64,000 nt of DNA, taken from positions 1,550,001 to 1,614,000 of the forward strand of contig NZ_CP031223.1 in assembly GCF_008973485.1 (NCBI RefSeq). The letters are read 5' to 3'. Shown here in pieces: positions 1 through 64,000 of this stretch. The DNA comes from Psychrobacillus glaciei (GTDB taxonomy: Bacteria; Bacillota; Bacilli; Bacillales_A; Planococcaceae). Each line of letters opens with the position of its first letter. Position 1 is the stretch's first letter. The notes beneath the pieces are model-generated. The model was not told where the DNA came from and did not search any database. It was given only the letters and a program-made list of their open reading frames with translations. Made by a program: the position numbers and the translations under genes.

Positions 1-1
1 T

Positions 2-1492
2 GTTGAACCTTCTCCTGAACCAATTGAAATAAATATAGTTTCAGAAGTTGTAGAGAACGAAGATTATCAACTACCAGCAATCACGCTTTTAGATGCGCCT
101 GCTCATAGCGATCAAAGTGGTGAGTTAAATGCCATTCAGGCAAACGCCAAGAAATTAGAACAAACATTTTTAAGTTTTGGAGTAAAGGCCAAAGTTACAC
201 AAGTACATTTAGGACCTGCTGTAACAAAATATGAAGTACTACCGGATGTAGGAGTTAAGGTAAGTCGTATTGTCAGTTTGCACGATGATTTGGCATTAGC
301 CCTCGCTGCAAGAGACATACGAATTGAAGCCCCAATTCCCGGAAAATCAGCAGTTGGTATAGAAGTACCAAACAAAGAAGTAGCGATTGTAAGTTTAAGT
401 GAAGTACTGGAATCTGAAGAAAATAATAAGCCGAATTTAAAACTATTAATAGGATTCGGGCGAGATGTTACTGGTCAAGCAGTATTAGCTGAACTGAACA
501 AGATGCCTCATTTACTCGTTGCTGGCTCGACAGGTAGTGGGAAAAGTGTTTGTATTAATGGGATTATTGTTAGTATTATGATGCGTGCGAAACCTCATGA
601 AGTAAAAATGATGATGATTGATCCAAAAATGGTGGAGTTAAATGTATACAATGGGATTCCACATCTATTAGCACCTGTCGTAACAGATCCAAGAAAAGCT
701 TCTCAAGCATTGAAGAAAATTGTTTCTGAAATGGAAAGAAGATATGATCTATTCTCTCATACAGGTACTCGTAATATGGAGGGATATAACGAGCATATTG
801 ATAAATGGAATGAAGAAAACGAGGAAAAACATCCAAAACTTCCTTATATTGTTGTTATTGTAGACGAGCTAGCTGACTTAATGATGGTTGCTTCAAGTGA
901 TGTAGAGGATTCCATTACTAGGCTTGCACAAATGGCACGAGCTGCAGGTATACATTTAATTATCGCCACACAGAGACCGAGTGTGGATGTAATAACTGGT
1001 ATTATAAAAGCAAATATTCCTTCCAGAATTGCATTTGCAGTGTCTTCTGCAATTGATTCACGCACCATATTAGATATGGGAGGTGCTGAAAAGTTACTGG
1101 GTCGAGGAGATATGTTATTTTTGCCAGCGGGTAGCTCTAAGCCAGTTCGAGTTCAAGGTGCTTATTTATCTGATGCGGAAGTAGAGAGGGTAGTTGACTT
1201 TGTTATTGAACAGCAAAAAGCAAACTATCAAGAAGAGATGATTCCAGAAGAAACTTCAGATTCGGAAGAACAAATGGATCGTGACGACCTGTATGATGAT
1301 GTAGTTCAATTAGTTACGGAAATGCAGACTGCATCGGTTTCTTTATTGCAACGTCGCTTTAGAATTGGATATTCCAGAGCTGCAAGAATTATTGATCAGT
1401 TGGAAATGAATGGAGTAGTGGGACCTTACGAAGGTAGTAAGCCTCGGCAGGTACTTGCTCCAAAATACCCATTAGATCACGACCTTACATGA
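2..1492 (+). CDS. spoIIIE: DNA translocase SpoIIIE, C-terminal part (5' end outside window)
   Basis: The reading frame is open from the first bases of the window, so only the last 496 codons are present. SpoIIIE is the septum-bound ATPase that pumps chromosomal DNA into the forespore. The visible part has the end of the linker, the FtsK alpha domain, and the RecA-like motor with Walker [10 protein letters not shown] (bases 524-550) and Walker [11 protein letters not shown] (about 850-880). The last ~65 residues form the winged-helix gamma domain that reads polarity sequences ([20 protein letters not shown]). The end matches what is known of SpoIIIE rather than SftA, and the next genes (GntR regulator, then the ymfF group) follow the B. 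subtilis spoIIIE locus. The gene is followed by a short AT-rich gap without a clear terminator. Confidence 0.93.
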
Positions 1493-1576
1493 CGAAATGA
1501 TTACAGTCAAATGAAATTATGATTAAATCTTTTTTAAAATAAGAATAAAAGTATTTATTTCAATCATTAATAATGG

Positions 1577-1622
1577 TATAGTATGACTGATTAGTAGGAA
1601 TGTTTTACATCAGAGGTCTGAT
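1577..1622 (+). promoter_or_regulatory. Promoter region and palindrome upstream of nupR
   Basis: TATAGT at 1577-1582 is a good -10 candidate; the -35 is weak. Downstream, ATCAGA-gg-TCTGAT (1609-1622) is a perfect 6-bp-arm palindrome about 25 bases before the start codon. Its position inside the leader of a GntR gene suggests an autoregulatory operator. That function is inferred from placement only. Confidence 0.45.
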
Positions 1623-1646
1623 CTCTATAAAATGGTGGTGTTTTCG

Positions 1647-2375
1647 TTGACAATCAAAGTGGACAATCGTCATTTATATCTTCAAGTAATTGACCGTCTA
1701 AAAAAAGACATTGAAAAAGGCATTTTCAAAGAAAAGGAAAAACTTCCTTCTGAATTTGAATTAGCTAAATCACTTGGAGTAAGTCGTGCAACTTTACGAG
1801 AAGCGCTTCGTTTATTGGAAGAAGAAAATGTCATTATGAGAAGACATGGCGTTGGAACATTTGTGAATTCAAAACCCGTGTTTACTTCAGGAATTGAGCA
1901 ACTCTCAAGTGTTTCATCCATGATTCGGAGTGTTGGTATGGAACCGGGTACGATTTATTTAAGTTCTTTGCAAACGCTTCCTTCTAAAGATGATTTAGAA
2001 CGCTTTCAATGCAACGAAGAACAATCTATTATTTCTATGGAACGAGTACGTACAGCAAATGGTGAGCCAGTTGTATATTGTATCGATAAAGTTCCAGAAC
2101 AATATTTGCCAAATGATTTTCTCGTTAGAGAAGAAGGTTCCATTTTTTCTGCTTTAGAGGAATCTGGAGACATTCGTGTATCACATGCAGTAGCTTTCAT
2201 TGATCCAGTGGGATATCATGAAGTTGCTTCACCAACATTGAATTGCGAACCAGAAACTTCATTGCTAGTATTAAAGCAACTTCACTACGATGAAAATGAT
2301 CGAGTTGTTTTATACTCGAAAAATTATTTTAGAGCAGATAAGTTTAGCTTTCATGTTGTTCGAAAAAGGGTGTAA
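1647..2375 (+). CDS. nupR: GntR/HutC-family regulator, NupR (YmfC)-like
   Basis: The product is ~242 aa: an N-terminal GntR winged helix (residues ~5-70, with the typical [15 protein letters not shown] and [18 protein letters not shown] helices) and a C-terminal UTRA ligand-binding domain. A TTG start at 1647 is chosen because GGTGGTG lies 6 bases upstream; the ATG at 1632 has no ribosome site. In B. subtilis the corresponding gene after spoIIIE is ymfC, which I recall as NupR, repressor of the nupNOPQ guanosine importer. Here it sits directly in front of a nupNOPQ-like operon, which supports that role. Ligand and operator are not shown by the sequence. Confidence 0.8.
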
Positions 2376-2422
2376 AATCATTTAAATTCCTGCTGATAAG
2401 AAAATTAATGGAGGTTTTCAAT

Positions 2423-3499
2423 TTGACGAAACGTAATTTTGGATTAGGACTGTCACTTGTATTAGCTGCTGGTACTATCCTTGGAGCTTGTGGTTCAAAA
2501 GATGAAGGAACAACTTCTAAAGGGTCAGAAAGCACAGGTACTCCTGAAGCAAAAGATTTCTCACTAGCAATGGTAACGGATGTTGGTGGGATTGATGACA
2601 AATCATTCAACCAATTAGCTTGGGAAGGTATTGAAGCGTTTGGTAAAGAAAACGGCCTTAAAAAAGGTGATGGTGGATACGATTACCTTCAATCAGCTGG
2701 AAATGCTGATTATTCAACAAACTTAACAAGCTTAGCACGTCGTAACTTTGACGTAGTATACGGTATTGGTTTCTTGATGGAACAACCAATTGCTACAATT
2801 GCAGAACAAAAACCAGATAATCACTTTGCTTTAATTGACTCTATTGTTGATGCGCCAAACGTTGCTTCTGTAATGTTTAAAGAACAAGAAGGTTCATACC
2901 TAGCTGGTGTTGCAGCTGCTCTTATGTCTAAATCTAAAAAAATCGGTTTCGTAGGTGGAATGGAAATTCCAGTAATCGAACGTTTTGAAGCTGGGTTCTT
3001 AGAAGGTGTTAAAGCTGTAGATCCAAGTATTAAAGTAGATGTACAGTATACAGGTAAATTCGATGATGCTGCACTTGGTAAAACAACTGCAAACCGTATG
3101 TATTCTTCAGGCGTAGATATTATTTTCCACGCTGCAGGTGGTACTGGTAACGGAGTATTTTCTGAAGCAAAAGAACGTAAAAAGAAAGATCCAAATGCTA
3201 ATGTATGGGTAATCGGAGTTGACTCTGACCAATATGCAGAAGGTCAAGTTGGAGATAAAAACGTAACACTTACTTCTATGCAAAAACGTGTAGATGTTGC
3301 AGTACAAGAAATTGCTAAACTTGCAATGGATGGTAACTTCCCTGGTGGTAAAACAACTACTTATGGTATAGCTGAAGGTGGAGTTGGTCTTGCTGACTCA
3401 CGTGGAGCTATTTCAGATGATGTTTTAGCTAAAGTGAAAGAATACTCCGATAAAATTGCTGCTGGAGAAATTGTTGTACCTGAAAAAGCGGAAAAATAA
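2423..3499 (+). CDS. nupN: Nucleoside-binding lipoprotein, BmpA/Med family (NupN)
   Basis: This is the extracellular substrate-binding lipoprotein of a nucleoside ABC importer. The N-terminus ([17 protein letters not shown]) is a type II signal peptide with lipobox ILGAC. The mature part is the BMP fold, with [20 protein letters not shown] near the start and the [17 protein letters not shown] segment. The TTG start at 2423 is preferred because GGAGG sits 8 bases upstream and overlaps the ATG at 2408 that an ORF caller would choose. It is the first gene of the importer and is separated from the ATPase gene by a strong hairpin, which would keep the binding protein in excess. Confidence 0.9.
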
Positions 3500-3510
3500 G
3501 TAAGCCAAAC

Positions 3511-3543
3511 ATCATAAAGACCGAATTATTCGGTCTTTATGAT
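3511..3543 (+). terminator. Strong hairpin between nupN and nupO
   Basis: A perfect 15-bp stem (arms 3511-3525 and 3529-3543, core AAAGACCGAA / TTCGGTCTTT) with a 3-base loop follows the nupN stop and precedes ATTTTAATT. It is a terminator or mRNA-end stabiliser inside the importer operon. Confidence 0.8.
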
Positions 3544-3753
3544 ATTTTAATTAATAGATGAAAGATTTTAAATATTTAAAGTCTTATTTGGGTTGTATGC
3601 AAAATCTAATGTTGAAGGTGGACATATTCAGTTTGGAGTAAAATAGTTTGACAACAATATCAATCAAGAAGTATTTTTATAGACTGACTGAATAAAAAAA
3701 TTTAAAGTCTTTCCTGTATTAATTTTGTACTAGTATAGTAGGGAGTGAATTCA

Positions 3754-5304
3754 TTGGATTATGTAATAGAGATGCTTGGTATTCGAAAAGAGTTTGGATC
3801 GTTTGTTGCAAATGATAACATTACCCTTCAATTAAAAAAGGGAGAAATTCATGCTCTTTTGGGAGAAAATGGTGCTGGGAAGTCCACACTCATGAACGTC
3901 CTATTTGGACTATATCAACCTGAAGCTGGGGAGATAAAAGTTAATGGGAAATCTGTTAACATTACTGATCCCAATGTAGCTAATGATCTTGGCATTGGAA
4001 TGGTTCATCAGCATTTTATGCTTGTTGAAAATTTTACAGTTACTGAAAATATTATTTTAGGAAATGAACTAACAAAAAGCGGAATGCTTAATATTAAAGA
4101 TGCTGCGAAGAAAATCCAGGCATTGTCCGAAATGTATGGTTTAGAAGTAGATCCATATGCAAAAATCGAAGACATATCTGTAGGTATGCAACAACGTGTT
4201 GAAATATTAAAGACGCTTTATCGAGGAGCAGAAATATTAATTTTCGATGAACCAACAGCTTCTCTTACACCTCAAGAAATAACGGAACTAATTCAAATAA
4301 TGAAACGATTGATCCAAGAAGGAAAATCGATTATTTTAATTACACATAAGCTCAAGGAAATTATGGATGTTTCTGATCGAGTGACAGTTATTCGTAAAGG
4401 TGTAGGAATTGGAACCGTTATTACAGCAGAAACAAATCCAAATGATTTAGCTTCATTAATGGTAGGTAGACAAGTTGATTTCACTACTGTAAAAGATGAA
4501 GCCCATCCTACAGAAGATTCATTAATAGTGAAAAACCTAGTCGTAACAGACTATCGTGGGGTAGAGAAAATCAAAGGGTTAAATTTAACAGTACGTAAAG
4601 GTGAAATTTTGGGGATAGCAGGGATTGATGGAAACGGTCAATCGGAATTAATTGAAGCTATTACTGGCCTTCGTAAAGTGAAAAGTGGAACAATTTCCAT
4701 CAATGGAAAAGATGTGACCAATAAAAAGCCTCGTACTATTACTGAAGCTGGGGTTGGTCATATTCCACAGGATCGACATAAACATGGACTAGTTCTCGAT
4801 TTTTCAATTGGACATAATATCGCGTTACAAACATACTATATCCCTCCAATTTCTAAAAACGGAATTATTAATTACGGTAAAGTATCGGAACTTGCGCAAA
4901 AAATAATTACTGACTTTGATGTTCGTACGCAAGGGGAAGATACACTTGCTCGATCTCTATCAGGTGGAAATCAGCAAAAAGCAATTATTGGACGAGAAGT
5001 TATTCGAAATCCCGAATTATTAATCGCTGCTCTTCCAACACGTGGATTGGATGTAGGAGCAATCGAATTCATTCATCAACGCTTAATCGAACAACGTGAT
5101 AAAGGAAAAGCGGTACTTCTTCTATCTTTCGAGTTAGATGAAGTCATGAATGTATCGGATCGTATAGCAGTTATTTATGATGGTCAAATTGTCGATACTT
5201 TATTGCCAAAAGAAACAACGGAGCAAGAGCTTGGTTTGTTAATGGCTGGACAAACAAAAAATGAAAAAGATGTAAATCAGGGGGATAAATCGCATGTCGA
5301 ATAG
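3754..5304 (+). CDS. nupO: Nucleoside ABC importer ATPase with two ABC domains (NupO)
   Basis: Two fused ATP-binding domains. The first has Walker A GENGAGKST, signature ISVGMQQRVE and Walker B IFDEPTASL. The second has a degenerate Walker A (GIDGNGQSE), signature LSGGNQQKA and ALPTRGLDVGA. This asymmetric pair is usual for ribose/BMP-type importers. The TTG start at 3754 has GGGAGTG 6 bases upstream. A TATAGT box (about 3736-3741) just before the gene suggests its own promoter in addition to read-through from nupN. It overlaps nupP by 11 bases. Confidence 0.9.
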   Translation: MDYVIEMLGIRKEFGSFVANDNITLQLKKGEIHALLGENGAGKSTLMNVLFGLYQPEAGEIKVNGKSVNITDPNVANDLGIGMVHQHFMLVENFTVTENIILGNELTKSGMLNIKDAAKKIQALSEMYGLEVDPYAKIEDISVGMQQRVEILKTLYRGAEILIFDEPTASLTPQEITELIQIMKRLIQEGKSIILITHKLKEIMDVSDRVTVIRKGVGIGTVITAETNPNDLASLMVGRQVDFTTVKDEAHPTEDSLIVKNLVVTDYRGVEKIKGLNLTVRKGEILGIAGIDGNGQSELIEAITGLRKVKSGTISINGKDVTNKKPRTITEAGVGHIPQDRHKHGLVLDFSIGHNIALQTYYIPPISKNGIINYGKVSELAQKIITDFDVRTQGEDTLARSLSGGNQQKAIIGREVIRNPELLIAALPTRGLDVGAIEFIHQRLIEQRDKGKAVLLLSFELDEVMNVSDRIAVIYDGQIVDTLLPKETTEQELGLLMAGQTKNEKDVNQGDKSHVE

Positions 5305-6340
5305 AGTAGTAAATATACTTGTCCCTGTTATTTCTGTTATTTTAGGGCTGCTTGTTGGAGCAATCGTGATGTTAGTAAGCGGCTATGATCCTATAGCAGG
5401 ATATAGTGCATTATGGAATGGTATTTTTGGTGATGCATATACGATGGGTGAAACAATACGACAGATAACCCCTTACTTATTATCAGGATTAGCGGTAGCG
5501 TTTGCTTTCCGTACGGGGTTATTTAATATAGGGGTTGAAGGTCAACTACTTGTCGGGTGGTTTGCGGCTGCGTATGTTGGAATCGCATTTGATCTCCCAA
5601 TGTATATTCATTTGCCTTTTGCCATTATCGCTGCAGCCTTAGCAGGTGCATTGTGGGCATTCATTCCAGGTCTATTAAAGGCCAAGTTACAAGTGCATGA
5701 AGTTATCGTAACAATTATGATGAACTATATAGCACTTCACACAACAAATGCACTTATCCGTGTTGTTTCTCATGGTGGGGAAAATACAGGGAACATTAAA
5801 CCAACTGCATCATTAAAATCCGCATTCTTTGAAAGTATAACGGATTATTCTAGATTACATTATGGTATTTTCATTGCACTTGCAATGGTTTTAGTCATGT
5901 GGTTTATTTTAGAAAAGACAACAACTGGCTTTGAATTGAAAGCAGTTGGATTCAACAAAAATGCTTCTCAATATGCTGGTATGAATGTTCAGAAAAATAT
6001 CATTCTTTCCATGGTTATCTCAGGAGCATTTGCAGGACTCGCAGGAGCGATGGAAGCACTTGGTACTTTCCAATATGCAAATGTTAATGGTGGATTCACC
6101 GGAATAGGATTTGATGGTATAGCAGTAGCTCTGTTAGGTGCTAATACACCACTTGGGATTATTTTTGGTGCAACTTTATTTGGCGCGTTAAAATTTGGAT
6201 CTTTGAATATGCCAAATGCAGCTGAAATACCTGTTGAGATCGTATCGATTGTCATAGCAATCATTATTTTCTTCGTAGCTTGTGGTTACGTAATTCGCTA
6301 TTTCCTTGTAAAAATGAACAAGAAAAAGGAGGCGAAATAG
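5294..6340 (+). CDS. nupP: Nucleoside ABC importer permease (NupP)
   Basis: A polytopic permease of the BPD_transp_2 family, ~348 aa, with about nine hydrophobic segments and the conserved region GLFNIGVEGQLLVGWFAAA. The AVGFNKNASQYAGM segment is the usual cytoplasmic coupling loop. The start overlaps the end of nupO and has a GGGGGAT ribosome site. With NupQ it forms the membrane channel for purine nucleosides. Confidence 0.9.
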   Translation: MSNRVVNILVPVISVILGLLVGAIVMLVSGYDPIAGYSALWNGIFGDAYTMGETIRQITPYLLSGLAVAFAFRTGLFNIGVEGQLLVGWFAAAYVGIAFDLPMYIHLPFAIIAAALAGALWAFIPGLLKAKLQVHEVIVTIMMNYIALHTTNALIRVVSHGGENTGNIKPTASLKSAFFESITDYSRLHYGIFIALAMVLVMWFILEKTTTGFELKAVGFNKNASQYAGMNVQKNIILSMVISGAFAGLAGAMEALGTFQYANVNGGFTGIGFDGIAVALLGANTPLGIIFGATLFGALKFGSLNMPNAAEIPVEIVSIVIAIIIFFVACGYVIRYFLVKMNKKKEAK

Positions 6341-6341
6341 T

Positions 6342-7301
6342 ATGAGCTTTTTAGATGTTCTATATTTCATCATTCCAGCGGCTATTTTTTATGCCGCACC
6401 ACTTATCTTTACTGCTATTGGTGGGGTTTTCTCTGAGCGATCAGGTGTTGTTAATATTGGACTAGAAGGTTTAATGGTAATGGGTGCATTTATCGGTATA
6501 CTATTTAACTTGAAGTTCGTCGACGTATTTGGAACTTATACTCCGTGGGTTTCACTTCTTGCAGCAATGGTTGTGTGTGCAATATTTTCTTTAATGCATG
6601 CAGTTGCTTCCATATCTTTCCGTGCAGATCAAACAATCTCCGGAGTAGCGATTAATATGCTTGGTGTTGCAGTCGCATTATTTTCTGTGAAACTGATTTT
6701 TGGCAAAGGTCAAACAGACTACATTCAGGAACGTTTTATTCGATTTGATATTCCTTTTTTAAGTGACATTCCAGTCCTTGGACCGATGTTTTTCAAAGAT
6801 GTATATTCTACATCTATCTTAGCTATTGGAGTAGCGATAGGAGCTTGGTTTGTCATATATAAAACTCCATTTGGCTTACGCCTCCGTGCTGTTGGTGAAC
6901 ATCCAATGGCGGCTGATACAATGGGAGTAAATGTAACAAAAATGCGTTATATAGCGGTTATATTATCTGGTGTTCTTGCTGGAATTGGTGGTGCAGTATA
7001 TTCTCAATCCATCTCTGGAGAATTCAGTCATACTACTATTAATGGACAAGGTTTCATGGCACTTGCTGCGATGATTTTCGGTAAGTGGCATCCACTTGGT
7101 GCACTTGGAGCAGCGTTATTCTTTGGTTTCGCTCAAGCGCTAAGTATTGTTGGTGGTCAAATTCCTTATATCGATCAAGTACCAAGCTACTTCTTGCATA
7201 TTTTGCCGTATGTTTTAACGATTTTGGCAGTTGCAGGGTTTATTGGTAAAGCACATGCACCAAAAGCTAGTGGCGTACCGTATATTAAAGGAAAACGATA
7301 A
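6342..7301 (+). CDS. nupQ: Nucleoside ABC importer permease (NupQ)
   Basis: The second permease of the importer, 319 aa, with the paired motif SGVVNIGLEGLMVMGAF and a coupling loop RAVGEHPMAADTMGVNV. It starts one base after the nupP stop, with a GGAGG ribosome site inside nupP. It is the last gene of the operon; a hairpin follows. Heterodimer with NupP inferred from the family. Confidence 0.9.
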   Translation: MSFLDVLYFIIPAAIFYAAPLIFTAIGGVFSERSGVVNIGLEGLMVMGAFIGILFNLKFVDVFGTYTPWVSLLAAMVVCAIFSLMHAVASISFRADQTISGVAINMLGVAVALFSVKLIFGKGQTDYIQERFIRFDIPFLSDIPVLGPMFFKDVYSTSILAIGVAIGAWFVIYKTPFGLRLRAVGEHPMAADTMGVNVTKMRYIAVILSGVLAGIGGAVYSQSISGEFSHTTINGQGFMALAAMIFGKWHPLGALGAALFFGFAQALSIVGGQIPYIDQVPSYFLHILPYVLTILAVAGFIGKAHAPKASGVPYIKGKR

Positions 7302-7309
7302 AACTTTTA

Positions 7310-7336
7310 GGGGCCAAATTCTTTTGGTTCCTTTTT
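7310..7336 (+). terminator. Rho-independent terminator after nupQ
   Basis: Stem GGGGCCAAA / TTTTGGTTCC (with G-T pairs), followed by TTTTTGTTT. Confidence 0.75.
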
Positions 7337-7414
7337 GTTTGTCATGGAATCCTTTGAACATGTATAGTGAAGAGAAGAAAGAGTTAAACTAGAAAGAAAA
7401 AGGGGGACAACAAC

Positions 7415-8692
7415 ATGTTTCAGCAGTTTGAACTTGCACATGGTGTGAAGTTATATGTACGACCGACAGAACAATTTAAAACAATTAATATCTCATTTAA
7501 ATGGAAACAGCCAATAACAGTAAAAGATGCCTCAATTCGAGCAGTTCTTTCCAATATCCTTCAATATAGTAATGAAGTGTATCCTTCGAATGCAGATTTT
7601 CGTAAACGTTTAGATGATCTATATGGAACGGCACTATATTTTGATACAACCAAAAAGGGGAACAATCATATTTTTTCGTTAAATGCAGAAACGGTGAATG
7701 ATGCTTATTTATCGAACGAAAAAGTTGTTGATGAAGTTTTTTCTTTACTTGCAACCGTAATCTTTAAACCCCTTTTAGTAAACGGGAAATTTGTTGATTC
7801 CATAGTAAAACGTGAAAAAGAGCAAGTGATAGAGCGTATTCAATCCATGTATGATGATAAAACAAGATATGCACAACAACGTTTACTTGAAAATATTCGT
7901 CCCGATCATCCTGCCTCTATTTCTTCAAATGGGACAGTTGCAGAAGTAAAAGTAATTACAAATGACCAACTAATTGAAATGCACGAAAAATTATTACATG
8001 AAGATGAGTTATCTATTTATATAGTTGGGGATATAAACGTCGAAGAGATAAAAGAAAAAATGAAAAACTATTTTCCATTTTCGAATAGAACGGAGAAACT
8101 ACCAACGGAGGTAGTTAACAAGCAAGGGAAAAACGATACAAATTATTTACATGAAATACAAGACATGAAACAAGGGAAGTTACATATTGCCTATCATACT
8201 CCGATTACTTTTTATTCAGAAGAATACCCAATTATGCAAATGACAAATGGCATATTAGGTGGATTTGCGCATTCAAAAATATTCATGAATGTCCGGGAAA
8301 AAGAAAGTATGGCTTATTATGCATCCAGTAATTATTCTTCTTTGTACGGTTTAATATTTGTATTAGCAGGTATTGATTCGAACTTACAGGAAAAAGCAGT
8401 TCAATTAATTGATGAACAGATACTAGCTATGCAAAAAGGTGACATTTCAGACTTAGAAATAAACCAAACAAAATCGATGTTAAAGAATCAATTAAAAGAA
8501 GCTTTAGATTCTGCACGAGCACAAATTGATATTTATGATCAATATAAAGAGCTAAACGAAGACTTTAAAGTAGAAGAATGGGTAGAAAAATGGTCCAACG
8601 TGACAAAGGAACAAATACAACAAATGGCTTCTAAAATAGAGAAGGAATTTGTCTATTTCCTATCTGGTAAGGACGGTGCAAACAATGAATGA
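7415..8692 (+). CDS. ymfF: M16-family peptidase homologue without zinc site (YmfF)
   Basis: A 425-aa pitrilysin/insulinase-fold protein. The place where an M16 peptidase has HxxEH reads LSNILQYSNEVY, so it lacks the zinc ligands and is probably the inactive half of a heterodimer. The active partner is encoded next (ymfH, with HFLEH), overlapping by 8 bases. The AGGGGGA ribosome site is 6 bases from the ATG. Substrate unknown; related pairs process short peptides. Synteny with B. subtilis ymfF-ymfH. Confidence 0.87.
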   Translation: MFQQFELAHGVKLYVRPTEQFKTINISFKWKQPITVKDASIRAVLSNILQYSNEVYPSNADFRKRLDDLYGTALYFDTTKKGNNHIFSLNAETVNDAYLSNEKVVDEVFSLLATVIFKPLLVNGKFVDSIVKREKEQVIERIQSMYDDKTRYAQQRLLENIRPDHPASISSNGTVAEVKVITNDQLIEMHEKLLHEDELSIYIVGDINVEEIKEKMKNYFPFSNRTEKLPTEVVNKQGKNDTNYLHEIQDMKQGKLHIAYHTPITFYSEEYPIMQMTNGILGGFAHSKIFMNVREKESMAYYASSNYSSLYGLIFVLAGIDSNLQEKAVQLIDEQILAMQKGDISDLEINQTKSMLKNQLKEALDSARAQIDIYDQYKELNEDFKVEEWVEKWSNVTKEQIQQMASKIEKEFVYFLSGKDGANNE

Positions 8693-9989
8693 AACATATT
8701 TCAAGCAACTAGAAGAAACTTTATATCATGAGCAATTACCTAATGGCTTAAATGTATATATTTTACCTAAAAAAGGATTCTCTAAAACTTATGTAACATT
8801 TACGACGAATTATGGATCCGTTGACCGAGAATTTATACCGCATGGTAAAGAGGAACCTGTAATTGTGCCAGATGGAATTGCTCACTTTTTAGAGCATAAG
8901 ATGTTTGAAAAAGAAGACGGAGATGTATTTCAAAAGTTTAGTGAAAATGGTGCTTCTGCTAATGCATTCACTTCTTTTACAAGAACTGCCTACTTATTTT
9001 CTTCCACAGACCTTGTGTTAGAAAATACGAAAGTATTGCTTGATTTTGTGCAACAACCATATTTTACTGAACAAACTGTTGAAAAAGAAAAAGGGATTAT
9101 TGCCCAGGAAATCACTATGTATGACGACCAACCAGATTGGCGTTTATACTTTGGTGCAATTGAGAATATGTATAAAGAGCATCCGGTAAAAATAGATATC
9201 GCAGGAACTGTTGAATCGATAAAACAAATTACTGCTGATCATTTGTATGAATGTTATAACACGTTTTACCACCCTTCAAATATGATTGTATTTGTTGTGG
9301 GGGCAGTGAATCCAGAAAAAATGATGACTTTTATTAAGGAAGATCAAGCATCGAAGTCATTCGAACCACCACAAGAAATTAAACGCTTTTTTCCAAATGA
9401 GCAAAACGCTGTGGCAATCTCCGAAAGAACATTGCAAATGGATGTACAAAAACCAAAAGTTATATTTGGGATTAAATCTAATAATACAACTATATCTGGC
9501 AAAGAAATGTTAAATTATGAACTTTCTATGCAAGTGGCAGTGGAAATGATTTTCGGAAGAACTTCCTCCTTTTATCAAAATGTATACGAAACAGGGTTAA
9601 TCGATGAATCGTATTCAGCAGATTACTCTATGGAACATGGTTATGGTTTTACGATGATTGGCTCCGATTCTATAAATCCTGATATGCTTGTTCATGCGGT
9701 CAAACAAACCATTACAGACAATTCGAAAGAGTGGAAGTTTTCAGAGGAAGATTTAAAACGAATTACACGGAAAAAGATCGGATTTTTCTTGCGTGCTTTA
9801 AATTCTATTGAATATATTGCCAATCAATTTACACGGTATTCGTTTAACAATATGAATTTATTTGATGTAGTACCTGCTTTGGAAAATTTAACGATGGAAC
9901 AAGTGAAGGAAGCTTTTGAATCGCTAAAAAATGAAAATACGCACTCTGTATTTAAAATTATTCCAAATTTGAAAAAGAACGATGAGTAA
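8685..9989 (+). CDS. ymfH: M16-family zinc peptidase (YmfH)
   Basis: 434 aa from the ATG at 8685, which overlaps the ymfF stop by 8 bases. The zinc motif HFLEH (about residue 58) is followed by the downstream glutamate region typical of M16 (EKGIIAQEITMYDDQPDW), so this is the catalytic subunit. It is translationally coupled to ymfF before it and ymfI after it. The frame extends upstream to 8649, but that is inside ymfF and lacks a ribosome site. Confidence 0.88.
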   Translation: MNETYFKQLEETLYHEQLPNGLNVYILPKKGFSKTYVTFTTNYGSVDREFIPHGKEEPVIVPDGIAHFLEHKMFEKEDGDVFQKFSENGASANAFTSFTRTAYLFSSTDLVLENTKVLLDFVQQPYFTEQTVEKEKGIIAQEITMYDDQPDWRLYFGAIENMYKEHPVKIDIAGTVESIKQITADHLYECYNTFYHPSNMIVFVVGAVNPEKMMTFIKEDQASKSFEPPQEIKRFFPNEQNAVAISERTLQMDVQKPKVIFGIKSNNTTISGKEMLNYELSMQVAVEMIFGRTSSFYQNVYETGLIDESYSADYSMEHGYGFTMIGSDSINPDMLVHAVKQTITDNSKEWKFSEEDLKRITRKKIGFFLRALNSIEYIANQFTRYSFNNMNLFDVVPALENLTMEQVKEAFESLKNENTHSVFKIIPNLKKNDE

Positions 9990-10713
9990 AAAGTTTGCTT
10001 TAGTGGTAGGTGCATCAGGTGAAATCGGCCATTCGATTAGTTATCAACTCGCAGAGGCTGGCTGGTCATTGTACCTGCATTTTGCAAGCAATGAAGCACG
10101 TATAAAGCGTCTTTTACAAGACTTAGAAGCATCTTACCCAGAACAGGAATTCATGCTCATACAAGCAGATATGCGTCACGCAGCATCAGTAGAAATATTA
10201 GCATCAGCTATTTTTTCGATTCAGTCGATTGTTTTTGCTCAAGGACATAGTTTGTATAAAGGATTGGAAGATACTTCATTAGAAGAGATTCATCATCTAT
10301 TTCAAGTGCATGTGGAGCATCCAATGTTTTTAGTTACTCAATTGACGCCGAAACTTCGAAAAAACGAACATGCTTCTATTGTTTTTGTAGGTTCCATTTG
10401 GGGAGAGACTGGTGCATCCTATGAAGTGGCATATTCTGCTGCAAAAGGTGCCCAGCATGCATTTGTAAAAGCATATGCGAAAGAAGTGGCTTTGCAAAAA
10501 ATTAACGTGAATGCAGTTGCTCCTGGATTTATAGATACAAAAATGAACCAACATGTGGAACTAAAAGTACGCCAACTACTATTGGAGGAAATTCCAGCAG
10601 GTGTATTTGGATCTGCGGAAGATGTTGCAAATACTGTGGTGTTTTTAGTTAGTGGGAAAGCCAATTATATAACAGGCCAAATTATCCGAGTAAATGGTGG
10701 ATGGTATATTTGA
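9982..10713 (+). CDS. ymfI: Short-chain dehydrogenase/reductase (YmfI)
   Basis: 243 aa with a Rossmann dinucleotide motif VVGASGEIGHSI at the N-terminus and the catalytic Tyr/Lys pair in YSAAKGAQ. The C-terminal VNAVAPGFIDTKM and ITGQIIRVNGGW segments are typical of FabG-like enzymes. The start overlaps ymfH by 8 bases, so it is coupled to the peptidase pair. The natural substrate is not evident; it resembles 3-oxoacyl-ACP reductases but need not be one. Confidence 0.87.
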   Translation: MSKKFALVVGASGEIGHSISYQLAEAGWSLYLHFASNEARIKRLLQDLEASYPEQEFMLIQADMRHAASVEILASAIFSIQSIVFAQGHSLYKGLEDTSLEEIHHLFQVHVEHPMFLVTQLTPKLRKNEHASIVFVGSIWGETGASYEVAYSAAKGAQHAFVKAYAKEVALQKINVNAVAPGFIDTKMNQHVELKVRQLLLEEIPAGVFGSAEDVANTVVFLVSGKANYITGQIIRVNGGWYI

Positions 10714-10754
10714 CTATATTCTGCCGAGCGTTAATTGCCGTCTAAATTTAGTCA

Positions 10755-10769
10755 AAATACGCCAAGGCG
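10755..10769 (+). repeat. Short dispersed repeat, copy 1
   Basis: The 15-mer AAATACGCCAAGGCG, followed by a TTTGAT-containing tail, recurs exactly at 20628-20642. The core is palindromic (GCC-AA-GGC). Both copies are intergenic. Function unknown. Confidence 0.55.
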
Positions 10770-10783
10770 AGTTTGATCTAACG

Positions 10784-10820
10784 AAAGAAAAGAGAGTTAT
10801 TGCTGCTCTTTTCTTTTTTT
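10784..10820 (+). terminator. Rho-independent terminator after ymfI
   Basis: Perfect 11-bp stem AAAGAAAAGAG / CTCTTTTCTTT with an 11-base loop, continuing into a T-rich run. Confidence 0.8.
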
Positions 10821-10902
10821 CTTTTATTCATCTAGAAAATCAGATATGATAGAACTTATAATGAGCGAATAACGTCATCTAAATAGAGAGGACAGATATA
10901 CT

Positions 10903-11709
10903 ATGGCAAGTGAATGGTTTTTTGAATACGATATCCAGATAAATCGCCCAGGACTTCTTGGAGATATTGCTTCTTTACTTGGTATGCTTAGAGTGAATAT
11001 TGTAACGATTAATGGTGTGGACGAAGGTCGTCGTGGCATGCTAATTAAAGCAGAAAAAAAAGAAAATATCGAACGTTTTGAGCATATTGCTTCTACGATG
11101 GAAACGATTCAATTAACTAAGTTTAGAGAACCCAAGCTTAGAGATCGTCTAGCTGTTCGCCATGGTAGATATATACAACGCGATGCCGATGATAAAAAAA
11201 CATTTCGTTTTGTCCGTGATGAACTAGGATTGCTAGTTGACTTTATGGCAGAAATATTTAAACAAGAAGGTCATAAGTTAATCGGAATTAGAGGAATGCC
11301 GCGTGTAGGCAAAACAGAATCTGTTGTTGCTGCAAGTGTATGTGCGAATAAGAAATGGATATTTCTTTCATCCACAATGATTAAGCAAACAATTAGAAGC
11401 CAGCTTGCGGGTGATGAGTTTAGTGATCGTAATATTTTCATATTAGACGGCATTGTGACAAGAAATTCAAATGATGAAAAGCATCAGATGTTAGTTAGAG
11501 AAATGATGCGAATGCCTACTATTAAAGTAGTAGAGCACCCGGACATGTTTATCCAACATTCCGAGTATTCGATTGATGATTTTGACTATATAATTGAACT
11601 TCGTCATAGTCCAGAAGAAGAATTTACGTATGAGATGATGGAGAAAAACCACGGAATGTCCGACAAAGGTACTAGTGGATTTGGCGGATTTGGTGGATTT
11701 AATTTTTAA
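10903..11709 (+). CDS. ymfK: ACT-domain / DUF3388 protein (YmfK)
   Basis: 268 aa. An ACT-like small-molecule-binding domain is at residues ~5-70 (NRPGLLGDIASLLGMLRVNIVTINGV). A DUF3388 part follows with a P-loop-like GMPRVGKTES (about residue 129) and a hydrophobic-Asp strand (NIFILDG). The C-terminus ends in a Gly/Phe-rich FGGFGGFNF tail. It lies directly upstream of rodZ (16-base gap), as ymfK does in B. subtilis. Biochemical function unknown; an amino-acid-sensing ATPase is only a guess. Confidence 0.82.
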   Translation: MASEWFFEYDIQINRPGLLGDIASLLGMLRVNIVTINGVDEGRRGMLIKAEKKENIERFEHIASTMETIQLTKFREPKLRDRLAVRHGRYIQRDADDKKTFRFVRDELGLLVDFMAEIFKQEGHKLIGIRGMPRVGKTESVVAASVCANKKWIFLSSTMIKQTIRSQLAGDEFSDRNIFILDGIVTRNSNDEKHQMLVREMMRMPTIKVVEHPDMFIQHSEYSIDDFDYIIELRHSPEEEFTYEMMEKNHGMSDKGTSGFGGFGGFNF

Positions 11710-11725
11710 TGGGTAGGTGTTTTAG

Positions 11726-12595
11726 TTGACAGAACTGGGGTCTCGCTTAAAAGAAGCGAGGAAAGCAAAAGGGTTTAGTATTGATGATTTACAAGAAATC
11801 ACAAAAATCCAAAAGAGATATTTGACAGGAATAGAAGAAGGCAACTATGAAACGATGCCGGGTTCTTTCTATGTGCGTGCATTTATAAAACAATATGCAG
11901 AAGCAGTTGGTTTAAATGGGGACGAGCTTTTAGAAATGTATAAAACGGAAATTCCTACTACATCGAATGAGGATGTTTCCAAAAGTATTCCACAAACACC
12001 TACTAGAAGGTCTATAGGTGGTCGTTCTTCTAATAAGTTTATGGAAGTTTTTCCAATGATTGTCGTTGCTCTATTTGTTATTGCAATTATCGTTATTTTA
12101 TGGACTTTATTTCAAAAATCTCCAAAAAACGAAATAGATAAAACAGAAGTAGATACCTCTTTAACGTTGGAAAAAAAGCCTCCAACAGAAGAAAATAGTT
12201 CGGTTAAACCCGTAGAAGAAGAAACACCTAAAGAAGACAATCCTAGTGAAGAGGTAGTTGATACAACAGAAGAGACGAAGCCTGAACAACAGGTAACATT
12301 TGTTGAAACACAAGGGCCAACGTCTACTTATGACTTAACTGGTGCAGATAAATACGATCTGAAAGTGGTAGTCGCTAATAATACTTGGTTGAATATTAGG
12401 GATCAAGACAATAAGATTTTAGTTGACAAAGCGGTTAATGCTGGAGAAACTTTTGAGTTTGATGCAAGTGCTTTATCACGAATTCGTGTTCGAGTTGGTC
12501 ATACACCTGGAAATATGGTATATATAAATGAGCAATTAATCGAATTTCCAACAACTAAGACCACTCAAAATTTAGTAATACAGTTCAACAAATAG
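11726..12595 (+). CDS. rodZ: RodZ-like cell-shape / cytoskeleton protein (YmfM)
   Basis: 289 aa: an N-terminal HTH_25 domain (residues ~1-70) that contacts MreB in this family, a single membrane segment at ~109-130 (FPMIVVALFVIAIIVILWTL), an acidic Pro/Glu/Thr-rich spacer, and an extracytoplasmic DUF4115-like domain at ~200-289. TTG start at 11726 with TAGGTG upstream. It belongs to the cell-envelope block with pgsA. The charged spacer is long and low-complexity. Confidence 0.9.
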   Translation: MTELGSRLKEARKAKGFSIDDLQEITKIQKRYLTGIEEGNYETMPGSFYVRAFIKQYAEAVGLNGDELLEMYKTEIPTTSNEDVSKSIPQTPTRRSIGGRSSNKFMEVFPMIVVALFVIAIIVILWTLFQKSPKNEIDKTEVDTSLTLEKKPPTEENSSVKPVEEETPKEDNPSEEVVDTTEETKPEQQVTFVETQGPTSTYDLTGADKYDLKVVVANNTWLNIRDQDNKILVDKAVNAGETFEFDASALSRIRVRVGHTPGNMVYINEQLIEFPTTKTTQNLVIQFNK

Positions 12596-12616
12596 TCATC
12601 TATAAGATGGCTATTT
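12592..12616 (+). terminator. Weak hairpin between rodZ and pgsA
   Basis: ATAGTCATCT / AGATGGCTAT with a 3-base loop, then TTTTG. It overlaps the rodZ stop codon and is likely a partial terminator. Confidence 0.5.
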
Positions 12617-12640
12617 TGTTTGAAAAACGAAAGGAGCTTA

Positions 12641-13231
12641 ATGCAGATGAAAATGAATGTTCCCAATCAAATTTCGATGTTTCGTATTTTTTTAATCCCC
12701 ATATTTATGTTTTTTATGCTTGTAGATTTTAACTGGGGAAATGTAAGTTTTCTTGGTGCAACTATCCCTATAGGACAGTTAATTGGAGCTATTATTTTTA
12801 TTATTGCTTCGATTACAGATTTTATTGATGGCTATTATGCTCGAAAATATAATTTAGTAACGAATATGGGGAAATTTTTAGATCCACTAGCAGATAAACT
12901 ACTTGTTTCAGCTGCACTCATCCTATTAGTCCAGTTTGGAATTGCTCCTGCTTGGGTAGTAATCTTGATAATTAGTCGCGAATTTGCAGTTACTGGACTG
13001 CGCTTAATCCTTGCAAACGAAGGCGAAGTTGTTGCTGCCAATATGTTAGGTAAAATTAAAATGTGGACACAAATCATTGCAATATCTTCCTTGTTATTAG
13101 GAAACGTTTTCTTTGAGATGTTCTCCATCCCTTTTGACATGATTATGTTATATGTTTGTCTCGCATTTACTTTATGGTCTGGCTTTGATTACTTCTATTT
13201 AAATCGTAAAGTGTTATTGGATTCCAAGTAG
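12641..13231 (+). CDS. pgsA: CDP-diacylglycerol-glycerol-3-phosphate 3-phosphatidyltransferase
   Basis: Makes phosphatidylglycerophosphate, the committed step to phosphatidylglycerol, in the membrane. The CDP-alcohol phosphotransferase signature is intact (DGYYARKYNLVTNMGKFLD continuing PLAD), and there are about five to six hydrophobic segments. AAAGGAG at 12629-12635 points to the ATG at 12641 (or 12647) rather than the upstream TTG. Followed closely by cinA, as in B. subtilis. Confidence 0.93.
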   Translation: MQMKMNVPNQISMFRIFLIPIFMFFMLVDFNWGNVSFLGATIPIGQLIGAIIFIIASITDFIDGYYARKYNLVTNMGKFLDPLADKLLVSAALILLVQFGIAPAWVVILIISREFAVTGLRLILANEGEVVAANMLGKIKMWTQIIAISSLLLGNVFFEMFSIPFDMIMLYVCLAFTLWSGFDYFYLNRKVLLDSK

Positions 13232-13248
13232 GAAGGAAGATTGAGTCG

Positions 13249-14505
13249 ATGAAAGCAGAGATCATTGCAGTTGGTTCAGAATTATTATTAGGGCAAATTT
13301 CCAATACAAATGCACGATTTATTTCTTCTCAATTAGCCGAGCTTGGGATTGATGTGTATTATCACACAGTAGTGGGTGATAATTCCAAACGATTATTTGA
13401 AACCATTAAACTAGCAGAACAACGTGCGGATTTAATCATTTTCACTGGCGGATTAGGTCCAACTAAAGATGATTTAACAAAAGAAACGATCGCTACATAC
13501 TTGAATAAAAAATTAATCATGAACGAACAAGCATTAAAATACATTAAAGAGTTTTTCAAAAGAATGAATCGCGAAATGACAGAAAACAATAAAAAGCAGG
13601 CATTAGTATTAGATGGATGCACTGTACTATCTAATAAGCATGGAATGGCACCAGGCATGCTGCTTAAGGGAGATAAACATGCTTATATCCTATTACCTGG
13701 ACCACCAAAAGAAATGGAGCCAATGTTCCAATTTGAAGCGAAGCCGCTACTTCAAAAAATGTTAAATGGAGAAACAATCATTTTATCGCATGTTATGCGT
13801 TTTTATGGAATTGGCGAAGCGGAACTCGAAACAAAAGTGCAGGACTTATTGGACAATCAAACAAATCCTACATTAGCTCCTCTTGCTTCAGATGGTGAGG
13901 TAACTCTTCGTCTTACTGCTAAAAGTGAAACTGAGGAGGAGGCGTGGGAAAAAATTGAAATGCTTCAAACAGAGGTATTCAATCGTGTAGGGGAATACGT
14001 TTATGGATATAATAATGACTCTCTTGCATCAAAACTTCAGGAGATTTTAAGTGAAAATCATTTAACTATTTCTGCTGCTGAAAGTATGACAGCAGGATTA
14101 TTTCAATCAGAGCTTGCTTCTATCCCTGGAATGGGAGCCGTATTAGTAGGTGGTATGATTACCTACACCGAAGATATAAAAGTGAAGCAACTCGGTGTTA
14201 AAAAGCAAACTATTAACGAATATGGTGTTGTATCTAGTGAATGTGCAGAAGCCATGGCGATGCGTATTAAAGAAAAGTTTGGAACGAACATTGGGATTGG
14301 TATTACAGGTGCTGCTGGTCCAGATGCCCATGGTGGACAACCAGCTGGGACTGTTTGGATTGGTATTGTTTTGAACGATTTGGCCCCTGTTTCATACAGG
14401 TTAAACCTTTCTGGAACGAGAAACACCAACAGATTGAGAGCAGTAAAGTTTACCATCCATTATTTGATCCAATTGCTTCGTGAACAAGGATTTAAAACAA
14501 TTTAA
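13249..14505 (+). CDS. cinA: CinA: competence/damage-inducible protein, NMN amidohydrolase type
   Basis: 418 aa with the N-terminal MoaB/MogA-like COG1058 domain (FTGGLGPTKDDLT at ~65-80) and a C-terminal PncC-type domain (SAAESMTAGL, then GIGITGAAGPDAHGG). The family combines ADP-ribose pyrophosphatase and nicotinamide-mononucleotide deamidase activities and is linked to competence. In B. subtilis it is next to recA; here the two are separated by a 1-kb gap filled by a repeat element. Confidence 0.93.
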   Translation: MKAEIIAVGSELLLGQISNTNARFISSQLAELGIDVYYHTVVGDNSKRLFETIKLAEQRADLIIFTGGLGPTKDDLTKETIATYLNKKLIMNEQALKYIKEFFKRMNREMTENNKKQALVLDGCTVLSNKHGMAPGMLLKGDKHAYILLPGPPKEMEPMFQFEAKPLLQKMLNGETIILSHVMRFYGIGEAELETKVQDLLDNQTNPTLAPLASDGEVTLRLTAKSETEEEAWEKIEMLQTEVFNRVGEYVYGYNNDSLASKLQEILSENHLTISAAESMTAGLFQSELASIPGMGAVLVGGMITYTEDIKVKQLGVKKQTINEYGVVSSECAEAMAMRIKEKFGTNIGIGITGAAGPDAHGGQPAGTVWIGIVLNDLAPVSYRLNLSGTRNTNRLRAVKFTIHYLIQLLREQGFKTI

Positions 14506-14520
14506 CATAAGCAGTCTCAA

Positions 14521-15325
14521 GTTTGTTGATTATCCATCTTCTTCTATTTAATGAAACAAGACGATGGCTTACAGTTTTATGTTTCAGTTCGCTTTTTAGA
14601 TATAATGCGCACTAAAGAGGCTCTATTATGTGACCGCTAGGATTTTCGCTACATGGCGGACGCTTTCCGCCGGGTGAGCGATGAGCCATCGCCGACGCTA
14701 CGCGTTCGCCTGCGATTGCTCATCTGTCTCACTCATCTGGCTGGAGTCGCCCCCATTTCGCTACAATCCCACAGGACCTTGCTAACTATTCAATAACACC
14801 AGATACAATTGTCTGATAAATTATGAGCAACATTGGATACTTTTTTCGCAACATTAAGAGGCATTTGCGCAATATATTGATTGCTTGTACCCCATACTAA
14901 TAATCTCATGCCAAGTTAAGGCTTTGTTATAAGACAAACGTCTTTATTCCTAGGTTTAATTTGGCATGGGATGACACCTATTAAGGTACAATATCCATAT
15001 ATTTTTCCATAACGGAAGCTATCTTGCGATTAGCAAAAAATAAGCATGCATCTTATGAGCGAAAGCGCCTATCCTGTGGTAACGAATCCTGATTGCTCAT
15101 AATTTAAGTGACAGCACTCACTAAATAGCCGGCAACTCACGTTGATTGTAGCGTAAGGCGGCGACTCCTGCCCGAATAGCAAATAAATTTTGCGACGAAA
15201 GCGAAGCGGCTGAAGCGGAAATCAAAGCGAAAACTAACTAATGCGCATTATATCTACAGTAAGACGGAAAACTAATCGTACTCTAATCTTAATGTATTAG
15301 TTGGAAAGATATGACAATAAACACT
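14521..15325. mobile_element. Repeat element, copy A (between cinA and recA)
   Basis: A non-coding element filling most of the 1-kb gap. Its core (14597-15256, 660 bp) is bounded by a perfect 15-bp inverted repeat TAGATATAATGCGCA / TGCGCATTATATCTA. Just inside each end is a GC-rich hairpin module: left, with GCGGACGCTTTCCGC and GCTGGAGTCGCC (about 14640-14760); right, in the opposite direction (GGCGGCGACTCC near 15158-15170). The middle has three GCAAC iterons at 21-bp spacing and a CTCATGCC / GGCATGGG inverted repeat. The outer limits are tentative: GTTTGTTGATTA at the left end resembles the ends of copies B and C; the right end (AATAAACAC) is less certain. No open frame of protein character. 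Confidence 0.65.
14827..14874 (+). repeat. 21-bp-spaced iterons in copy A
   Basis: GCAAC at 14827, GCAAC at 14848 and GCAAT at 14869 are exactly 21 bases apart. The spacers differ from those in copies B and C, but the motif and the spacing are kept. Confidence 0.6.
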
Positions 15326-15429
15326 CATGAAGCAGCATATCAAAAATAGAATTTTCGGGATCAAAAACGGTTCAAAATTTCATTTTGGGCTGTTTTTAGC
15401 TTCCAAAATGAAATTGATGGAAAAAATAA

Positions 15430-15480
15430 CGAATAAACGTTCGCTTTTTTCTTGTGTATTTCCCTTGTACCTAGTATAGT
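15430..15480 (+). promoter_or_regulatory. recA promoter with LexA (SOS) box
   Basis: CGAATAAACGTTCG (15430-15443) matches the Bacillus LexA operator CGAAC-N4-GTTCG at all but one arm base. Downstream is TTGTGT (15452-15457), a 17-base spacer and TATAGT (15475-15480). The operator lies just upstream of the -35, consistent with LexA repression of recA. Confidence 0.8.
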
Positions 15481-15525
15481 AGAGATAGAAATAAAATCAG
15501 ACTTTCTTTTGAGGAGGAAAAACAA

Positions 15526-16590
15526 TTGGCAAATGATCGTAAAGCAGCGTTAGAAATGGCTTTAAAACAAATAGAGAAACAATTTGGTAAAGGTTCAATC
15601 ATGAGACTTGGGGAAAAAACAGATAGAGAAATTTCTACTTCTTCTAGTGGCTCTTTAGCACTGGATGCAGCATTAGGAATAGGTGGATATCCAAGAGGTC
15701 GTATTATTGAAATATATGGTCCAGAAAGTTCCGGTAAAACAACTGTAGCTCTTCATGCAATTGCAGAAATACAAAAAACTGGTGGGCAAGCAGCTTTTAT
15801 TGATGCAGAGCATGCATTAGATCCAGTTTATGCACAAAAACTAGGCGTAAATATTGATGAGTTACTTTTGTCTCAACCTGATACAGGAGAGCAAGCACTT
15901 GAAATTGCAGAAGCATTAGTACGTAGTGGTGCTGTGGAAATTTTAGTAATTGACTCTGTTGCTGCTTTAGTACCGAAAGCAGAAATCGAAGGAGAAATGG
16001 GAGATTCACATATCGGCCTTCAAGCTCGTTTAATGTCACAAGCATTACGTAAGCTTTCTGGTGCTATTAACAAATCAAACACTATTGCTATTTTCATAAA
16101 TCAAATTCGTGAAAAAGTAGGTGTAATGTTTGGAAATCCGGAAGTAACACCAGGTGGACGTGCACTTAAGTTCTATAGTTCGGTGCGTTTAGAAGTTAGA
16201 CGTGCAGAAGCGATTAAACAAGGAACTGATATTGTAGGTAATAAAACAAAGATTAAAGTAGTAAAAAACAAAGTAGCACCTCCGTTTAAAACTGCAGAAG
16301 TAGATATAATGTACGGCGAAGGTATTTCTCAAGAAGGAGAAATTATCGATATTGGTTCAGATATGGATATTGTACAAAAAAGTGGATCTTGGTATGCATA
16401 CAATGAAGAACGCATTGGTCAAGGTAGAGAAAATGCAAAACAATTCCTAAAAGAGAATCCGAAAGCTAAGAATGAAATAGCTGCTAAAATACGTGAATCT
16501 ATGGGAATGACTGCTAGTTCCTTAACAATTGCTGCACATGAGGTAGAAGAAGATGATGAAGAATTTGAATTATTATTAACGGAAGAATAA
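15526..16590 (+). CDS. recA: Recombinase RecA
   Basis: 354 aa. Walker A GPESSGKT at residues ~65-72, Walker [11 protein letters not shown], and the L2/DNA-binding region ([20 protein letters not shown]) are intact. RecA forms the strand-exchange filament and, on single-stranded DNA, triggers LexA self-cleavage. The start is TTG at 15526, behind AGGAGGAAAAACAA. The acidic C-terminus ([14 protein letters not shown]) is normal for the family. A terminator follows; the gene is monocistronic here. Confidence 0.97.
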
Positions 16591-16602
16591 AATATTGAAA
16601 AG

Positions 16603-16630
16603 TCTCTCAATTATTGGGAGATTTTTTTTG
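16603..16630 (+). terminator. Rho-independent terminator after recA
   Basis: Stem TCTCTCAA / TTGGGAGA with a 3-base loop, then eight Ts. Confidence 0.85.
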
Positions 16631-16648
16631 TATATTCCTTTCGTTTCC

Positions 16649-16742
16649 TTGACAGAGTATTTCTACATCTATACAATTAAAATTGTATAATTTCTTTAAT
16701 AGAAGATGAATAGGCAATACATATATGCAATTGTATATATGT
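16649..16742 (+). promoter_or_regulatory. rny promoter with two palindromes
   Basis: TTGACA (16649-16654), a 17-base spacer and TACAAT (16672-16677) form a strong sigma-A promoter. The -10 lies inside a perfect palindrome ATACAATT-AA-AATTGTAT (16671-16688). A second palindrome of 24 bp (16719-16742, centre GCAATTGT), symmetric at all but one base pair, lies in the untranslated leader about 45 bases before the start codon. Both share the ACAATT/AATTGT sequence, so a common dimeric regulator or mRNA hairpins are possible. No regulator is identified. Confidence 0.6.
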
Positions 16743-16786
16743 GCCGATTGAAACTTTAAAAAGTATAGCAATAGGGGGGTGTTCGA

Positions 16787-18343
16787 ATGTTAGAAATTAT
16801 CATCTCCGCTTTGCTTGGTCTGTTTGTCGGTGCTCTTGTTAGTTATAATTATCTGAAAAAAGTGAACGATTCAAAAGTGACCGGTGCAAAACAATCTTCA
16901 GCACTCATCTTAGATGAAGCAAAGCGAGAAGCAGAAGCTTTGAAGAAAGAAGCACTTTTAGAAGCCAAAGATGAAACTCACCAATTACGAAATGAAGCAG
17001 AATCTGACATCCGTGAACGCCGTATGGAACTGCAAAAACAGGAAAATCGGTTAGTACAAAGAGAAGAGAATCTTGATCGTAAGGATGATGCTCTAAACAA
17101 GAGAGAAGTAGGTCTTGAGCGTAAAGAAGATGCTCTAACCGAAAGGCAACAGCATATCGAACAGAAGGAAAGTAAAGTGGACGAGTTAGTTGGAATGCAA
17201 AAAAGCGAACTTGAAAGAGTTTCTACATTAACACGTGAAGAAGCGAAGTCGATTATTCTTCAAGAAGTGGAGAATGAACTTGCAACTGACATAGCTGTAA
17301 TGACAAAAGAGTCGGAAACTCGTGCAAAGGAAGAGTCGGACAAAAAATCTCGTGAAATTCTTTCCTTGGCATTACAACGTTTTGCAGCAGATCATGTAGC
17401 AGAAACAACTGTTTCCGTTGTTAATCTACCAAATGATGAGATGAAAGGTCGCATCATTGGTCGTGAAGGTCGTAACATTCGTACGTTAGAAACTTTAACA
17501 GGCATTGATTTAATTATTGATGATACTCCAGAAGCTGTTATTCTATCAGGATTTGACCCTATACGTAGAGAGACTGCCCGATTAGCACTAGAAAAATTAG
17601 TACAAGATGGACGTATTCACCCTGCACGTATTGAAGAAATGGTAGAAAAGTCTAGAAGAGAAGTGGATGAGCAAATCCGCGAGATTGGTGAACAAACAAC
17701 ATTTGACATTGGTATTCACAATCTACATCCAGACCTTATGAAGATCTTAGGTAGACTCCGCTATCGTACAAGCTACGGTCAAAATGTGTTAAAGCATTCT
17801 ACTGAAGTAGCATTTTTAGCTGGATTACTCGCAGCAGAGCTCGGAGAAGATGTAACACTTGCTAGACGTGCGGGTTTACTTCACGATATTGGGAAAGCAA
17901 TTGACCATGAAGTGGAAGGAAGTCATGTAGAAATTGGTGTAGAACTAGCAACCAAGTACAAAGAGCATCCTGTCGTGATTAACAGTATTGCTTCTCACCA
18001 TGGCGACACGGAAGCTACTTCCGTTATCGCCGTATTGGTGGCAGCAGCGGATGCACTGTCTGCTGCTCGTCCTGGGGCTAGAAGTGAAACACTAGAAAAC
18101 TACATTCGTCGTTTGGAGAAACTAGAAGAAATTTCAGAATCTTACGAAGGCGTTGAAAAATCTTTCGCAATTCAAGCAGGAAGAGAGATTCGTATTATGG
18201 TTCGTCCTGACCAAATTGATGATTTAACTGCGCATCGTTTGGCAAGAGATATCCGTAAACGAATTGAAGAAGAACTAGATTATCCTGGTCATATTAAAGT
18301 AACAGTTATTAGGGAAACTAGAGCGGTAGAATACGCAAAATAA
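16787..18343 (+). CDS. rny: Ribonuclease Y
   Basis: 518 aa membrane-anchored endoribonuclease that starts decay of most mRNAs in Bacilli. In order: an N-terminal membrane helix ([19 protein letters not shown]), a long charged coiled coil (~30-190), a KH RNA-binding domain ([15 protein letters not shown]) and an HD hydrolase domain with [10 protein letters not shown] and [15 protein letters not shown] ribosome site. Same neighbour order (recA, rny, ymdB) as B. subtilis. Confidence 0.96.
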
Positions 18344-18344
18344 T

Positions 18345-18375
18345 AGAAAAAAGGCTTCGTGAAGAAGCCTTTTTT
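18345..18375 (+). terminator. Rho-independent terminator after rny
   Basis: AAAAAAGGCTTC / GAAGCCTTTTTTT with a 6-base loop; the short gap to ymdB makes it likely to be leaky. Confidence 0.85.
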
Positions 18376-18398
18376 TCGTGAAAGGATTGGATTAAAAA

Positions 18399-19196
18399 AT
18401 GAAAATATTATTTATAGGTGACATTGTTGGATCTATAGGAAGAGATACTTTGGAGAGTTATTTGCCAAGATTAAAAAGGAAATATGCGCCGGATGTAGTT
18501 ATTGCAAATGGAGAAAATGCTGCGGCAGGGAGAGGGATTACGAAAAGTATTTTCCAATCATTATTACATATGGGTGTAGATGTGGTAACAATGGGTAATC
18601 ATACTTGGGATCAGAAAGAAATTATGGACTTTATTGATGACACAGATTATTTAATCCGTCCTGCAAATTTTTCAGAAGAAGCTCCTGGTAAAGGAATGAC
18701 GACCATTTCGAAAAATGGACAAACTATTTCCGTTATCAATATGCATGGAAGAACTTTTTTACCCCCACACGACGATCCGTTTAAGAAAGCAACGGAGTTA
18801 GTAGAAGAAGCAAAAAAAATATCTCCCATCATCTTTGTAGATTTTCACGCGGAAGCAACAAGTGAAAAAATCGCATTTGGTTGGCATTTAGATGGTAAAG
18901 CATCTGTTGTGGTAGGAACGCATACACATGTTCAGACAGCTGATTCACGGATTTTGCCAGGAGGAACAGCATATATTACAGATGTTGGAATGACTGGGCC
19001 TTACGATGAAGTTTTAGGTATGAGAAAAGAAGATGTTTTATATCGTTTCCAAACGAATATGCCCACTCGTTTTGAAGTTCCAAAAACTGGGCGTTCTGTA
19101 TTGAGTGGATTTTTTGTAGAAGTAAATGATTCTACGGGAAAAGCTATACATCAAGAACGTGTTTATATAAATGATGATTACCCGTTTAAAGGGTAA
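18399..19196 (+). CDS. ymdB: YmdB metallophosphoesterase
   Basis: 265 aa with all calcineurin-like metal motifs: GDIVGSIGRD, NGENAAAGRG, GNHTWDQKE, DFHAEATSEK and GTHTHVQTAD. In B. subtilis YmdB hydrolyses 2',3'-cyclic nucleotides and influences biofilm and sporulation gene expression. It lies downstream of rny and upstream of spoVS, as in B. subtilis. Confidence 0.93.
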   Translation: MKILFIGDIVGSIGRDTLESYLPRLKRKYAPDVVIANGENAAAGRGITKSIFQSLLHMGVDVVTMGNHTWDQKEIMDFIDDTDYLIRPANFSEEAPGKGMTTISKNGQTISVINMHGRTFLPPHDDPFKKATELVEEAKKISPIIFVDFHAEATSEKIAFGWHLDGKASVVVGTHTHVQTADSRILPGGTAYITDVGMTGPYDEVLGMRKEDVLYRFQTNMPTRFEVPKTGRSVLSGFFVEVNDSTGKAIHQERVYINDDYPFKG

Positions 19197-19228
19197 AAGA
19201 GTCTAAAAAAATTCCCTTTAGCATAAGT

Positions 19229-19260
19229 TAGATTATGGACGAAAGCAAGTTCATAATCTA
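19229..19260 (+). promoter_or_regulatory. Hairpin in the spoVS leader
   Basis: TAGATTATG (19229-19237) and CATAATCTA (19252-19260) form a perfect 9-bp stem with a 14-base loop, ending 6 bases before the AAAGGAG of spoVS. There is no T run, so it is more likely an operator or a leader structure than a terminator. Confidence 0.45.
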
Positions 19261-19281
19261 GCGATAAAAGGAGAAATGATA

Positions 19282-19548
19282 GTGGATTCTTTAAAAGTAT
19301 CTTCTCGTTCCAACCCAAATTCAGTTGCAGGTGCATTAGTTGCAGTAATAAGAGAACAAGGGTATGCAGAGATGCAAGCAGTAGGAGCAGGGGCATTAAA
19401 TCAAGCAATTAAAGCAATTGCAATTGCAAGAGGATTTGTTGCACCTAGTGGTACTGATTTGACTTGTTCACCTGCTTTCACAGATATTGTTATTTCAGGT
19501 GAAGATCGAACTGCTTTGAAATTATTAGTAGAAAAAAGGTCGAAATAA
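19282..19548 (+). CDS. spoVS: Stage V sporulation protein S
   Basis: 88 aa Alba-like small DNA/RNA-binding protein needed in sporulation. Nearly the whole chain is the SpoVS signature (NSVAGALV, AVGAGALNQAIKAIAIARG, SGTDLTCSPAFTDI). The GTG at 19282, 8 bases after AAAGGAG, is preferred over the ATG at 19276, which is only 2 bases from it. Confidence 0.95.
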   Translation: MDSLKVSSRSNPNSVAGALVAVIREQGYAEMQAVGAGALNQAIKAIAIARGFVAPSGTDLTCSPAFTDIVISGEDRTALKLLVEKRSK

Positions 19549-19668
19549 TTTTATACTTTTGAAAATGTATTTTCATTATTGTGATAGACTTAGGTTGCTC
19601 CGACTAATAATCACTTAGTAAGCCGTGGGAGGTTTCACCTTTCAACTTAAATATTTTCATAATCTGGA

Positions 19669-19693
19669 GTCGCTACTGTTAATTAGTAGCGAC
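19669..19693 (+). terminator. Terminator-like hairpin after spoVS
   Basis: GTCGCTACT / AGTAGCGAC, 9-bp stem with a 7-base loop, then TTCAATTTT. Element B is inserted directly after it. The 120 bases between spoVS and this hairpin hold no gene. Confidence 0.65.
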
Positions 19694-19703
19694 TTCAATT
19701 TTG

Positions 19704-20372
19704 CGTGTCTGTTAATTAGTTAATTATTCCTCATAACATATGTGAATTAACTAAAGTTAACCAACAAATTATATTTTTGAAATAGTGCGACTTAGTAACC
19801 GCTAGGATTTCCACTCTAGGCGGACGCTTTCCGCGGGGGGAGCGATGAGCCAGCACCGTCGCATGCGCGCCGCTGTGATGGCTCATTTGTCTCCCTGATC
19901 CCGCTGGAGTCGCCGCCTGCCGTTCCAATCCGATGAAGTTTGCTAGCTAATCAGTGCGGTTATCCAAAAATATTAAGGAGTATGCTCAACTTTGAAATAG
20001 TGCACCATTAATAAGTGCATCTCATACTAATTAAAGGGTTAAATAAGAGATGTTTGTCGTACTCGGAATAGGTTTTGTCGCTTTCAAAGGGTAGTATGTC
20101 GCGTTCAGAACCTGTTATGTCTCATTAAGCCATTTATTGGATTTTTTTTAGAAATGAGGATATTTATTGCCGGAGCGAGTCGCGCCGCATGAGCCGAAGG
20201 ATGAGACGCACTCGAGCGCAGCACGAGATGGCTCATGCAAGTGGAGCAAGTGCGTAGTTATTATGCGCACTATTTCTAAAGTGTCCAAAGTAAACCGAAA
20301 ACGTGTAAATGCAAATGGATTCTATGAACTTTTTTTACTAAAATGTAATATAAGCGTTAATAAACAGACGGG
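19704..20372. mobile_element. Repeat element, copy B, with 9-bp flanking direct repeat
   Basis: A non-coding element of ~669 bp flanked by the direct repeat TCAATTTTG (19695-19703 and 20373-20381). Outer ends GTCTGTT (19707) and AACAGAC (20363-20369) are inverted. The left flank holds a 10-bp-arm hairpin, TTAGTTAATT / AATTAACTAA (19716-19754). The core (19779-20276, 498 bp) is bounded by GAAATAGTGCG / CGCACTATTTC. It contains the GC-rich module 1 (GGCGGACGCTTTCCGCG ... CCGCTGGAGTCGCC, about 19810-19920), four iterons, and module 2 with GCATGAGCC / GGCTCATGC (about 20190-20240). Open frames here, including one of 81 codons, look like non-coding read-through. Confidence 0.7.
20055..20123 (-). 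repeat. Four iterons at exact 21-bp spacing in copy B
   Basis: TGTCGT (20055), TGTCGC (20076), TGTCGC (20097) and TGTCTC (20118) are each 21 bases apart; on the minus strand they read GAGACA, GCGACA, GCGACA, ACGACA. Two helical turns of spacing puts all four on one DNA face. Confidence 0.75.
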
Positions 20373-20627
20373 TCAATTTTGTTCAGAAATTCTATACATA
20401 ATGATATTCTAAATATATTGTGACGAGGTAATTCCGTCAAAGGTCTGAACTTCATGAAAAAATAGGGAGAAATCATAGTGATTCTTAGTACTTCATGATA
20501 AACTTATGAAGGAAAAAAGCATATAACTTCATATAGCAGAGGTTCACGCTCCTGCTATATGAAGTTAGAGCCTCAGGCGGATGTCACATATTTAAAATGG
20601 AGCTAGATCCATTCTAAATATGGGCAC

Positions 20628-20650
20628 AAATACGCCAAGGCGTATTTGAT
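20628..20650 (+). repeat. Short dispersed repeat, copy 2
   Basis: AAATACGCCAAGGCG (20628-20642) repeats the 15-mer at 10755; here it continues as TATTTGAT, making a full palindrome ATACGCC-AA-GGCGTAT. It lies just before the korA ribosome site. The rest of the 20382-20620 gap has a hairpin-prone AT-rich segment (CTTCATATAGCAG / CTGCTATATGAAG) and no gene. Confidence 0.55.
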
Positions 20651-20673
20651 AATGATAGTAAGGAGATGTTAGT

Positions 20674-22416
20674 ATGTTGCAACAACTTTCATGGAAAGTA
20701 GGCGGGCAGCAAGGAGAGGGTATCGAAAGTACTGGGGAGATTTTCTCAATGGCGATGAATCGCCTAGGGTATTACCTTTACGGATATCGTCATTTCTCTT
20801 CTCGTATTAAAGGTGGACATACGAATAATAAAATCTGCGTACGACCAACACAAGTTCGTACAATTCCGGATGATCTAGATATACTTGTAGCATTCGATCA
20901 AGAGACAATAGATGTTAATTACAAAGAGCTTACCGAAAAAAGTGTTATCTTAGCCGATGCTAAATTCTCACCAGTTTCACCAGAAAACTGCCTTGCACCA
21001 ATGTACATTGTACCTTTTACAGAAATTGCAGCAGAACTTGGTACGTCTTTAATGAAAAACATGGTTGCTATAGGAGCAACTTCCGCTTTATTGAAATTAG
21101 ATAAAGCAGTGTTTCAAGGTGTAGTTGATGAGATATTTGGTAAAAAAGGAACAGAAGTAGTAGAAAAAAATATGCAAGCAATTCAACAAGGTTTTGATAT
21201 TATGGCGGAGCAATTAGGCGATCGTTTAGGGGAATGGGAACTTGTTGCGGCTGACGGCAAGCATCGTATGTTCATGATTGGAAACGACGCGATTGCTCTT
21301 GGGGCATTAACAGCGGGTGTTCGATTCATGGCAGCTTATCCAATCACACCAGCATCTGAAATTATGGAATATATGATTAAGAAGCTGCCGTTATTTGGTG
21401 GAGCGGTTATTCAAACAGAAGATGAAATTGCAGCCGCAACGATGGCAATTGGTTCAAACTACGGTGGAGTACGTGCATTTACTGCATCAGCAGGACCGGG
21501 ATTATCCCTTATGATGGAAGCAATAGGTTTATCAGGGATGACGGAGCAACCACTTGTAATAGTCGATACACAACGGGGTGGACCATCAACTGGACTTCCA
21601 ACGAAACAAGAACAATCTGATCTTATGCAAATGATTTACGGTACGCATGGTGAAATTCCTAAAGTAGTTATTGCACCTAGTACAGGAGAAGAAGCTTTTT
21701 TTGATACGATTCAAGCTTTTAATATTGCAGAAGAATTACAATGTCCTGTAATCATTTTATCCGATCTTCAACTTTCTCTTGGTAAACAAACAGTAGAACC
21801 ATTTGACTATTCTAAAATTGAAATTCGACGTGGTAAATTAATTCAAAACGAAGAAATTCCACCGACAGAAGACAAATCGTATTTCAAACGATATGAAGTA
21901 ACAGAAGATGGTGTTTCACCTCGTGTACTTCCAGGTACGGAGTATGCAATTCACCACGTAACTGGTGTAGAGCATGATGAAACTGGAAAGCCTTCTGAAG
22001 CTGCAACAAATCGTATACTACAAATGGACAAGCGTTTAGGTAAGTTAAAACATATCAATTTCAGTGAACCTGTTTATGTAAATGCTCCTTATGAAGAAGC
22101 AGATATTTTATTCGTTGGATTTAATTCTACAAGAGGCGTGTTAGAAGAATTACAGCAGACACTTATTTCGCAAGGAATGAAAGTGAATCATGCACATATT
22201 CGATTAATTCATCCATTCCCGGTAAAAGAAATGGAAGCTCTAGTAGCAAATGCAAAAAAAATAGTCATAGTTGAAAATAATGCTACAGGCCAACTTGCCA
22301 ACATATTAAAAATGAATGTTGGCGGTCATGATAAAGTAGTAAATGTAACGAAGTACGATGGAACGCCTTTCTTACCATTACAGCTTGAAAAACAAGTAAA
22401 GGAGTTGCTTAACTAA
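20674..22416 (+). CDS. korA: 2-oxoacid:acceptor oxidoreductase, alpha subunit (KorA type)
   Basis: 580 aa with fused gamma and alpha regions, as in two-subunit 2-oxoglutarate (or other 2-oxoacid):ferredoxin oxidoreductases. The gamma part is residues ~1-190 (GGQQGEGIESTGEIF); the pyrimidine-binding alpha part begins around AAYPITPASEIMEYM. It forms a TPP enzyme with KorB that oxidatively decarboxylates a 2-oxoacid to the acyl-CoA. The korB start overlaps its stop by one base (TAATG). Exact substrate cannot be read from sequence alone. Confidence 0.9.
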   Translation: MLQQLSWKVGGQQGEGIESTGEIFSMAMNRLGYYLYGYRHFSSRIKGGHTNNKICVRPTQVRTIPDDLDILVAFDQETIDVNYKELTEKSVILADAKFSPVSPENCLAPMYIVPFTEIAAELGTSLMKNMVAIGATSALLKLDKAVFQGVVDEIFGKKGTEVVEKNMQAIQQGFDIMAEQLGDRLGEWELVAADGKHRMFMIGNDAIALGALTAGVRFMAAYPITPASEIMEYMIKKLPLFGGAVIQTEDEIAAATMAIGSNYGGVRAFTASAGPGLSLMMEAIGLSGMTEQPLVIVDTQRGGPSTGLPTKQEQSDLMQMIYGTHGEIPKVVIAPSTGEEAFFDTIQAFNIAEELQCPVIILSDLQLSLGKQTVEPFDYSKIEIRRGKLIQNEEIPPTEDKSYFKRYEVTEDGVSPRVLPGTEYAIHHVTGVEHDETGKPSEAATNRILQMDKRLGKLKHINFSEPVYVNAPYEEADILFVGFNSTRGVLEELQQTLISQGMKVNHAHIRLIHPFPVKEMEALVANAKKIVIVENNATGQLANILKMNVGGHDKVVNVTKYDGTPFLPLQLEKQVKELLN

Positions 22417-23282
22417 TGGTAACGTTTAAAGATTTTCGTAATAATGTAAAACCAAACTGGTGCCCAGGTTGCGGTGACTTTTCTGTTCAAGCAGCTATTC
22501 AACGTGCGGCTGCAAATGTTGGCATTCTGCCTCATGAATTAGCTGTAATCTCCGGTATTGGATGTTCAGGTCGTATTTCAGGGTATATTCACTCTTATGG
22601 GTTTCATGGTATCCACGGGAGAGCACTTCCAATTGCACAAGGGTTAAAAATGGCAAATAAAGATTTACACGTCATCGCATCTGGGGGAGACGGTGACGGT
22701 TTTGCCATAGGGCTTGGACATACGATTCATTCCATTCGTCGTAATATCGATGTAACCTATGTCGTAATGGATAACCAAATCTACGGATTAACTAAGGGTC
22801 AAACTTCTCCACGTTCTGCTGAAGGATTTAAAACTAAGTCAACTCCAGGAGGAGCAATTGAGCCTTCCCTTAAACCGCTTGAATTAGCACTTACTTCTGG
22901 TGCTACGTTTGTTGCACAAGGATTTTCATCCGATATTAAAGAACTAACTGCGATTATTGAAGCAGGTATTAACCATAAAGGTTTTTCATTTATTAATGTG
23001 TTTAGTCCATGTGTAACATACAACAAAGTAAATACGTATGATTGGTTTAAAGAACATTTAACGAAGCTTTCTAATATAGAAGGTTATGATCATACGAATC
23101 GGGAAGAAGCCATGCAAGTAGTAATGGAAAAAGAAGGTCTTGTAACAGGCATCATTTATCAAAATGAACATGCTCCATCTTATCAAGAACAAGTTCCAGG
23201 ATATGCAGAAACCCCACTTGCAGATCAAAATTTAAAAATGAGTGAAGAAGAATTTAACGTTTTATTGCAAGATTTTATGTAA
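22416..23282 (+). CDS. korB: 2-oxoacid:acceptor oxidoreductase, beta subunit (KorB type)
   Basis: 288 aa TPP-binding subunit. Visible motifs: WCPGCGDFSVQ at the N-terminus, GIGCSGRISGY, and the TPP/Mg segment GGDGDGFAIG followed by DNQIYGLTKGQTSPRS. It carries fewer cysteines than a typical 4Fe-4S subunit, in keeping with the KorB type. Translationally coupled to korA. The pair precedes miaB in several Bacillaceae (from memory). Confidence 0.9.
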   Translation: MVTFKDFRNNVKPNWCPGCGDFSVQAAIQRAAANVGILPHELAVISGIGCSGRISGYIHSYGFHGIHGRALPIAQGLKMANKDLHVIASGGDGDGFAIGLGHTIHSIRRNIDVTYVVMDNQIYGLTKGQTSPRSAEGFKTKSTPGGAIEPSLKPLELALTSGATFVAQGFSSDIKELTAIIEAGINHKGFSFINVFSPCVTYNKVNTYDWFKEHLTKLSNIEGYDHTNREEAMQVVMEKEGLVTGIIYQNEHAPSYQEQVPGYAETPLADQNLKMSEEEFNVLLQDFM

Positions 23283-23287
23283 TATGT

Positions 23288-23318
23288 AAGACTGCCGATG
23301 CAAATTGGTGGTCTTTTT
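23288..23318 (+). terminator. Terminator after korB
   Basis: AGACTGCC / GGTGGTCT (two wobble pairs) with a loop of about 11 bases, then TTTTTAT. Confidence 0.65.
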
Positions 23319-23431
23319 ATGTCTAATTAACAACTTTTAAGGTTAATACCTTGTAGCAATAGAGTGCTATTCAGTATAATAGTAGGATGGATATTCGTAT
23401 TTTTATACGAATGTACGAAAGGAGCGTTCTC

Positions 23432-24979
23432 ATGAACGAAGAATCACGTTTACTTAGTAGTCAAGTGAAAGACCCCAATTCTCCGGACAAAAAATCCGAA
23501 AAGGATTATAGTAAATATTTTCAAGCAATTTACACGCCTCCATCTTTAAAAGAAGCGAAAAAACGAGGAAAAGAAGAAGTAGCTTACCATAACGACTTTG
23601 CCATTGCCGAAGAATTTAGAGGTATGGGGCAAAATCGTAAATTTTATATACGCACATATGGCTGTCAAATGAATGAACACGATACAGAGGTAATGGCTGG
23701 TATATTCATGCAACTTGGATATGAACCAACAGATACTGTAGACGATGCAAATGTCATTCTTTTAAATACTTGTGCAATCCGTGAGAACGCAGAAAATAAA
23801 GTATTCGGAGAACTTGGCCATTTAAAGCATCTAAAGCAGAATAATCCAGATGTTCTAATAGGTGTATGTGGATGTATGTCTCAAGAAGAGTCTGTAGTCA
23901 ATAAAATTCTAAAAACATATAACCAAGTAGATATGATTTTTGGAACCCATAATATTCATCGTCTGCCTAACATCTTAAATGAGGCATATCTTTCGAAAGA
24001 AATGGTAATAGAAGTTTGGTCTAAAGAAGGCGACGTGATCGAAAACTTACCACGAGTGAGGAAGGGTTCGATTAAAGCCTGGGTTAATATTATGTATGGT
24101 TGTGATAAGTTCTGTACATATTGTATCGTTCCTTACACACGAGGAAAAGAGCGTAGTCGTCGACCAGAAGATATTATTCAAGAAATTAGACATCTTGCAG
24201 CGCAAGGCTATAAAGAAGTTACATTACTAGGTCAAAACGTAAATGCATACGGAAAAGACTTTGAAGATTTAGACTATCGCTTTGGAGATTTAATGGAAGA
24301 TCTTCGAAAAATAGATGTAGCACGTATACGTTTCATGACGAGCCACCCAAGAGATTTCGATGATCATCTAATCGAAGTGCTTGCAAAAGGTGGAAACTTA
24401 GTCGATCATATTCATTTACCTGTTCAGTCAGGTTCTTCTGAGATTTTGAAAATTATGGCGCGTAAATATTCCCGTGAGCATTATTTAGAACTTGTTAATA
24501 AAATAAAAACTGCCATTCCAAATGCATCTTTAACAACTGATATTATTGTAGGATTCCCAAATGAAACAGATGAGCAATTCGAAGAAACAATGTCTTTATA
24601 TAAAGAAGTAGGTTTTGAAATTGCGTATACGTATATTTATTCTCCAAGGGAAGGTACTCCAGCTGCAAAAATGGTAGATAATGTACCAATGGAAGTGAAA
24701 AAAGAGCGATTGCAGCGTCTAAACAAACTTGTAAATGACATGTCTGCTGAAGCAATGAAAAAGCATGATGGACAAATTGTGGAAGTGTTAGTAGAAGGAG
24801 AAAGTAAGAATAATCCGGATGTTCTAGCAGGATACACAAGTAAAAGTAAGCTAGTAAACTTTAAAGGACCAAAAGAAATTATTGGTCAACTCGTGCAAGT
24901 GAAAATTACGGATGCAAAAACATGGTCACTTACTGGAGAACTTGTGGAAGTACCAAATGGACAAAAGGTGGGAATATAA
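23432..24979 (+). CDS. miaB: tRNA-2-methylthio-N6-dimethylallyladenosine synthase MiaB
   Basis: 515 aa radical-SAM methylthiotransferase. The N-terminal UPF0004 domain has the three auxiliary-cluster cysteines ([27 protein letters not shown]); the radical-SAM motif is [16 protein letters not shown]; a C-terminal TRAM domain ends the protein. It thiolates A37 of tRNAs already modified by MiaA, encoded at 44.4 kb. ATG at 23432 is chosen for the AAAGGAG upstream. The ricA start overlaps its stop (TAATG). Confidence 0.95.
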
Positions 24980-25413
24980 TGACTACTAAGTATACAAAAG
25001 ACGATATTATTGAAAAAGCAAGAGAAATTGCCAAGATGATTGCAAACACAGAAGAAGTGGATTTCTTTAAGCGTGCAGAAGCTCAAATCAATGAAAATCA
25101 ATCCGTTCGAGAAAAAATTGCTAGTCTAAAAAGCTTACAAAAACAAGCAGTTAACTTTCAACATTTAGGGAAAGAAAAAGCATTAAAATTGATTGAAGGA
25201 AAGATTGAAGCAATCGAAGCAGAAATTGACGATCTACCAATTGTTCAGGAGTTTAAACAATCTCAAGGAGATGTAAACAGTCTTCTACAAATGGTTGCGA
25301 ATTCAATCTCTAACAATGTGACAAATCAAATAATAGAGGCAACAGATGGAGACTTACTAAGAGGCGAAACTGGTTCTCAAGTAAGAAACTCTACACCAGG
25401 TAGTTGCTCATAA
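24979..25413 (+). CDS. ricA: RicA (YmcA), RicAFT complex subunit
   Basis: 144 aa, mostly helical, YlbF/YmcA family. With RicF and RicT it forms an Fe-S complex that works with RNase Y in mRNA processing and promotes biofilm formation, competence and sporulation. The short C-terminus ends in a cysteine-containing NSTPGSCS, compatible with the cluster-binding tail. The ATG overlaps the miaB TAA by one base. In B. subtilis cotE follows directly; here ~10 kb intervene. Confidence 0.92.
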   Translation: MTTKYTKDDIIEKAREIAKMIANTEEVDFFKRAEAQINENQSVREKIASLKSLQKQAVNFQHLGKEKALKLIEGKIEAIEAEIDDLPIVQEFKQSQGDVNSLLQMVANSISNNVTNQIIEATDGDLLRGETGSQVRNSTPGSCS

Positions 25414-25423
25414 ATAAATGAAG

Positions 25424-25463
25424 AAAACGTACATTCATCGATATGATGACTGTGCGTTTTTTC
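25424..25463 (+). terminator. Terminator after ricA
   Basis: AAAACGTACA / TGTGCGTTTT extended by an inner TTCATC / GATGA pairing, followed by TTTTTTCG. Confidence 0.75.
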
Positions 25464-25556
25464 GTTGCTTTAAAGAACTATTAAAACTCGAGGGGAACAT
25501 ATCACTAAATATTTGTACGCATAGTATACATAAGGTTTTATTTTTCTAAACCGTTA

Positions 25557-25955
25557 TTAGTTTTTCGTTAAAATTAGCTTTTCTGTTTTATCTTCCCAAT
25601 TGATTTTTATAGAAATACTTTCACCATCTACAAGTTGTAAACTTTCGTTAGAAGTTGTTGGCTTTGTGCTATAAATTATACCGCTTTTATCAAGAGGGGA
25701 GTTTGTAGCTTTTCTGTTGCTAACTCTTAAGGAAATATCATAGTCAATCGTTTCAGGAACTTTATCCTTGCTAATATAAGCTATAGTATAAGACGTAGTT
25801 GATTCTCCGAAATCGTAACTAGCTCGCCAATTCTCACTTTCACCTTGATAAGTTGCCACTTTACCTTTTTTGCTGCAGGCTACAAGGAGTGCAAGAACTA
25901 ACATGGTTACCAAAATCATCCAGAACTTTTCATTTAGCACCTCTTTTAATAACAT
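25557..25955 (-). CDS. Small predicted lipoprotein, unknown function
   Basis: Up to 132 aa. A hydrophobic stretch (FWMILVTMLVLALLVACSKKG) with lipobox LLVAC marks a lipoprotein; the remaining ~100 residues are polar with alternating hydrophobics (beta-rich). I do not recognise the family. The start is unsure: the ATG at 25955 has no clear ribosome site, a GTG at 25940 overlaps AAAGAGGTG, and an ATG lies at 25919. It opens the accessory block between ricA and cotE. The ~290 bases upstream (25956-26246) show no gene. Confidence 0.7.
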   Translation of the reverse strand: MLLKEVLNEKFWMILVTMLVLALLVACSKKGKVATYQGESENWRASYDFGESTTSYTIAYISKDKVPETIDYDISLRVSNRKATNSPLDKSGIIYSTKPTTSNESLQLVDGESISIKINWEDKTEKLILTKN

Positions 25956-26246
25956 TTTTATTATGTGTACGTTTTGATTTGTGAATAGTTTTAATTTATC
26001 GCGATTTCAAGTATCCAAAACAAGTCTAAAAACATATTATATCCGTATTTTAAGTTTTGATGATTTAAGTAGTATAAACAATTCGGTATAATGAGGATAG
26101 ACTATCATGCAGAGTTGTGAAGAAACTTTTTTATCCCCCGAAGATTCTTCATCTTGCTTCAAATTAAAGGAGTTTTTTTATGAATTGTCCAATTTGATCC
26201 CTTAAAATACATTCAATATACATCTTGAATTAATGGGGGGATTATA

Positions 26247-27440
26247 ATGAAATTAAATAAAAATTTTCGTTTTTTAATGCTTGGCCAAACTTTAGCTAAT
26301 CTAGGTGATGTATTTTATATCGTTAGCATCATTAGTGTTTTATACAAGTTAACGAGCTCTGCAACTGTTGCTGCATTTGTTCCATTTACAATTACTTCTG
26401 CGATGTTCATTTCTAGTATTATTACACCTTTAGTAATTGGCAAGTGGCGTTTAAAATCGGTGTTATTAGCATCGCAGATTGGAAAAACCATTTTACTAGT
26501 GGGATTAGGTGCTTTTATTTTACTATTTTTACAAGATATGAACTATTACTTTATCTTTTTCATCATTGCCGGAATAGCATTTTTAGATGGCTGTGCGAAT
26601 CCTATTTTGCATACTCTTATTCCTTACTATGTAGAAGATGAGCAGTTGATCAAAGCTAATAGTATTGCAGAGTCCCTTACACAAATGATTCAAATAGGTG
26701 GATGGCTTTTCGGTGGTCTTTTATTGCTCGTTATAAGCTCTATTCAATTAATAGGCATTGTAAGTGTACTATTTATGCTGTCCTGTGTATTATTGGCCTT
26801 CATTCAACACGTGGATTATGTCGACAAAGAAAAACAAAAACTTTGGGAACAGCTCACCGGAGGGTGGAAAAGTATTGGAGCAACTCCAGTTCTGAAAAAA
26901 ATAGTTCAAATGGACATTATAGAAACTATTGCTGGAACGGTGTGGATTGCTGCAATTGTTTATGTATTTGTAGAACAAGCACTACATGTAGGCGAACAAT
27001 GGTGGGGCCTTATAAATGGTTCATTCTTTATTGGGTTATTAATAGGTAGTCTATATTGTATTAAATTCCCTAATCTTGTTGATCAATATAAGTACCTTTT
27101 TATTTTCGCGGGAGTCATAATCTCTAGTATCTTAACTATATTATTTGGTACAACAAGCCATCCTGTTATAGCGTTAATTTTGTCGTTTGGTATTGGTTTG
27201 TTTGGTCAGCTTAAAAATATTCCACAAAGAACGGTTATTCAAAGAAGTATTTCTGTTGAAAAATTAGTAACTGTTTATACATCTATGGGAACAGTTGCAA
27301 CCGGAGTTTTTGGAATTTCTTCTTTAGTAATTGGAATACTTGCAGATCACCTAGGCGTGCGTGCTGTATTTATATTTTCAGGATTATTATTGGCAATAGT
27401 AAGTATTATTGCATATCGAAACAAAAAATTATTCGTATAG
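26247..27440 (+). CDS. MFS transporter, unknown substrate
   Basis: 397 aa with about 12 membrane segments and a short MFS-like N-terminus (MLGQTLANLGDVFYIVSIISVLYKLTSSATVAA). Family resemblance is to the MFS_3/enterobactin-exporter-like group often annotated as macrolide efflux. The sequence does not show a substrate. GGGGGG ribosome site 7 bases before the ATG. It has no operon partner. Confidence 0.82.
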   Translation: MKLNKNFRFLMLGQTLANLGDVFYIVSIISVLYKLTSSATVAAFVPFTITSAMFISSIITPLVIGKWRLKSVLLASQIGKTILLVGLGAFILLFLQDMNYYFIFFIIAGIAFLDGCANPILHTLIPYYVEDEQLIKANSIAESLTQMIQIGGWLFGGLLLLVISSIQLIGIVSVLFMLSCVLLAFIQHVDYVDKEKQKLWEQLTGGWKSIGATPVLKKIVQMDIIETIAGTVWIAAIVYVFVEQALHVGEQWWGLINGSFFIGLLIGSLYCIKFPNLVDQYKYLFIFAGVIISSILTILFGTTSHPVIALILSFGIGLFGQLKNIPQRTVIQRSISVEKLVTVYTSMGTVATGVFGISSLVIGILADHLGVRAVFIFSGLLLAIVSIIAYRNKKLFV

Positions 27441-27448
27441 TTTTTGAT

Positions 27449-27480
27449 AAGAGTGTCCACAACAGGGCACTCTTCCTTTC
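27449..27480 (+). terminator. Terminator after MFS gene
   Basis: AAGAGTG / CACTCTT stem enclosing TCC...GGG, followed by a CT-rich tail; the T run is weak. Confidence 0.5.
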
Positions 27481-27576
27481 ATGTCATAATATCATCACAA
27501 CTTCATGGTTCATTGTACTTGTATCTTATAAACTATTTCTTCTATGATGGTAGAAGTAGCAGAAGGGGTGACAGTT

Positions 27577-28632
27577 ATGTTAAAAGAAGCAGAAGATTTT
27601 ATACGAACTTTTTATTATGAAACGGGCCAATCGGAACAGGAAATGCAGTCTCGTTTACTTGAGATAGAGATTCAGATTGTAAAATATGGAAGTTATGAAC
27701 AAACGATTGAAGAAATTACATACGGTGCTAAAATGGCATGGCGTAATAGTAATAAATGTATAGGTCGGTTATTTTGGCAAAGTTTGAACGTTTTTGATAA
27801 ACGAGACTTACATACAGAGGAAGAAATATTTAAAGCATTACTAGAGCACATTCAGTTTGCGACAAATGAAGGAAGAATTAGACCGACAATTAGCCTATTC
27901 TCACCTCATGATATTCGTATCTGGAACCATCAATTAATTCGCTATGCAGGCTATGAAACGGAAAAAGGAATAATTGGTGATCCAGATTCGATAGCGTTTA
28001 CGAAAAAATGCCAGGAACTTGGATGGAAAGGTAATAACGAACGGTTTGATGTATTGCCACTTGTCATTCAAACAAAGAATAATCAGCCTAAATTATTTGA
28101 AATTCCAAAAGAATATATTCTAGAAGTGCCAATTCGTCACCCGGAACACAAGTTGTTTGAGGAGCTACAAGTAAAATGGTATGCAGTTCCAATAATTTCA
28201 AGTATGAAACTAGAAGTTGGAGGTATTACTTATCCAACAGCACCATTCAACGGATGGTATATGGGAACGGAAATAGGTGCCCGTAATTTGGCAGATGATA
28301 ACCGCTATAATATGCTACCTACAATTGCAGAGAACATGGGACTAAACACGAAATCCAATGCTTCCCTTTGGAAGGATCGTGCATTAGTAGAACTAAATGC
28401 GGCTGTATTATTTTCCTTTAAAGAAGATGGTGTAAGTATCGTGGACCATCATACTGCAGCTCAACAATTTAAGAGGTTTGAGTCAAATGAAATGGATGCA
28501 GGCCGTGATGTAACAGGAAACTGGACTTGGCTAATTCCACCATTATCACCTGGAACAACGCATATTTTTCACAAACCTTATAATAATGAAAAGAAAACTC
28601 CAAATTATTTTTACCAACCATCTCCATATTAA
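27577..28632 (+). CDS. nos: Bacterial nitric oxide synthase oxygenase
   Basis: 351 aa, oxygenase domain only. It oxidises L-arginine to citrulline and NO using a heme and tetrahydrobiopterin or tetrahydrofolate. The proximal heme cysteine is at about residue 61 in WRNSNKCIGRLFW; the substrate glutamate lies in GWYMGTEIGARNL. There is no reductase domain or adjacent reductase, so electrons must come from general flavodoxin or ferredoxin reductases, as known for B. subtilis NOS. The ATG at 27577 is chosen for the AAGGGGTG upstream. The strong terminator after it shows a single-gene unit. Confidence 0.95.
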   Translation: MLKEAEDFIRTFYYETGQSEQEMQSRLLEIEIQIVKYGSYEQTIEEITYGAKMAWRNSNKCIGRLFWQSLNVFDKRDLHTEEEIFKALLEHIQFATNEGRIRPTISLFSPHDIRIWNHQLIRYAGYETEKGIIGDPDSIAFTKKCQELGWKGNNERFDVLPLVIQTKNNQPKLFEIPKEYILEVPIRHPEHKLFEELQVKWYAVPIISSMKLEVGGITYPTAPFNGWYMGTEIGARNLADDNRYNMLPTIAENMGLNTKSNASLWKDRALVELNAAVLFSFKEDGVSIVDHHTAAQQFKRFESNEMDAGRDVTGNWTWLIPPLSPGTTHIFHKPYNNEKKTPNYFYQPSPY

Positions 28633-28674
28633 AAAGAGGAATCAGCATATAAACTTGCTGATTCCTCTTTTTTT
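28631..28674 (+). terminator. Rho-independent terminator after nos
   Basis: Stem AAAAGAGGAATCAGCA / TGCTGATTCCTCTTTT, followed by further Ts. Confidence 0.92.
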
Positions 28675-28684
28675 AGAAAGTATA

Positions 28685-28880
28685 TAGATTTTTATGCTAT
28701 GAACAGGTTGATTTCCGGGGCAGGTGGGCGATTGCAAGTCGGGCAAGCATCAAGTCGCTTCTCTCTGTTTCTACGTATTTCAAGAGAGAGACGGACAAAC
28801 ACTCGCCACATCAACCATAACTCTAACGGTAACAGTAACAGTGTAGCTTTTGTTTCGACCAAAGCGCTTTGGAAAAGGTA
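28685..28880. repeat. Degenerate dispersed repeat R1
   Basis: Contains GGTTGATTTCCGGGGCAGG, resembling the GC-rich module of the large elements. Further on are GGACAAACACTCGCC (about 28794), CTAACGGTAACAGT and AAAGCGCTTTGGAAA, which recur in order near 34360-34500 (R2), partly near 51990-52040 (R3). The 60-codon open frame across it is not gene-like. Confidence 0.45.
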
Positions 28881-28894
28881 GAGACAAGACGCAC

Positions 28895-30118
28895 TTAAAG
28901 GGCGCTCGTGCTGTTCTCATTTTCATTAGAAACGAAACGATCTCTTCCTGCATGCATCCCTGAAACGAATAAAACTAAAATGAATACGATAAATAATATT
29001 TTCGGAACAAACCAGCTTGCGGTTTCATCGTGAATAAATCCGAAAACAACAGGGCCAATTGCTGCCAAAAGGTAACCAATAGATTGTGCTGTAGCAGAAA
29101 GCTCGGCAGCTTCTATTGGTGTTCGAGAACGTAGTGAAAAAAACATCATGACTAGTCCAAATGATGCTCCTCCTGCTAATCCAAGGAAAATCATCCAAAC
29201 AAGAGTTAGTGAAGCAGGTCCAGCTAATAATCCGATGAAACCAATTAAATATAGAGCCGTATAAACTACTACAAGGATTCTTTGATCTTTTAAACGACCT
29301 GCAATAATGGGAATGATAAATGTCATTGGTAACTGCGAAAACTGCATAATGGATAACATCCACCCAGATTGTTCTGCTTGCATTCCCTCGGATTGTAAGA
29401 TTTCAGGTATCCATGCGGCAGTGGTATAAAAAATTAATGACTGCAATCCCATACATAAGGTTATCGTCCATGTCAAAGGATTAAGTAATATTGACTTAGC
29501 TTTCTTTGTAGATGAAATTTTTCGTGTTTCCGTGTTTTCTTTACTTTTCCTGATTTGTGGTATCCAAACGATTGTCGCTATAATAGCTAGAATTGCCCAA
29601 CAACCAAGAGCACCTTGCCATCCATATTTAGTACCATCCGCAATAGGATAGCTGACCCCCGCTCCAATTCCAGCTGTTAAATTCATTGAAACAGTAAAGA
29701 TTGCTGTTAATAAACCAATTTGTAAAGGAAATTTTAGTTTTATTAAGCTAGGCATTAATACGTTTCCAAATGAAATGGCAATACCAATTAGTGCAGTTCC
29801 AATAAGTAATAAAGAAGTAGTTCCTAATGACCGAATAATAATCCCAGCTGTTAATAAGAGGATGGAAAAAAACAAAGTTAATTCCATTCCAAAGCGGCGG
29901 GCAATTTTAGGTGCTAAAGGAGAAAAAATTGCAAATGCAAGAAGAGGAATAGTAGTGATAAAACCTGCTAACACATTCGAGATACCTAAACCATCTCGAA
30001 TAAATGAAATAATCGGTCCTACCGATGTAAGAGGTGACCTTAGGGAGGAAGATATGAAAATAATTCCGAGTATTAATAAAATAGTAGTTTTTTTATTTGT
30101 TTCTGTTTTTGTTGACAA
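28895..30118 (-). CDS. MFS transporter, CynX/NimT (YycB)-like
   Basis: About 407 aa with 12 membrane segments. SSSLRSPLTSVGPIISFIRD near the N-terminus is characteristic of the CynX/NimT subfamily (cyanate, 2-nitroimidazole and similar). A TTG start at 30118 with AAGGAG upstream is preferred; the upstream ATG at 30172 adds a poorly conserved 18-residue tail and lacks a ribosome site. Substrate unknown. Its 3' end abuts repeat R1. Confidence 0.83.
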   Translation of the reverse strand: MSTKTETNKKTTILLILGIIFISSSLRSPLTSVGPIISFIRDGLGISNVLAGFITTIPLLAFAIFSPLAPKIARRFGMELTLFFSILLLTAGIIIRSLGTTSLLLIGTALIGIAISFGNVLMPSLIKLKFPLQIGLLTAIFTVSMNLTAGIGAGVSYPIADGTKYGWQGALGCWAILAIIATIVWIPQIRKSKENTETRKISSTKKAKSILLNPLTWTITLCMGLQSLIFYTTAAWIPEILQSEGMQAEQSGWMLSIMQFSQLPMTFIIPIIAGRLKDQRILVVVYTALYLIGFIGLLAGPASLTLVWMIFLGLAGGASFGLVMMFFSLRSRTPIEAAELSATAQSIGYLLAAIGPVVFGFIHDETASWFVPKILFIVFILVLFVSGMHAGRDRFVSNENENSTSAL

Positions 30119-30409
30119 AAGAATTCTCTCCTTAAGATGACGATAATAATTAGTACTATGAAAGACTAACACTTTTTGATAGTAAAGTTCAATAGAAAGA
30201 TTTTGGATGTAACTTAAATGAAAAAATGTGGATATTGTTTCTTAGCAGCTACTTATTAATAATATGAAATATGAACCATATCTTAGAGAAGCTAAATTAG
30301 ATATGAAAGGAATGTGGACACTTATACAAATTCCCAACTTGCAATAGCGGAAGGGCTTATATTCGGAATGATAGAAATCATATATTAATTTGACTTGGGA
30401 GGTAGCTTC

Positions 30410-31204
30410 ATGAACGAGGAAAAGGTGTTGTCACTAATAGATGTATCTAAAAGTTACGGAAATAAAAGAGTATTGCAAGGTGTTAATTTAGAAGTATATA
30501 AGGGACACATTATTGGATATATTGGTCCAAATGGTGCGGGTAAAAGTACTACCGTTAAACTAATGCTTGGTTTATTGAATGATTATAGCGGGAAAGTTGA
30601 AATTTTCGGGAGTGATATTTCAAATGGCGATATTAGTTACAAGAAAAGAATTGGATACGTACCAGAAACCGCCGAAATATATGAGAATTTAACCGCATGT
30701 GAATATTTAACATTTACTGGAGAACTTTATGGTTTAAAAAGTGATGTTGCCGAGAAAAAAGCGTTAGATTTGATGAAAGAATTTAATCTAGAAGCATCTT
30801 TTCATCAGCGTCTATCTTCTTTTTCAAAAGGGATGAAACAAAAAGTACTAATAATTTCAAGCTTGTTACACGACCCTGATTTATTATTTTATGATGAACC
30901 TTTAAGTGGACTAGATGCAAATAGTGTAATAATTATTAAAGAGTTACTAGCAAAACTTGCATTACAAGGAAAGACTATTTTTTATTCCTCTCATATTATG
31001 GATGTTGTTGAGAAGATTAGTAACCGAATTGTTTTACTAGTAGAAGGTAGAGTGGTTGCGGATGGTACTTTCGATGAGTTAAAAACGCAAAACAAAGAGG
31101 GATCACTTGAAAATATATTCAATCAGTTAACGGGGTTTACACAACATGCAGAAATTGCTGGAAAAATTGTTGATATAGTTAGTGAGGATTCAACACATGA
31201 ATGA
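30410..31204 (+). CDS. ABC transporter ATP-binding protein
   Basis: 264 aa. Walker A GPNGAGKST, Q-loop region, signature SSFSKGMKQK and Walker B LLFYDEPLSGLDAN are complete, so it is an active ATPase of the exporter type (YhaQ/CcmA-like). The ATG at 30410 follows GGGAGGTAGCTTC. It overlaps the permease gene by 8 bases and heads a tightly coupled set of four genes. Confidence 0.88.
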   Translation: MNEEKVLSLIDVSKSYGNKRVLQGVNLEVYKGHIIGYIGPNGAGKSTTVKLMLGLLNDYSGKVEIFGSDISNGDISYKKRIGYVPETAEIYENLTACEYLTFTGELYGLKSDVAEKKALDLMKEFNLEASFHQRLSSFSKGMKQKVLIISSLLHDPDLLFYDEPLSGLDANSVIIIKELLAKLALQGKTIFYSSHIMDVVEKISNRIVLLVEGRVVADGTFDELKTQNKEGSLENIFNQLTGFTQHAEIAGKIVDIVSEDSTHE

Positions 31205-32840
31205 TTTTAATTCTCTTCGTATACTGGATCGTTTTAAAGGCTTATTTTGGAAGTCGGGCATTGATTATGAAATTATGAGAAAGATTATACAGTTGAAATT
31301 AACAATGGATGGTAGAAGAATGCCAACCATTTTTAATGGGTCGAAAGTGAAAAAAGAAGGTAATCAGTTTTTGAAATCTTTGTGGATGTATGCGTTATAT
31401 GGTCTGATCTTATTGACTCCTTTTCTTTTTTTAGGGACCCAATACATTTTTCTAATAAGTATTATGTTTAGTCTATTAATGTTTATATTAATGACATCAA
31501 TGATATCCGATTTCTCTGCGGTGTTACTAGATATTCGGGATAAAAATATTCTGCATACAAAACCTATTAACACCAAAACATTAAATGCAGCTAAAGTAGT
31601 TCATATTTTGATTTATATATTTTTATTAATAGGATCTTTTGTAGGGATTCCATTAATAATCAGTATATTTACTGGTGGAATTGGATTTTTCTTTATATTC
31701 TTGATAGAAATTGTGCTGACCAGTTGCTTAGCTGTTGTATTAACTGCTTTTGTTTATTTATTTATATTACGCTTTTTTAGTGGAGAGAAACTGAAGGATA
31801 TTATTAATTATGTACAAATTCTATTAACAATCGGCATAATGGTTAGCTATCAACTAGTTGCACGGTCATTTGAAATTATTAATCTTACAAAATCGTATAC
31901 ATTTGAGTGGTGGCATTTATTATTGCCTCCTATTTGGTACGGAGCACCATTTGAGCTGTTTTTAAATAAGGACTATTCAGCACATATCATTTTTTTATCA
32001 ATTCTTGCATTCCTAGCTCCTATTATAGCTATCCTACTTTATATTCGACTAATGCCATCTTTTGAACGAAATTTAGCAAAATTACTAAGTGATTCTACTA
32101 CTAGGAAAAAGAAATCTAGAAAACTAGATAAGTTATGGGCAAAAATTTTATGTAGAAGTGTGGAAGAACAAAATTTCTACCGTTTTTCTTCGCTTATGAT
32201 GAAGCAAGAACGCGAAATAAAATTAAAAATTTACCCTCAACTTGGATTTGCAATTATATTTCCTTTCATATTCTTATTTAATGAGGTACGTTTTCGTTCA
32301 TTTGATGAAGTAGTTAATGGAAATATTTATATGGTCATTTATTTTAGCTTAATAATGATTCCAACAGTTGTTCATATGCTCCAATTTTCTGGTACTTACA
32401 AAGGTCATTGGATATTTTTAGCTGCTCCCGTTCAAAACAAAGCATCTATTTATGGAGCTACTTTAAAAGCATGTATGGTTAATTTTTTTATACCAATTTT
32501 TGTTCTATTAAGTATTTTATTTGTTTGGTTATTTTCTATTCGGATTTTACCAGATTTATTCATTGTATTGCTTGTAGCTATTGTAATAACGCTTATTTCT
32601 TATAAAATGTTAAACAGAGATGTTTACCCGTTTTCGAATTCACATGAACATACACAAGACGCAAGTACATTCAAGGTATTAGCTAGTATGGTAGTGATAG
32701 GTATTTTTGTGTTAGTCCATATAATAGCTTCTAAAATACCTTATGGATTATATGGGTATATGACGATCTTACTAATTGGAATAATAATCGGTTGGAAAGC
32801 AGTGTTTCCAACACAATTGAAAAAAGAGGGTATTAGGTGA
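31197..32840 (+). CDS. Large ABC-2-like membrane protein, partner permease
   Basis: 547 aa with about 10-12 hydrophobic segments, interrupted by a charged cytoplasmic stretch (SDSTTRKKKSRKLDKLWAK, about 298-316). The N-terminus is cytoplasmic and basic. It overlaps the ATPase gene and so is its membrane partner. I do not recognise the subfamily; a drug, lantibiotic or peptide exporter is possible but unsupported. The next gene starts within its stop (GTGA overlap). Confidence 0.75.
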   Translation: MNDFNSLRILDRFKGLFWKSGIDYEIMRKIIQLKLTMDGRRMPTIFNGSKVKKEGNQFLKSLWMYALYGLILLTPFLFLGTQYIFLISIMFSLLMFILMTSMISDFSAVLLDIRDKNILHTKPINTKTLNAAKVVHILIYIFLLIGSFVGIPLIISIFTGGIGFFFIFLIEIVLTSCLAVVLTAFVYLFILRFFSGEKLKDIINYVQILLTIGIMVSYQLVARSFEIINLTKSYTFEWWHLLLPPIWYGAPFELFLNKDYSAHIIFLSILAFLAPIIAILLYIRLMPSFERNLAKLLSDSTTRKKKSRKLDKLWAKILCRSVEEQNFYRFSSLMMKQEREIKLKIYPQLGFAIIFPFIFLFNEVRFRSFDEVVNGNIYMVIYFSLIMIPTVVHMLQFSGTYKGHWIFLAAPVQNKASIYGATLKACMVNFFIPIFVLLSILFVWLFSIRILPDLFIVLLVAIVITLISYKMLNRDVYPFSNSHEHTQDASTFKVLASMVVIGIFVLVHIIASKIPYGLYGYMTILLIGIIIGWKAVFPTQLKKEGIR

Positions 32841-33415
32841 AAATCAATTGCGAAAAAGAGATTATAAAAATAATCAAAGAAGATGAATGGATGATGGAAA
32901 TATTAAAAGTAGCAAAAGCATTAAAACTTCCTGATTGGTGGATTTGTGCAGGATTTGTTCGTTCGAAAATATGGGATACGATTCATGGTTTCGAAAACAG
33001 AACTCCAATACCTGATATTGATGTAATCTATTTTGATTGTACAACCGTAGAGGAATCTATTGAAAAATCTTTAGAAAAACAGTTAATTGATTGGATGCCG
33101 AATATACCTTGGTCAGTGAAAAATCAAGCAAGGATGCATGTCATAAATAATTTACCTTCCTATACATCATCAGTTGATGGAATTGCAAACTTTCCAGAGA
33201 CAGCTACAGCATTAGGAGTTAAATTAGACGAAGAAAATAATGTACTATTATCTGCACCACATGGAATTAATGATGTTACTAAACTGGTTATAAAACCCAC
33301 ACCCCGATTTGAGACAACTAAAGAGTTGGTGACTATATACGAGGATCGAATACTAAAAAAGAATTGGTCTTCTATTTGGCCAATGATTTCAATTAATAAT
33401 GCAAGGAGTGATTGA
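32837..33415 (+). CDS. Nucleotidyltransferase-family protein (COG3575-like)
   Basis: 192 aa. It shows the small NTase pattern: GFVRSKIWD at ~40, then PDIDVIYFD at ~60 as the carboxylate pair, and PTPRFETTKELV near the C-terminus, known from a family of uncharacterised nucleotidyltransferases. GTG start with a 4-base GTGA overlap with the permease gene. Association with an ABC transporter is unusual. Substrate unknown. Confidence 0.7.
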   Translation: MKINCEKEIIKIIKEDEWMMEILKVAKALKLPDWWICAGFVRSKIWDTIHGFENRTPIPDIDVIYFDCTTVEESIEKSLEKQLIDWMPNIPWSVKNQARMHVINNLPSYTSSVDGIANFPETATALGVKLDEENNVLLSAPHGINDVTKLVIKPTPRFETTKELVTIYEDRILKKNWSSIWPMISINNARSD

Positions 33416-34012
33416 ATGAAAAGAATATTGATTGTCATTTCTTTAGCTTTATTAGTGGTATGTTTAGGGGCTTGTAATAAAGAAATACAATCAACGAATA
33501 CACTTGCTGAAGCAAAACTAACTGATAAGGAAAAATTTCTATTGTCTTCTACAAGTGATAAATCATTTGTTTTTGATTACAAGGTAGATAAAAAGTATAA
33601 ACAAGTCTCTTTGTGGGTGGACAAATATGAGTTTGGAAAACTGGTAGAAGAAAAATTAAATAACATGTTAACTGAAATTGATGGTACCGGAATGATTATT
33701 TTTTCAACTTCTCAAACGATTGCCGAGCAAAAAGAGTCCACTATTAATATAAGTGTTAATAATTATAACGGCTTTAGTACTATCAGAACACAATTAATAA
33801 TACCAAAAGTGATGCAAAGTACTTGGGGTAGCAATCCATCGGAGTATATTCCAATAGCCGATAAAATGGTTCTTGCGAGTATTTGTTACTCCAATGGCCA
33901 CGGGATGAGTTCGCTTACAAATGATTTTTATTCAGATATAGACAATCGCTTATATGAGATAAAAGACTACGATGTTGTATATGTATTAAGAGCCGAGTTT
34001 CTCGATAAGTAA
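33416..34012 (+). CDS. Predicted lipoprotein, unknown function
   Basis: 198 aa. Signal peptide MKRILIVISLALLVVCLGAC with lipobox CLGAC; the mature part is soluble and mixed alpha/beta. It starts directly after the NTase stop codon, making it the fourth gene of the coupled cassette. The pairing suggests a surface component working with the transporter. I do not recognise the domain. Confidence 0.75.
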   Translation: MKRILIVISLALLVVCLGACNKEIQSTNTLAEAKLTDKEKFLLSSTSDKSFVFDYKVDKKYKQVSLWVDKYEFGKLVEEKLNNMLTEIDGTGMIIFSTSQTIAEQKESTINISVNNYNGFSTIRTQLIIPKVMQSTWGSNPSEYIPIADKMVLASICYSNGHGMSSLTNDFYSDIDNRLYEIKDYDVVYVLRAEFLDK

Positions 34013-34189
34013 AAGATATGAAACTTTATAAAATGATCAATTATCCAGTATTCATAGGGTTTTGTAGCTCTTTCTTATTGCGCCTTTCTTATATAGAGCA
34101 TCTCCTAAATTAAGTAACATAAGGATTGAAATAAACGACTACTTCCGTTTTCTTTTCTCTTGAAGTAACAAGTTTATGATGCATTATAC

Positions 34190-34510
34190 ATCTATTAAAA
34201 AAGGTGGTACTAGAGAAAAATAGATAGCATCCATTATTAAAGGAGCGCTAAGCAGACGGAATTGCATCTTCGTCCGCTTTTAGAAGAATAAGAAAGAATT
34301 TATTCTCTCATTAACCAAACCTAATGCACCATGTCCCTACCTATTTTAAGAGGGTGCCGGACAAACAACCGCTACGAGATTACCAAAAAAATAGCTCGTG
34401 AAGTGACGCAGTCACTTCACGAGCTAAATTACTACGGTAATAGTGTAGCAAATGTTTTGTGCAAAGCACTTGGAAACAGTAAGGACAAGATACACTTAAA
34501 AGACACTTCC
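34190..34510. repeat. Dispersed repeat R2 (between lipoprotein gene and nagB)
   Basis: Starts with AAGGTGGTACTAGAGA (about 34201), which resembles R3 (AAGGTGGCACCAGATA at about 51841) and faintly a T-box core. A hairpin ending TTCGTCCGCTTTT (about 34250-34282) follows. The second half has GGACAAACAACCGC (about 34361), ACGGTAATAGT and GCAAAGCACTTGGAAA, shared in part with R1 and R3. The stretch 34013-34190 shows nothing recognisable. Confidence 0.5.
34384..34426 (-). terminator. Rho-independent terminator of nagB
   Basis: A perfect 16-bp stem with a 3-base loop (34392-34426, arm TAGCTCGTGAAGTGAC); read on the minus strand it is followed by seven Ts. It lies ~90 bases after the nagB stop, inside repeat R2. 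Confidence 0.85.
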
Positions 34511-34517
34511 ACTTTTC

Positions 34518-35216
34518 TTATTTAATATCAGTGATAACCGTAACATGCGGGTGTCTCTTTAAAACAGTAATTGGCAACTGTTCCGTAATTTCATCCCCAA
34601 GTAAAGCTTCGAGGGCTTGTCGTTTCTTTTCTCCAAATGCCAGTAAAATAATTTGTTTTGCATTCATGATAGAAGCAATCCCCATTGTAAATGCTCTAGT
34701 AGGTATTTCTTCATGATCATCAAAATATTGACTATTCACTCCAAGTGTAGAATCTGTTAAATTAGCTACATGAGTTGTGGAGTCAAAAGAAGTTCCTGGC
34801 TCGTTAAATGCAATATGGCCATTTTCACCAACACCTAAAAACTGAATATCTAATGCATGTTCCGTTAATTTATTTTCATATCTTGTACATTCCGATTCTA
34901 GATCTTCTGAAAGTCCATTTTGAATATACGTTTCTTTAAAAGGTTTTTTCGAAAATAAGTGTTCCGACATGAAAAAAGCATAGCTGTTTTTATTAGTTGA
35001 AGCTAAACCAACATATTCATCCAGATTAAAAGCAGTAACTTGTGAAAAATCTAAAGAAGAATTGATGATACTATTATAAATTGGTATCATCGTGCTTCCG
35101 GTTGCTAAACCTAATGTATGTAGTGTCTTTTCATTTAAAGCATTTGCTAGCCTATTTACCACGAGAGAAGCTGCTTGTTGTTGATTGTCAACTTGAATCA
35201 TTTCAAAAAATGGCAT
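34518..35216 (-). CDS. nagB: Glucosamine-6-phosphate deaminase
   Basis: 232 aa, cytosolic; converts glucosamine-6-phosphate to fructose-6-phosphate and ammonia. LGLATGSTMIPIY is the phosphate-binding loop; FNLDEYVGL holds the catalytic Asp; GVGENGHIAFNEPG is the family signature. ATG at 35216 with GCGAGGT upstream. nagA and nagP are not in the window, so it stands alone here. Confidence 0.93.
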   Translation of the reverse strand: MPFFEMIQVDNQQQAASLVVNRLANALNEKTLHTLGLATGSTMIPIYNSIINSSLDFSQVTAFNLDEYVGLASTNKNSYAFFMSEHLFSKKPFKETYIQNGLSEDLESECTRYENKLTEHALDIQFLGVGENGHIAFNEPGTSFDSTTHVANLTDSTLGVNSQYFDDHEEIPTRAFTMGIASIMNAKQIILLAFGEKKRQALEALLGDEITEQLPITVLKRHPHVTVITDIK

Positions 35217-35357
35217 GTTAATACCTCGCTATTCTATTAATGTATTAAGTGTATTTGTAAACTTCCAAAAGGTCAATCATCTATCTTCACAAATAATATG
35301 AACCCATTGGGCTTATAGTGCATATGATGTTATGACTTGAGCACAAGGAGGAAAAAA

Positions 35358-35897
35358 ATGAAACATTTAAGACAGATAGTGACGAAAGCTGTTATTGCTA
35401 AAGGGAAAAAGAGAACGGAATCAATTGAAGTTCTTTGCCCACCAAATACGCCATCAAGTATTTTAGGTTGTTGGGTTATTAACCATACGTTTCAGTCGAA
35501 AAAGCACGGGAAGTACGTAGAAGTAACAGGGAAATTTGATATAAACGTTTGGTATGCACATCACGACCATTCCAAAACATCTGTTTTTACTGAAACGATT
35601 AGTTACAAAGACAGAATTAAATTACACTACCGCGATCAAGATTCGACTGGTGAAGAAGTACATGTGCGTGTTATTCAACAACCAAATTGTACAGAAGCGA
35701 TTATTACATCGGGTGGAACTAAATTCCAAGTAACAGTAGAACGTGAACTTTTGGCAGAAGTTGTAGGGGAAACAACTATATGTATTCAAGTTCAAGACCA
35801 GGATTTTGAAGAAGAATGGGCATTTAAAGATGAAAGCTCATCTAGTTCCTCCAGCTCTTCTAGTTCTTCAAATGATAACTCTTCATCCTCACTTTAA
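35358..35897 (+). CDS. cotE: Outer spore coat morphogenetic protein CotE
   Basis: 179 aa from the ATG at 35358 behind AAGGAGG. CotE assembles the outer coat on the mother-cell side. The body (RQIVTKAVIAKGKKR, PSSILGCWVINHTF, GKFDINVWYAHHD) is typical. The C-terminus is unusual: an acidic stretch is followed by ~20 residues that are almost all serine with NDN in the middle; B. subtilis CotE ends in a Glu-rich tail. CATATGAT at 35321-35328 resembles a mother-cell sigma factor -10. mutS follows after a terminator. Confidence 0.93.
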   Translation: MKHLRQIVTKAVIAKGKKRTESIEVLCPPNTPSSILGCWVINHTFQSKKHGKYVEVTGKFDINVWYAHHDHSKTSVFTETISYKDRIKLHYRDQDSTGEEVHVRVIQQPNCTEAIITSGGTKFQVTVERELLAEVVGETTICIQVQDQDFEEEWAFKDESSSSSSSSSSSSNDNSSSSL

Positions 35898-35927
35898 AAG
35901 CCGGCTAGTATTTCCGGCTTTTTTTCT
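35896..35927 (+). terminator. Rho-independent terminator after cotE
   Basis: AAAGCCGG / CCGGCTTT with a loop of about 8 bases, then a T-rich run. Confidence 0.88.
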
Positions 35928-35978
35928 TTATCTTTTGTTATAATAAATACAGAAGTATAGAAGAGAGAAGGACATAAA

Positions 35979-38543
35979 ATGACAACACATACTCCAATGA
36001 TGCAACAATACCTGAAAATCAAAGAAGAATATATAGATGCGTTTTTATTTTTCCGGTTGGGAGATTTTTATGAGTTATTTAATGAGGATGCTGTAAAAGC
36101 ATCGGCCATTTTAGAAATTACGTTAACGAGTAGGAAGGATAATATTCCCATGTGCGGGGTGCCACATCATGCAGCCCAGAATTATATTGAAACGCTCATT
36201 AGCAAAGGGCATAAAGTAGCTGTTTGTGAGCAAGTAGAGGATCCAAAACTTGCAAAAGGTGTTGTAAAAAGAGAAGTAGTACGCTTGATAACCCCCGGAA
36301 CGATTATAGAAGGAAAAACAATGCATAACAAAACAAATTATTTTATTGCATCTGCAGATTTACTTTCAACAAATGAAGTTGCATTTTCCTATCTAGATGT
36401 ATCCACGGGAGACGGTTTTACAACTATTTTACATGGCGATGAAAAAGAAATTGTGCAGGAATTATTGTCCCTACAGGCAAAAGAATTAATCGTAAGTGAA
36501 CAACTATATGTATTGATCAATGACTTATCGGCATTGCATGAATTTACTTTATCAATTGAGCAAGAAGAGTTAAATGTGGAGGAAGCGGAAAAATATGTTG
36601 AAAATCATCCAATAGAAACACAACGAACAGTAAAACGATTATTGCAATACATTCAAAAAACACAAAAGCGTTCTCTCCTACATATTCAGCCTTTCACTTT
36701 TCAAAGAAGAGACTCTTTTTTGATCATTGATTATCATTCGAAAAGAAATTTAGAGCTTATTTCTTCCATTCGGAATGGGGATCAAAAAGGAACACTTTTA
36801 TGGTTATTAGATGAAACGGTAACTGCAATGGGAGGGCGAAAACTGAAACAATGGATTCATCAGCCACTTGCAGATAAACGAGCGATTGAATCACGTTTAG
36901 AAATAGTAACGAGTTTTTTAGAAGACTTTATGCTTAGAGAAGAAATGAAAGAAGCATTTAAAGAAGTATATGATTTAGAGCGATTAGTTGGAAGAATTGG
37001 GTTTGGAAGTGCTGGAGGAAGAGATCTTGCGCAACTAAGACAATCTCTATCTATGATTCCTATGATAAAGCAGCTTTTATTAGACTCCAATAATCATGCG
37101 CTTATAACATTAGGACGAGCAATAGTGGATTGTCAAGACATCTGGAGAAAGTTAGAAATAGCGATAAGTGAGAATCCACCTATTTCTGTAAAAGACGGTG
37201 GAGTGATTAACAATGGATATAATCCTCGTTTAGATCAACTACGTGATGCTTCTGTAAACGGCAAAAAGTGGATCGCCGAACTGGAACAAAAAGAACGAGA
37301 ACTAACTGGTGCTAAAAGTTTGAAAATAGGGTATAACCGGGTATTCGGTTATTATATTGAGTTAACTAAATCGAATATTCACTTTGCAGATGATACAAGA
37401 TATGTTCGAAAACAAACGCTTGCAAATGCGGAACGTTACATTACGGACGAGTTAAAAGAAAAAGAGTCACTTATCCTTTCAGCGGAAGATGAAAGCTTAT
37501 TACTAGAATATGATTTATTTACTCAATTAAGAGAAGAAATAAAAGCATATATTCCACTTGTACAAAAATTAGCAAAACAAATAAGTGAATTAGACGTTTA
37601 TATTTCATTTGCGCAAGTATCTGAAAAGCATCGATTAACAAAACCAAATTTCCATGAAACAAATGCGATGGAGATTAAAGAAGGAAGACATCCAGTTGTT
37701 GAGAAAATGATGAATAATCAATTATATGTGCCAAATGATTGTGTGTTGACTGAAGATAAAAAGATGCTCTTAATCACTGGTCCAAATATGTCAGGTAAAA
37801 GTACATTTATGCGACAAGTCGCTATTACTATAATTATGGCTCAAATTGGTTGTTATGTTCCTGCTAAATCGGCATCTTTACCAATTGTAGATAAAATATT
37901 TACACGAATTGGAGCAGCGGATGATCTAGCTGGCGGGCAAAGTACATTTATGATTGAGATGATGGAATCCCAACATGCTATTACGAATGCTACAAGTAAG
38001 AGTTTGCTTCTTTTTGATGAAATTGGCCGTGGAACATCTACTTATGACGGGATGAGTTTAGCGCAATCGATGATGGAATATATTCATGACCATATTGGTG
38101 CAAATACTTTATTTTCAACTCATTACCATGAGTTAACTGAACTGGACCAAACATTGTCTAAATTACGAAATGTACATGTCTCTGCTACTGAAAAAGATGG
38201 AAAAGTGGTATTTCTTCATAAGTTAAAAGAAGGTCCAGCTGATAAAAGTTATGGGATTCATGTTGCTGAACTTGCACAACTACCTAAAGAGATCATTTCA
38301 AGAGCAAGAGACATTTTAGCAACATTTGAACAGAAAGAAAAAAATGATAAATCGAGTGCTGTAGTTCAAGATACTCAACTTTCTTTTTTTGACGAGCAAA
38401 TAAGACAACCTGTTGAATCTAAAATAATGGAAGATAAATCATCTGGAAAAATACTGACAAAGTTGAAAAAGATTAATATTTCCGGTACCACACCATTAGG
38501 AGCATTACAGTTATTATATGAGCTTCAAAACGAATTAGAATAA
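35979..38543 (+). CDS. mutS: DNA mismatch repair protein MutS
   Basis: 854 aa. The N-terminal mismatch-binding domain has the Phe-x-Glu region (FLFFRLGDFYELF). The C-terminal ATPase has Walker A GPNMSGKST and the dimer segment FDEIGRGTSTYDGMSLAQS. MutS recognises base mismatches and recruits MutL, encoded 20 bases downstream. Length is normal for the family. Confidence 0.97.
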   Translation: MTTHTPMMQQYLKIKEEYIDAFLFFRLGDFYELFNEDAVKASAILEITLTSRKDNIPMCGVPHHAAQNYIETLISKGHKVAVCEQVEDPKLAKGVVKREVVRLITPGTIIEGKTMHNKTNYFIASADLLSTNEVAFSYLDVSTGDGFTTILHGDEKEIVQELLSLQAKELIVSEQLYVLINDLSALHEFTLSIEQEELNVEEAEKYVENHPIETQRTVKRLLQYIQKTQKRSLLHIQPFTFQRRDSFLIIDYHSKRNLELISSIRNGDQKGTLLWLLDETVTAMGGRKLKQWIHQPLADKRAIESRLEIVTSFLEDFMLREEMKEAFKEVYDLERLVGRIGFGSAGGRDLAQLRQSLSMIPMIKQLLLDSNNHALITLGRAIVDCQDIWRKLEIAISENPPISVKDGGVINNGYNPRLDQLRDASVNGKKWIAELEQKERELTGAKSLKIGYNRVFGYYIELTKSNIHFADDTRYVRKQTLANAERYITDELKEKESLILSAEDESLLLEYDLFTQLREEIKAYIPLVQKLAKQISELDVYISFAQVSEKHRLTKPNFHETNAMEIKEGRHPVVEKMMNNQLYVPNDCVLTEDKKMLLITGPNMSGKSTFMRQVAITIIMAQIGCYVPAKSASLPIVDKIFTRIGAADDLAGGQSTFMIEMMESQHAITNATSKSLLLFDEIGRGTSTYDGMSLAQSMMEYIHDHIGANTLFSTHYHELTELDQTLSKLRNVHVSATEKDGKVVFLHKLKEGPADKSYGIHVAELAQLPKEIISRARDILATFEQKEKNDKSSAVVQDTQLSFFDEQIRQPVESKIMEDKSSGKILTKLKKINISGTTPLGALQLLYELQNELE

Positions 38544-38563
38544 CCAAAAAGTAGGGGAACAGA

Positions 38564-41853
<3,290 letters not shown>

Positions 41854-43497
41854 ATGAAGTCTTCTGTAGAACGTGAGCAAATATTTAACACATTAAATTT
41901 TTATGAATTCGATGTATTAGTAATTGGTGGAGGCATTACAGGCGCTGGTATTGCATTAGATGCTGTTACAAGAGGAATGTCTGTAGCCCTTGTAGAAATG
42001 CAAGACTTTGCAGCCGGTACTTCAAGTAGATCGACGAAGTTAGTGCATGGAGGGTTACGCTATTTAAAGCAGTTTGAAGTAAAAATGGTAGCAGAAGTTG
42101 GGAAAGAACGAGAAATTGTCTATGAAAATGCTGTACATGTGACCGAACCAGAATGGATGCTTCTTCCCTTTCATAAAAAGGGGACATTTGGTCCAATGAC
42201 CACTTCTGTCGGCTTAAAAGTATATGACTTGCTAGCAGGAGTCAAAAAAGAAGAAAAGAGACATATGTTATCGGCTGAAGAAACGCTACAAAAAGAGCCG
42301 TTATTAAAAAGCAAAGGACTTCTTGGCGGCGGTTATTACGTAGAATATCGAACAGACGATGCTAGACTGACGATGGAAGTTATAAAAAAAGCGATTGAAA
42401 AAGGTGCAGTATGTTTAAACTATGCAAAAGTAAGGTCTTTTGTCTACAACGACAATAATGATATTGTTGGAGCAGAAGTAATCGACCAATTAAATACAAA
42501 GAAGATTACAATCCACGCTAAAAAAGTGGTCAATGCAGCAGGCCCATGGGTAGATTCCGTGCGAGCGCTTGATGCAATCGATAATAATAAAAAATTAAGA
42601 CTAACAAAAGGCGTTCATATAGTAATCGATCAACAATTTTTTCCTCTTCAACAAGCGCTTTATTTTAATGCACCTGATAAACGGATGATATTTGCCATCC
42701 CAAGGGAAGGGAAAACTTATGTAGGCACTACGGATACTTTTTTTGAAGGAGATATACAAAATCCTGTTGCAACAATAGAAGATGTTCAATACTTACTAAA
42801 AGCGATACAAGATATGTTTCCAAATGTTCAAGTCACTCAACAACATGTGGAATCTACTTGGGCAGGTGTTCGACCGCTTATTTATGAGGAAGGAAAAGAT
42901 CCATCTGAAATCTCACGAAAAGATGAAATATGGCAGTCGAATTCTGGTTTATTCACAATAGCCGGAGGAAAACTAACTGGTTATCGCAAAATGGCTGAGT
43001 CTATTGTGGATACTATTTCGAAACAATTAGGAGATTATAATTATGGGCCTTGTGTGACGAAGCATTTAGAGCTTTCAGGTGGAGGTGTAGGCGGTTCTGA
43101 GAACTTCCGAGCTTTTATAGCGAATAAAGAAAGACTTGCACAATCTTATGGACTAACTTTAGGAGAAGGAAGACGATTAGTTAAACTTTATGGATCGAAT
43201 GTAGATAAATTGTTTAAATATGCACACTTATTAAAAACAACTTCTACTTCGAGTTTGCCTCTAGGTATATTAGCGCAAATTTACTATGCGATACATGATG
43301 AAATGGCATATTCACCAGTTGATTTTTTGGTGCGTAGAACCGGAATGCTTTACTTTAATGTGGAACAATACAAAAAGTATAAAGATGAAGTATTGCAAGT
43401 AATGAGCGATCTATTAAATTACTCAGAACAAGAAATAGAAAAATTTGATAAGCAACTAGTTAAACTTCTTATGCAGGCGATCTTAGAAGGGAGTTGA
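41854..43497 (+). CDS. glpD: Aerobic glycerol-3-phosphate dehydrogenase (FAD)
   Basis: 547 aa membrane-associated flavoprotein that oxidises glycerol-3-phosphate to dihydroxyacetone phosphate and feeds electrons to quinone. FAD motif [20 protein letters not shown], and [12 protein letters not shown] typical of GlpD. Starts on the base after the glpK stop; AAGGAGTG lies within glpK. Glycerol-use pair with glpK. Confidence 0.96.
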
Positions 43498-43504
43498 AAG
43501 CGTA

Positions 43505-44425
43505 TTGAAATCAATTTTACAAGTAGAAATGTCAGATGGTCATCACATTCATGTAGTGAAGTATACTCCTGAACAATCTCCAATAGGTCATATACATTTA
43601 CTACACGGCATGGCGGAGCATATTGACCGTTATGACGAATTTGCTCTCTTTCTTATGGATAAAGGGTATTTAGTAAGTGGGCATGACCATAGAGGGCATG
43701 GTCGAACCTTTGAAAAAAATGGGCACCAAGGTTATTTTGCTGAATCCAATGGATTTGAACGTATAACAGAAGATGTACGAGAAGTGTTGCTCAAAGTTCG
43801 AGAGGATATGATAGGGGTACCACTTATTTTATTTGGTCATAGTATGGGTTCTTTTATTGCTCGAAGATATATGCAAAAATACAGTGATTCTCTCTCAAAA
43901 GTAATTATTTGTGGCACCTCTTATAGTCCTGGAGTCCTTGGAGATGTTGGGTCAATGCTTGGGAAAATTGCTACTAGATTTCAGACACCAACAACGGAAA
44001 GTAAATTACTCAATACTATAACTTTTGGAGGATTTAATAAACAAATTAATGAACCTCATTCACCATTCGATTGGTTAAATACAGATAAAATGGAAGTAAA
44101 AAAATATATGGACGATCCGATGTGTGGGTTCATCCCGTCTAATCAGTTTTATGTTGATTTGTTTTATGGGTTGAAATTGATTCATAAAACAGAAGAGATC
44201 GGCCGCATTAAAAAAGATTTACCTGTTCTTCTCATTAGTGGAGCAGAGGATCCGGTAGGTAAAAATGGAGCTGGCATATTTAAAGTAGCGAAAGGTTTGA
44301 CAAATGCAGGTATGGAAAATATAACCGTTCAATTAGTAGAACAAGCAAGGCATGAAATTTTATTGGAAAAAAATAAATTGGATACTTTTGAAGTAATTGC
44401 AAAATGGCTGATGACTAATGCGTGA
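43505..44425 (+). CDS. Alpha/beta hydrolase, monoglyceride lipase / lysophospholipase-like
   Basis: 306 aa serine hydrolase (Hydrolase_4). [17 protein letters not shown] is the typical opening, GHDHRGHG the oxyanion region, FGHSMGSF the nucleophile elbow; the acid and His are in ISGAEDPVG and [11 protein letters not shown] start at 43505 with GGGAG 11 bases before it. Placed right after glpKD, so it may release glycerol or glycerophosphate from lipids; this is an inference. miaA overlaps its end by 8 bases. Confidence 0.87.
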
Positions 44426-45338
44426 AAAACCATTCGTAATAGCAATTGTAGGTCCGACGGCAGTCGGAAAAACCGCACTAAGTATTGAATTAGCAAAAAC
44501 TTGTAATGGTGAAATTATTAACGGTGATTCCATGCAAGTGTATCGTGGATTATCCATTGGAACCGCTAAAATTGATTTCGAAGAGATGGAAGGGGTTCCT
44601 CATCATTTATTAGATATTAAAAATCCGACAGATAGTTTTTCGGTAGCGGAATATCAAAAAATGGTGCGACAGAAAATTGAGGAAATTACTTCGCGAGGTC
44701 ATGTGCCAATTATTGTTGGAGGAACGGGGCTTTATATACAATCGGTATTATACGATTTTAGGTTTTCGGAAGAACCAAAAACAGATAGTACTTTATCGAA
44801 GGAATTGGAACAATTGTCGTCAGAAGTGTTGTTTGAAAGATTAACTAAGTTAGATCCTATTGCTGCGACAGAAATTCATCCGAATAATGTGCAAAGAGTT
44901 ATGCGAGCGATCGAGCGGGTAGTGTTAAGCGGAAAAAGAAAAGATCAGATAGAACAAAATCAAGGGCATGAAAAGGTTTTTCCTCATCACATTATTGGTC
45001 TTTCTATCGATCGAGCGCTGCTTTATGAAAGAATTAATAAAAGAGTTGATATTATGTTGGAAAAGGGATTACTTCGAGAAGTAACCGGGCTTTACAATCA
45101 AAATATTCGACAGGTCCAGTCGATTCAAGCGATTGGGTATAAAGAAATTTATGATTATTTGGAAGGGCATCTTACTTTTGAGGAAGCAATTGATAACTTA
45201 AAGCAAAATTCTAGAAGGTACGCCAAACGCCAACTAACTTATTTTCGAAATAAGATGGATATCCATTGGTATAATCCATTTACTGATACAGAAAGAATTA
45301 TGAAAGAAATTAATGAGATTTTGCAGGAGATTCACTAA
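44418..45338 (+). CDS. miaA: tRNA dimethylallyltransferase MiaA
   Basis: 306 aa; transfers the dimethylallyl group to A37 of UNN-reading tRNAs, the step before MiaB. P-loop [29 protein letters not shown], and the QAIGYKEI region are present. The ATG overlaps the hydrolase stop. miaA-hfq order is conserved in Bacilli. Confidence 0.96.
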
Positions 45339-45401
45339 AAAGAGCGAATAGTAGTAAAGATAGATTCTTTACGATGTAAAATGAATAATGGGGGTATTGG
45401 G

Positions 45402-45623
45402 ATGAAACCAATAAATATTCAAGATAATTTTTTAAATCAATTAAGAAAAAATGATATTTTTGTAACCGTATTTTTACTAAACGGCTTTCAGTTAAAAGGG
45501 TATATTAAATCGTATGATAATTTTACTGTGTTGCTTGAATCAGAAGGTAAACAACAGTTAATTTATAAACATGCTATTTCAACTTTCGCTCCATCTAAAT
45601 CAGTCAATATTAATGTTGAATAG
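45402..45623 (+). CDS. hfq: RNA chaperone Hfq
   Basis: 73 aa from the ATG at 45402. Sm1 ([23 protein letters not shown]) and Sm2 with YKHAIST are intact; there is almost no C-terminal tail, as in other Gram-positive Hfq. An in-frame ATG at 45381 would add seven residues but has no ribosome site. Confidence 0.95.
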
Positions 45624-45633
45624 TATTTAACAA

Positions 45634-45662
45634 TTGACATATAGAATTGTTCCTATTACTAT
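45634..45662 (+). promoter_or_regulatory. Promoter of the rhodanese gene
   Basis: TTGACA (45634-45639), 17-base spacer, TACTAT (45657-45662), 35 bases before the ATG. Confidence 0.65.
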
Positions 45663-45697
45663 TTGTAGGAATATACATGGAAAGTGGCGATTGAATT

Positions 45698-45997
45698 ATG
45701 AATTTAATAACAACTGAAGAACTCTTGCAAAAGTTAGATGCTGGTGAACAATTCAGTATTATTGATGTACGTGAAAACGAAGAGGTAGCAAATGGAATGA
45801 TTCCAGGAGCAGTACATATCGCTTTAGGTCAAATTGAGTCCAAGTTCGATCAAATTGACAAGTCTACTTCACAATATATTGTTTGTAGATCTGGAGGACG
45901 TAGTGCTATGGCTTGCGAAATTCTAGAGGAAAACGGTTTTAATGTAACAAATGTGGTTGGTGGAATGTTGGATTGGGAAGGCGAATTACAGTTTTAA
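45698..45997 (+). CDS. Rhodanese-like sulfurtransferase domain protein
   Basis: 99 aa single rhodanese domain. The active-site loop is CRSGGRS (YIVCRSGGRSAMACEIL), so a persulfide can form. IIDVRENEEVANGMIPGA is the usual N-terminal motif. It may carry sulfur in the cytosol; acceptor unknown. Own promoter and terminator. Confidence 0.9.
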   Translation: MNLITTEELLQKLDAGEQFSIIDVRENEEVANGMIPGAVHIALGQIESKFDQIDKSTSQYIVCRSGGRSAMACEILEENGFNVTNVVGGMLDWEGELQF

Positions 45998-46003
45998 GAA
46001 TAA

Positions 46004-46045
46004 AAGAGAAAGGCTAATTTCACTTTGGAATTAGTCTTTTCTATT
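46004..46045 (+). terminator. Terminator after rhodanese gene
   Basis: AAAGGCTAATTT / GAATTAGTCTTTT with a short loop, then CTATTTG. Confidence 0.7.
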
Positions 46046-46077
46046 TGTAATGAAAACAACTTTCAGGAGAGAATGAA

Positions 46078-47328
46078 ATGAATTTTATAACAACATTATC
46101 AAAAGAAGTAATCGAGTTAGCAGAAAATATGGAAGCGAAAATTGCGAGCTTCCACAAAGATATAGAAAAAATCGCTTTTTATAATCAACAAAAAGTAATT
46201 TCCGCATTTAAATCGCATCATGTAAGTGACCATCATTTTCATACTTCTACTGGCTACGGCTATGACGACGAAGGTCGGGATACATTGGAAAAAGTATATG
46301 CGACAACATTCGGTGCAGAAGCGGCTCTTGTCAGACCCCAAATCATATCAGGTACACATGCGATTTCGATTAGTTTGTTTGGTATATTGCGTCCGAATGA
46401 TGAATTGCTTTACATAACAGGAAAACCATATGATACGCTTCAGTCGATTGTGGACGGTGGTGGGGAAGATACAGGATCATTAGCAGATTTTGGTATATCT
46501 TATCAGCATGTTGATTTGCTAGAAACAGGGGCAGTTGACTGGGGAGTGGTAGAAAATGCAGTAAAAGATAATACGAAAGTAATTGCCATACAACGTTCGA
46601 AAGGGTATGCAGTCAGACCATCTTTTACAGTAGAACAAATTAAGGACATGGTGCAAAAAATTAGATCAATAAAAAAAGATGCAATCATTTTTGTAGATAA
46701 TTGCTACGGAGAATTTGTTGAAGAGCTAGAACCTACGAATGTTGGAGTCGATTTAATGGCTGGTTCACTTATAAAAAATCCAGGTGGTGGTCTTGCTAAA
46801 ACAGGAGGATATATAGCTGGTAAAACGGAATTTGTGACGAAATGCGCATACAGAATGACATCACCAGGAATTGGAGCGGAAGCTGGTGCTTCTCTAAATA
46901 CGTTATTAGATATGTACCAAGGATTTTTCCTAGCTCCTCATATTGTTTCGCAAGCTGTAAAAGGGGCCATTTTTACTTCTGCAGTTTTAGAAGAAGTAGG
47001 GATGAAAACAGAACCACATTTTTCTGAGAAAAGAACAGATCTGATTCAATCGGTTTCGTTTCAGACAGCTGAACAAATGATTCAATTTTGTAAAGCAATT
47101 CAACTACATTCCCCTGTAAATGCTCAATTTGCCCCAGAGCCTGCTTATATGCCAGGCTATGAAGACGATGTTATTATGGCCGCAGGAACCTTCATTCAAG
47201 GATCTAGCATGGAATTAACCGCAGACGGGCCAATCCGTCCACCTTTTACTGCTTTTATTCAAGGTGGTTTGACATATGAACACGTTAAATATGCTATTTT
47301 AGGAGCTGTCCAAACGTTGTACAAATAA
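46078..47328 (+). CDS. ynbB: YnbB, PLP-dependent enzyme (methionine gamma-lyase family / 'aluminium resistance')
   Basis: 416 aa fold-type I PLP protein. The probable Schiff-base lysine is in GSLIKNPGGGLAKTGGYIAG; GYGYDDEGRDTLEKVYA near the N-terminus is the family hallmark. The true reaction is not settled; it is annotated both as a C-S lyase-like enzyme and as aluminium resistance protein. In B. subtilis ynbB also lies before glnR. Confidence 0.9.
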   Translation: MNFITTLSKEVIELAENMEAKIASFHKDIEKIAFYNQQKVISAFKSHHVSDHHFHTSTGYGYDDEGRDTLEKVYATTFGAEAALVRPQIISGTHAISISLFGILRPNDELLYITGKPYDTLQSIVDGGGEDTGSLADFGISYQHVDLLETGAVDWGVVENAVKDNTKVIAIQRSKGYAVRPSFTVEQIKDMVQKIRSIKKDAIIFVDNCYGEFVEELEPTNVGVDLMAGSLIKNPGGGLAKTGGYIAGKTEFVTKCAYRMTSPGIGAEAGASLNTLLDMYQGFFLAPHIVSQAVKGAIFTSAVLEEVGMKTEPHFSEKRTDLIQSVSFQTAEQMIQFCKAIQLHSPVNAQFAPEPAYMPGYEDDVIMAAGTFIQGSSMELTADGPIRPPFTAFIQGGLTYEHVKYAILGAVQTLYK

Positions 47329-47337
47329 GCAATTACT

Positions 47338-47371
47338 CCACTTTCAAGATAAAAAGAAAGTGGTTTTTTTA
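47338..47371 (+). terminator. Rho-independent terminator after ynbB
   Basis: CCACTTTC / GAAAGTGG with a 10-base loop, then seven Ts. Confidence 0.87.
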
Positions 47372-47385
47372 TTTATATTGTTCTA

Positions 47386-47436
47386 TGTTAGTTTACCTAA
47401 CATCAAATTGACAAGAAAGCTGACATGATATATAGT
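47386..47436 (+). promoter_or_regulatory. glnRA promoter with tandem GlnR/TnrA-type boxes
   Basis: TGTTA-N7-TAACA (47386-47402) is a perfect match to the GlnR/TnrA consensus TGTNA-N7-TNACA. TGACA-N7-TGACA (47409-47425) is a near match. The second overlaps the -35 TTGACA (47408-47413); TATAGT follows after 17 bases (47431-47436). This is the usual arrangement for nitrogen control of glnRA. Confidence 0.85.
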
Positions 47437-47464
47437 GTTATTATATTCAACTGGGGGTGCAGGG

Positions 47465-47875
47465 ATGGAAAAGGAATGGAGACGTTCGATGGCTTTGTTA
47501 TCTATGAATATCGTGATGCAGTTAACAGGTTTAACAGCAAGGCAAATTCGTTATTATGAAGAGCACAAACTAGTCCTACCTGCACGAACAGAAGGAAAGC
47601 AGCGTATGTTTTCGCTGGATGATGTCGATCTTTTATTAGAAATAAAAGATATGATATCCTCAGGAGTGAACATTGCGGGTATTAAACAAATATTTGAAAT
47701 GAAAAACAATCCAACTTCCACCAAAGAAGTGCAACAAGCTATTTCCGATGCACAATTACGAGCAATCTTCAGAGAAGAAATGCAAATTGCGCAAAGACAC
47801 CAACGTGCATCACTAAGACAAGGGAACTCTCTCGCTTTTAAAGTTAAAACGGGGTTCATATATAAAAATCAATAG
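47465..47875 (+). CDS. glnR: Glutamine synthetase repressor GlnR
   Basis: 136 aa MerR-family regulator. N-terminal winged helix with MQLTGLTARQIRYYEEHKLVLPAR; the short C-terminal tail would sense feedback-inhibited glutamine synthetase. The ATG at 47465 after a GGGGGTGCAGGG ribosome region is preferred over an upstream frame extension to 47435. It precedes glnA by 12 bases and binds its own promoter. Confidence 0.95.
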   Translation: MEKEWRRSMALLSMNIVMQLTGLTARQIRYYEEHKLVLPARTEGKQRMFSLDDVDLLLEIKDMISSGVNIAGIKQIFEMKNNPTSTKEVQQAISDAQLRAIFREEMQIAQRHQRASLRQGNSLAFKVKTGFIYKNQ

Positions 47876-47887
47876 GAGAGTGAAATA

Positions 47888-49222
47888 ATGAGCAAGTATA
47901 CAAAAGAAGACATAAAAAAATTCGTTCAAGAAAATGAGGTGAATTTTATTCGTCTTCAGTTTACTGACATCCTTGGTACGATTAAAAACGTTGAAATTCC
48001 AGTGAGTCAGCTCGATAAAGCTCTCGACAATAAAATGATGTTTGATGGCTCTTCTATTGAAGGGTTCGTTCGCATTGAAGAATCGGATATGTACTTAGTA
48101 CCAGATTTAAATTCATGGGTAGTGTTTCCTTGGATTACAGGTACAGGTAAAGTTGCTAGACTAATCTGTGACGTGAATAAAGCAGATGGAACACCTTTTG
48201 CTGGAGATCCACGTAATAACTTAAAACGAGTTCTAAAAGAGATGGAAGAGTTAGGATTTACAAGTTTTAACTTAGGACCTGAACCTGAATTTTTCTTATT
48301 TAAACTAGATGCACAAGGAGAACCTACGCTTGAACTAAATGACCATGGCGGTTATTTTGACCTAGCGCCAGTAGATTTAGGTGAAAATTGCCGTCGTGAT
48401 ATAGTACTTGAGCTAGAGGAGATGGGTTTTGAAATTGAAGCATCTCACCATGAAGAAGCTCCTGGACAACACGAGATAGACTTTAAATATGCAGATGCAT
48501 TAACTGCTTGTGATAACATCCAAACATTCAAGTTAGTAGTTAAAACAATTGCTCGTAAACATGGTTTACATGCAACGTTTATGCCAAAACCACTTTTTGG
48601 AGTAGCTGGATCTGGAATGCACTTTAACATTTCTCTGTTTAAAGGTGAAGAAAATGCATTTTTTGATGAATCCGCTGAAAATAAAATGAGTGAAACTTCT
48701 ATGCAGTTTATGGCGGGGGTATTAAAGCATGTACAAAGTTTTACAGCTATTACAAATCCTACAGTAAATTCCTATAAACGATTAATACCAGGTTATGAAG
48801 CTCCTTGTTACGTTGCTTGGTCAGGTCAAAATAGAAGTCCTTTAATTCGTATTCCTTCTTCAAGAGGCTTAAGCACTCGTATTGAAGTTCGTTCTGTTGA
48901 CCCTGCTGCAAATCCATATCTTGCTATGGCGGTTATTCTACAAGCAGGACTAGATGGAATTAAAAACAAATTAACACCACCACCTGCAGTGGATCGCAAT
49001 ATTTATGTCATGACCGAAGAAGAAAGAAATGAACATGGTGTTTACAACTTGCCATCTTCACTTCATGCAGCCATTAAAGAACTAGGTAAAAATGAAATAA
49101 TTCGTGGTGCACTAGGTGAGCATATTTACGCAAACTTTGTAGAAGCAAAAGAGATTGAATGGGATATGTTTAGAACGGCTGTTCATCCGTGGGAAAGAGA
49201 ACAGTATTTGAAGATGTACTAA
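47888..49222 (+). CDS. glnA: Glutamine synthetase type I (GSI-alpha)
   Basis: 444 aa, dodecameric enzyme making glutamine from glutamate, ammonia and [33 protein letters not shown] and [19 protein letters not shown] carry the metal and ATP sites. The length and lack of an adenylylation loop Tyr fit the Bacillus GSI-alpha form, controlled by feedback and by GlnR/TnrA. Confidence 0.97.
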
Positions 49223-49358
49223 GCTTATAAACACTAGGTTTATGGGGTATATTGATGAGGTGGTTTAATCTAAATGATTCTGCAAAATCTTTCACAATCC
49301 ATACGAAACCCATAAAATAAGTAAAGAAAATAATATTTATCAACTTATGTAATTCCTT

Positions 49359-49415
49359 AAAAACATCGTTCAGAGTCGTGAGTTGACTTGTTCGGTGTTT
49401 TTCTTTTTTATTTTT
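49359..49415 (+). terminator. Terminator after glnA
   Basis: AAAAACATCG / CGGTGTTTTT outer stem with a partly paired interior, then TTCTTTTTTATTTTT. It lies ~135 bases after the stop; the gap between holds nothing clear. Confidence 0.7.
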
Positions 49416-49533
49416 GAAAACATGCTTTAAGAATACTGGGGGTAGAACACGGGGAAAAAGTAATTGAACTAGTTCATTGTTAGACGTCAGCAAAGCGTTT
49501 AATATGAAGTGATGTGCTCCATCTAAAAATTTC

Positions 49534-49611
49534 GTGCATAAATCAATTTTCTCAGTGCTTCTCTCATATGCTTGAACCCCTCTAGTGCAAGGTTATCTCG
49601 AGTTTATGCAC
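49534..49611. repeat. Inverted repeat GTGCATAAA / TTTATGCAC
   Basis: Perfect 9-bp arms (49534-49542 and 49603-49611) enclose 60 bases. Origin unknown; possibly the remnant of a small element. Confidence 0.4.
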
Positions 49612-49619
49612 TTTTCATG

Positions 49620-49646
49620 AAAAAAGACAGGTCATAAAACCTGTCT
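49620..49646 (-). terminator. Terminator of the YjcZ-like gene
   Basis: AGACAGGT / ACCTGTCT 8-bp stem with a 6-base loop; on the minus strand a T run follows. Confidence 0.85.
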
Positions 49647-49681
49647 CAGATGTATTCGAGATATTGGCTTTAAGCCCTTAA

Positions 49682-49864
49682 TTAGCAACCGCAACCGTAT
49701 CCACCGCCGTAACCGCCGCCGCAATATCCTCCTGCGTTTCCGCCACCAGTGTTTAAGAAACTTGCGCCAATAATAATCAAAAGAATAAACAGAACAATAA
49801 TTAAAGCGAATCCTGAACCATTTCTTTGCCCGTATCCACCAACTGCTTCACTCAAATTGTACAC
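49682..49864 (-). CDS. YjcZ-family small sporulation peptide
   Basis: 60 aa with the YjcZ core (GFALIIVLFILLIIIGASF), one membrane helix, and a Gly/Cys/Tyr-rich tail (GGGYGGGYGCGC). Such short proteins are made during sporulation in Bacillales; precise role unknown. The ribosome site AGGAGGTG is 6-7 bases before the ATG on the minus strand. The next stretch on its 5' side (49865-50262) shows no gene. Confidence 0.85.
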   Translation of the reverse strand: MYNLSEAVGGYGQRNGSGFALIIVLFILLIIIGASFLNTGGGNAGGYCGGGYGGGYGCGC

Positions 49865-50262
49865 CTCCTCTATATGGGATAGTTCATTCTATGTCGATTA
49901 AAAAAGTCTGTGTGATTAATCTGTTTGGTTTTTAGAAAATATTTTAAAGAGGCATTCTGTTGACTGGTGCTTTTGAGACTAAAAAAACAGACGCCTCTCA
50001 AGGGTGGTGTGGTGGTGTGACAAGTAGTTTTATATGATAGCTTATTCAATTATTAGAAAAGCATCAGGGCGTTGTTCTTAGGGGAAATTAATAAAGTAAG
50101 CTATTTGTAAGAAGCATTCCGTTATAATTTTGATAAAAAAGCTATACTTATTTTTAAAGGTATATAAACGTGGGTAGAGAGGGTTGAGTTGCTATTCCTT
50201 TTTAACTATTGATAATAATATAGTAAGACCGATAACAATAGAAATAGGTTAGAGGTGTTAAT

Positions 50263-50634
50263 GTGGATATTAATGAATTAATGAAAAAAATGAATGAAGT
50301 TATGGACAATCTAGATTTTGTTTCTGCAAGAAAAATTATGGAAGAAAATATGAAAATAATTAATGAAAATAGACATCTTCTAAGAAGTAATGCAAGGTCA
50401 TTGTTACAGATTTTGAAAGATAATACTGAACCGCACATAAAACCATTAAATAGAAATGAAATGAGTGTGGTTCATGCCATCAATGCATATGCTTCAAAAT
50501 TTGATGTTAGAGGTTTGAGAATGTCGATCAAAAGCAATTCGGTTCTTTTGATGAGAAAAGACATAAAGCAATATTTGAACGAAGATGCGAAAACATTATT
50601 AATTGGAATGAAAGCTATCCATATCGATGAATAA
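50263..50634 (+). CDS. Hypothetical protein, helical
   Basis: 123 aa from a GTG with GAGGTG upstream. The sequence is charged and helical (MDINELMKKMNEVMDNLDF at the start) with no signal peptide or membrane segment, rich in Asn, Met and Lys. I do not recognise the family. It stands alone on the plus strand in the gene-poor region after glnA. Confidence 0.6.
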   Translation: MDINELMKKMNEVMDNLDFVSARKIMEENMKIINENRHLLRSNARSLLQILKDNTEPHIKPLNRNEMSVVHAINAYASKFDVRGLRMSIKSNSVLLMRKDIKQYLNEDAKTLLIGMKAIHIDE

Positions 50635-50835
50635 GTCTATTCTATTCCAGGTTTGTTGATTAACCACTTTTTTACCAGTCGTTCCTTCCTTATTTTTGCC
50701 AAGAATTACGACTCGTGTGGAGGTGTTGTGTAAGAAAGTGACGCTTACTTTCGATACAAGTGATTCTATAATAAACTGAATATATTTTTTGGAAAAAGGA
50801 AGAAGGGAACCAAATTATTATTTCATTTGAGACTT

Positions 50836-50997
50836 TCATTTGCCATTAAAAAGGTGGTTTTGCTCGTCCTGTTGCAAAATAGTTAAAGCCTCATTTAATA
50901 GATAAATATCTATTAGTATTTGCTCTTTAATAGACAAATTGTCGCATTTATCGTAATCATCTAATAAAAGTTTGAGTTCATGCTTCATAAGTGTCAT
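50836..50997 (-). CDS. Possible 53-aa small protein
   Basis: An open frame starting ATG (50997) with GGGATC upstream and ending TGA (50836). The peptide begins MTLMKHELKLLLDDYDK and has an amphipathic helical pattern (LSIKEQILIDIYLLNEALT). The size and acidic/helical character resemble small Bacillus regulators, but no signature such as the Spo0E-phosphatase motif is present. The ribosome site is fair, and coding is not proven. Confidence 0.4.
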   Translation of the reverse strand: MTLMKHELKLLLDDYDKCDNLSIKEQILIDIYLLNEALTILQQDEQNHLFNGK

Positions 50998-51122
50998 AGG
51001 TCATTGATCCCTTCTTTGGTTCTTTATAATTACTTTTATTATGCGCTATTTTTGGGGAAAAAGAAATAGTTGAATTTTAGTCTAATTAAAGATTTTTGTA
51101 TTAGTTTTTTTACTTTTAACCA

Positions 51123-51789
51123 GGTCTGTTGATTAGCTAATTATTCCTAATAACATATGTGAATTAACTAAAGATAACCAACAAATTATATTTTAGAAAT
51201 AATGCCCAGTATTCCTCCGCGTTTGCCGCACCTTGCATGAGCCAACTCGTGCTGCGCCCGAGTGGGTCTCTTCCATCCGCTCATGCGGCCCGAAGCGTTC
51301 TGGCAATATGTATCCTCATTTTATAAAAAAATCCAATAAATGGTTGAATGAGACATAACAGGTTATAAACGCGACATACTACCCTTTGAAAACGACAAAA
51401 CTTATTCTGGGAGCGACAAACATCTCATGGTAAAGCCTTTACTTGGCATGAGATACGCTATTAATGGTGCACCATTTCAATGTGTAGCATATGCCTTAAT
51501 ATTGTAGGATAATCGCACTGATTAGCTAGCAAACTTCATTGGATTAGAGCGGCTGGCGGCAACTCCAGCGGGATCAGGGAGATGTATAAGCCATCACAAG
51601 CTGAGCGCATGCGATGGTGCTGGCTCAACGGTCCCGCCCCGCGCAAAGTGTCCGCCTAGAGTGGAAATCCTAGCGGTTACTAAGTCGCACTATATCTAAA
51701 GTGCCCAATTTAAACTAAAAACGTGTAAATGCAAATGGATTCTATTAACTTTTTTACTAAAATTAAAGGAAATGGTTAATAAATAGACG
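51123..51789. mobile_element. Repeat element, copy C (core inverted relative to copy B)
   Basis: The outer flanks match copy B in the same orientation: left, GTCTGTTGATTAG and the AACATATGTGAATTAACTAA segment (51124-51190); right, AACGTGTAAATGCAAATGGA (about 51720-51739) to AATAGAC (51782-51788). The ~500-bp core between the inner repeats (51196-51696) is the reverse complement of copy B's core: the GCATGAGCC-type module comes first, then the iterons, then the module ending GTTACTAAGTCGCAC. TAACCA (51117-51122 and 51790-51795) may be a short target duplication. No coding sequence. Confidence 0.7.
51350..51418 (+). repeat. Four iterons at exact 21-bp spacing in copy C
   Basis: GAGACA (51350), GCGACA (51371), ACGACA (51392) and GCGACA (51413), each 21 bases apart; they correspond to the four in copy B read on the opposite strand. 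A CATCTCATGG ... GGCATGAGATAC inverted repeat follows. Confidence 0.75.
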
Positions 51790-51837
51790 TAACCATTAAC
51801 TTACATAGTTTAAATAATTTTAGGGGTATATCATTTT

Positions 51838-52050
51838 AGAAGGTGGCACCAGATAAAAATACAAAGTATTTATTGATCAAGAAGTGCCGAACGGATGAAA
51901 TAATATTGGCCGATTCTAAAAAAGGACAGGATTTAGTTTCTCATTACCCAAATCTTATGCACCTTGTTTAGAGGGCGTTGGACAAACACCCGCCGCAAGA
52001 TCACACGATTCTTTTGAATTCTAACGGTAATAGTAAAATGGTTGGTTTTA
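51838..52050. repeat. Dispersed repeat R3
   Basis: Shares AAGGTGGCACCAGA (about 51841), TTTCTCATTACCCAAA, ATGCACC, AGAGGG, GGACAAACACCCGCC (about 51981) and CTAACGGTAATAGTA with R2 in the same order, at lower spacing. It adjoins copy C. Confidence 0.5.
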
Positions 52051-52069
52051 AAGTATTTTAAATCTCTTT

Positions 52070-52421
52070 CTAATTATTTAATACATGAGATGCTTTAACA
52101 AACTTGTGTTCAAAAGATGAAGGGGATTCAACAGATTGAAAGTGTACATATAAAATAGTTGGATTGGTGAAGTTCCAGTGGTTGTGAAAAGCGCTAACTA
52201 TTAAATTATTATTCACTAAAGCTTTAACAAATTCGGGTAATTCTTCTTGAAGCACTTCTACTAGGACGGCCTTGAATGGTACCGTTTGGATTACGCTCCA
52301 GTTCTACTGAACAATCACCTTGTTTTAGACTAGCTTTTCCTTTAACGATTTGTTCATATTGATTGCAAATATTATGAATGTGCTCCAAGGACAGACGCTC
52401 CTGATCAATATTAATGAGAAA
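52070..52421 (-). pseudogene. Decayed DUF1259 (LppY/LpqO-like) gene
   Basis: Two frames on the minus strand together look like parts of a DUF1259 protein. The upstream frame (about 52421-52262) reads EHIHNICNQYEQIVKGKASL and then CSVELERNPNGTIQGRPSRS. The downstream frame (52255-52070) reads VLQEELPEFVKALVNNNLIV followed by AFHNHWNFTNPTILYVHFQS. The change of frame near 52260, the missing middle part and the absence of a start codon after the in-frame stop at about 52422 indicate a deletion and loss. The family match is from memory of its HNHW and HF motifs. Confidence 0.6.
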
Positions 52422-52643
52422 AAGTTAATTACCTCTTTTCTAAAATATTGGTGATTGAAAGTAAATAAATCTTGTCCAAAAGAGATATTGAAAAGTTAAG
52501 GGAGAGAAAAGGAAACAAGATAATATTATTTAAATAAAGTAATGAAGATTGACTATTTATTCAAACTAGTAATTGCATTTATTAATAGAGTGAAGCATTG
52601 GTTTGTACAAGCGGATCCAAAAGAATTGAAAGGAGGGAAATAT

Positions 52644-53240
52644 ATGTTATTTATTAAACCTTGTGAAGGACGTATTACCTCACGTTTTGGACAGTTGCGA
52701 AAAAACTCTGAAACTAATACTTCGAGGTTGCACAAAGGGGTAGACTTTGGTAGTGATGGAAGTCTAATAATCATTGCAGCAGCAGGTGGTATAGTGACGA
52801 GAGCAAAAGTTATAGAGGGATATGGTAATACAGTAACAATTGCTCATCAACTAAATGGCAAAGATTACGAAACATTGTACGCCCATCTCAAATCAATCTC
52901 AGTTAAAGTCGGACAGATTGTTAAGCAAAGTCAACAAGTCGGCATTAAAGGAGATACAGGAAATGCTACAGGAGTCAGTTTGCACTTTGAAATTCATATT
53001 CCAAAATATGCTGCCGGTCAACCGAATGCGGTAAATCCTTTAAATTATATCGTCGTTCAGGAAGTGGTAGAAATACAGAAACTTTTAGTAAAAGCAGGAT
53101 ATAAGATTGTTGTGGATGGAATTGAAGGACCAGCAACTGTTGCGGCGATTAAAGCATTTCAAAAATCTAAAGGATTAACACCCGACGGAATAGTGGGGCC
53201 GCTAACACTCGATGCGTTAAAAAAGAGTAAAAACAGTTAG
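52644..53240 (+). CDS. M23 peptidase with C-terminal peptidoglycan-binding domain, endolysin-like
   Basis: 198 aa from the ATG at 52644, behind an excellent AAAGGAGGG. Residues ~1-130 are an M23/LytM domain: zinc ligands HKGVD and the LHFE motif, plus YAHLKS. The first His of the usual HLH pair is Ser (GVSLHFE). Residues ~135-198 are a PG_binding_1 repeat (VDGIEGPATVAAIKAFQKSKGLTPDGIVG). No signal peptide, which suits a phage-type or mother-cell lysin. An upstream ATG (52542) gives 34 more residues, but without a good ribosome site. No phage genes adjoin it. Confidence 0.78.
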   Translation: MLFIKPCEGRITSRFGQLRKNSETNTSRLHKGVDFGSDGSLIIIAAAGGIVTRAKVIEGYGNTVTIAHQLNGKDYETLYAHLKSISVKVGQIVKQSQQVGIKGDTGNATGVSLHFEIHIPKYAAGQPNAVNPLNYIVVQEVVEIQKLLVKAGYKIVVDGIEGPATVAAIKAFQKSKGLTPDGIVGPLTLDALKKSKNS

Positions 53241-53265
53241 AGCAGAGAAACTAAAATGAGAAAGA

Positions 53266-53304
53266 AGACTTATCCGCTATTCTTTGGATAAGTCTTTTTT
53301 TTAG
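53266..53304 (+). terminator. Rho-independent terminator after the M23 gene
   Basis: AGACTTATCC / GGATAAGTCT with a 10-base loop, then eight Ts. The following gap to 53674 is AT-rich and shows no gene. Confidence 0.9.
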
Positions 53305-53674
53305 GTATGTAAGAAATTAATGAATTTTTTATTGAATGAAATGCTCTTGATAATTTTATGAAAAATTAATGTTATTACTAATCAATATGGGGAATAATCA
53401 TATTAACAATGAAAATTTTTATATAAAAGTGTTAATAGTATGTCCTAGAATATATTTTAAACTTTTTAACGTACAAGGTTGACTAGATAGAAAACTCAGA
53501 ATAATGAAGAGTAGTTGACTAATGAATAGTAATCTTATAGGATTTAAAAGATTAAAGAGTCCGTCAAGATAAATGATGACTAGTATCAAGTGGATATAGA
53601 ACAATTGGTTAAAAACTGTTCAAATTGAATTTTTTGTTTGTTTGTTTGGTGTATAAAATAAGGAGGAAAATGTG

Positions 53675-54487
53675 ATGAAAAAAAGTAAGGTTTTATTGGC
53701 TCTAGCAGTAACGTCGGCCTTGTTGTTAGGAGCTTGTGGTAATAATTCTACTAAAGTAACCGATAAAAATTCGTTAAAAGCTATTCAAGATAAAGGAGAA
53801 ATGACAGTAGGTATAATGGGTACTTATGCACCTTACAATTTTATGAATAAAGAGAACGAATACGATGGCTTTGACGTGGATATTGCAAAAGAATTATCGA
53901 AACGATTAGGTGTAGAAGCGAACTTTGTTGCGCAAGATTTTTCTGGACTTATACCTGGATTACAAAAAGGTAAATTCGACATTTTAGTAAGTCAAGTAAC
54001 CATAACGGACGATCGTAAAAAACAAATTGATTTTACAGAACCATATATTACAAATGATGTAAAAGTGATTGTAAAAGAGGATAATACAACGATTCAATCT
54101 GTAGAAGATTTCAAAGGGAAGAAAATTGCCGTAGGATTAGGAACTAATGATGAAGCATTTTTACGAAATGACTTAATGCCAAAAGTAGGAGACTTTAAAA
54201 TCAATACGTATGATGATGTAATCACCACCTTAAAAGATTTAGATGCAGGTCGGGCAGATGCAACAATTAATAACGTATACGCATTAAAACCTATTATTAA
54301 AGAAAATGGATTTAAAGTAAAAGTCGTTGGTTCACCTATAAAATCCGATAAAGCTGCCGTAGCTGCGAAAAAAGGGAATACAGAACTAGTAGATGCGTTA
54401 AATAAAGCATTGGCTGATATGAAGCAAGACGGTACATATAAAAAAATCTTCGTAAAATGGTTTGATGAAGAACCAATGGCCGAGTAA
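53675..54487 (+). CDS. Polar amino-acid ABC transporter, substrate-binding lipoprotein
   Basis: 270 aa, SBP_bac_3 family. Signal peptide with lipobox LLLGAC; mature domain opens with MTVGIMGTYAPYNFMN and has DGFDVDIAKEL and ITDDRKKQIDFTEPY. Likely substrate cystine or another polar amino acid; not determined. ATG at 53675 (or the GTG one codon before) after AAGGAGG. First gene of a three-gene importer. Confidence 0.88.
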   Translation: MKKSKVLLALAVTSALLLGACGNNSTKVTDKNSLKAIQDKGEMTVGIMGTYAPYNFMNKENEYDGFDVDIAKELSKRLGVEANFVAQDFSGLIPGLQKGKFDILVSQVTITDDRKKQIDFTEPYITNDVKVIVKEDNTTIQSVEDFKGKKIAVGLGTNDEAFLRNDLMPKVGDFKINTYDDVITTLKDLDAGRADATINNVYALKPIIKENGFKVKVVGSPIKSDKAAVAAKKGNTELVDALNKALADMKQDGTYKKIFVKWFDEEPMAE

Positions 54488-54505
54488 AGAAAGTAGGTAG
54501 TTTCC

Positions 54506-55147
54506 ATGGATGTAGTAATTGATAATTTGCCCTTTTTACTAAAAGGTGCTTACTATACTTTATTAATTACAGTGGTATCTATGTTTTTCGGTTTGATTAT
54601 TGGTTTAATTACAGCGATTGCTCGTTTAAAAGGCAATCGGTTCTTTCGTACAATAGCGAGAGTGTATGTATCAATTATTCGAGGAACGCCGCCACTTGTT
54701 CAAATCGTCATTGTATATTATGGTCTTGTTGATTATGGCATAGAATTAGGAGCGCTCACAGCGGCTTACATTGCACTGAGTATTAATATTGGAGCTTATG
54801 TTTCAGAAGCATTCCGTGGGGCTATTCAAGCAGTGCCATTAGGACAAACTGAAGCTGCACTTGCGACAGGGATGACGGAGGGGCAAGCTATTCGTCGTAT
54901 TGTCATCCCACAAGCAATTCGCATCGCTATACCACCACTTGGTAATACATTTGTTGGTATGTTAAAAGAAACTTCATTAGTATCGGTTATTGCTGTAACA
55001 GAGTTGTTACGTTCTGCTCAGTTATTAGTTGCACAATATTACGTGTATATGCCATTTTATTTATCGATTGCAGTGATGTACTGGATTATGAGTACGTTAT
55101 TTACATTTATTTTAAACAAAATAGAGAAACGACTATCGGTATACTAG
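54506..55147 (+). CDS. Polar amino-acid ABC transporter permease
   Basis: 213 aa HisM/TcyB-type permease with about five membrane segments and the ABC-coupling EAA loop (EAALATGMTEGQAIRRIVIPQ). SIIRGTPPLVQ is the family N-terminal motif. 18 bases after the binding protein. Confidence 0.92.
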   Translation: MDVVIDNLPFLLKGAYYTLLITVVSMFFGLIIGLITAIARLKGNRFFRTIARVYVSIIRGTPPLVQIVIVYYGLVDYGIELGALTAAYIALSINIGAYVSEAFRGAIQAVPLGQTEAALATGMTEGQAIRRIVIPQAIRIAIPPLGNTFVGMLKETSLVSVIAVTELLRSAQLLVAQYYVYMPFYLSIAVMYWIMSTLFTFILNKIEKRLSVY

Positions 55148-55160
55148 AGGGGGGAAAGTT

Positions 55161-55907
55161 TTGATACAAGCAATAGATTTATCCAAAAGCTATGGTCAAC
55201 ATGAGGTGTTAAAACATATTTCATTGACGATTCCTGCTCATCAAGTTGTCGCAGTCGTTGGGCCAAGTGGTTCAGGAAAAAGCACTTTTTTACGTTGTAT
55301 AAATGGACTAGAAATAATTACGAGCGGATCTATTTCTGTTAATGATCATCTGTTACAAGCGACAAATAAGAAAAAGGAACGCCAAAAAATAATTCATGCC
55401 ATCCGTCAAGATACCGGCATGGTGTTTCAGCAATTTAATTTATATCCACATAAAACGGTTATCGAAAATGTAATGGAAGCTTTAATTGTCGTCAAGAAAC
55501 AATCAAAAGAACTTGCAAAAAAAATGGCTACTGAGCTATTGAAACGTGTTGATCTCCAAGAAAAAGAAGGCGTTTATCCTTCCAAGCTGTCAGGTGGCCA
55601 ACAACAACGTGTTGCAATTGCTCGTGCACTTGCAATGGAACCACAAATCATGCTATTTGATGAACCGACATCAGCGTTAGATCCTGAACTAGTTGGAGAA
55701 GTACTAAAAGTGATGAAAGAATTAGCAGATGAAGGAATGACGATGGTGATCGTAACACATGAAATGAATTTTGCCCAAAATGTCGCGGATCGTATTTTGT
55801 TTATGGCGGATGGACAGATTATCGAGGATGCGGAACCAAAGGCGTTCTTTGCGCATCCCGTTACAGAGCGTGCACAAAAATTTTTAGCAAAAGTAAAAGA
55901 ATTTTAA
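55161..55907 (+). CDS. Polar amino-acid ABC transporter ATPase
   Basis: 248 aa GlnQ/TcyC-type ATPase: Walker A GPSGSGKST, Q-loop VFQQFNLYPHKT, signature LSGGQQQRVA, Walker B IMLFDEPTSALDPE. TTG start at 55161 after GAGGGGGGAAA. Completes the importer with the two preceding genes. Confidence 0.93.
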   Translation: MIQAIDLSKSYGQHEVLKHISLTIPAHQVVAVVGPSGSGKSTFLRCINGLEIITSGSISVNDHLLQATNKKKERQKIIHAIRQDTGMVFQQFNLYPHKTVIENVMEALIVVKKQSKELAKKMATELLKRVDLQEKEGVYPSKLSGGQQQRVAIARALAMEPQIMLFDEPTSALDPELVGEVLKVMKELADEGMTMVIVTHEMNFAQNVADRILFMADGQIIEDAEPKAFFAHPVTERAQKFLAKVKEF

Positions 55908-55927
55908 GAGCAGAAAGGTTGATAACG

Positions 55928-56347
55928 ATGGAAGTAAGAGCTATATGGCAAGGAGGACGTGCTTTTGAAGCAAAAGGTCCTTCAGGTTATCCGATGAATA
56001 TGGACGCAACACCTAATTATGGCGGGGAAGGACAAGCGCCTACACCAACAGAAATGTTACTTAGTGCCCTAGCAGGATGTATTGGAATAGATGTGACGAT
56101 GATCTTAAAACCACATTTAGAAAAAATGGAGTCCATCGAAATAATAGTTAAGGGTTCTAGACGAGAAGAATTGCCAACTGCGTTTACTGCAGCAGAGCTT
56201 ATATTTGATGTAAAAGGGGATATTGATGCGAAGAAAGTAGTTCGTGCGATTAAACTAGGAGAAGAAAAATATTGCGCTGTATCCGCGTCTTTGAAGGCAG
56301 ATATCACTCATCGTTTAATTTTGAATGGTATAGAAATTGAATTTTAG
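55928..56347 (+). CDS. OsmC/Ohr-family peroxidase-like protein
   Basis: 139 aa. OsmC fold with the conserved first cysteine in LLSALAGCIGIDVTMIL and the second in EEKYCAVSASLKA, the pair used to reduce organic hydroperoxides. ATG at 55928 has GAAAGG 9 bases before it. It ends the transcription unit of the amino-acid importer; the link to cystine or sulfur supply is an inference. Confidence 0.87.
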   Translation: MEVRAIWQGGRAFEAKGPSGYPMNMDATPNYGGEGQAPTPTEMLLSALAGCIGIDVTMILKPHLEKMESIEIIVKGSRREELPTAFTAAELIFDVKGDIDAKKVVRAIKLGEEKYCAVSASLKADITHRLILNGIEIEF

Positions 56348-56489
56348 GAAAACGATTGATGGTGTTTTTTGAATAATAAGTACAAAAAAGTGAATCAAAT
56401 TCAATCAACTCAACTAAAGTGTTAATTAACAAAAAAAATTCTTTTGCATATCCTTATAAATAGAGATCAATGGTCTTGGGGAGGAAAAT

Positions 56490-57059
56490 ATGCATTGGAT
56501 AACAATTATCCTGATAGGGATAGCAGCTAATTTAGACAATTTAGGAATAAGTTTGGCCTATGGAATAAAACAAACTAAAATCCCTATATTTTCGAACGTA
56601 ACAATTGCAATTATTTCTATGGTGGTCTCTTATGTTGCAATCGTAAGTGGAGAACTAGTCACATCGTATATTCCAACCATACTTGCAAACTTCTTAGGTA
56701 GTTTCCTACTATGTATTATTGGTTTGTGGACTATTTTATCGAATAGATTTTCAAATAAGGATTCTTCCAATAGAACAGAAAACATTGATAAAGATGGAAA
56801 CAATATCATTTCAATTAGAGAAGCAATTACCTTAGGATTTATCTTATCTGTAAACTGTTTGGTAAGTGGAATTGCAATTGGAGCAAGTGGAATTTCTGCT
56901 ATTTGGACTGTTATTTCTATTGGATTTTTTTCAGTTTTAACAGTTGGAATTGGAAGTCGTTTTGGTTTGTTACTGAATAAAACGTTTATTGGTAACTATT
57001 CAATAACCATTTCGGGATGGTTACTTATTTTTATTGGGATTTATGAGATGTTTGACTAA
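56490..57059 (+). CDS. YtaF/MntP-like sporulation membrane protein
   Basis: 189 aa with six predicted membrane helices. The paired family motifs are ANLDNLGISLAYGI near the N-terminus and NCLVSGIAIGASGIS in the second half, with a hydrophilic loop between (~85-110). YtaF in B. subtilis is a sporulation membrane protein related to manganese exporter MntP; transport is plausible but unproven. Confidence 0.8.
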   Translation: MHWITIILIGIAANLDNLGISLAYGIKQTKIPIFSNVTIAIISMVVSYVAIVSGELVTSYIPTILANFLGSFLLCIIGLWTILSNRFSNKDSSNRTENIDKDGNNIISIREAITLGFILSVNCLVSGIAIGASGISAIWTVISIGFFSVLTVGIGSRFGLLLNKTFIGNYSITISGWLLIFIGIYEMFD

Positions 57060-57069
57060 GCTTTTTAAA

Positions 57070-57105
57070 GACTTCTACTATAAATTTGTAGAGGTTTTTT
57101 TATAA
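57070..57105 (+). terminator. Terminator after YtaF-like gene
   Basis: CTTCTAC / GTAGAGG with a 9-base loop, then seven Ts. Confidence 0.8.
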
Positions 57106-57209
57106 TTTTCGAAGTAATAATAACTTTAAATGTTCATTCACATGCAATAGATTATTTATGGAGATTTTCATATATATTTAGGGTATAAATTTCAGCAGAA
57201 ACGGAAGGT

Positions 57210-57392
57210 TTAAATTTTGACTTCCCCATTTATTTTGGTTTTTGTATATTTTGCGACGCTATCTTTATATATTTTATTTAGGTCTTTACAAATGCTAAAG
57301 TAATCTTCCGCTTCATGACTTGATTGTGGGGCAGCTACGAAAAACTCCAAAATTAGAATCGTTGAAAGCAATGTAAGTGCAAAAACATTCAC
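57210..57392 (-). CDS. Small hypothetical protein with N-terminal hydrophobic segment
   Basis: 60 aa from a GTG with a weak GGAAAA upstream. A hydrophobic N-terminus (FALTLLSTILILEFFVAAPQ) precedes a polar Lys-rich tail, so it could be secreted or membrane-anchored. It lies beyond the lexA terminator on the same strand, with no visible promoter of its own. Not recognised. Confidence 0.35.
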   Translation of the reverse strand: MNVFALTLLSTILILEFFVAAPQSSHEAEDYFSICKDLNKIYKDSVAKYTKTKINGEVKI

Positions 57393-57423
57393 ATTAATTT
57401 TTCCGATTTTTAAATATTAAAAT

Positions 57424-57460
57424 AAAAACCCCTCAACCAAAAAGGTAAAGGGGTTTTTTC
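57424..57460 (-). terminator. Terminator of lexA
   Basis: On the minus strand CCCCTTTACC / GGTTGAGGGG is followed by TTTTTATT. On the plus strand the other arm ends in TTTTTT, so it may work in both directions. Confidence 0.85.
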
Positions 57461-57557
57461 GATGACTAAAACAAAAATGTCCACTTTTCGTTTTAGTATG
57501 ATATCGGCTCTACATCATAATAAGCTTTATAGTAGAATATGTCAAGTTACAAAGGGT

Positions 57558-58175
57558 TTATTGCATATGACGATAAACACCAACGACTTTACCTAGTATC
57601 GTTACTTCATTGACGATAATTGGATCCATCGAAGAGTTTTCTGGTTGCAGACGGAAAAAAGATTTTTCTTTAAAGAAACGTTTTACAGTTGCTTCATCAT
57701 CTTCTGTCATAGCAACAACTATTTCGCCATTATTAGCAGATTGTTGTTGTTTAACAACAACGTAATCTCCATTTAATATTCCTGCTTCTATCATACTGTC
57801 TCCCATAATTTCAAGCATGAACAAGTGATCATCTGAAGTACCGAATGTTTCAGGAAGAGGGAAAAACTCTTCCACATTTTCGATTGCTGTAATTGGAAGT
57901 CCAGCTGTTACTTTACCGATTAAAGGCACGTGAACTACACCTTGTTTTTCTATCGAATTTGCACCGTTTAGTATCTCAATTGCACGTGGTTTAGTAGGAT
58001 CTCTTCTTATCAATCCTTTACTTTCCAATCTAGCTAAATGGCCATGTACAGTTGAGCTAGAAGCTAGTCCTACTGCTTCACCTATCTCGCGTACGGAAGG
58101 TGGATATCCTTTTTTTCGTACTTCCTCTTTTATAAACGCTAAAATATCTTCTTGTCTTTTAGATGCTTTCTTCAA
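57558..58175 (-). CDS. lexA: LexA, SOS repressor
   Basis: 205 aa from a TTG at 58175 (product [12 protein letters not shown], aligned in length with B. subtilis LexA); a GTG at 58184 is within the AGAGGTG ribosome site. Winged helix at ~1-65 ([21 protein letters not shown]), cleavage-site Ala-Gly in VTAGLPIT, catalytic Ser in GDSMIEAGI and Lys in [15 protein letters not shown]. RecA filaments promote self-cleavage. Divergent from yneA with LexA boxes between. Confidence 0.96.
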
Positions 58176-58222
58176 TACATTCACCTCTTTTAAATAATAT
58201 TAATTTTTTCTTTCTTATTTAC

Positions 58223-58328
58223 AGTATATCAGTCTCTAAATCAATATGCAAACATAGGTTCTGAAAAGGTATTGACAAAAAACATGTGTTCGTTTTATTA
58301 TGAAGTTATACAAACGAACAAGCATTCT
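58223..58328. promoter_or_regulatory. lexA-yneA divergent promoters with three LexA boxes
   Basis: Minus strand: -35 TTGCAT (58246-58251) and -10 TATACT (58223-58228), spacing 17, with LexA-like box CAAACATAGGTTCT (58249-58262) over the -35. Plus strand: TTGACA (58272-58277) and TATTAT (58296-58301), spacing 18. A box AAAACATGTGTTCG (58279-58292) lies in the spacer and CGAACAAGCATTCT (58315-58328) downstream. Each box keeps most of CGAAC-N4-GTTCG. Confidence 0.8.
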
Positions 58329-58345
58329 AAAATGGGGGTTTTTTG

Positions 58346-59307
<962 letters not shown>

Positions 59308-59372
59308 AGGCTTGCACTCTGTGTGTTTTTTCCTTACCTTTAAATTAGAATAAAATTTAAAGGGTGAATCTT

Positions 59373-59606
59373 ATGTTAAGTAAAGAAAAAATTGCACGAA
59401 TAAGTGAACTTTCAAGGAAATCAAAATCAACTGGATTATCTATTGAAGAAGCAAAGGAACAAAGTGCATTAAGAAAAGAATATTTAGAGACATTTCGTGC
59501 AACAATGAGGGATACAATTGAAAGCGTAAAAGTAATAGACCCTGCTGGTAATGATGTCACTCCTCTTAAGGTAAAACAGGCTAAAAAAGGGAAATTTCTG
59601 AATTAA
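59373..59606 (+). CDS. ynzC: YnzC (DUF896)
   Basis: 77 aa, helical-hairpin DUF896 protein. MLSKEKIARISELSRKSKST and the EYLETFRATMRDTIESVKV segment are typical. The ATG at 59373 is 8 bases after AAAGGG; an in-frame GTG at 59364 is too close. Third gene of the SOS operon in B. subtilis; function unknown. Confidence 0.9.
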   Translation: MLSKEKIARISELSRKSKSTGLSIEEAKEQSALRKEYLETFRATMRDTIESVKVIDPAGNDVTPLKVKQAKKGKFLN

Positions 59607-59691
59607 CTAATCATTAAGAAACCATTGATAATGCATACATTGTTGTCTAAACTAGAAGTATAGAAAAAATTAGCTCGAGAGGATGTTACAA

Positions 59692-61692
59692 ATGTCATTA
59701 CAATCAGATTTGCTTGCAATTAATACTATCCGTACTTTATCTATTGATGCAATAGATAAAGCAAACTCCGGTCATCCAGGTCTTCCGATGGGGGCCGCAC
59801 CAATGGCATATACGCTTTGGACAAAACATCTACGCCATAACCCAAATAATCCAAACTGGTTTAATCGTGACCGTTTTGTTTTATCAGCGGGGCATGGATC
59901 TATGCTTTTATATAGTTTACTTCATCTTGGTGGGTATGACTTACCAATGGAAGAGATTAAGAATTTCCGTCAATGGAATTCAAAAACACCAGGTCATCCC
60001 GAGTTTCGTCATACAGCGGGTGTAGAAGCAACTACTGGGCCTTTAGGGCAAGGAATTGGAATGGCTGTAGGAATGGCGATGGCAGAGGCACACTTGGCCG
60101 CTACGTACAATCGTCCAAACTTTGAAGTTGTGGATCATTACACATTTGGACTTTGTGGAGATGGGGATTTAATGGAGGGTGTAGCAGCAGAGGCAATCTC
60201 GCTTGCTGGACATTTACAATTAGATAAATTAATTGTTTTATACGATAGTAATGATATTTCTTTAGATGGTGACTTGCATAAATCGTTCTCTGAGAAAATA
60301 GAAAAACGTTTTGAATCATATGGATGGAATTATATTTTCGTGCAAGACGGAAATGACATTGAAGCTATTTCCACTGCAATTGAAAAAGCTAAATCTCAAA
60401 ACGATAAACCCACAATTATTGAGGTTAAAACAGTAATTGGATTTGGTTCACCGAACAGAGCAGGGAAATCTGACGCTCATGGTATGCCACTTGGAAAAGA
60501 AGAGTCACTTTTAGCGAAAGCGGCATACAAATGGTCATCTGAAGAAGATTTCTATGTGCCAGAAGAAGTATATGAAACGTTTAAAGAAGCTTCTAATCTT
60601 CTTGGTGTGGCAGAAGAAGGAGTTTGGAATGAAAAGTTTAATGCGTATTCTTCGGAGTTTCCTGAACTTGCAGCTACTTTAAAACAAGCAATTAGCGGAG
60701 ATCTACCTGAAAACTTTGATACTGCGATGAAAGTTTATGAAGAAGGGACATCACATGCAACTCGTTCCGCTTCAGGTGATGCCATTAATGCTATAGCGCA
60801 AAACTTACCATCTTTCTTCGGAGGTAGTGCGGACTTAGCTGGATCAAACAAAACGACGATGAAAAATGCAGGAGACTTTTCTGCTGACAATTACGAGGGT
60901 AAAAACATTTGGTTTGGTGTACGTGAATTTGCAATGGGCACTGCTCTTAACGGTATGGCACTTCATGGTGGGTTACATGTGTTTGGTGGTACATTCTTCG
61001 TATTCAGTGACTATGTGAGACCAGCTATTCGACTATCTGCTCTTATGGGACTTCCAGTAACGTATGTGTTTACTCATGATAGTATTGCAGTTGGGGAAGA
61101 TGGTCCAACGCATGAGCCGATCGAACATTTAGCTTCACTACGTGCAATGCCAGGTTTATCTGTAATCCGTCCTGCAGATGCTATTGAAACAAATGAAGCA
61201 TGGAAGCTTGCGGTTTCATCGAAAGATCATCCGACAGTACTTGTTCTTTCAAGACAAAACTTGCCTACCCTTAAAGGATCAGTGGAGCAAGCAAGCGAAG
61301 GCGTTTCAAAAGGTGCATATATTGTTTCTCCAAGTGATAATGCGGAAGCAATACTTCTTGCAACTGGATCAGAAGTTAGTCTTGCAGTGGAAGCACAAAA
61401 AGCGCTTGCAAGCGAAGGAATTCAAGTTTCTGTAGTATCTATGCCATCATGGGATCTTTTTGAACTACAAGATGATGCATATAAAAAATCAGTACTTCCA
61501 TCACATTTAACGAAACGTCTTGCTATTGAAATGGGTTCTTCTCTTGGATGGCATCGTTATGTTGGGTTTGAAGGAGATGTTATCGCTATCGACAAATTTG
61601 GCGCTAGTGCACCAGGTGAAATTGTGATGAGAGAATACGGTTTCTCTGTAGAAAATGTCGTTACTAAAATGAAAAATTTACTTCAAAAATAA
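59692..61692 (+). CDS. tkt: Transketolase
   Basis: 666 aa TPP enzyme of the pentose phosphate pathway that moves two-carbon units between sugar phosphates. N-terminal [23 protein letters not shown] motif [13 protein letters not shown]; sugar-phosphate region RTAxxEx-like segments and [15 protein letters not shown]-terminal [12 protein letters not shown] at 59692 follows GAGAGG by ~9 bases; the ATG at 59683 is too close to it. Confidence 0.96.
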
Positions 61693-61699
61693 AACATAT

Positions 61700-61750
61700 G
61701 AGGTAGTTCGAGTGACTCCGGAAAAGGGAACTTCGAGCTACCTCTTTTTC
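61700..61750 (+). terminator. Terminator after tkt
   Basis: GAGGTAG-T-TCGA / TCGA-G-CTACCTC stem with a longer loop, then TTTTTC. Confidence 0.88.
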
Positions 61751-61858
61751 ATAATTATTTTTAAAATTATAATTAAATATAGAATGCATTAAGAATCTAT
61801 AGTATAATTTTCAATGGTGTCTTGTACACGTAGACAAGATTGTAAAGGAGGAGAAATT

Positions 61859-62080
61859 ATGTTAGCTACATGGATTTGGATTATTATCGTAATTGTTGCG
61901 TTAATCGGTGGTGCAGCAATTGGATTTTTTGCGGCACGTAAATATATGATGAAATATTTAAAAGAAAATCCACCTATCAATGAACAAATGCTTCGAATGA
62001 TGATGGCACAAATGGGTCGTAAGCCTTCTGAAAAACAAGTAAAACAAATGATGAATCAAATGAATAAAATGCAAAAATAA
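61859..62080 (+). CDS. yneF: YneF, small membrane protein (UPF0154)
   Basis: 73 aa with one N-terminal membrane helix ([21 protein letters not shown]) and a basic cytoplasmic tail ([20 protein letters not shown] and Met-rich repeats). ATG at 61859 after AAAGGAGGAG. UPF0154; function unknown. Follows tkt as in B. subtilis. Confidence 0.92.
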
Positions 62081-62107
62081 AAGCACTCACTTTCGAGTGC
62101 TTTTATT
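62077..62107. terminator. Bidirectional terminator between yneF and the hydrolase
   Basis: AATAAAAGCACTC / GAGTGCTTTTATT with a 7-base loop serves both converging genes. Confidence 0.88.
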
Positions 62108-63032
62108 TATTTAGTAAATTATTTTGTTGTAAAAAATCTGCAACTACTTGTTCGTATTCTTCACTATTTTCATTAAATGATTTGGCATGAGCCCCTAATT
62201 CAAATAGTTTCAATGATTTTGGACCTTTTTTCTTCTCAAACAATTCTTCCGTCATTTTAGGAAGAATAAAATCATCCTGTAAACTATGGATAAAAAGTAC
62301 GGGTTTTTCTATATGATCCACTACATCGATGGGAGATACAAGATTTAATGTATATCCGTCGCGCATTTTTAAAAATAAGTTCGCAAAACGTATTGCTAAG
62401 CTGGAGCGAAGGGGCGTAGTTTGACGCATAATATTCATCACTTGATCTTCGAAATCTGAAAAAGAACAATCAGAAATATAAAAATCTGCGTCATCTTTTA
62501 TGGAACCTGCATACAGTAGTGTAGTTGCTGCACCCATCGATTCTCCATGAATTCCAATAATGGCATTGTCACCTGCCCGCTCTCGCACTACTTCAATAAT
62601 GGATTGTAAGTCAATCTTTTCATAAAAACCAAAACTAGTTGTTTTTCCACCAGAATCTCCATGGCGCCGATGATCATATACAACGCTGTTGAATCCTAAT
62701 CGTTCAAACATTCGTACAAATCTTAGTGAATTAATTTTATTTTCCGTTACTCCGTGACAAATAACGACATAATTATTTGTTGGTAATGGTTCTACAAATA
62801 TCGCTTTAAGTGAGTAACCGTTTTTTGACTCAATCCATTTTTCGGTTTTATTGACGGTATTAAACCAAGCCTCGTCAAAGCGTTTAGATGTAATCTCTCG
62901 TTTTAATATAAATTCATCTTCTTTTTTCTTCATATACATGAGCTTATTTGTCACGAAATAGCCTAGAACAGTAGCGGTAGCGGTTAAAATACTAGTTAAT
63001 ACACTAGTCCAAATGATTACACGTTTTTTCAT
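62103..63032 (-). CDS. Membrane-anchored alpha/beta hydrolase
   Basis: 309 aa. One N-terminal helix (VIIWTSVLTSILTATATVLG) precedes an alpha/beta hydrolase domain of the BAAT/peptidase-S9-like type; the nucleophile elbow is GIHGESMGAAT, the acid lies in HSLQDDFILP, and a likely His is in ELGAHAKS. The catalytic Ser is thus intact. Related proteins are annotated YqkD. Substrate unknown. It starts 11 bases after the HMG-CoA lyase stop. Confidence 0.85.
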   Translation of the reverse strand: MKKRVIIWTSVLTSILTATATVLGYFVTNKLMYMKKKEDEFILKREITSKRFDEAWFNTVNKTEKWIESKNGYSLKAIFVEPLPTNNYVVICHGVTENKINSLRFVRMFERLGFNSVVYDHRRHGDSGGKTTSFGFYEKIDLQSIIEVVRERAGDNAIIGIHGESMGAATTLLYAGSIKDDADFYISDCSFSDFEDQVMNIMRQTTPLRSSLAIRFANLFLKMRDGYTLNLVSPIDVVDHIEKPVLFIHSLQDDFILPKMTEELFEKKKGPKSLKLFELGAHAKSFNENSEEYEQVVADFLQQNNLLNK

Positions 63033-63043
63033 CGCAACAACCC

Positions 63044-63940
63044 CTAACTATTTTTTCTTAGTTTATACATTCCTGTCTCAATTGGTCTAGACACATAAGG
63101 TGCAATTATATCAATAGCATTTACCAATAGGTCAAGATGAATATTTGTATCAATATTCATTTGGTGTAGCATATTCACAACATCCTCCGTTGCAATATTT
63201 CCGGTTGCACCTGGAGCGAAAGGACAACCACCTAATCCGCCTGCGGAGCTATCGAAACGATCCACTCCTGCTTGAAGTGCTGCAAAGATATTTGCCAAGC
63301 CCATTTTTCGTGTATCATGAAAATGTGCTGTAATTAGAGTGGTTGGAAACTCACCTTTAATTAGTTCAAATAGCAAATAACTTTCTTTTGGATTAGCCAT
63401 TCCTATAGTGTCTGCCACACTTAATTCATTTACACCCCACGAGACAAATTCTCTACATAATTCCATTGTTTTAACAGGATCTATAGCTCCTTCGTATGGA
63501 CAATAGAAAGCGGTAGAAATGCAAGCTCGAACAAAATGACCTTCTTTTAGAAGCGATTCTACTATAGGTTTAAGCCCAACCATACTTTCCTGAGTTGTTT
63601 TATTAATATTATTTTTATTAAAGCTATTTGATACTCCTACAAAAACAGCAAAACTATTAGCACCCGCTAGTTTGGCAAGTTCTACACCTTTCTCATTTGG
63701 TGTTAGTACAAATTGTCTACCCTTTTTTGTGGCACTTTCAATAATTTCTTTTGCATCTTTCATCTGTGGCACCCATTTGGGTGATACAAAAGAGGTCAAC
63801 TCCATCTCTTCGACACCGGCTAATTGAAGCTTTTCGATAAATTCTAATTTTACCGCTGTAGGTACTTCGTTTTTCTCATTTTGTAAGCCGTCTCTCGGAC
63901 CGACCTCGATAATTGTCACTTTTTTTGGTAAACTAAACAT
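63044..63940 (-). CDS. Hydroxymethylglutaryl-CoA lyase (YngG)
   Basis: 298 aa TIM-barrel enzyme that splits 3-hydroxy-3-methylglutaryl-CoA into acetyl-CoA and acetoacetate, in leucine breakdown. EVGPRDGLQNE at the N-terminus, the metal ligands TAHFHDTRKMG and the HMGL signature SSAGGLGGCPFAPGATGN are present. ATG at 63940 is 6 bases after GGAGGG; a frame extension to 63988 lacks a ribosome site. The remainder of the window (63941-64000) shows no further gene. The rest of the pathway is not visible. Confidence 0.9.
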   Translation of the reverse strand: MFSLPKKVTIIEVGPRDGLQNEKNEVPTAVKLEFIEKLQLAGVEEMELTSFVSPKWVPQMKDAKEIIESATKKGRQFVLTPNEKGVELAKLAGANSFAVFVGVSNSFNKNNINKTTQESMVGLKPIVESLLKEGHFVRACISTAFYCPYEGAIDPVKTMELCREFVSWGVNELSVADTIGMANPKESYLLFELIKGEFPTTLITAHFHDTRKMGLANIFAALQAGVDRFDSSAGGLGGCPFAPGATGNIATEDVVNMLHQMNIDTNIHLDLLVNAIDIIAPYVSRPIETGMYKLRKNS

Positions 63941-64000
63941 AATCATCCCTCCAACTATATTGTAAGGAATGGATGGTTCAACTAGCAATCTTTAATTTTT

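Follow-up and report, generated by a model that had tools for sequence, protein, structure and literature searches.

Oppositely oriented cores in same-flank repeat elements of Psychrobacillus glaciei point to a separately mobile inner cassette

Layout of the composite elements

The window analysed here is a 64,000-nucleotide stretch of the Psychrobacillus glaciei chromosome, and positions up to 64,000 refer to it. Copy B occupies positions 19704–20372 (+ strand) and was delimited as an outer element of class O1 by its outer ends and a 9-bp target duplication. The left duplication, TCAATTTTG (19695–19703, +), matches the right one (20373–20381, +) at 9/9 positions. In module terms, B reads O1b, P, midS-, S-, O1a-. 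Its inner core of 498 nt (19779–20276, +) has the P end on the left and the S end on the right, with the middle in the + direction of the alpha-to-beta frame. The P end carries a GC-rich arm of approximately 125 bp (19806–19930, +), which corresponds to query positions 103–227 in relatives, and the arm motif has matches across many related genomes. In the middle of the core, at 19994–20005 (+), the B sequence contains another copy of the inner end motif (GAAATAGTGCAC).

Copy C (51121–51791, +) is also an outer element of class O1 and is bordered by the duplications ACTTTTAAC and ACCATTAAC, which match at 7/9 positions. Its inner core of 501 nt (51196–51696, - strand) has the S end on the left and the P end on the right, and is inverted relative to that of B. 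A sequence-only reading of this DNA had described B and C as sharing flanks in one orientation around a reversed core of about 500 bp, and a repeat search bore out both statements. The flanks of B and C are direct repeats (D1, 82 nt, 93% identity; D2, 70 nt, 90%; D6, 40 nt, 80%), whereas the cores align as inverted repeats (I1, 228 nt, 84%; I2, 140 nt, 87%; I3, 64 nt, 94%). The inner inverted repeats said to bound the core are present, but the left one in C is GAAATAATGCC and does not have the GCG end that had been given for it. Across O1 elements, these inner repeats are about 15 bp long and consist of TTTAGAAATAGTGCG and its complement.

The window contains a further composite, absent from the earlier reading, at 14518–15329 (+). 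It belongs to outer class O2 and is bordered by the duplications AAGCAGTCT and AAGCAGCAT (7/9). Its inner core (14599–15254, -) is of the mid4 type with the middle in the - direction of the alpha-to-beta frame, and has GATATAATGCG ends with TA on both sides.

A chromosome-wide family and its outer layer

With B as the query, at least 88 genomic matches were obtained (best 40 of 153 candidates scored), far above chance. The left flank alone gave 14 matches and the right flank alone gave 15, the two weakest of which represent a coreless relative. As judged from these sequence matches, B and C are members of a chromosome-wide, two-layer family of small non-coding elements, with dozens of members in the Psychrobacillus chromosome. 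No Rfam model matched the window at the gathering score.

Inverted terminal repeats resembling CACGTCTGTTGATTA were placed at both ends of 34 elements, a set from which elements with ends differing by more than 5 bases had been dropped. A target duplication of 9 bp with at least 7/9 matching positions borders 29 of the 34, compared with 0.4% of mismatched pairs. A length of 9 bp fits the data (0.86), whereas 8, 10, and 11 bp do not (0.31–0.375). A coreless outer element with a 9/9 duplication is located at chromosomal position 3267031. Flank queries found no coreless O1 or O2 element (the O2 search covered the best 40 of 93 own candidates), and no match spanned the joint expected of an empty O2 element among 19 genomes of the genus (best 40 of 93 candidates in the own genome and best 40 of 41–44 in three others). 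The O1 right end searched as an exact 26-mer had no match in the genome contigs, and across the genus it matched only the own genome and, weakly, a single place in G010; aligned with O4 copies, that G010 match resembles a relative that lacks the core. At ten Psychrobacillus loci, the B flanks had no match (0/10), and one 30-base core fragment was found at one of them. A pattern search for a transposase-bearing partner sharing the outer ends recognised none among the matches listed of 131 (58 by control).

Boundaries and orientation of the inner core

Of 51 scored O1/O2 junctions, 46 have TA at the border of the inner core. The ends of the core are GATATAATGCG or GAAATAGTGCG, with TA on both sides. 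When core orientations were counted over copies, as the earlier reading had proposed, both directions were found in each of O1, O2, and O3. The 37 complete elements comprise 16 in the + orientation, 20 in the - orientation (one doubtful), and 1 with no assigned orientation.

These counts bear on the possibility that misassembly produced the opposite orientations of B and C. The copies are repeats and were judged from assembled sequence. However, the S-type cores (leaving out copy J) have pairwise identities of 82–91% and are readily distinguished, B and C each have their own target duplications, and opposite placements appear in a related genome too, by weaker module matches, where three copies differ in the position of the Q arm. 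Because both orientations recur in three classes and the Q arm placement varies in the related genome, assembly error is not a sensible explanation, and we regard it as extremely improbable.

Six target contexts score higher for palindromy than random TA sites do (p 0.0003), a property that was sought after the fact and to which O1 (4/10) and O2 (3/10) contribute little, their palindrome scores being near background. Either orientation would probably be possible because a nearly palindromic target surrounds the TA and the core terminates in inverted repeats.

The GC-rich arms of P-Q cores cross-match as inverted repeats of each other, so that a donor core could also pair either way round if dispersed copies underwent ordinary homologous recombination or gene conversion. 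Such an exchange of cores would fit two mosaics identified by eye, both joined at inner-end-like motifs or arms: the core at 1524873 has a mid3 middle with P-type ends on both sides, and that at 1471446 combines mid3 and mid4 sequences. The two mosaics also fit a separately mobile core. Against homologous exchange, the only sequence common to the S and P arms of B and C is the short inner end, which is too little for ordinary homologous pairing and exchange, and in most mid3 copies the outermost bases specific to P and Q reverse together with the middle.

Movement of the core apart from its flanks

The mid3 cores are 89.6–99.5% identical across O1, O2, O3, and three sites without O1–O4 flanks, at which TA is also present on both sides. 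The O2 flanks of the same mid3-bearing copies are 69.2–85.4% identical. By these sequence identities, the mid3 cores are younger than their O2 flanks. A single clade of the O2-borne mid3 cores was rejected (AU test, p 0.000345), and in the mid3 tree the core at 605398 is sister to the O2 core at 3089689 (support 99/92). The core and flank identities imply core replacement in older O2 elements, which homologous exchange would also produce, but the mid3 cores at sites without O1–O4 flanks, bounded by TA, speak against it. Overall, we consider homologous exchange rather unlikely.

At the orthologous TA at 2732024, the own genome, G011, and G010 have a shared flank up to the TA followed by three different cores. 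The G011 core was compared with the own core in two directions, giving global scores of 238 and 278 and identities of 76.9% and 76.4%, values that do not tell the two directions apart. In nine of 12 other species examined, 20 bases or fewer lie between the flanks, and the site in G006, G013, G016, and G017 holds other inserts or has no clear core match. The own genome has approximately 45 and 55 extra bases that are absent from the empty-site species, so the core there also sits in a larger insert.

The S-type middles (midS) are found in O1 only, where the divergence of core and flanks is about equal. The argument for separate mobility of the core is drawn from the mid3 cores and the orthologous TA site, and not from the midS cores of B and C themselves. 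The sequence-only reading had offered a choice between inversion of the core and insertion of an independent mobile element in both directions. Support for the second option comes from the mid3 cores, with their three outer classes, their three sites outside them, and their youth relative to the O2 flanks, together with the three cores at one TA; in-place inversion may nevertheless lie behind the S-type cores of A and B.

A flip in place would proceed by recombination at the short inner inverted repeats, through either a site-specific recombinase or short-repeat strand switching. It would account for S-type middles that occur in O1 only, in both orientations, with breakpoints exactly at the inner repeats and with core and flanks diverging together. 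The forward copies A and B may go back to a single flip (42/72; 47% of bootstrap trees). A first count of shared derived core substitutions, in which A and B had 2, B and C had 6, and G and H had 18, had suggested that repeated flips were proven by the forward S cores; this interpretation was withdrawn, since the midS tree is almost star-shaped and a single flip is possible (42/72). On the other side, no locus showed both orientations (one genome per species), and a dedicated inverter is unnecessary because mid3 cores demonstrably move between contexts.

Search for transposases and recombinases

As had been stated, the elements encode no recombinase: no such gene was present in or beside B or C among the open reading frames listed, which also counts against a flip in place. 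The earlier reading had mentioned YneB as a speculative partner. YneB is a housekeeping-type equivalog of the YneB family (NF049883) located at least 7 kb from B and C; nothing was found that ties it to the elements, and it was rejected as an inverter. Taking these points together, we judge an in-place flip to be quite unlikely.

The own genome had no match to the DDE_3 (PF13358) transposase family, for which 3 of 14 control genomes were positive, or to the IS30-type HTH_38 family (PF13936), for which 14 of 14 were positive. Searches with these two families thus gave no cognate transposase.

Discussion

The best-supported and, in our judgment, probable explanation is a separately mobile inner cassette that was inserted or exchanged either way round in outer MITE-like elements. 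The outer layer would be a MITE-like unit that transposes together with its contents. The inner layer would be a second, independently moving unit with a single fixed TA in each outer class as its site, the core being taken up or exchanged there in either orientation. Since the cassette sits either way round, same-flank composites may carry opposite cores and look like mutual inversions; by their sequences, the opposite cores of B and C are no demonstration of a genetic switch. Core exchange at the fixed TA probably accompanies insertion, and replacement of an older core may be common beside insertion into an empty site. The enzyme behind these steps would be a transposase that works on the inner ends, with orientation presumably left to chance and having no regulatory role. 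In a variant that we consider improbable, the outer elements would provide a fixed TA docking site for non-coding cassette exchange, and a putative recombinase reading the inner repeats would swap and flip cores from a pool spread over the whole chromosome, their identity and orientation turning over faster than the outer elements.

MITEs derived from IS630/Tc1-mariner elements have short inverted ends and TA duplications. The inner core resembles them in its short inverted ends and in the TA on both sides, but differs in its fixed position inside outer elements, its internal hairpin arms, and the absence of DDE_3 from the genome. In the invertible segments of the Hin, Gin, and Mpi systems, a segment between short inverted repeats occurs in both orientations. 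The Psychrobacillus core likewise lies between short inverted repeats and is seen both ways round; unlike those segments, it has no recombinase in the element, and its orientations differ between loci, no single locus having been seen in two states.

The layout had been thought to match no described system. This holds for the family itself: a literature search, mostly of titles and abstract openings, returned no description of a two-layer Psychrobacillus family, and a search with three motif strings returned no paper containing them. It does not hold for the principle, because MITE-in-MITE nesting is known for other bacterial repeats, namely BOX, RUP, and SPRITE of Streptococcus pneumoniae (PMC3049150). 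Compared with those repeats, the Psychrobacillus cassette occupies a single fixed TA per outer class in three classes, lies there either way round, and turns over at that site. The RUP ends are said to be similar to those of IS630-Spn1 (PMC3049150), whereas no ends common with an insertion sequence were recognised for the Psychrobacillus family among the pattern matches listed. IS30 uses nearly palindromic hot-spot targets or inserts beside its own inverted repeats; the target strands are attacked 2 bp apart, and the products are insertions, deletions, and inversions (PMC9333248). The inner cassette may resemble IS30 in target preference and product types, but its core is non-coding and the genome has no HTH_38 match.

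The family provides a worked example of how copies of a repeat come to look inverted relative to one another when a second mobile element is housed in the first. Because some mid3 cores are up to 99.5% identical, experiments on a cultured bacterium could directly test whether a non-coding cassette moves or is exchanged. If such docking-site exchange were proved, it would be an unusual route of MITE diversification.

Opposite core orientation in copies B and C

Copies B (19704–20372; core 19779–20276) and C (51121–51791; core 51196–51696), with limits refined here, lie in the window, bases 1550001–1614000 of the larger of the two contigs of the 4.35-Mb genome. For one protein encoded in the window, the nearest named sequences come mostly from Psychrobacillus (91–95% identity), and the genus is accordingly taken to be Psychrobacillus. 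The sequence-only reading had proposed that their cores are reversed between like-oriented flanks, and a repeat search bears this out. The two copies match as direct repeats in their flanks (93%, 90%, and 80% over 82, 70, and 40 nt) and as inverted repeats in their cores (84%, 87%, and 94% over 228, 140, and 64 nt). The ends of both cores are of the P and S types. An internal copy of the end motif (GAAATAGTGCAC) is found within the B core at 19994–20005, making this core look as though it were assembled from nested units; mid3, one of the core middle types, has a similar motif. Folded as single-stranded DNA, the B core (19775–20276) is more stable than its shuffles (−84.2 vs. −63.6 kcal/mol; z = −4.6).

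Family size and core structure

Searching the genome with B returned at least 88 matches (40 of the 153 first-look candidates were scored), whereas the left and right flanks as sole queries returned 14 and 15, respectively; the weakest two right-flank matches belong to O4, a relative without such a core. The family set comes from core, flank, and end searches and is not a census. The own-genome stretches were merged into 62 pieces (274,886 bases) and annotated with a module library, which gave 54 clusters with at least two modules; an O1, O2, or O3 flank module is present in 43 of these. These three outer classes, O1 (B and C), O2 (including 14518–15329 in the window), and O3, house cores.

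The core starts with GAAATAGTGCG or GATATAATGCG, with the complement at the other end, and is bounded on either side by TA at 46 of the 51 scorable O1 and O2 junctions (the rest are TT in four and CA in one). Its middle is of type midS, mid2, mid3, or mid4, and its ends are of types P, Q, S, and others. The GC-rich arm (19806–19930 in B) is a motif in its own right. The B search found matches in at least 28 of 61 genomes including the own one (up to nine candidates scored per genome), and many of those in relatives span this arm alone. A segment of approximately 60 bp (AGGCCAACAGGATGTTGGTCACG...) lies within the arm of the S-type cores D, F, G, H, and I (e.g., L035, 1420–2350) and is present in P-Q cores but absent from B and C. 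Two composites contain an IS4-family insertion sequence (L249, about 860–2500; L250, about 1422–3062) with a 452-residue transposase (NF033592); its two copies are 99.5% identical and, by eye, are flanked by 10-base direct repeats.

Transposition of the outer layer

In 29 of the 34 elements with both ends located, the nine bases beyond the outer ends agree at seven or more positions, compared with 0.4% of mismatched-pair controls. The mean match was 0.86 at 9 bp versus 0.31–0.375 at 8, 10, and 11 bp. The outer unit therefore transposes together with its contents, generating 9-bp duplications. B has a perfect duplication (TCAATTTTG). Its neighbours are spoVS (SpoVS) and a 2-oxoacid:acceptor oxidoreductase gene, and the gap between them, 1125 bases in the window, measures 205 to 1440 in ten related loci; the B flanks had no matches in these ten gaps, one of which holds a 30-base fragment of the B core.

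The coreless outer element at 3267031 has a 9/9 duplication. Another, at 420690, has TCATAGCTTTT at either side, and 9 bp fits only if its right end is moved two bases outward. No core-free O1 or O2 element was found among the candidates scored in the flank searches. A 3.2-kb stretch (L201, 854–4072; own genome 1848853–1852071) is bounded by outer-type ends and contains ORFs that by eye are acetyltransferase-like, cupin-type protein-like, and transposase-fragment-like; this stretch may represent an outer-element relative that carries cargo.

Core orientation across the family

Core orientations were counted relative to the flanks, as the sequence-only reading had suggested, by signing the core middle against the outer alpha-to-beta direction. 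The 37 complete elements (seven incomplete clusters were dropped) comprise 16 plus, 20 minus, and one without sign. Both orientations occur in each core-housing class: five plus, six minus, and one without sign in O1, five plus and seven minus in O2, and likewise five plus and seven minus in O3, where the signs of 1108754 (counted minus; beta module matched at both ends) and 2794182 (counted plus; middle matching in both directions) are doubtful. The remaining element, an O3/O4 mosaic, is plus. Of the midS-bearing O1 elements that are complete, two are B-like and six C-like, and three partial or deleted copies are C-like as judged by their ends. In the related genome G013, weak module matches in three O2-like copies put the Q arm next to alpha once and away from it twice; one of these copies (contig C53) has a 9/9 duplication.

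Independent movement of the core

Twelve mid3 cores, found in O1, O2, O3, and three sites without O1–O4 flanks, are 89.6–99.5% identical in pairwise comparisons (93.6–99.5% without the outlier 1704230), and the O2 flanks of the same mid3-bearing copies are only 69.2–85.4% identical. In the tree, monophyly of the O2-borne mid3 cores was rejected (AU test, p = 0.000345), and the O2 core at 3089689 has the core at 605398 as its sister (support 99/92). A clade of the three plus-oriented mid3 copies in outer classes was rejected weakly (p = 0.041). As seen in mid3, the core moves on its own. Unlike mid3, the midS cores of O1 have diverged about as much as their flanks (cores 82–91%, copy J aside; left flanks 84–95%; right flanks 72–95%). 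The tree of nine midS cores is nearly star-like, with a support of 42/72 for grouping B with A, a further genomic copy; A and B may or may not represent a single flip. At 1471446, as read by eye, a mid3 core joins a mid4 core at an inner-end-like motif, and at 1524873, P-type ends flank a mid3 middle on both sides, so the ends and arms are further points at which cores become rearranged.

The own-genome site at 2732024 was sought with joined flanks in 19 genus genomes, and 12 species were aligned. Nine have at most 20 bases between the flanks, and three (G004, G008, and G009) have 55 to 246, including part of the GC-rich motif in G004 and G008; in G008, the motif is bare at this orthologous site. 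The own genome, G011, and G010 have a common left flank that runs to the same TA (100, 85, and 87% by BLAST), and three differing core starts follow in this comparison, in which the G010 contig stops within the core and the G011 right junction was matched by eye. Aligned to the own core, the G011 core scored nearly alike in its two directions (76.9% and 76.4% identity; global scores 238 and 278). At this site, G006, G013, G016, and G017 carry other inserts or lack a clear match to a core. The empty-site species also lack approximately 45 bp to the left and 55 bp to the right of the own core, indicating that this core too sits inside a larger insert.

Target symmetry and relation to known systems

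Across six contexts (O1, O2, O3, and three other sites), 29 of 60 positions around TA are palindromic versus approximately 16 expected (p = 0.0003; post hoc, with random TA sites of the window as the baseline), with 4/10 in O1 and 3/10 in O2. Such a symmetric target would favour neither core orientation. YneB, the serine recombinase encoded in the window to which a link had been speculatively raised, fits its family model (338 bits; cut-off 175), and no link between it and the nested elements was found. Neither IS630-type (PF13358) nor IS30-type (PF13936) transposases had a match in the own genome. IS30 is reported to target either hot spots of near-palindromic sequence or the inverted repeats of the element itself, to attack target strands 2 bp apart, and to yield insertions, deletions, and inversions (PMC9333248). 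Compared with that description, the core behaves partly alike, but no IS30-type transposase was matched in the genome. Comparable nesting has been described for other bacterial repeats (PMC3049150). We file the family with the nested MITEs, as a variant of them.
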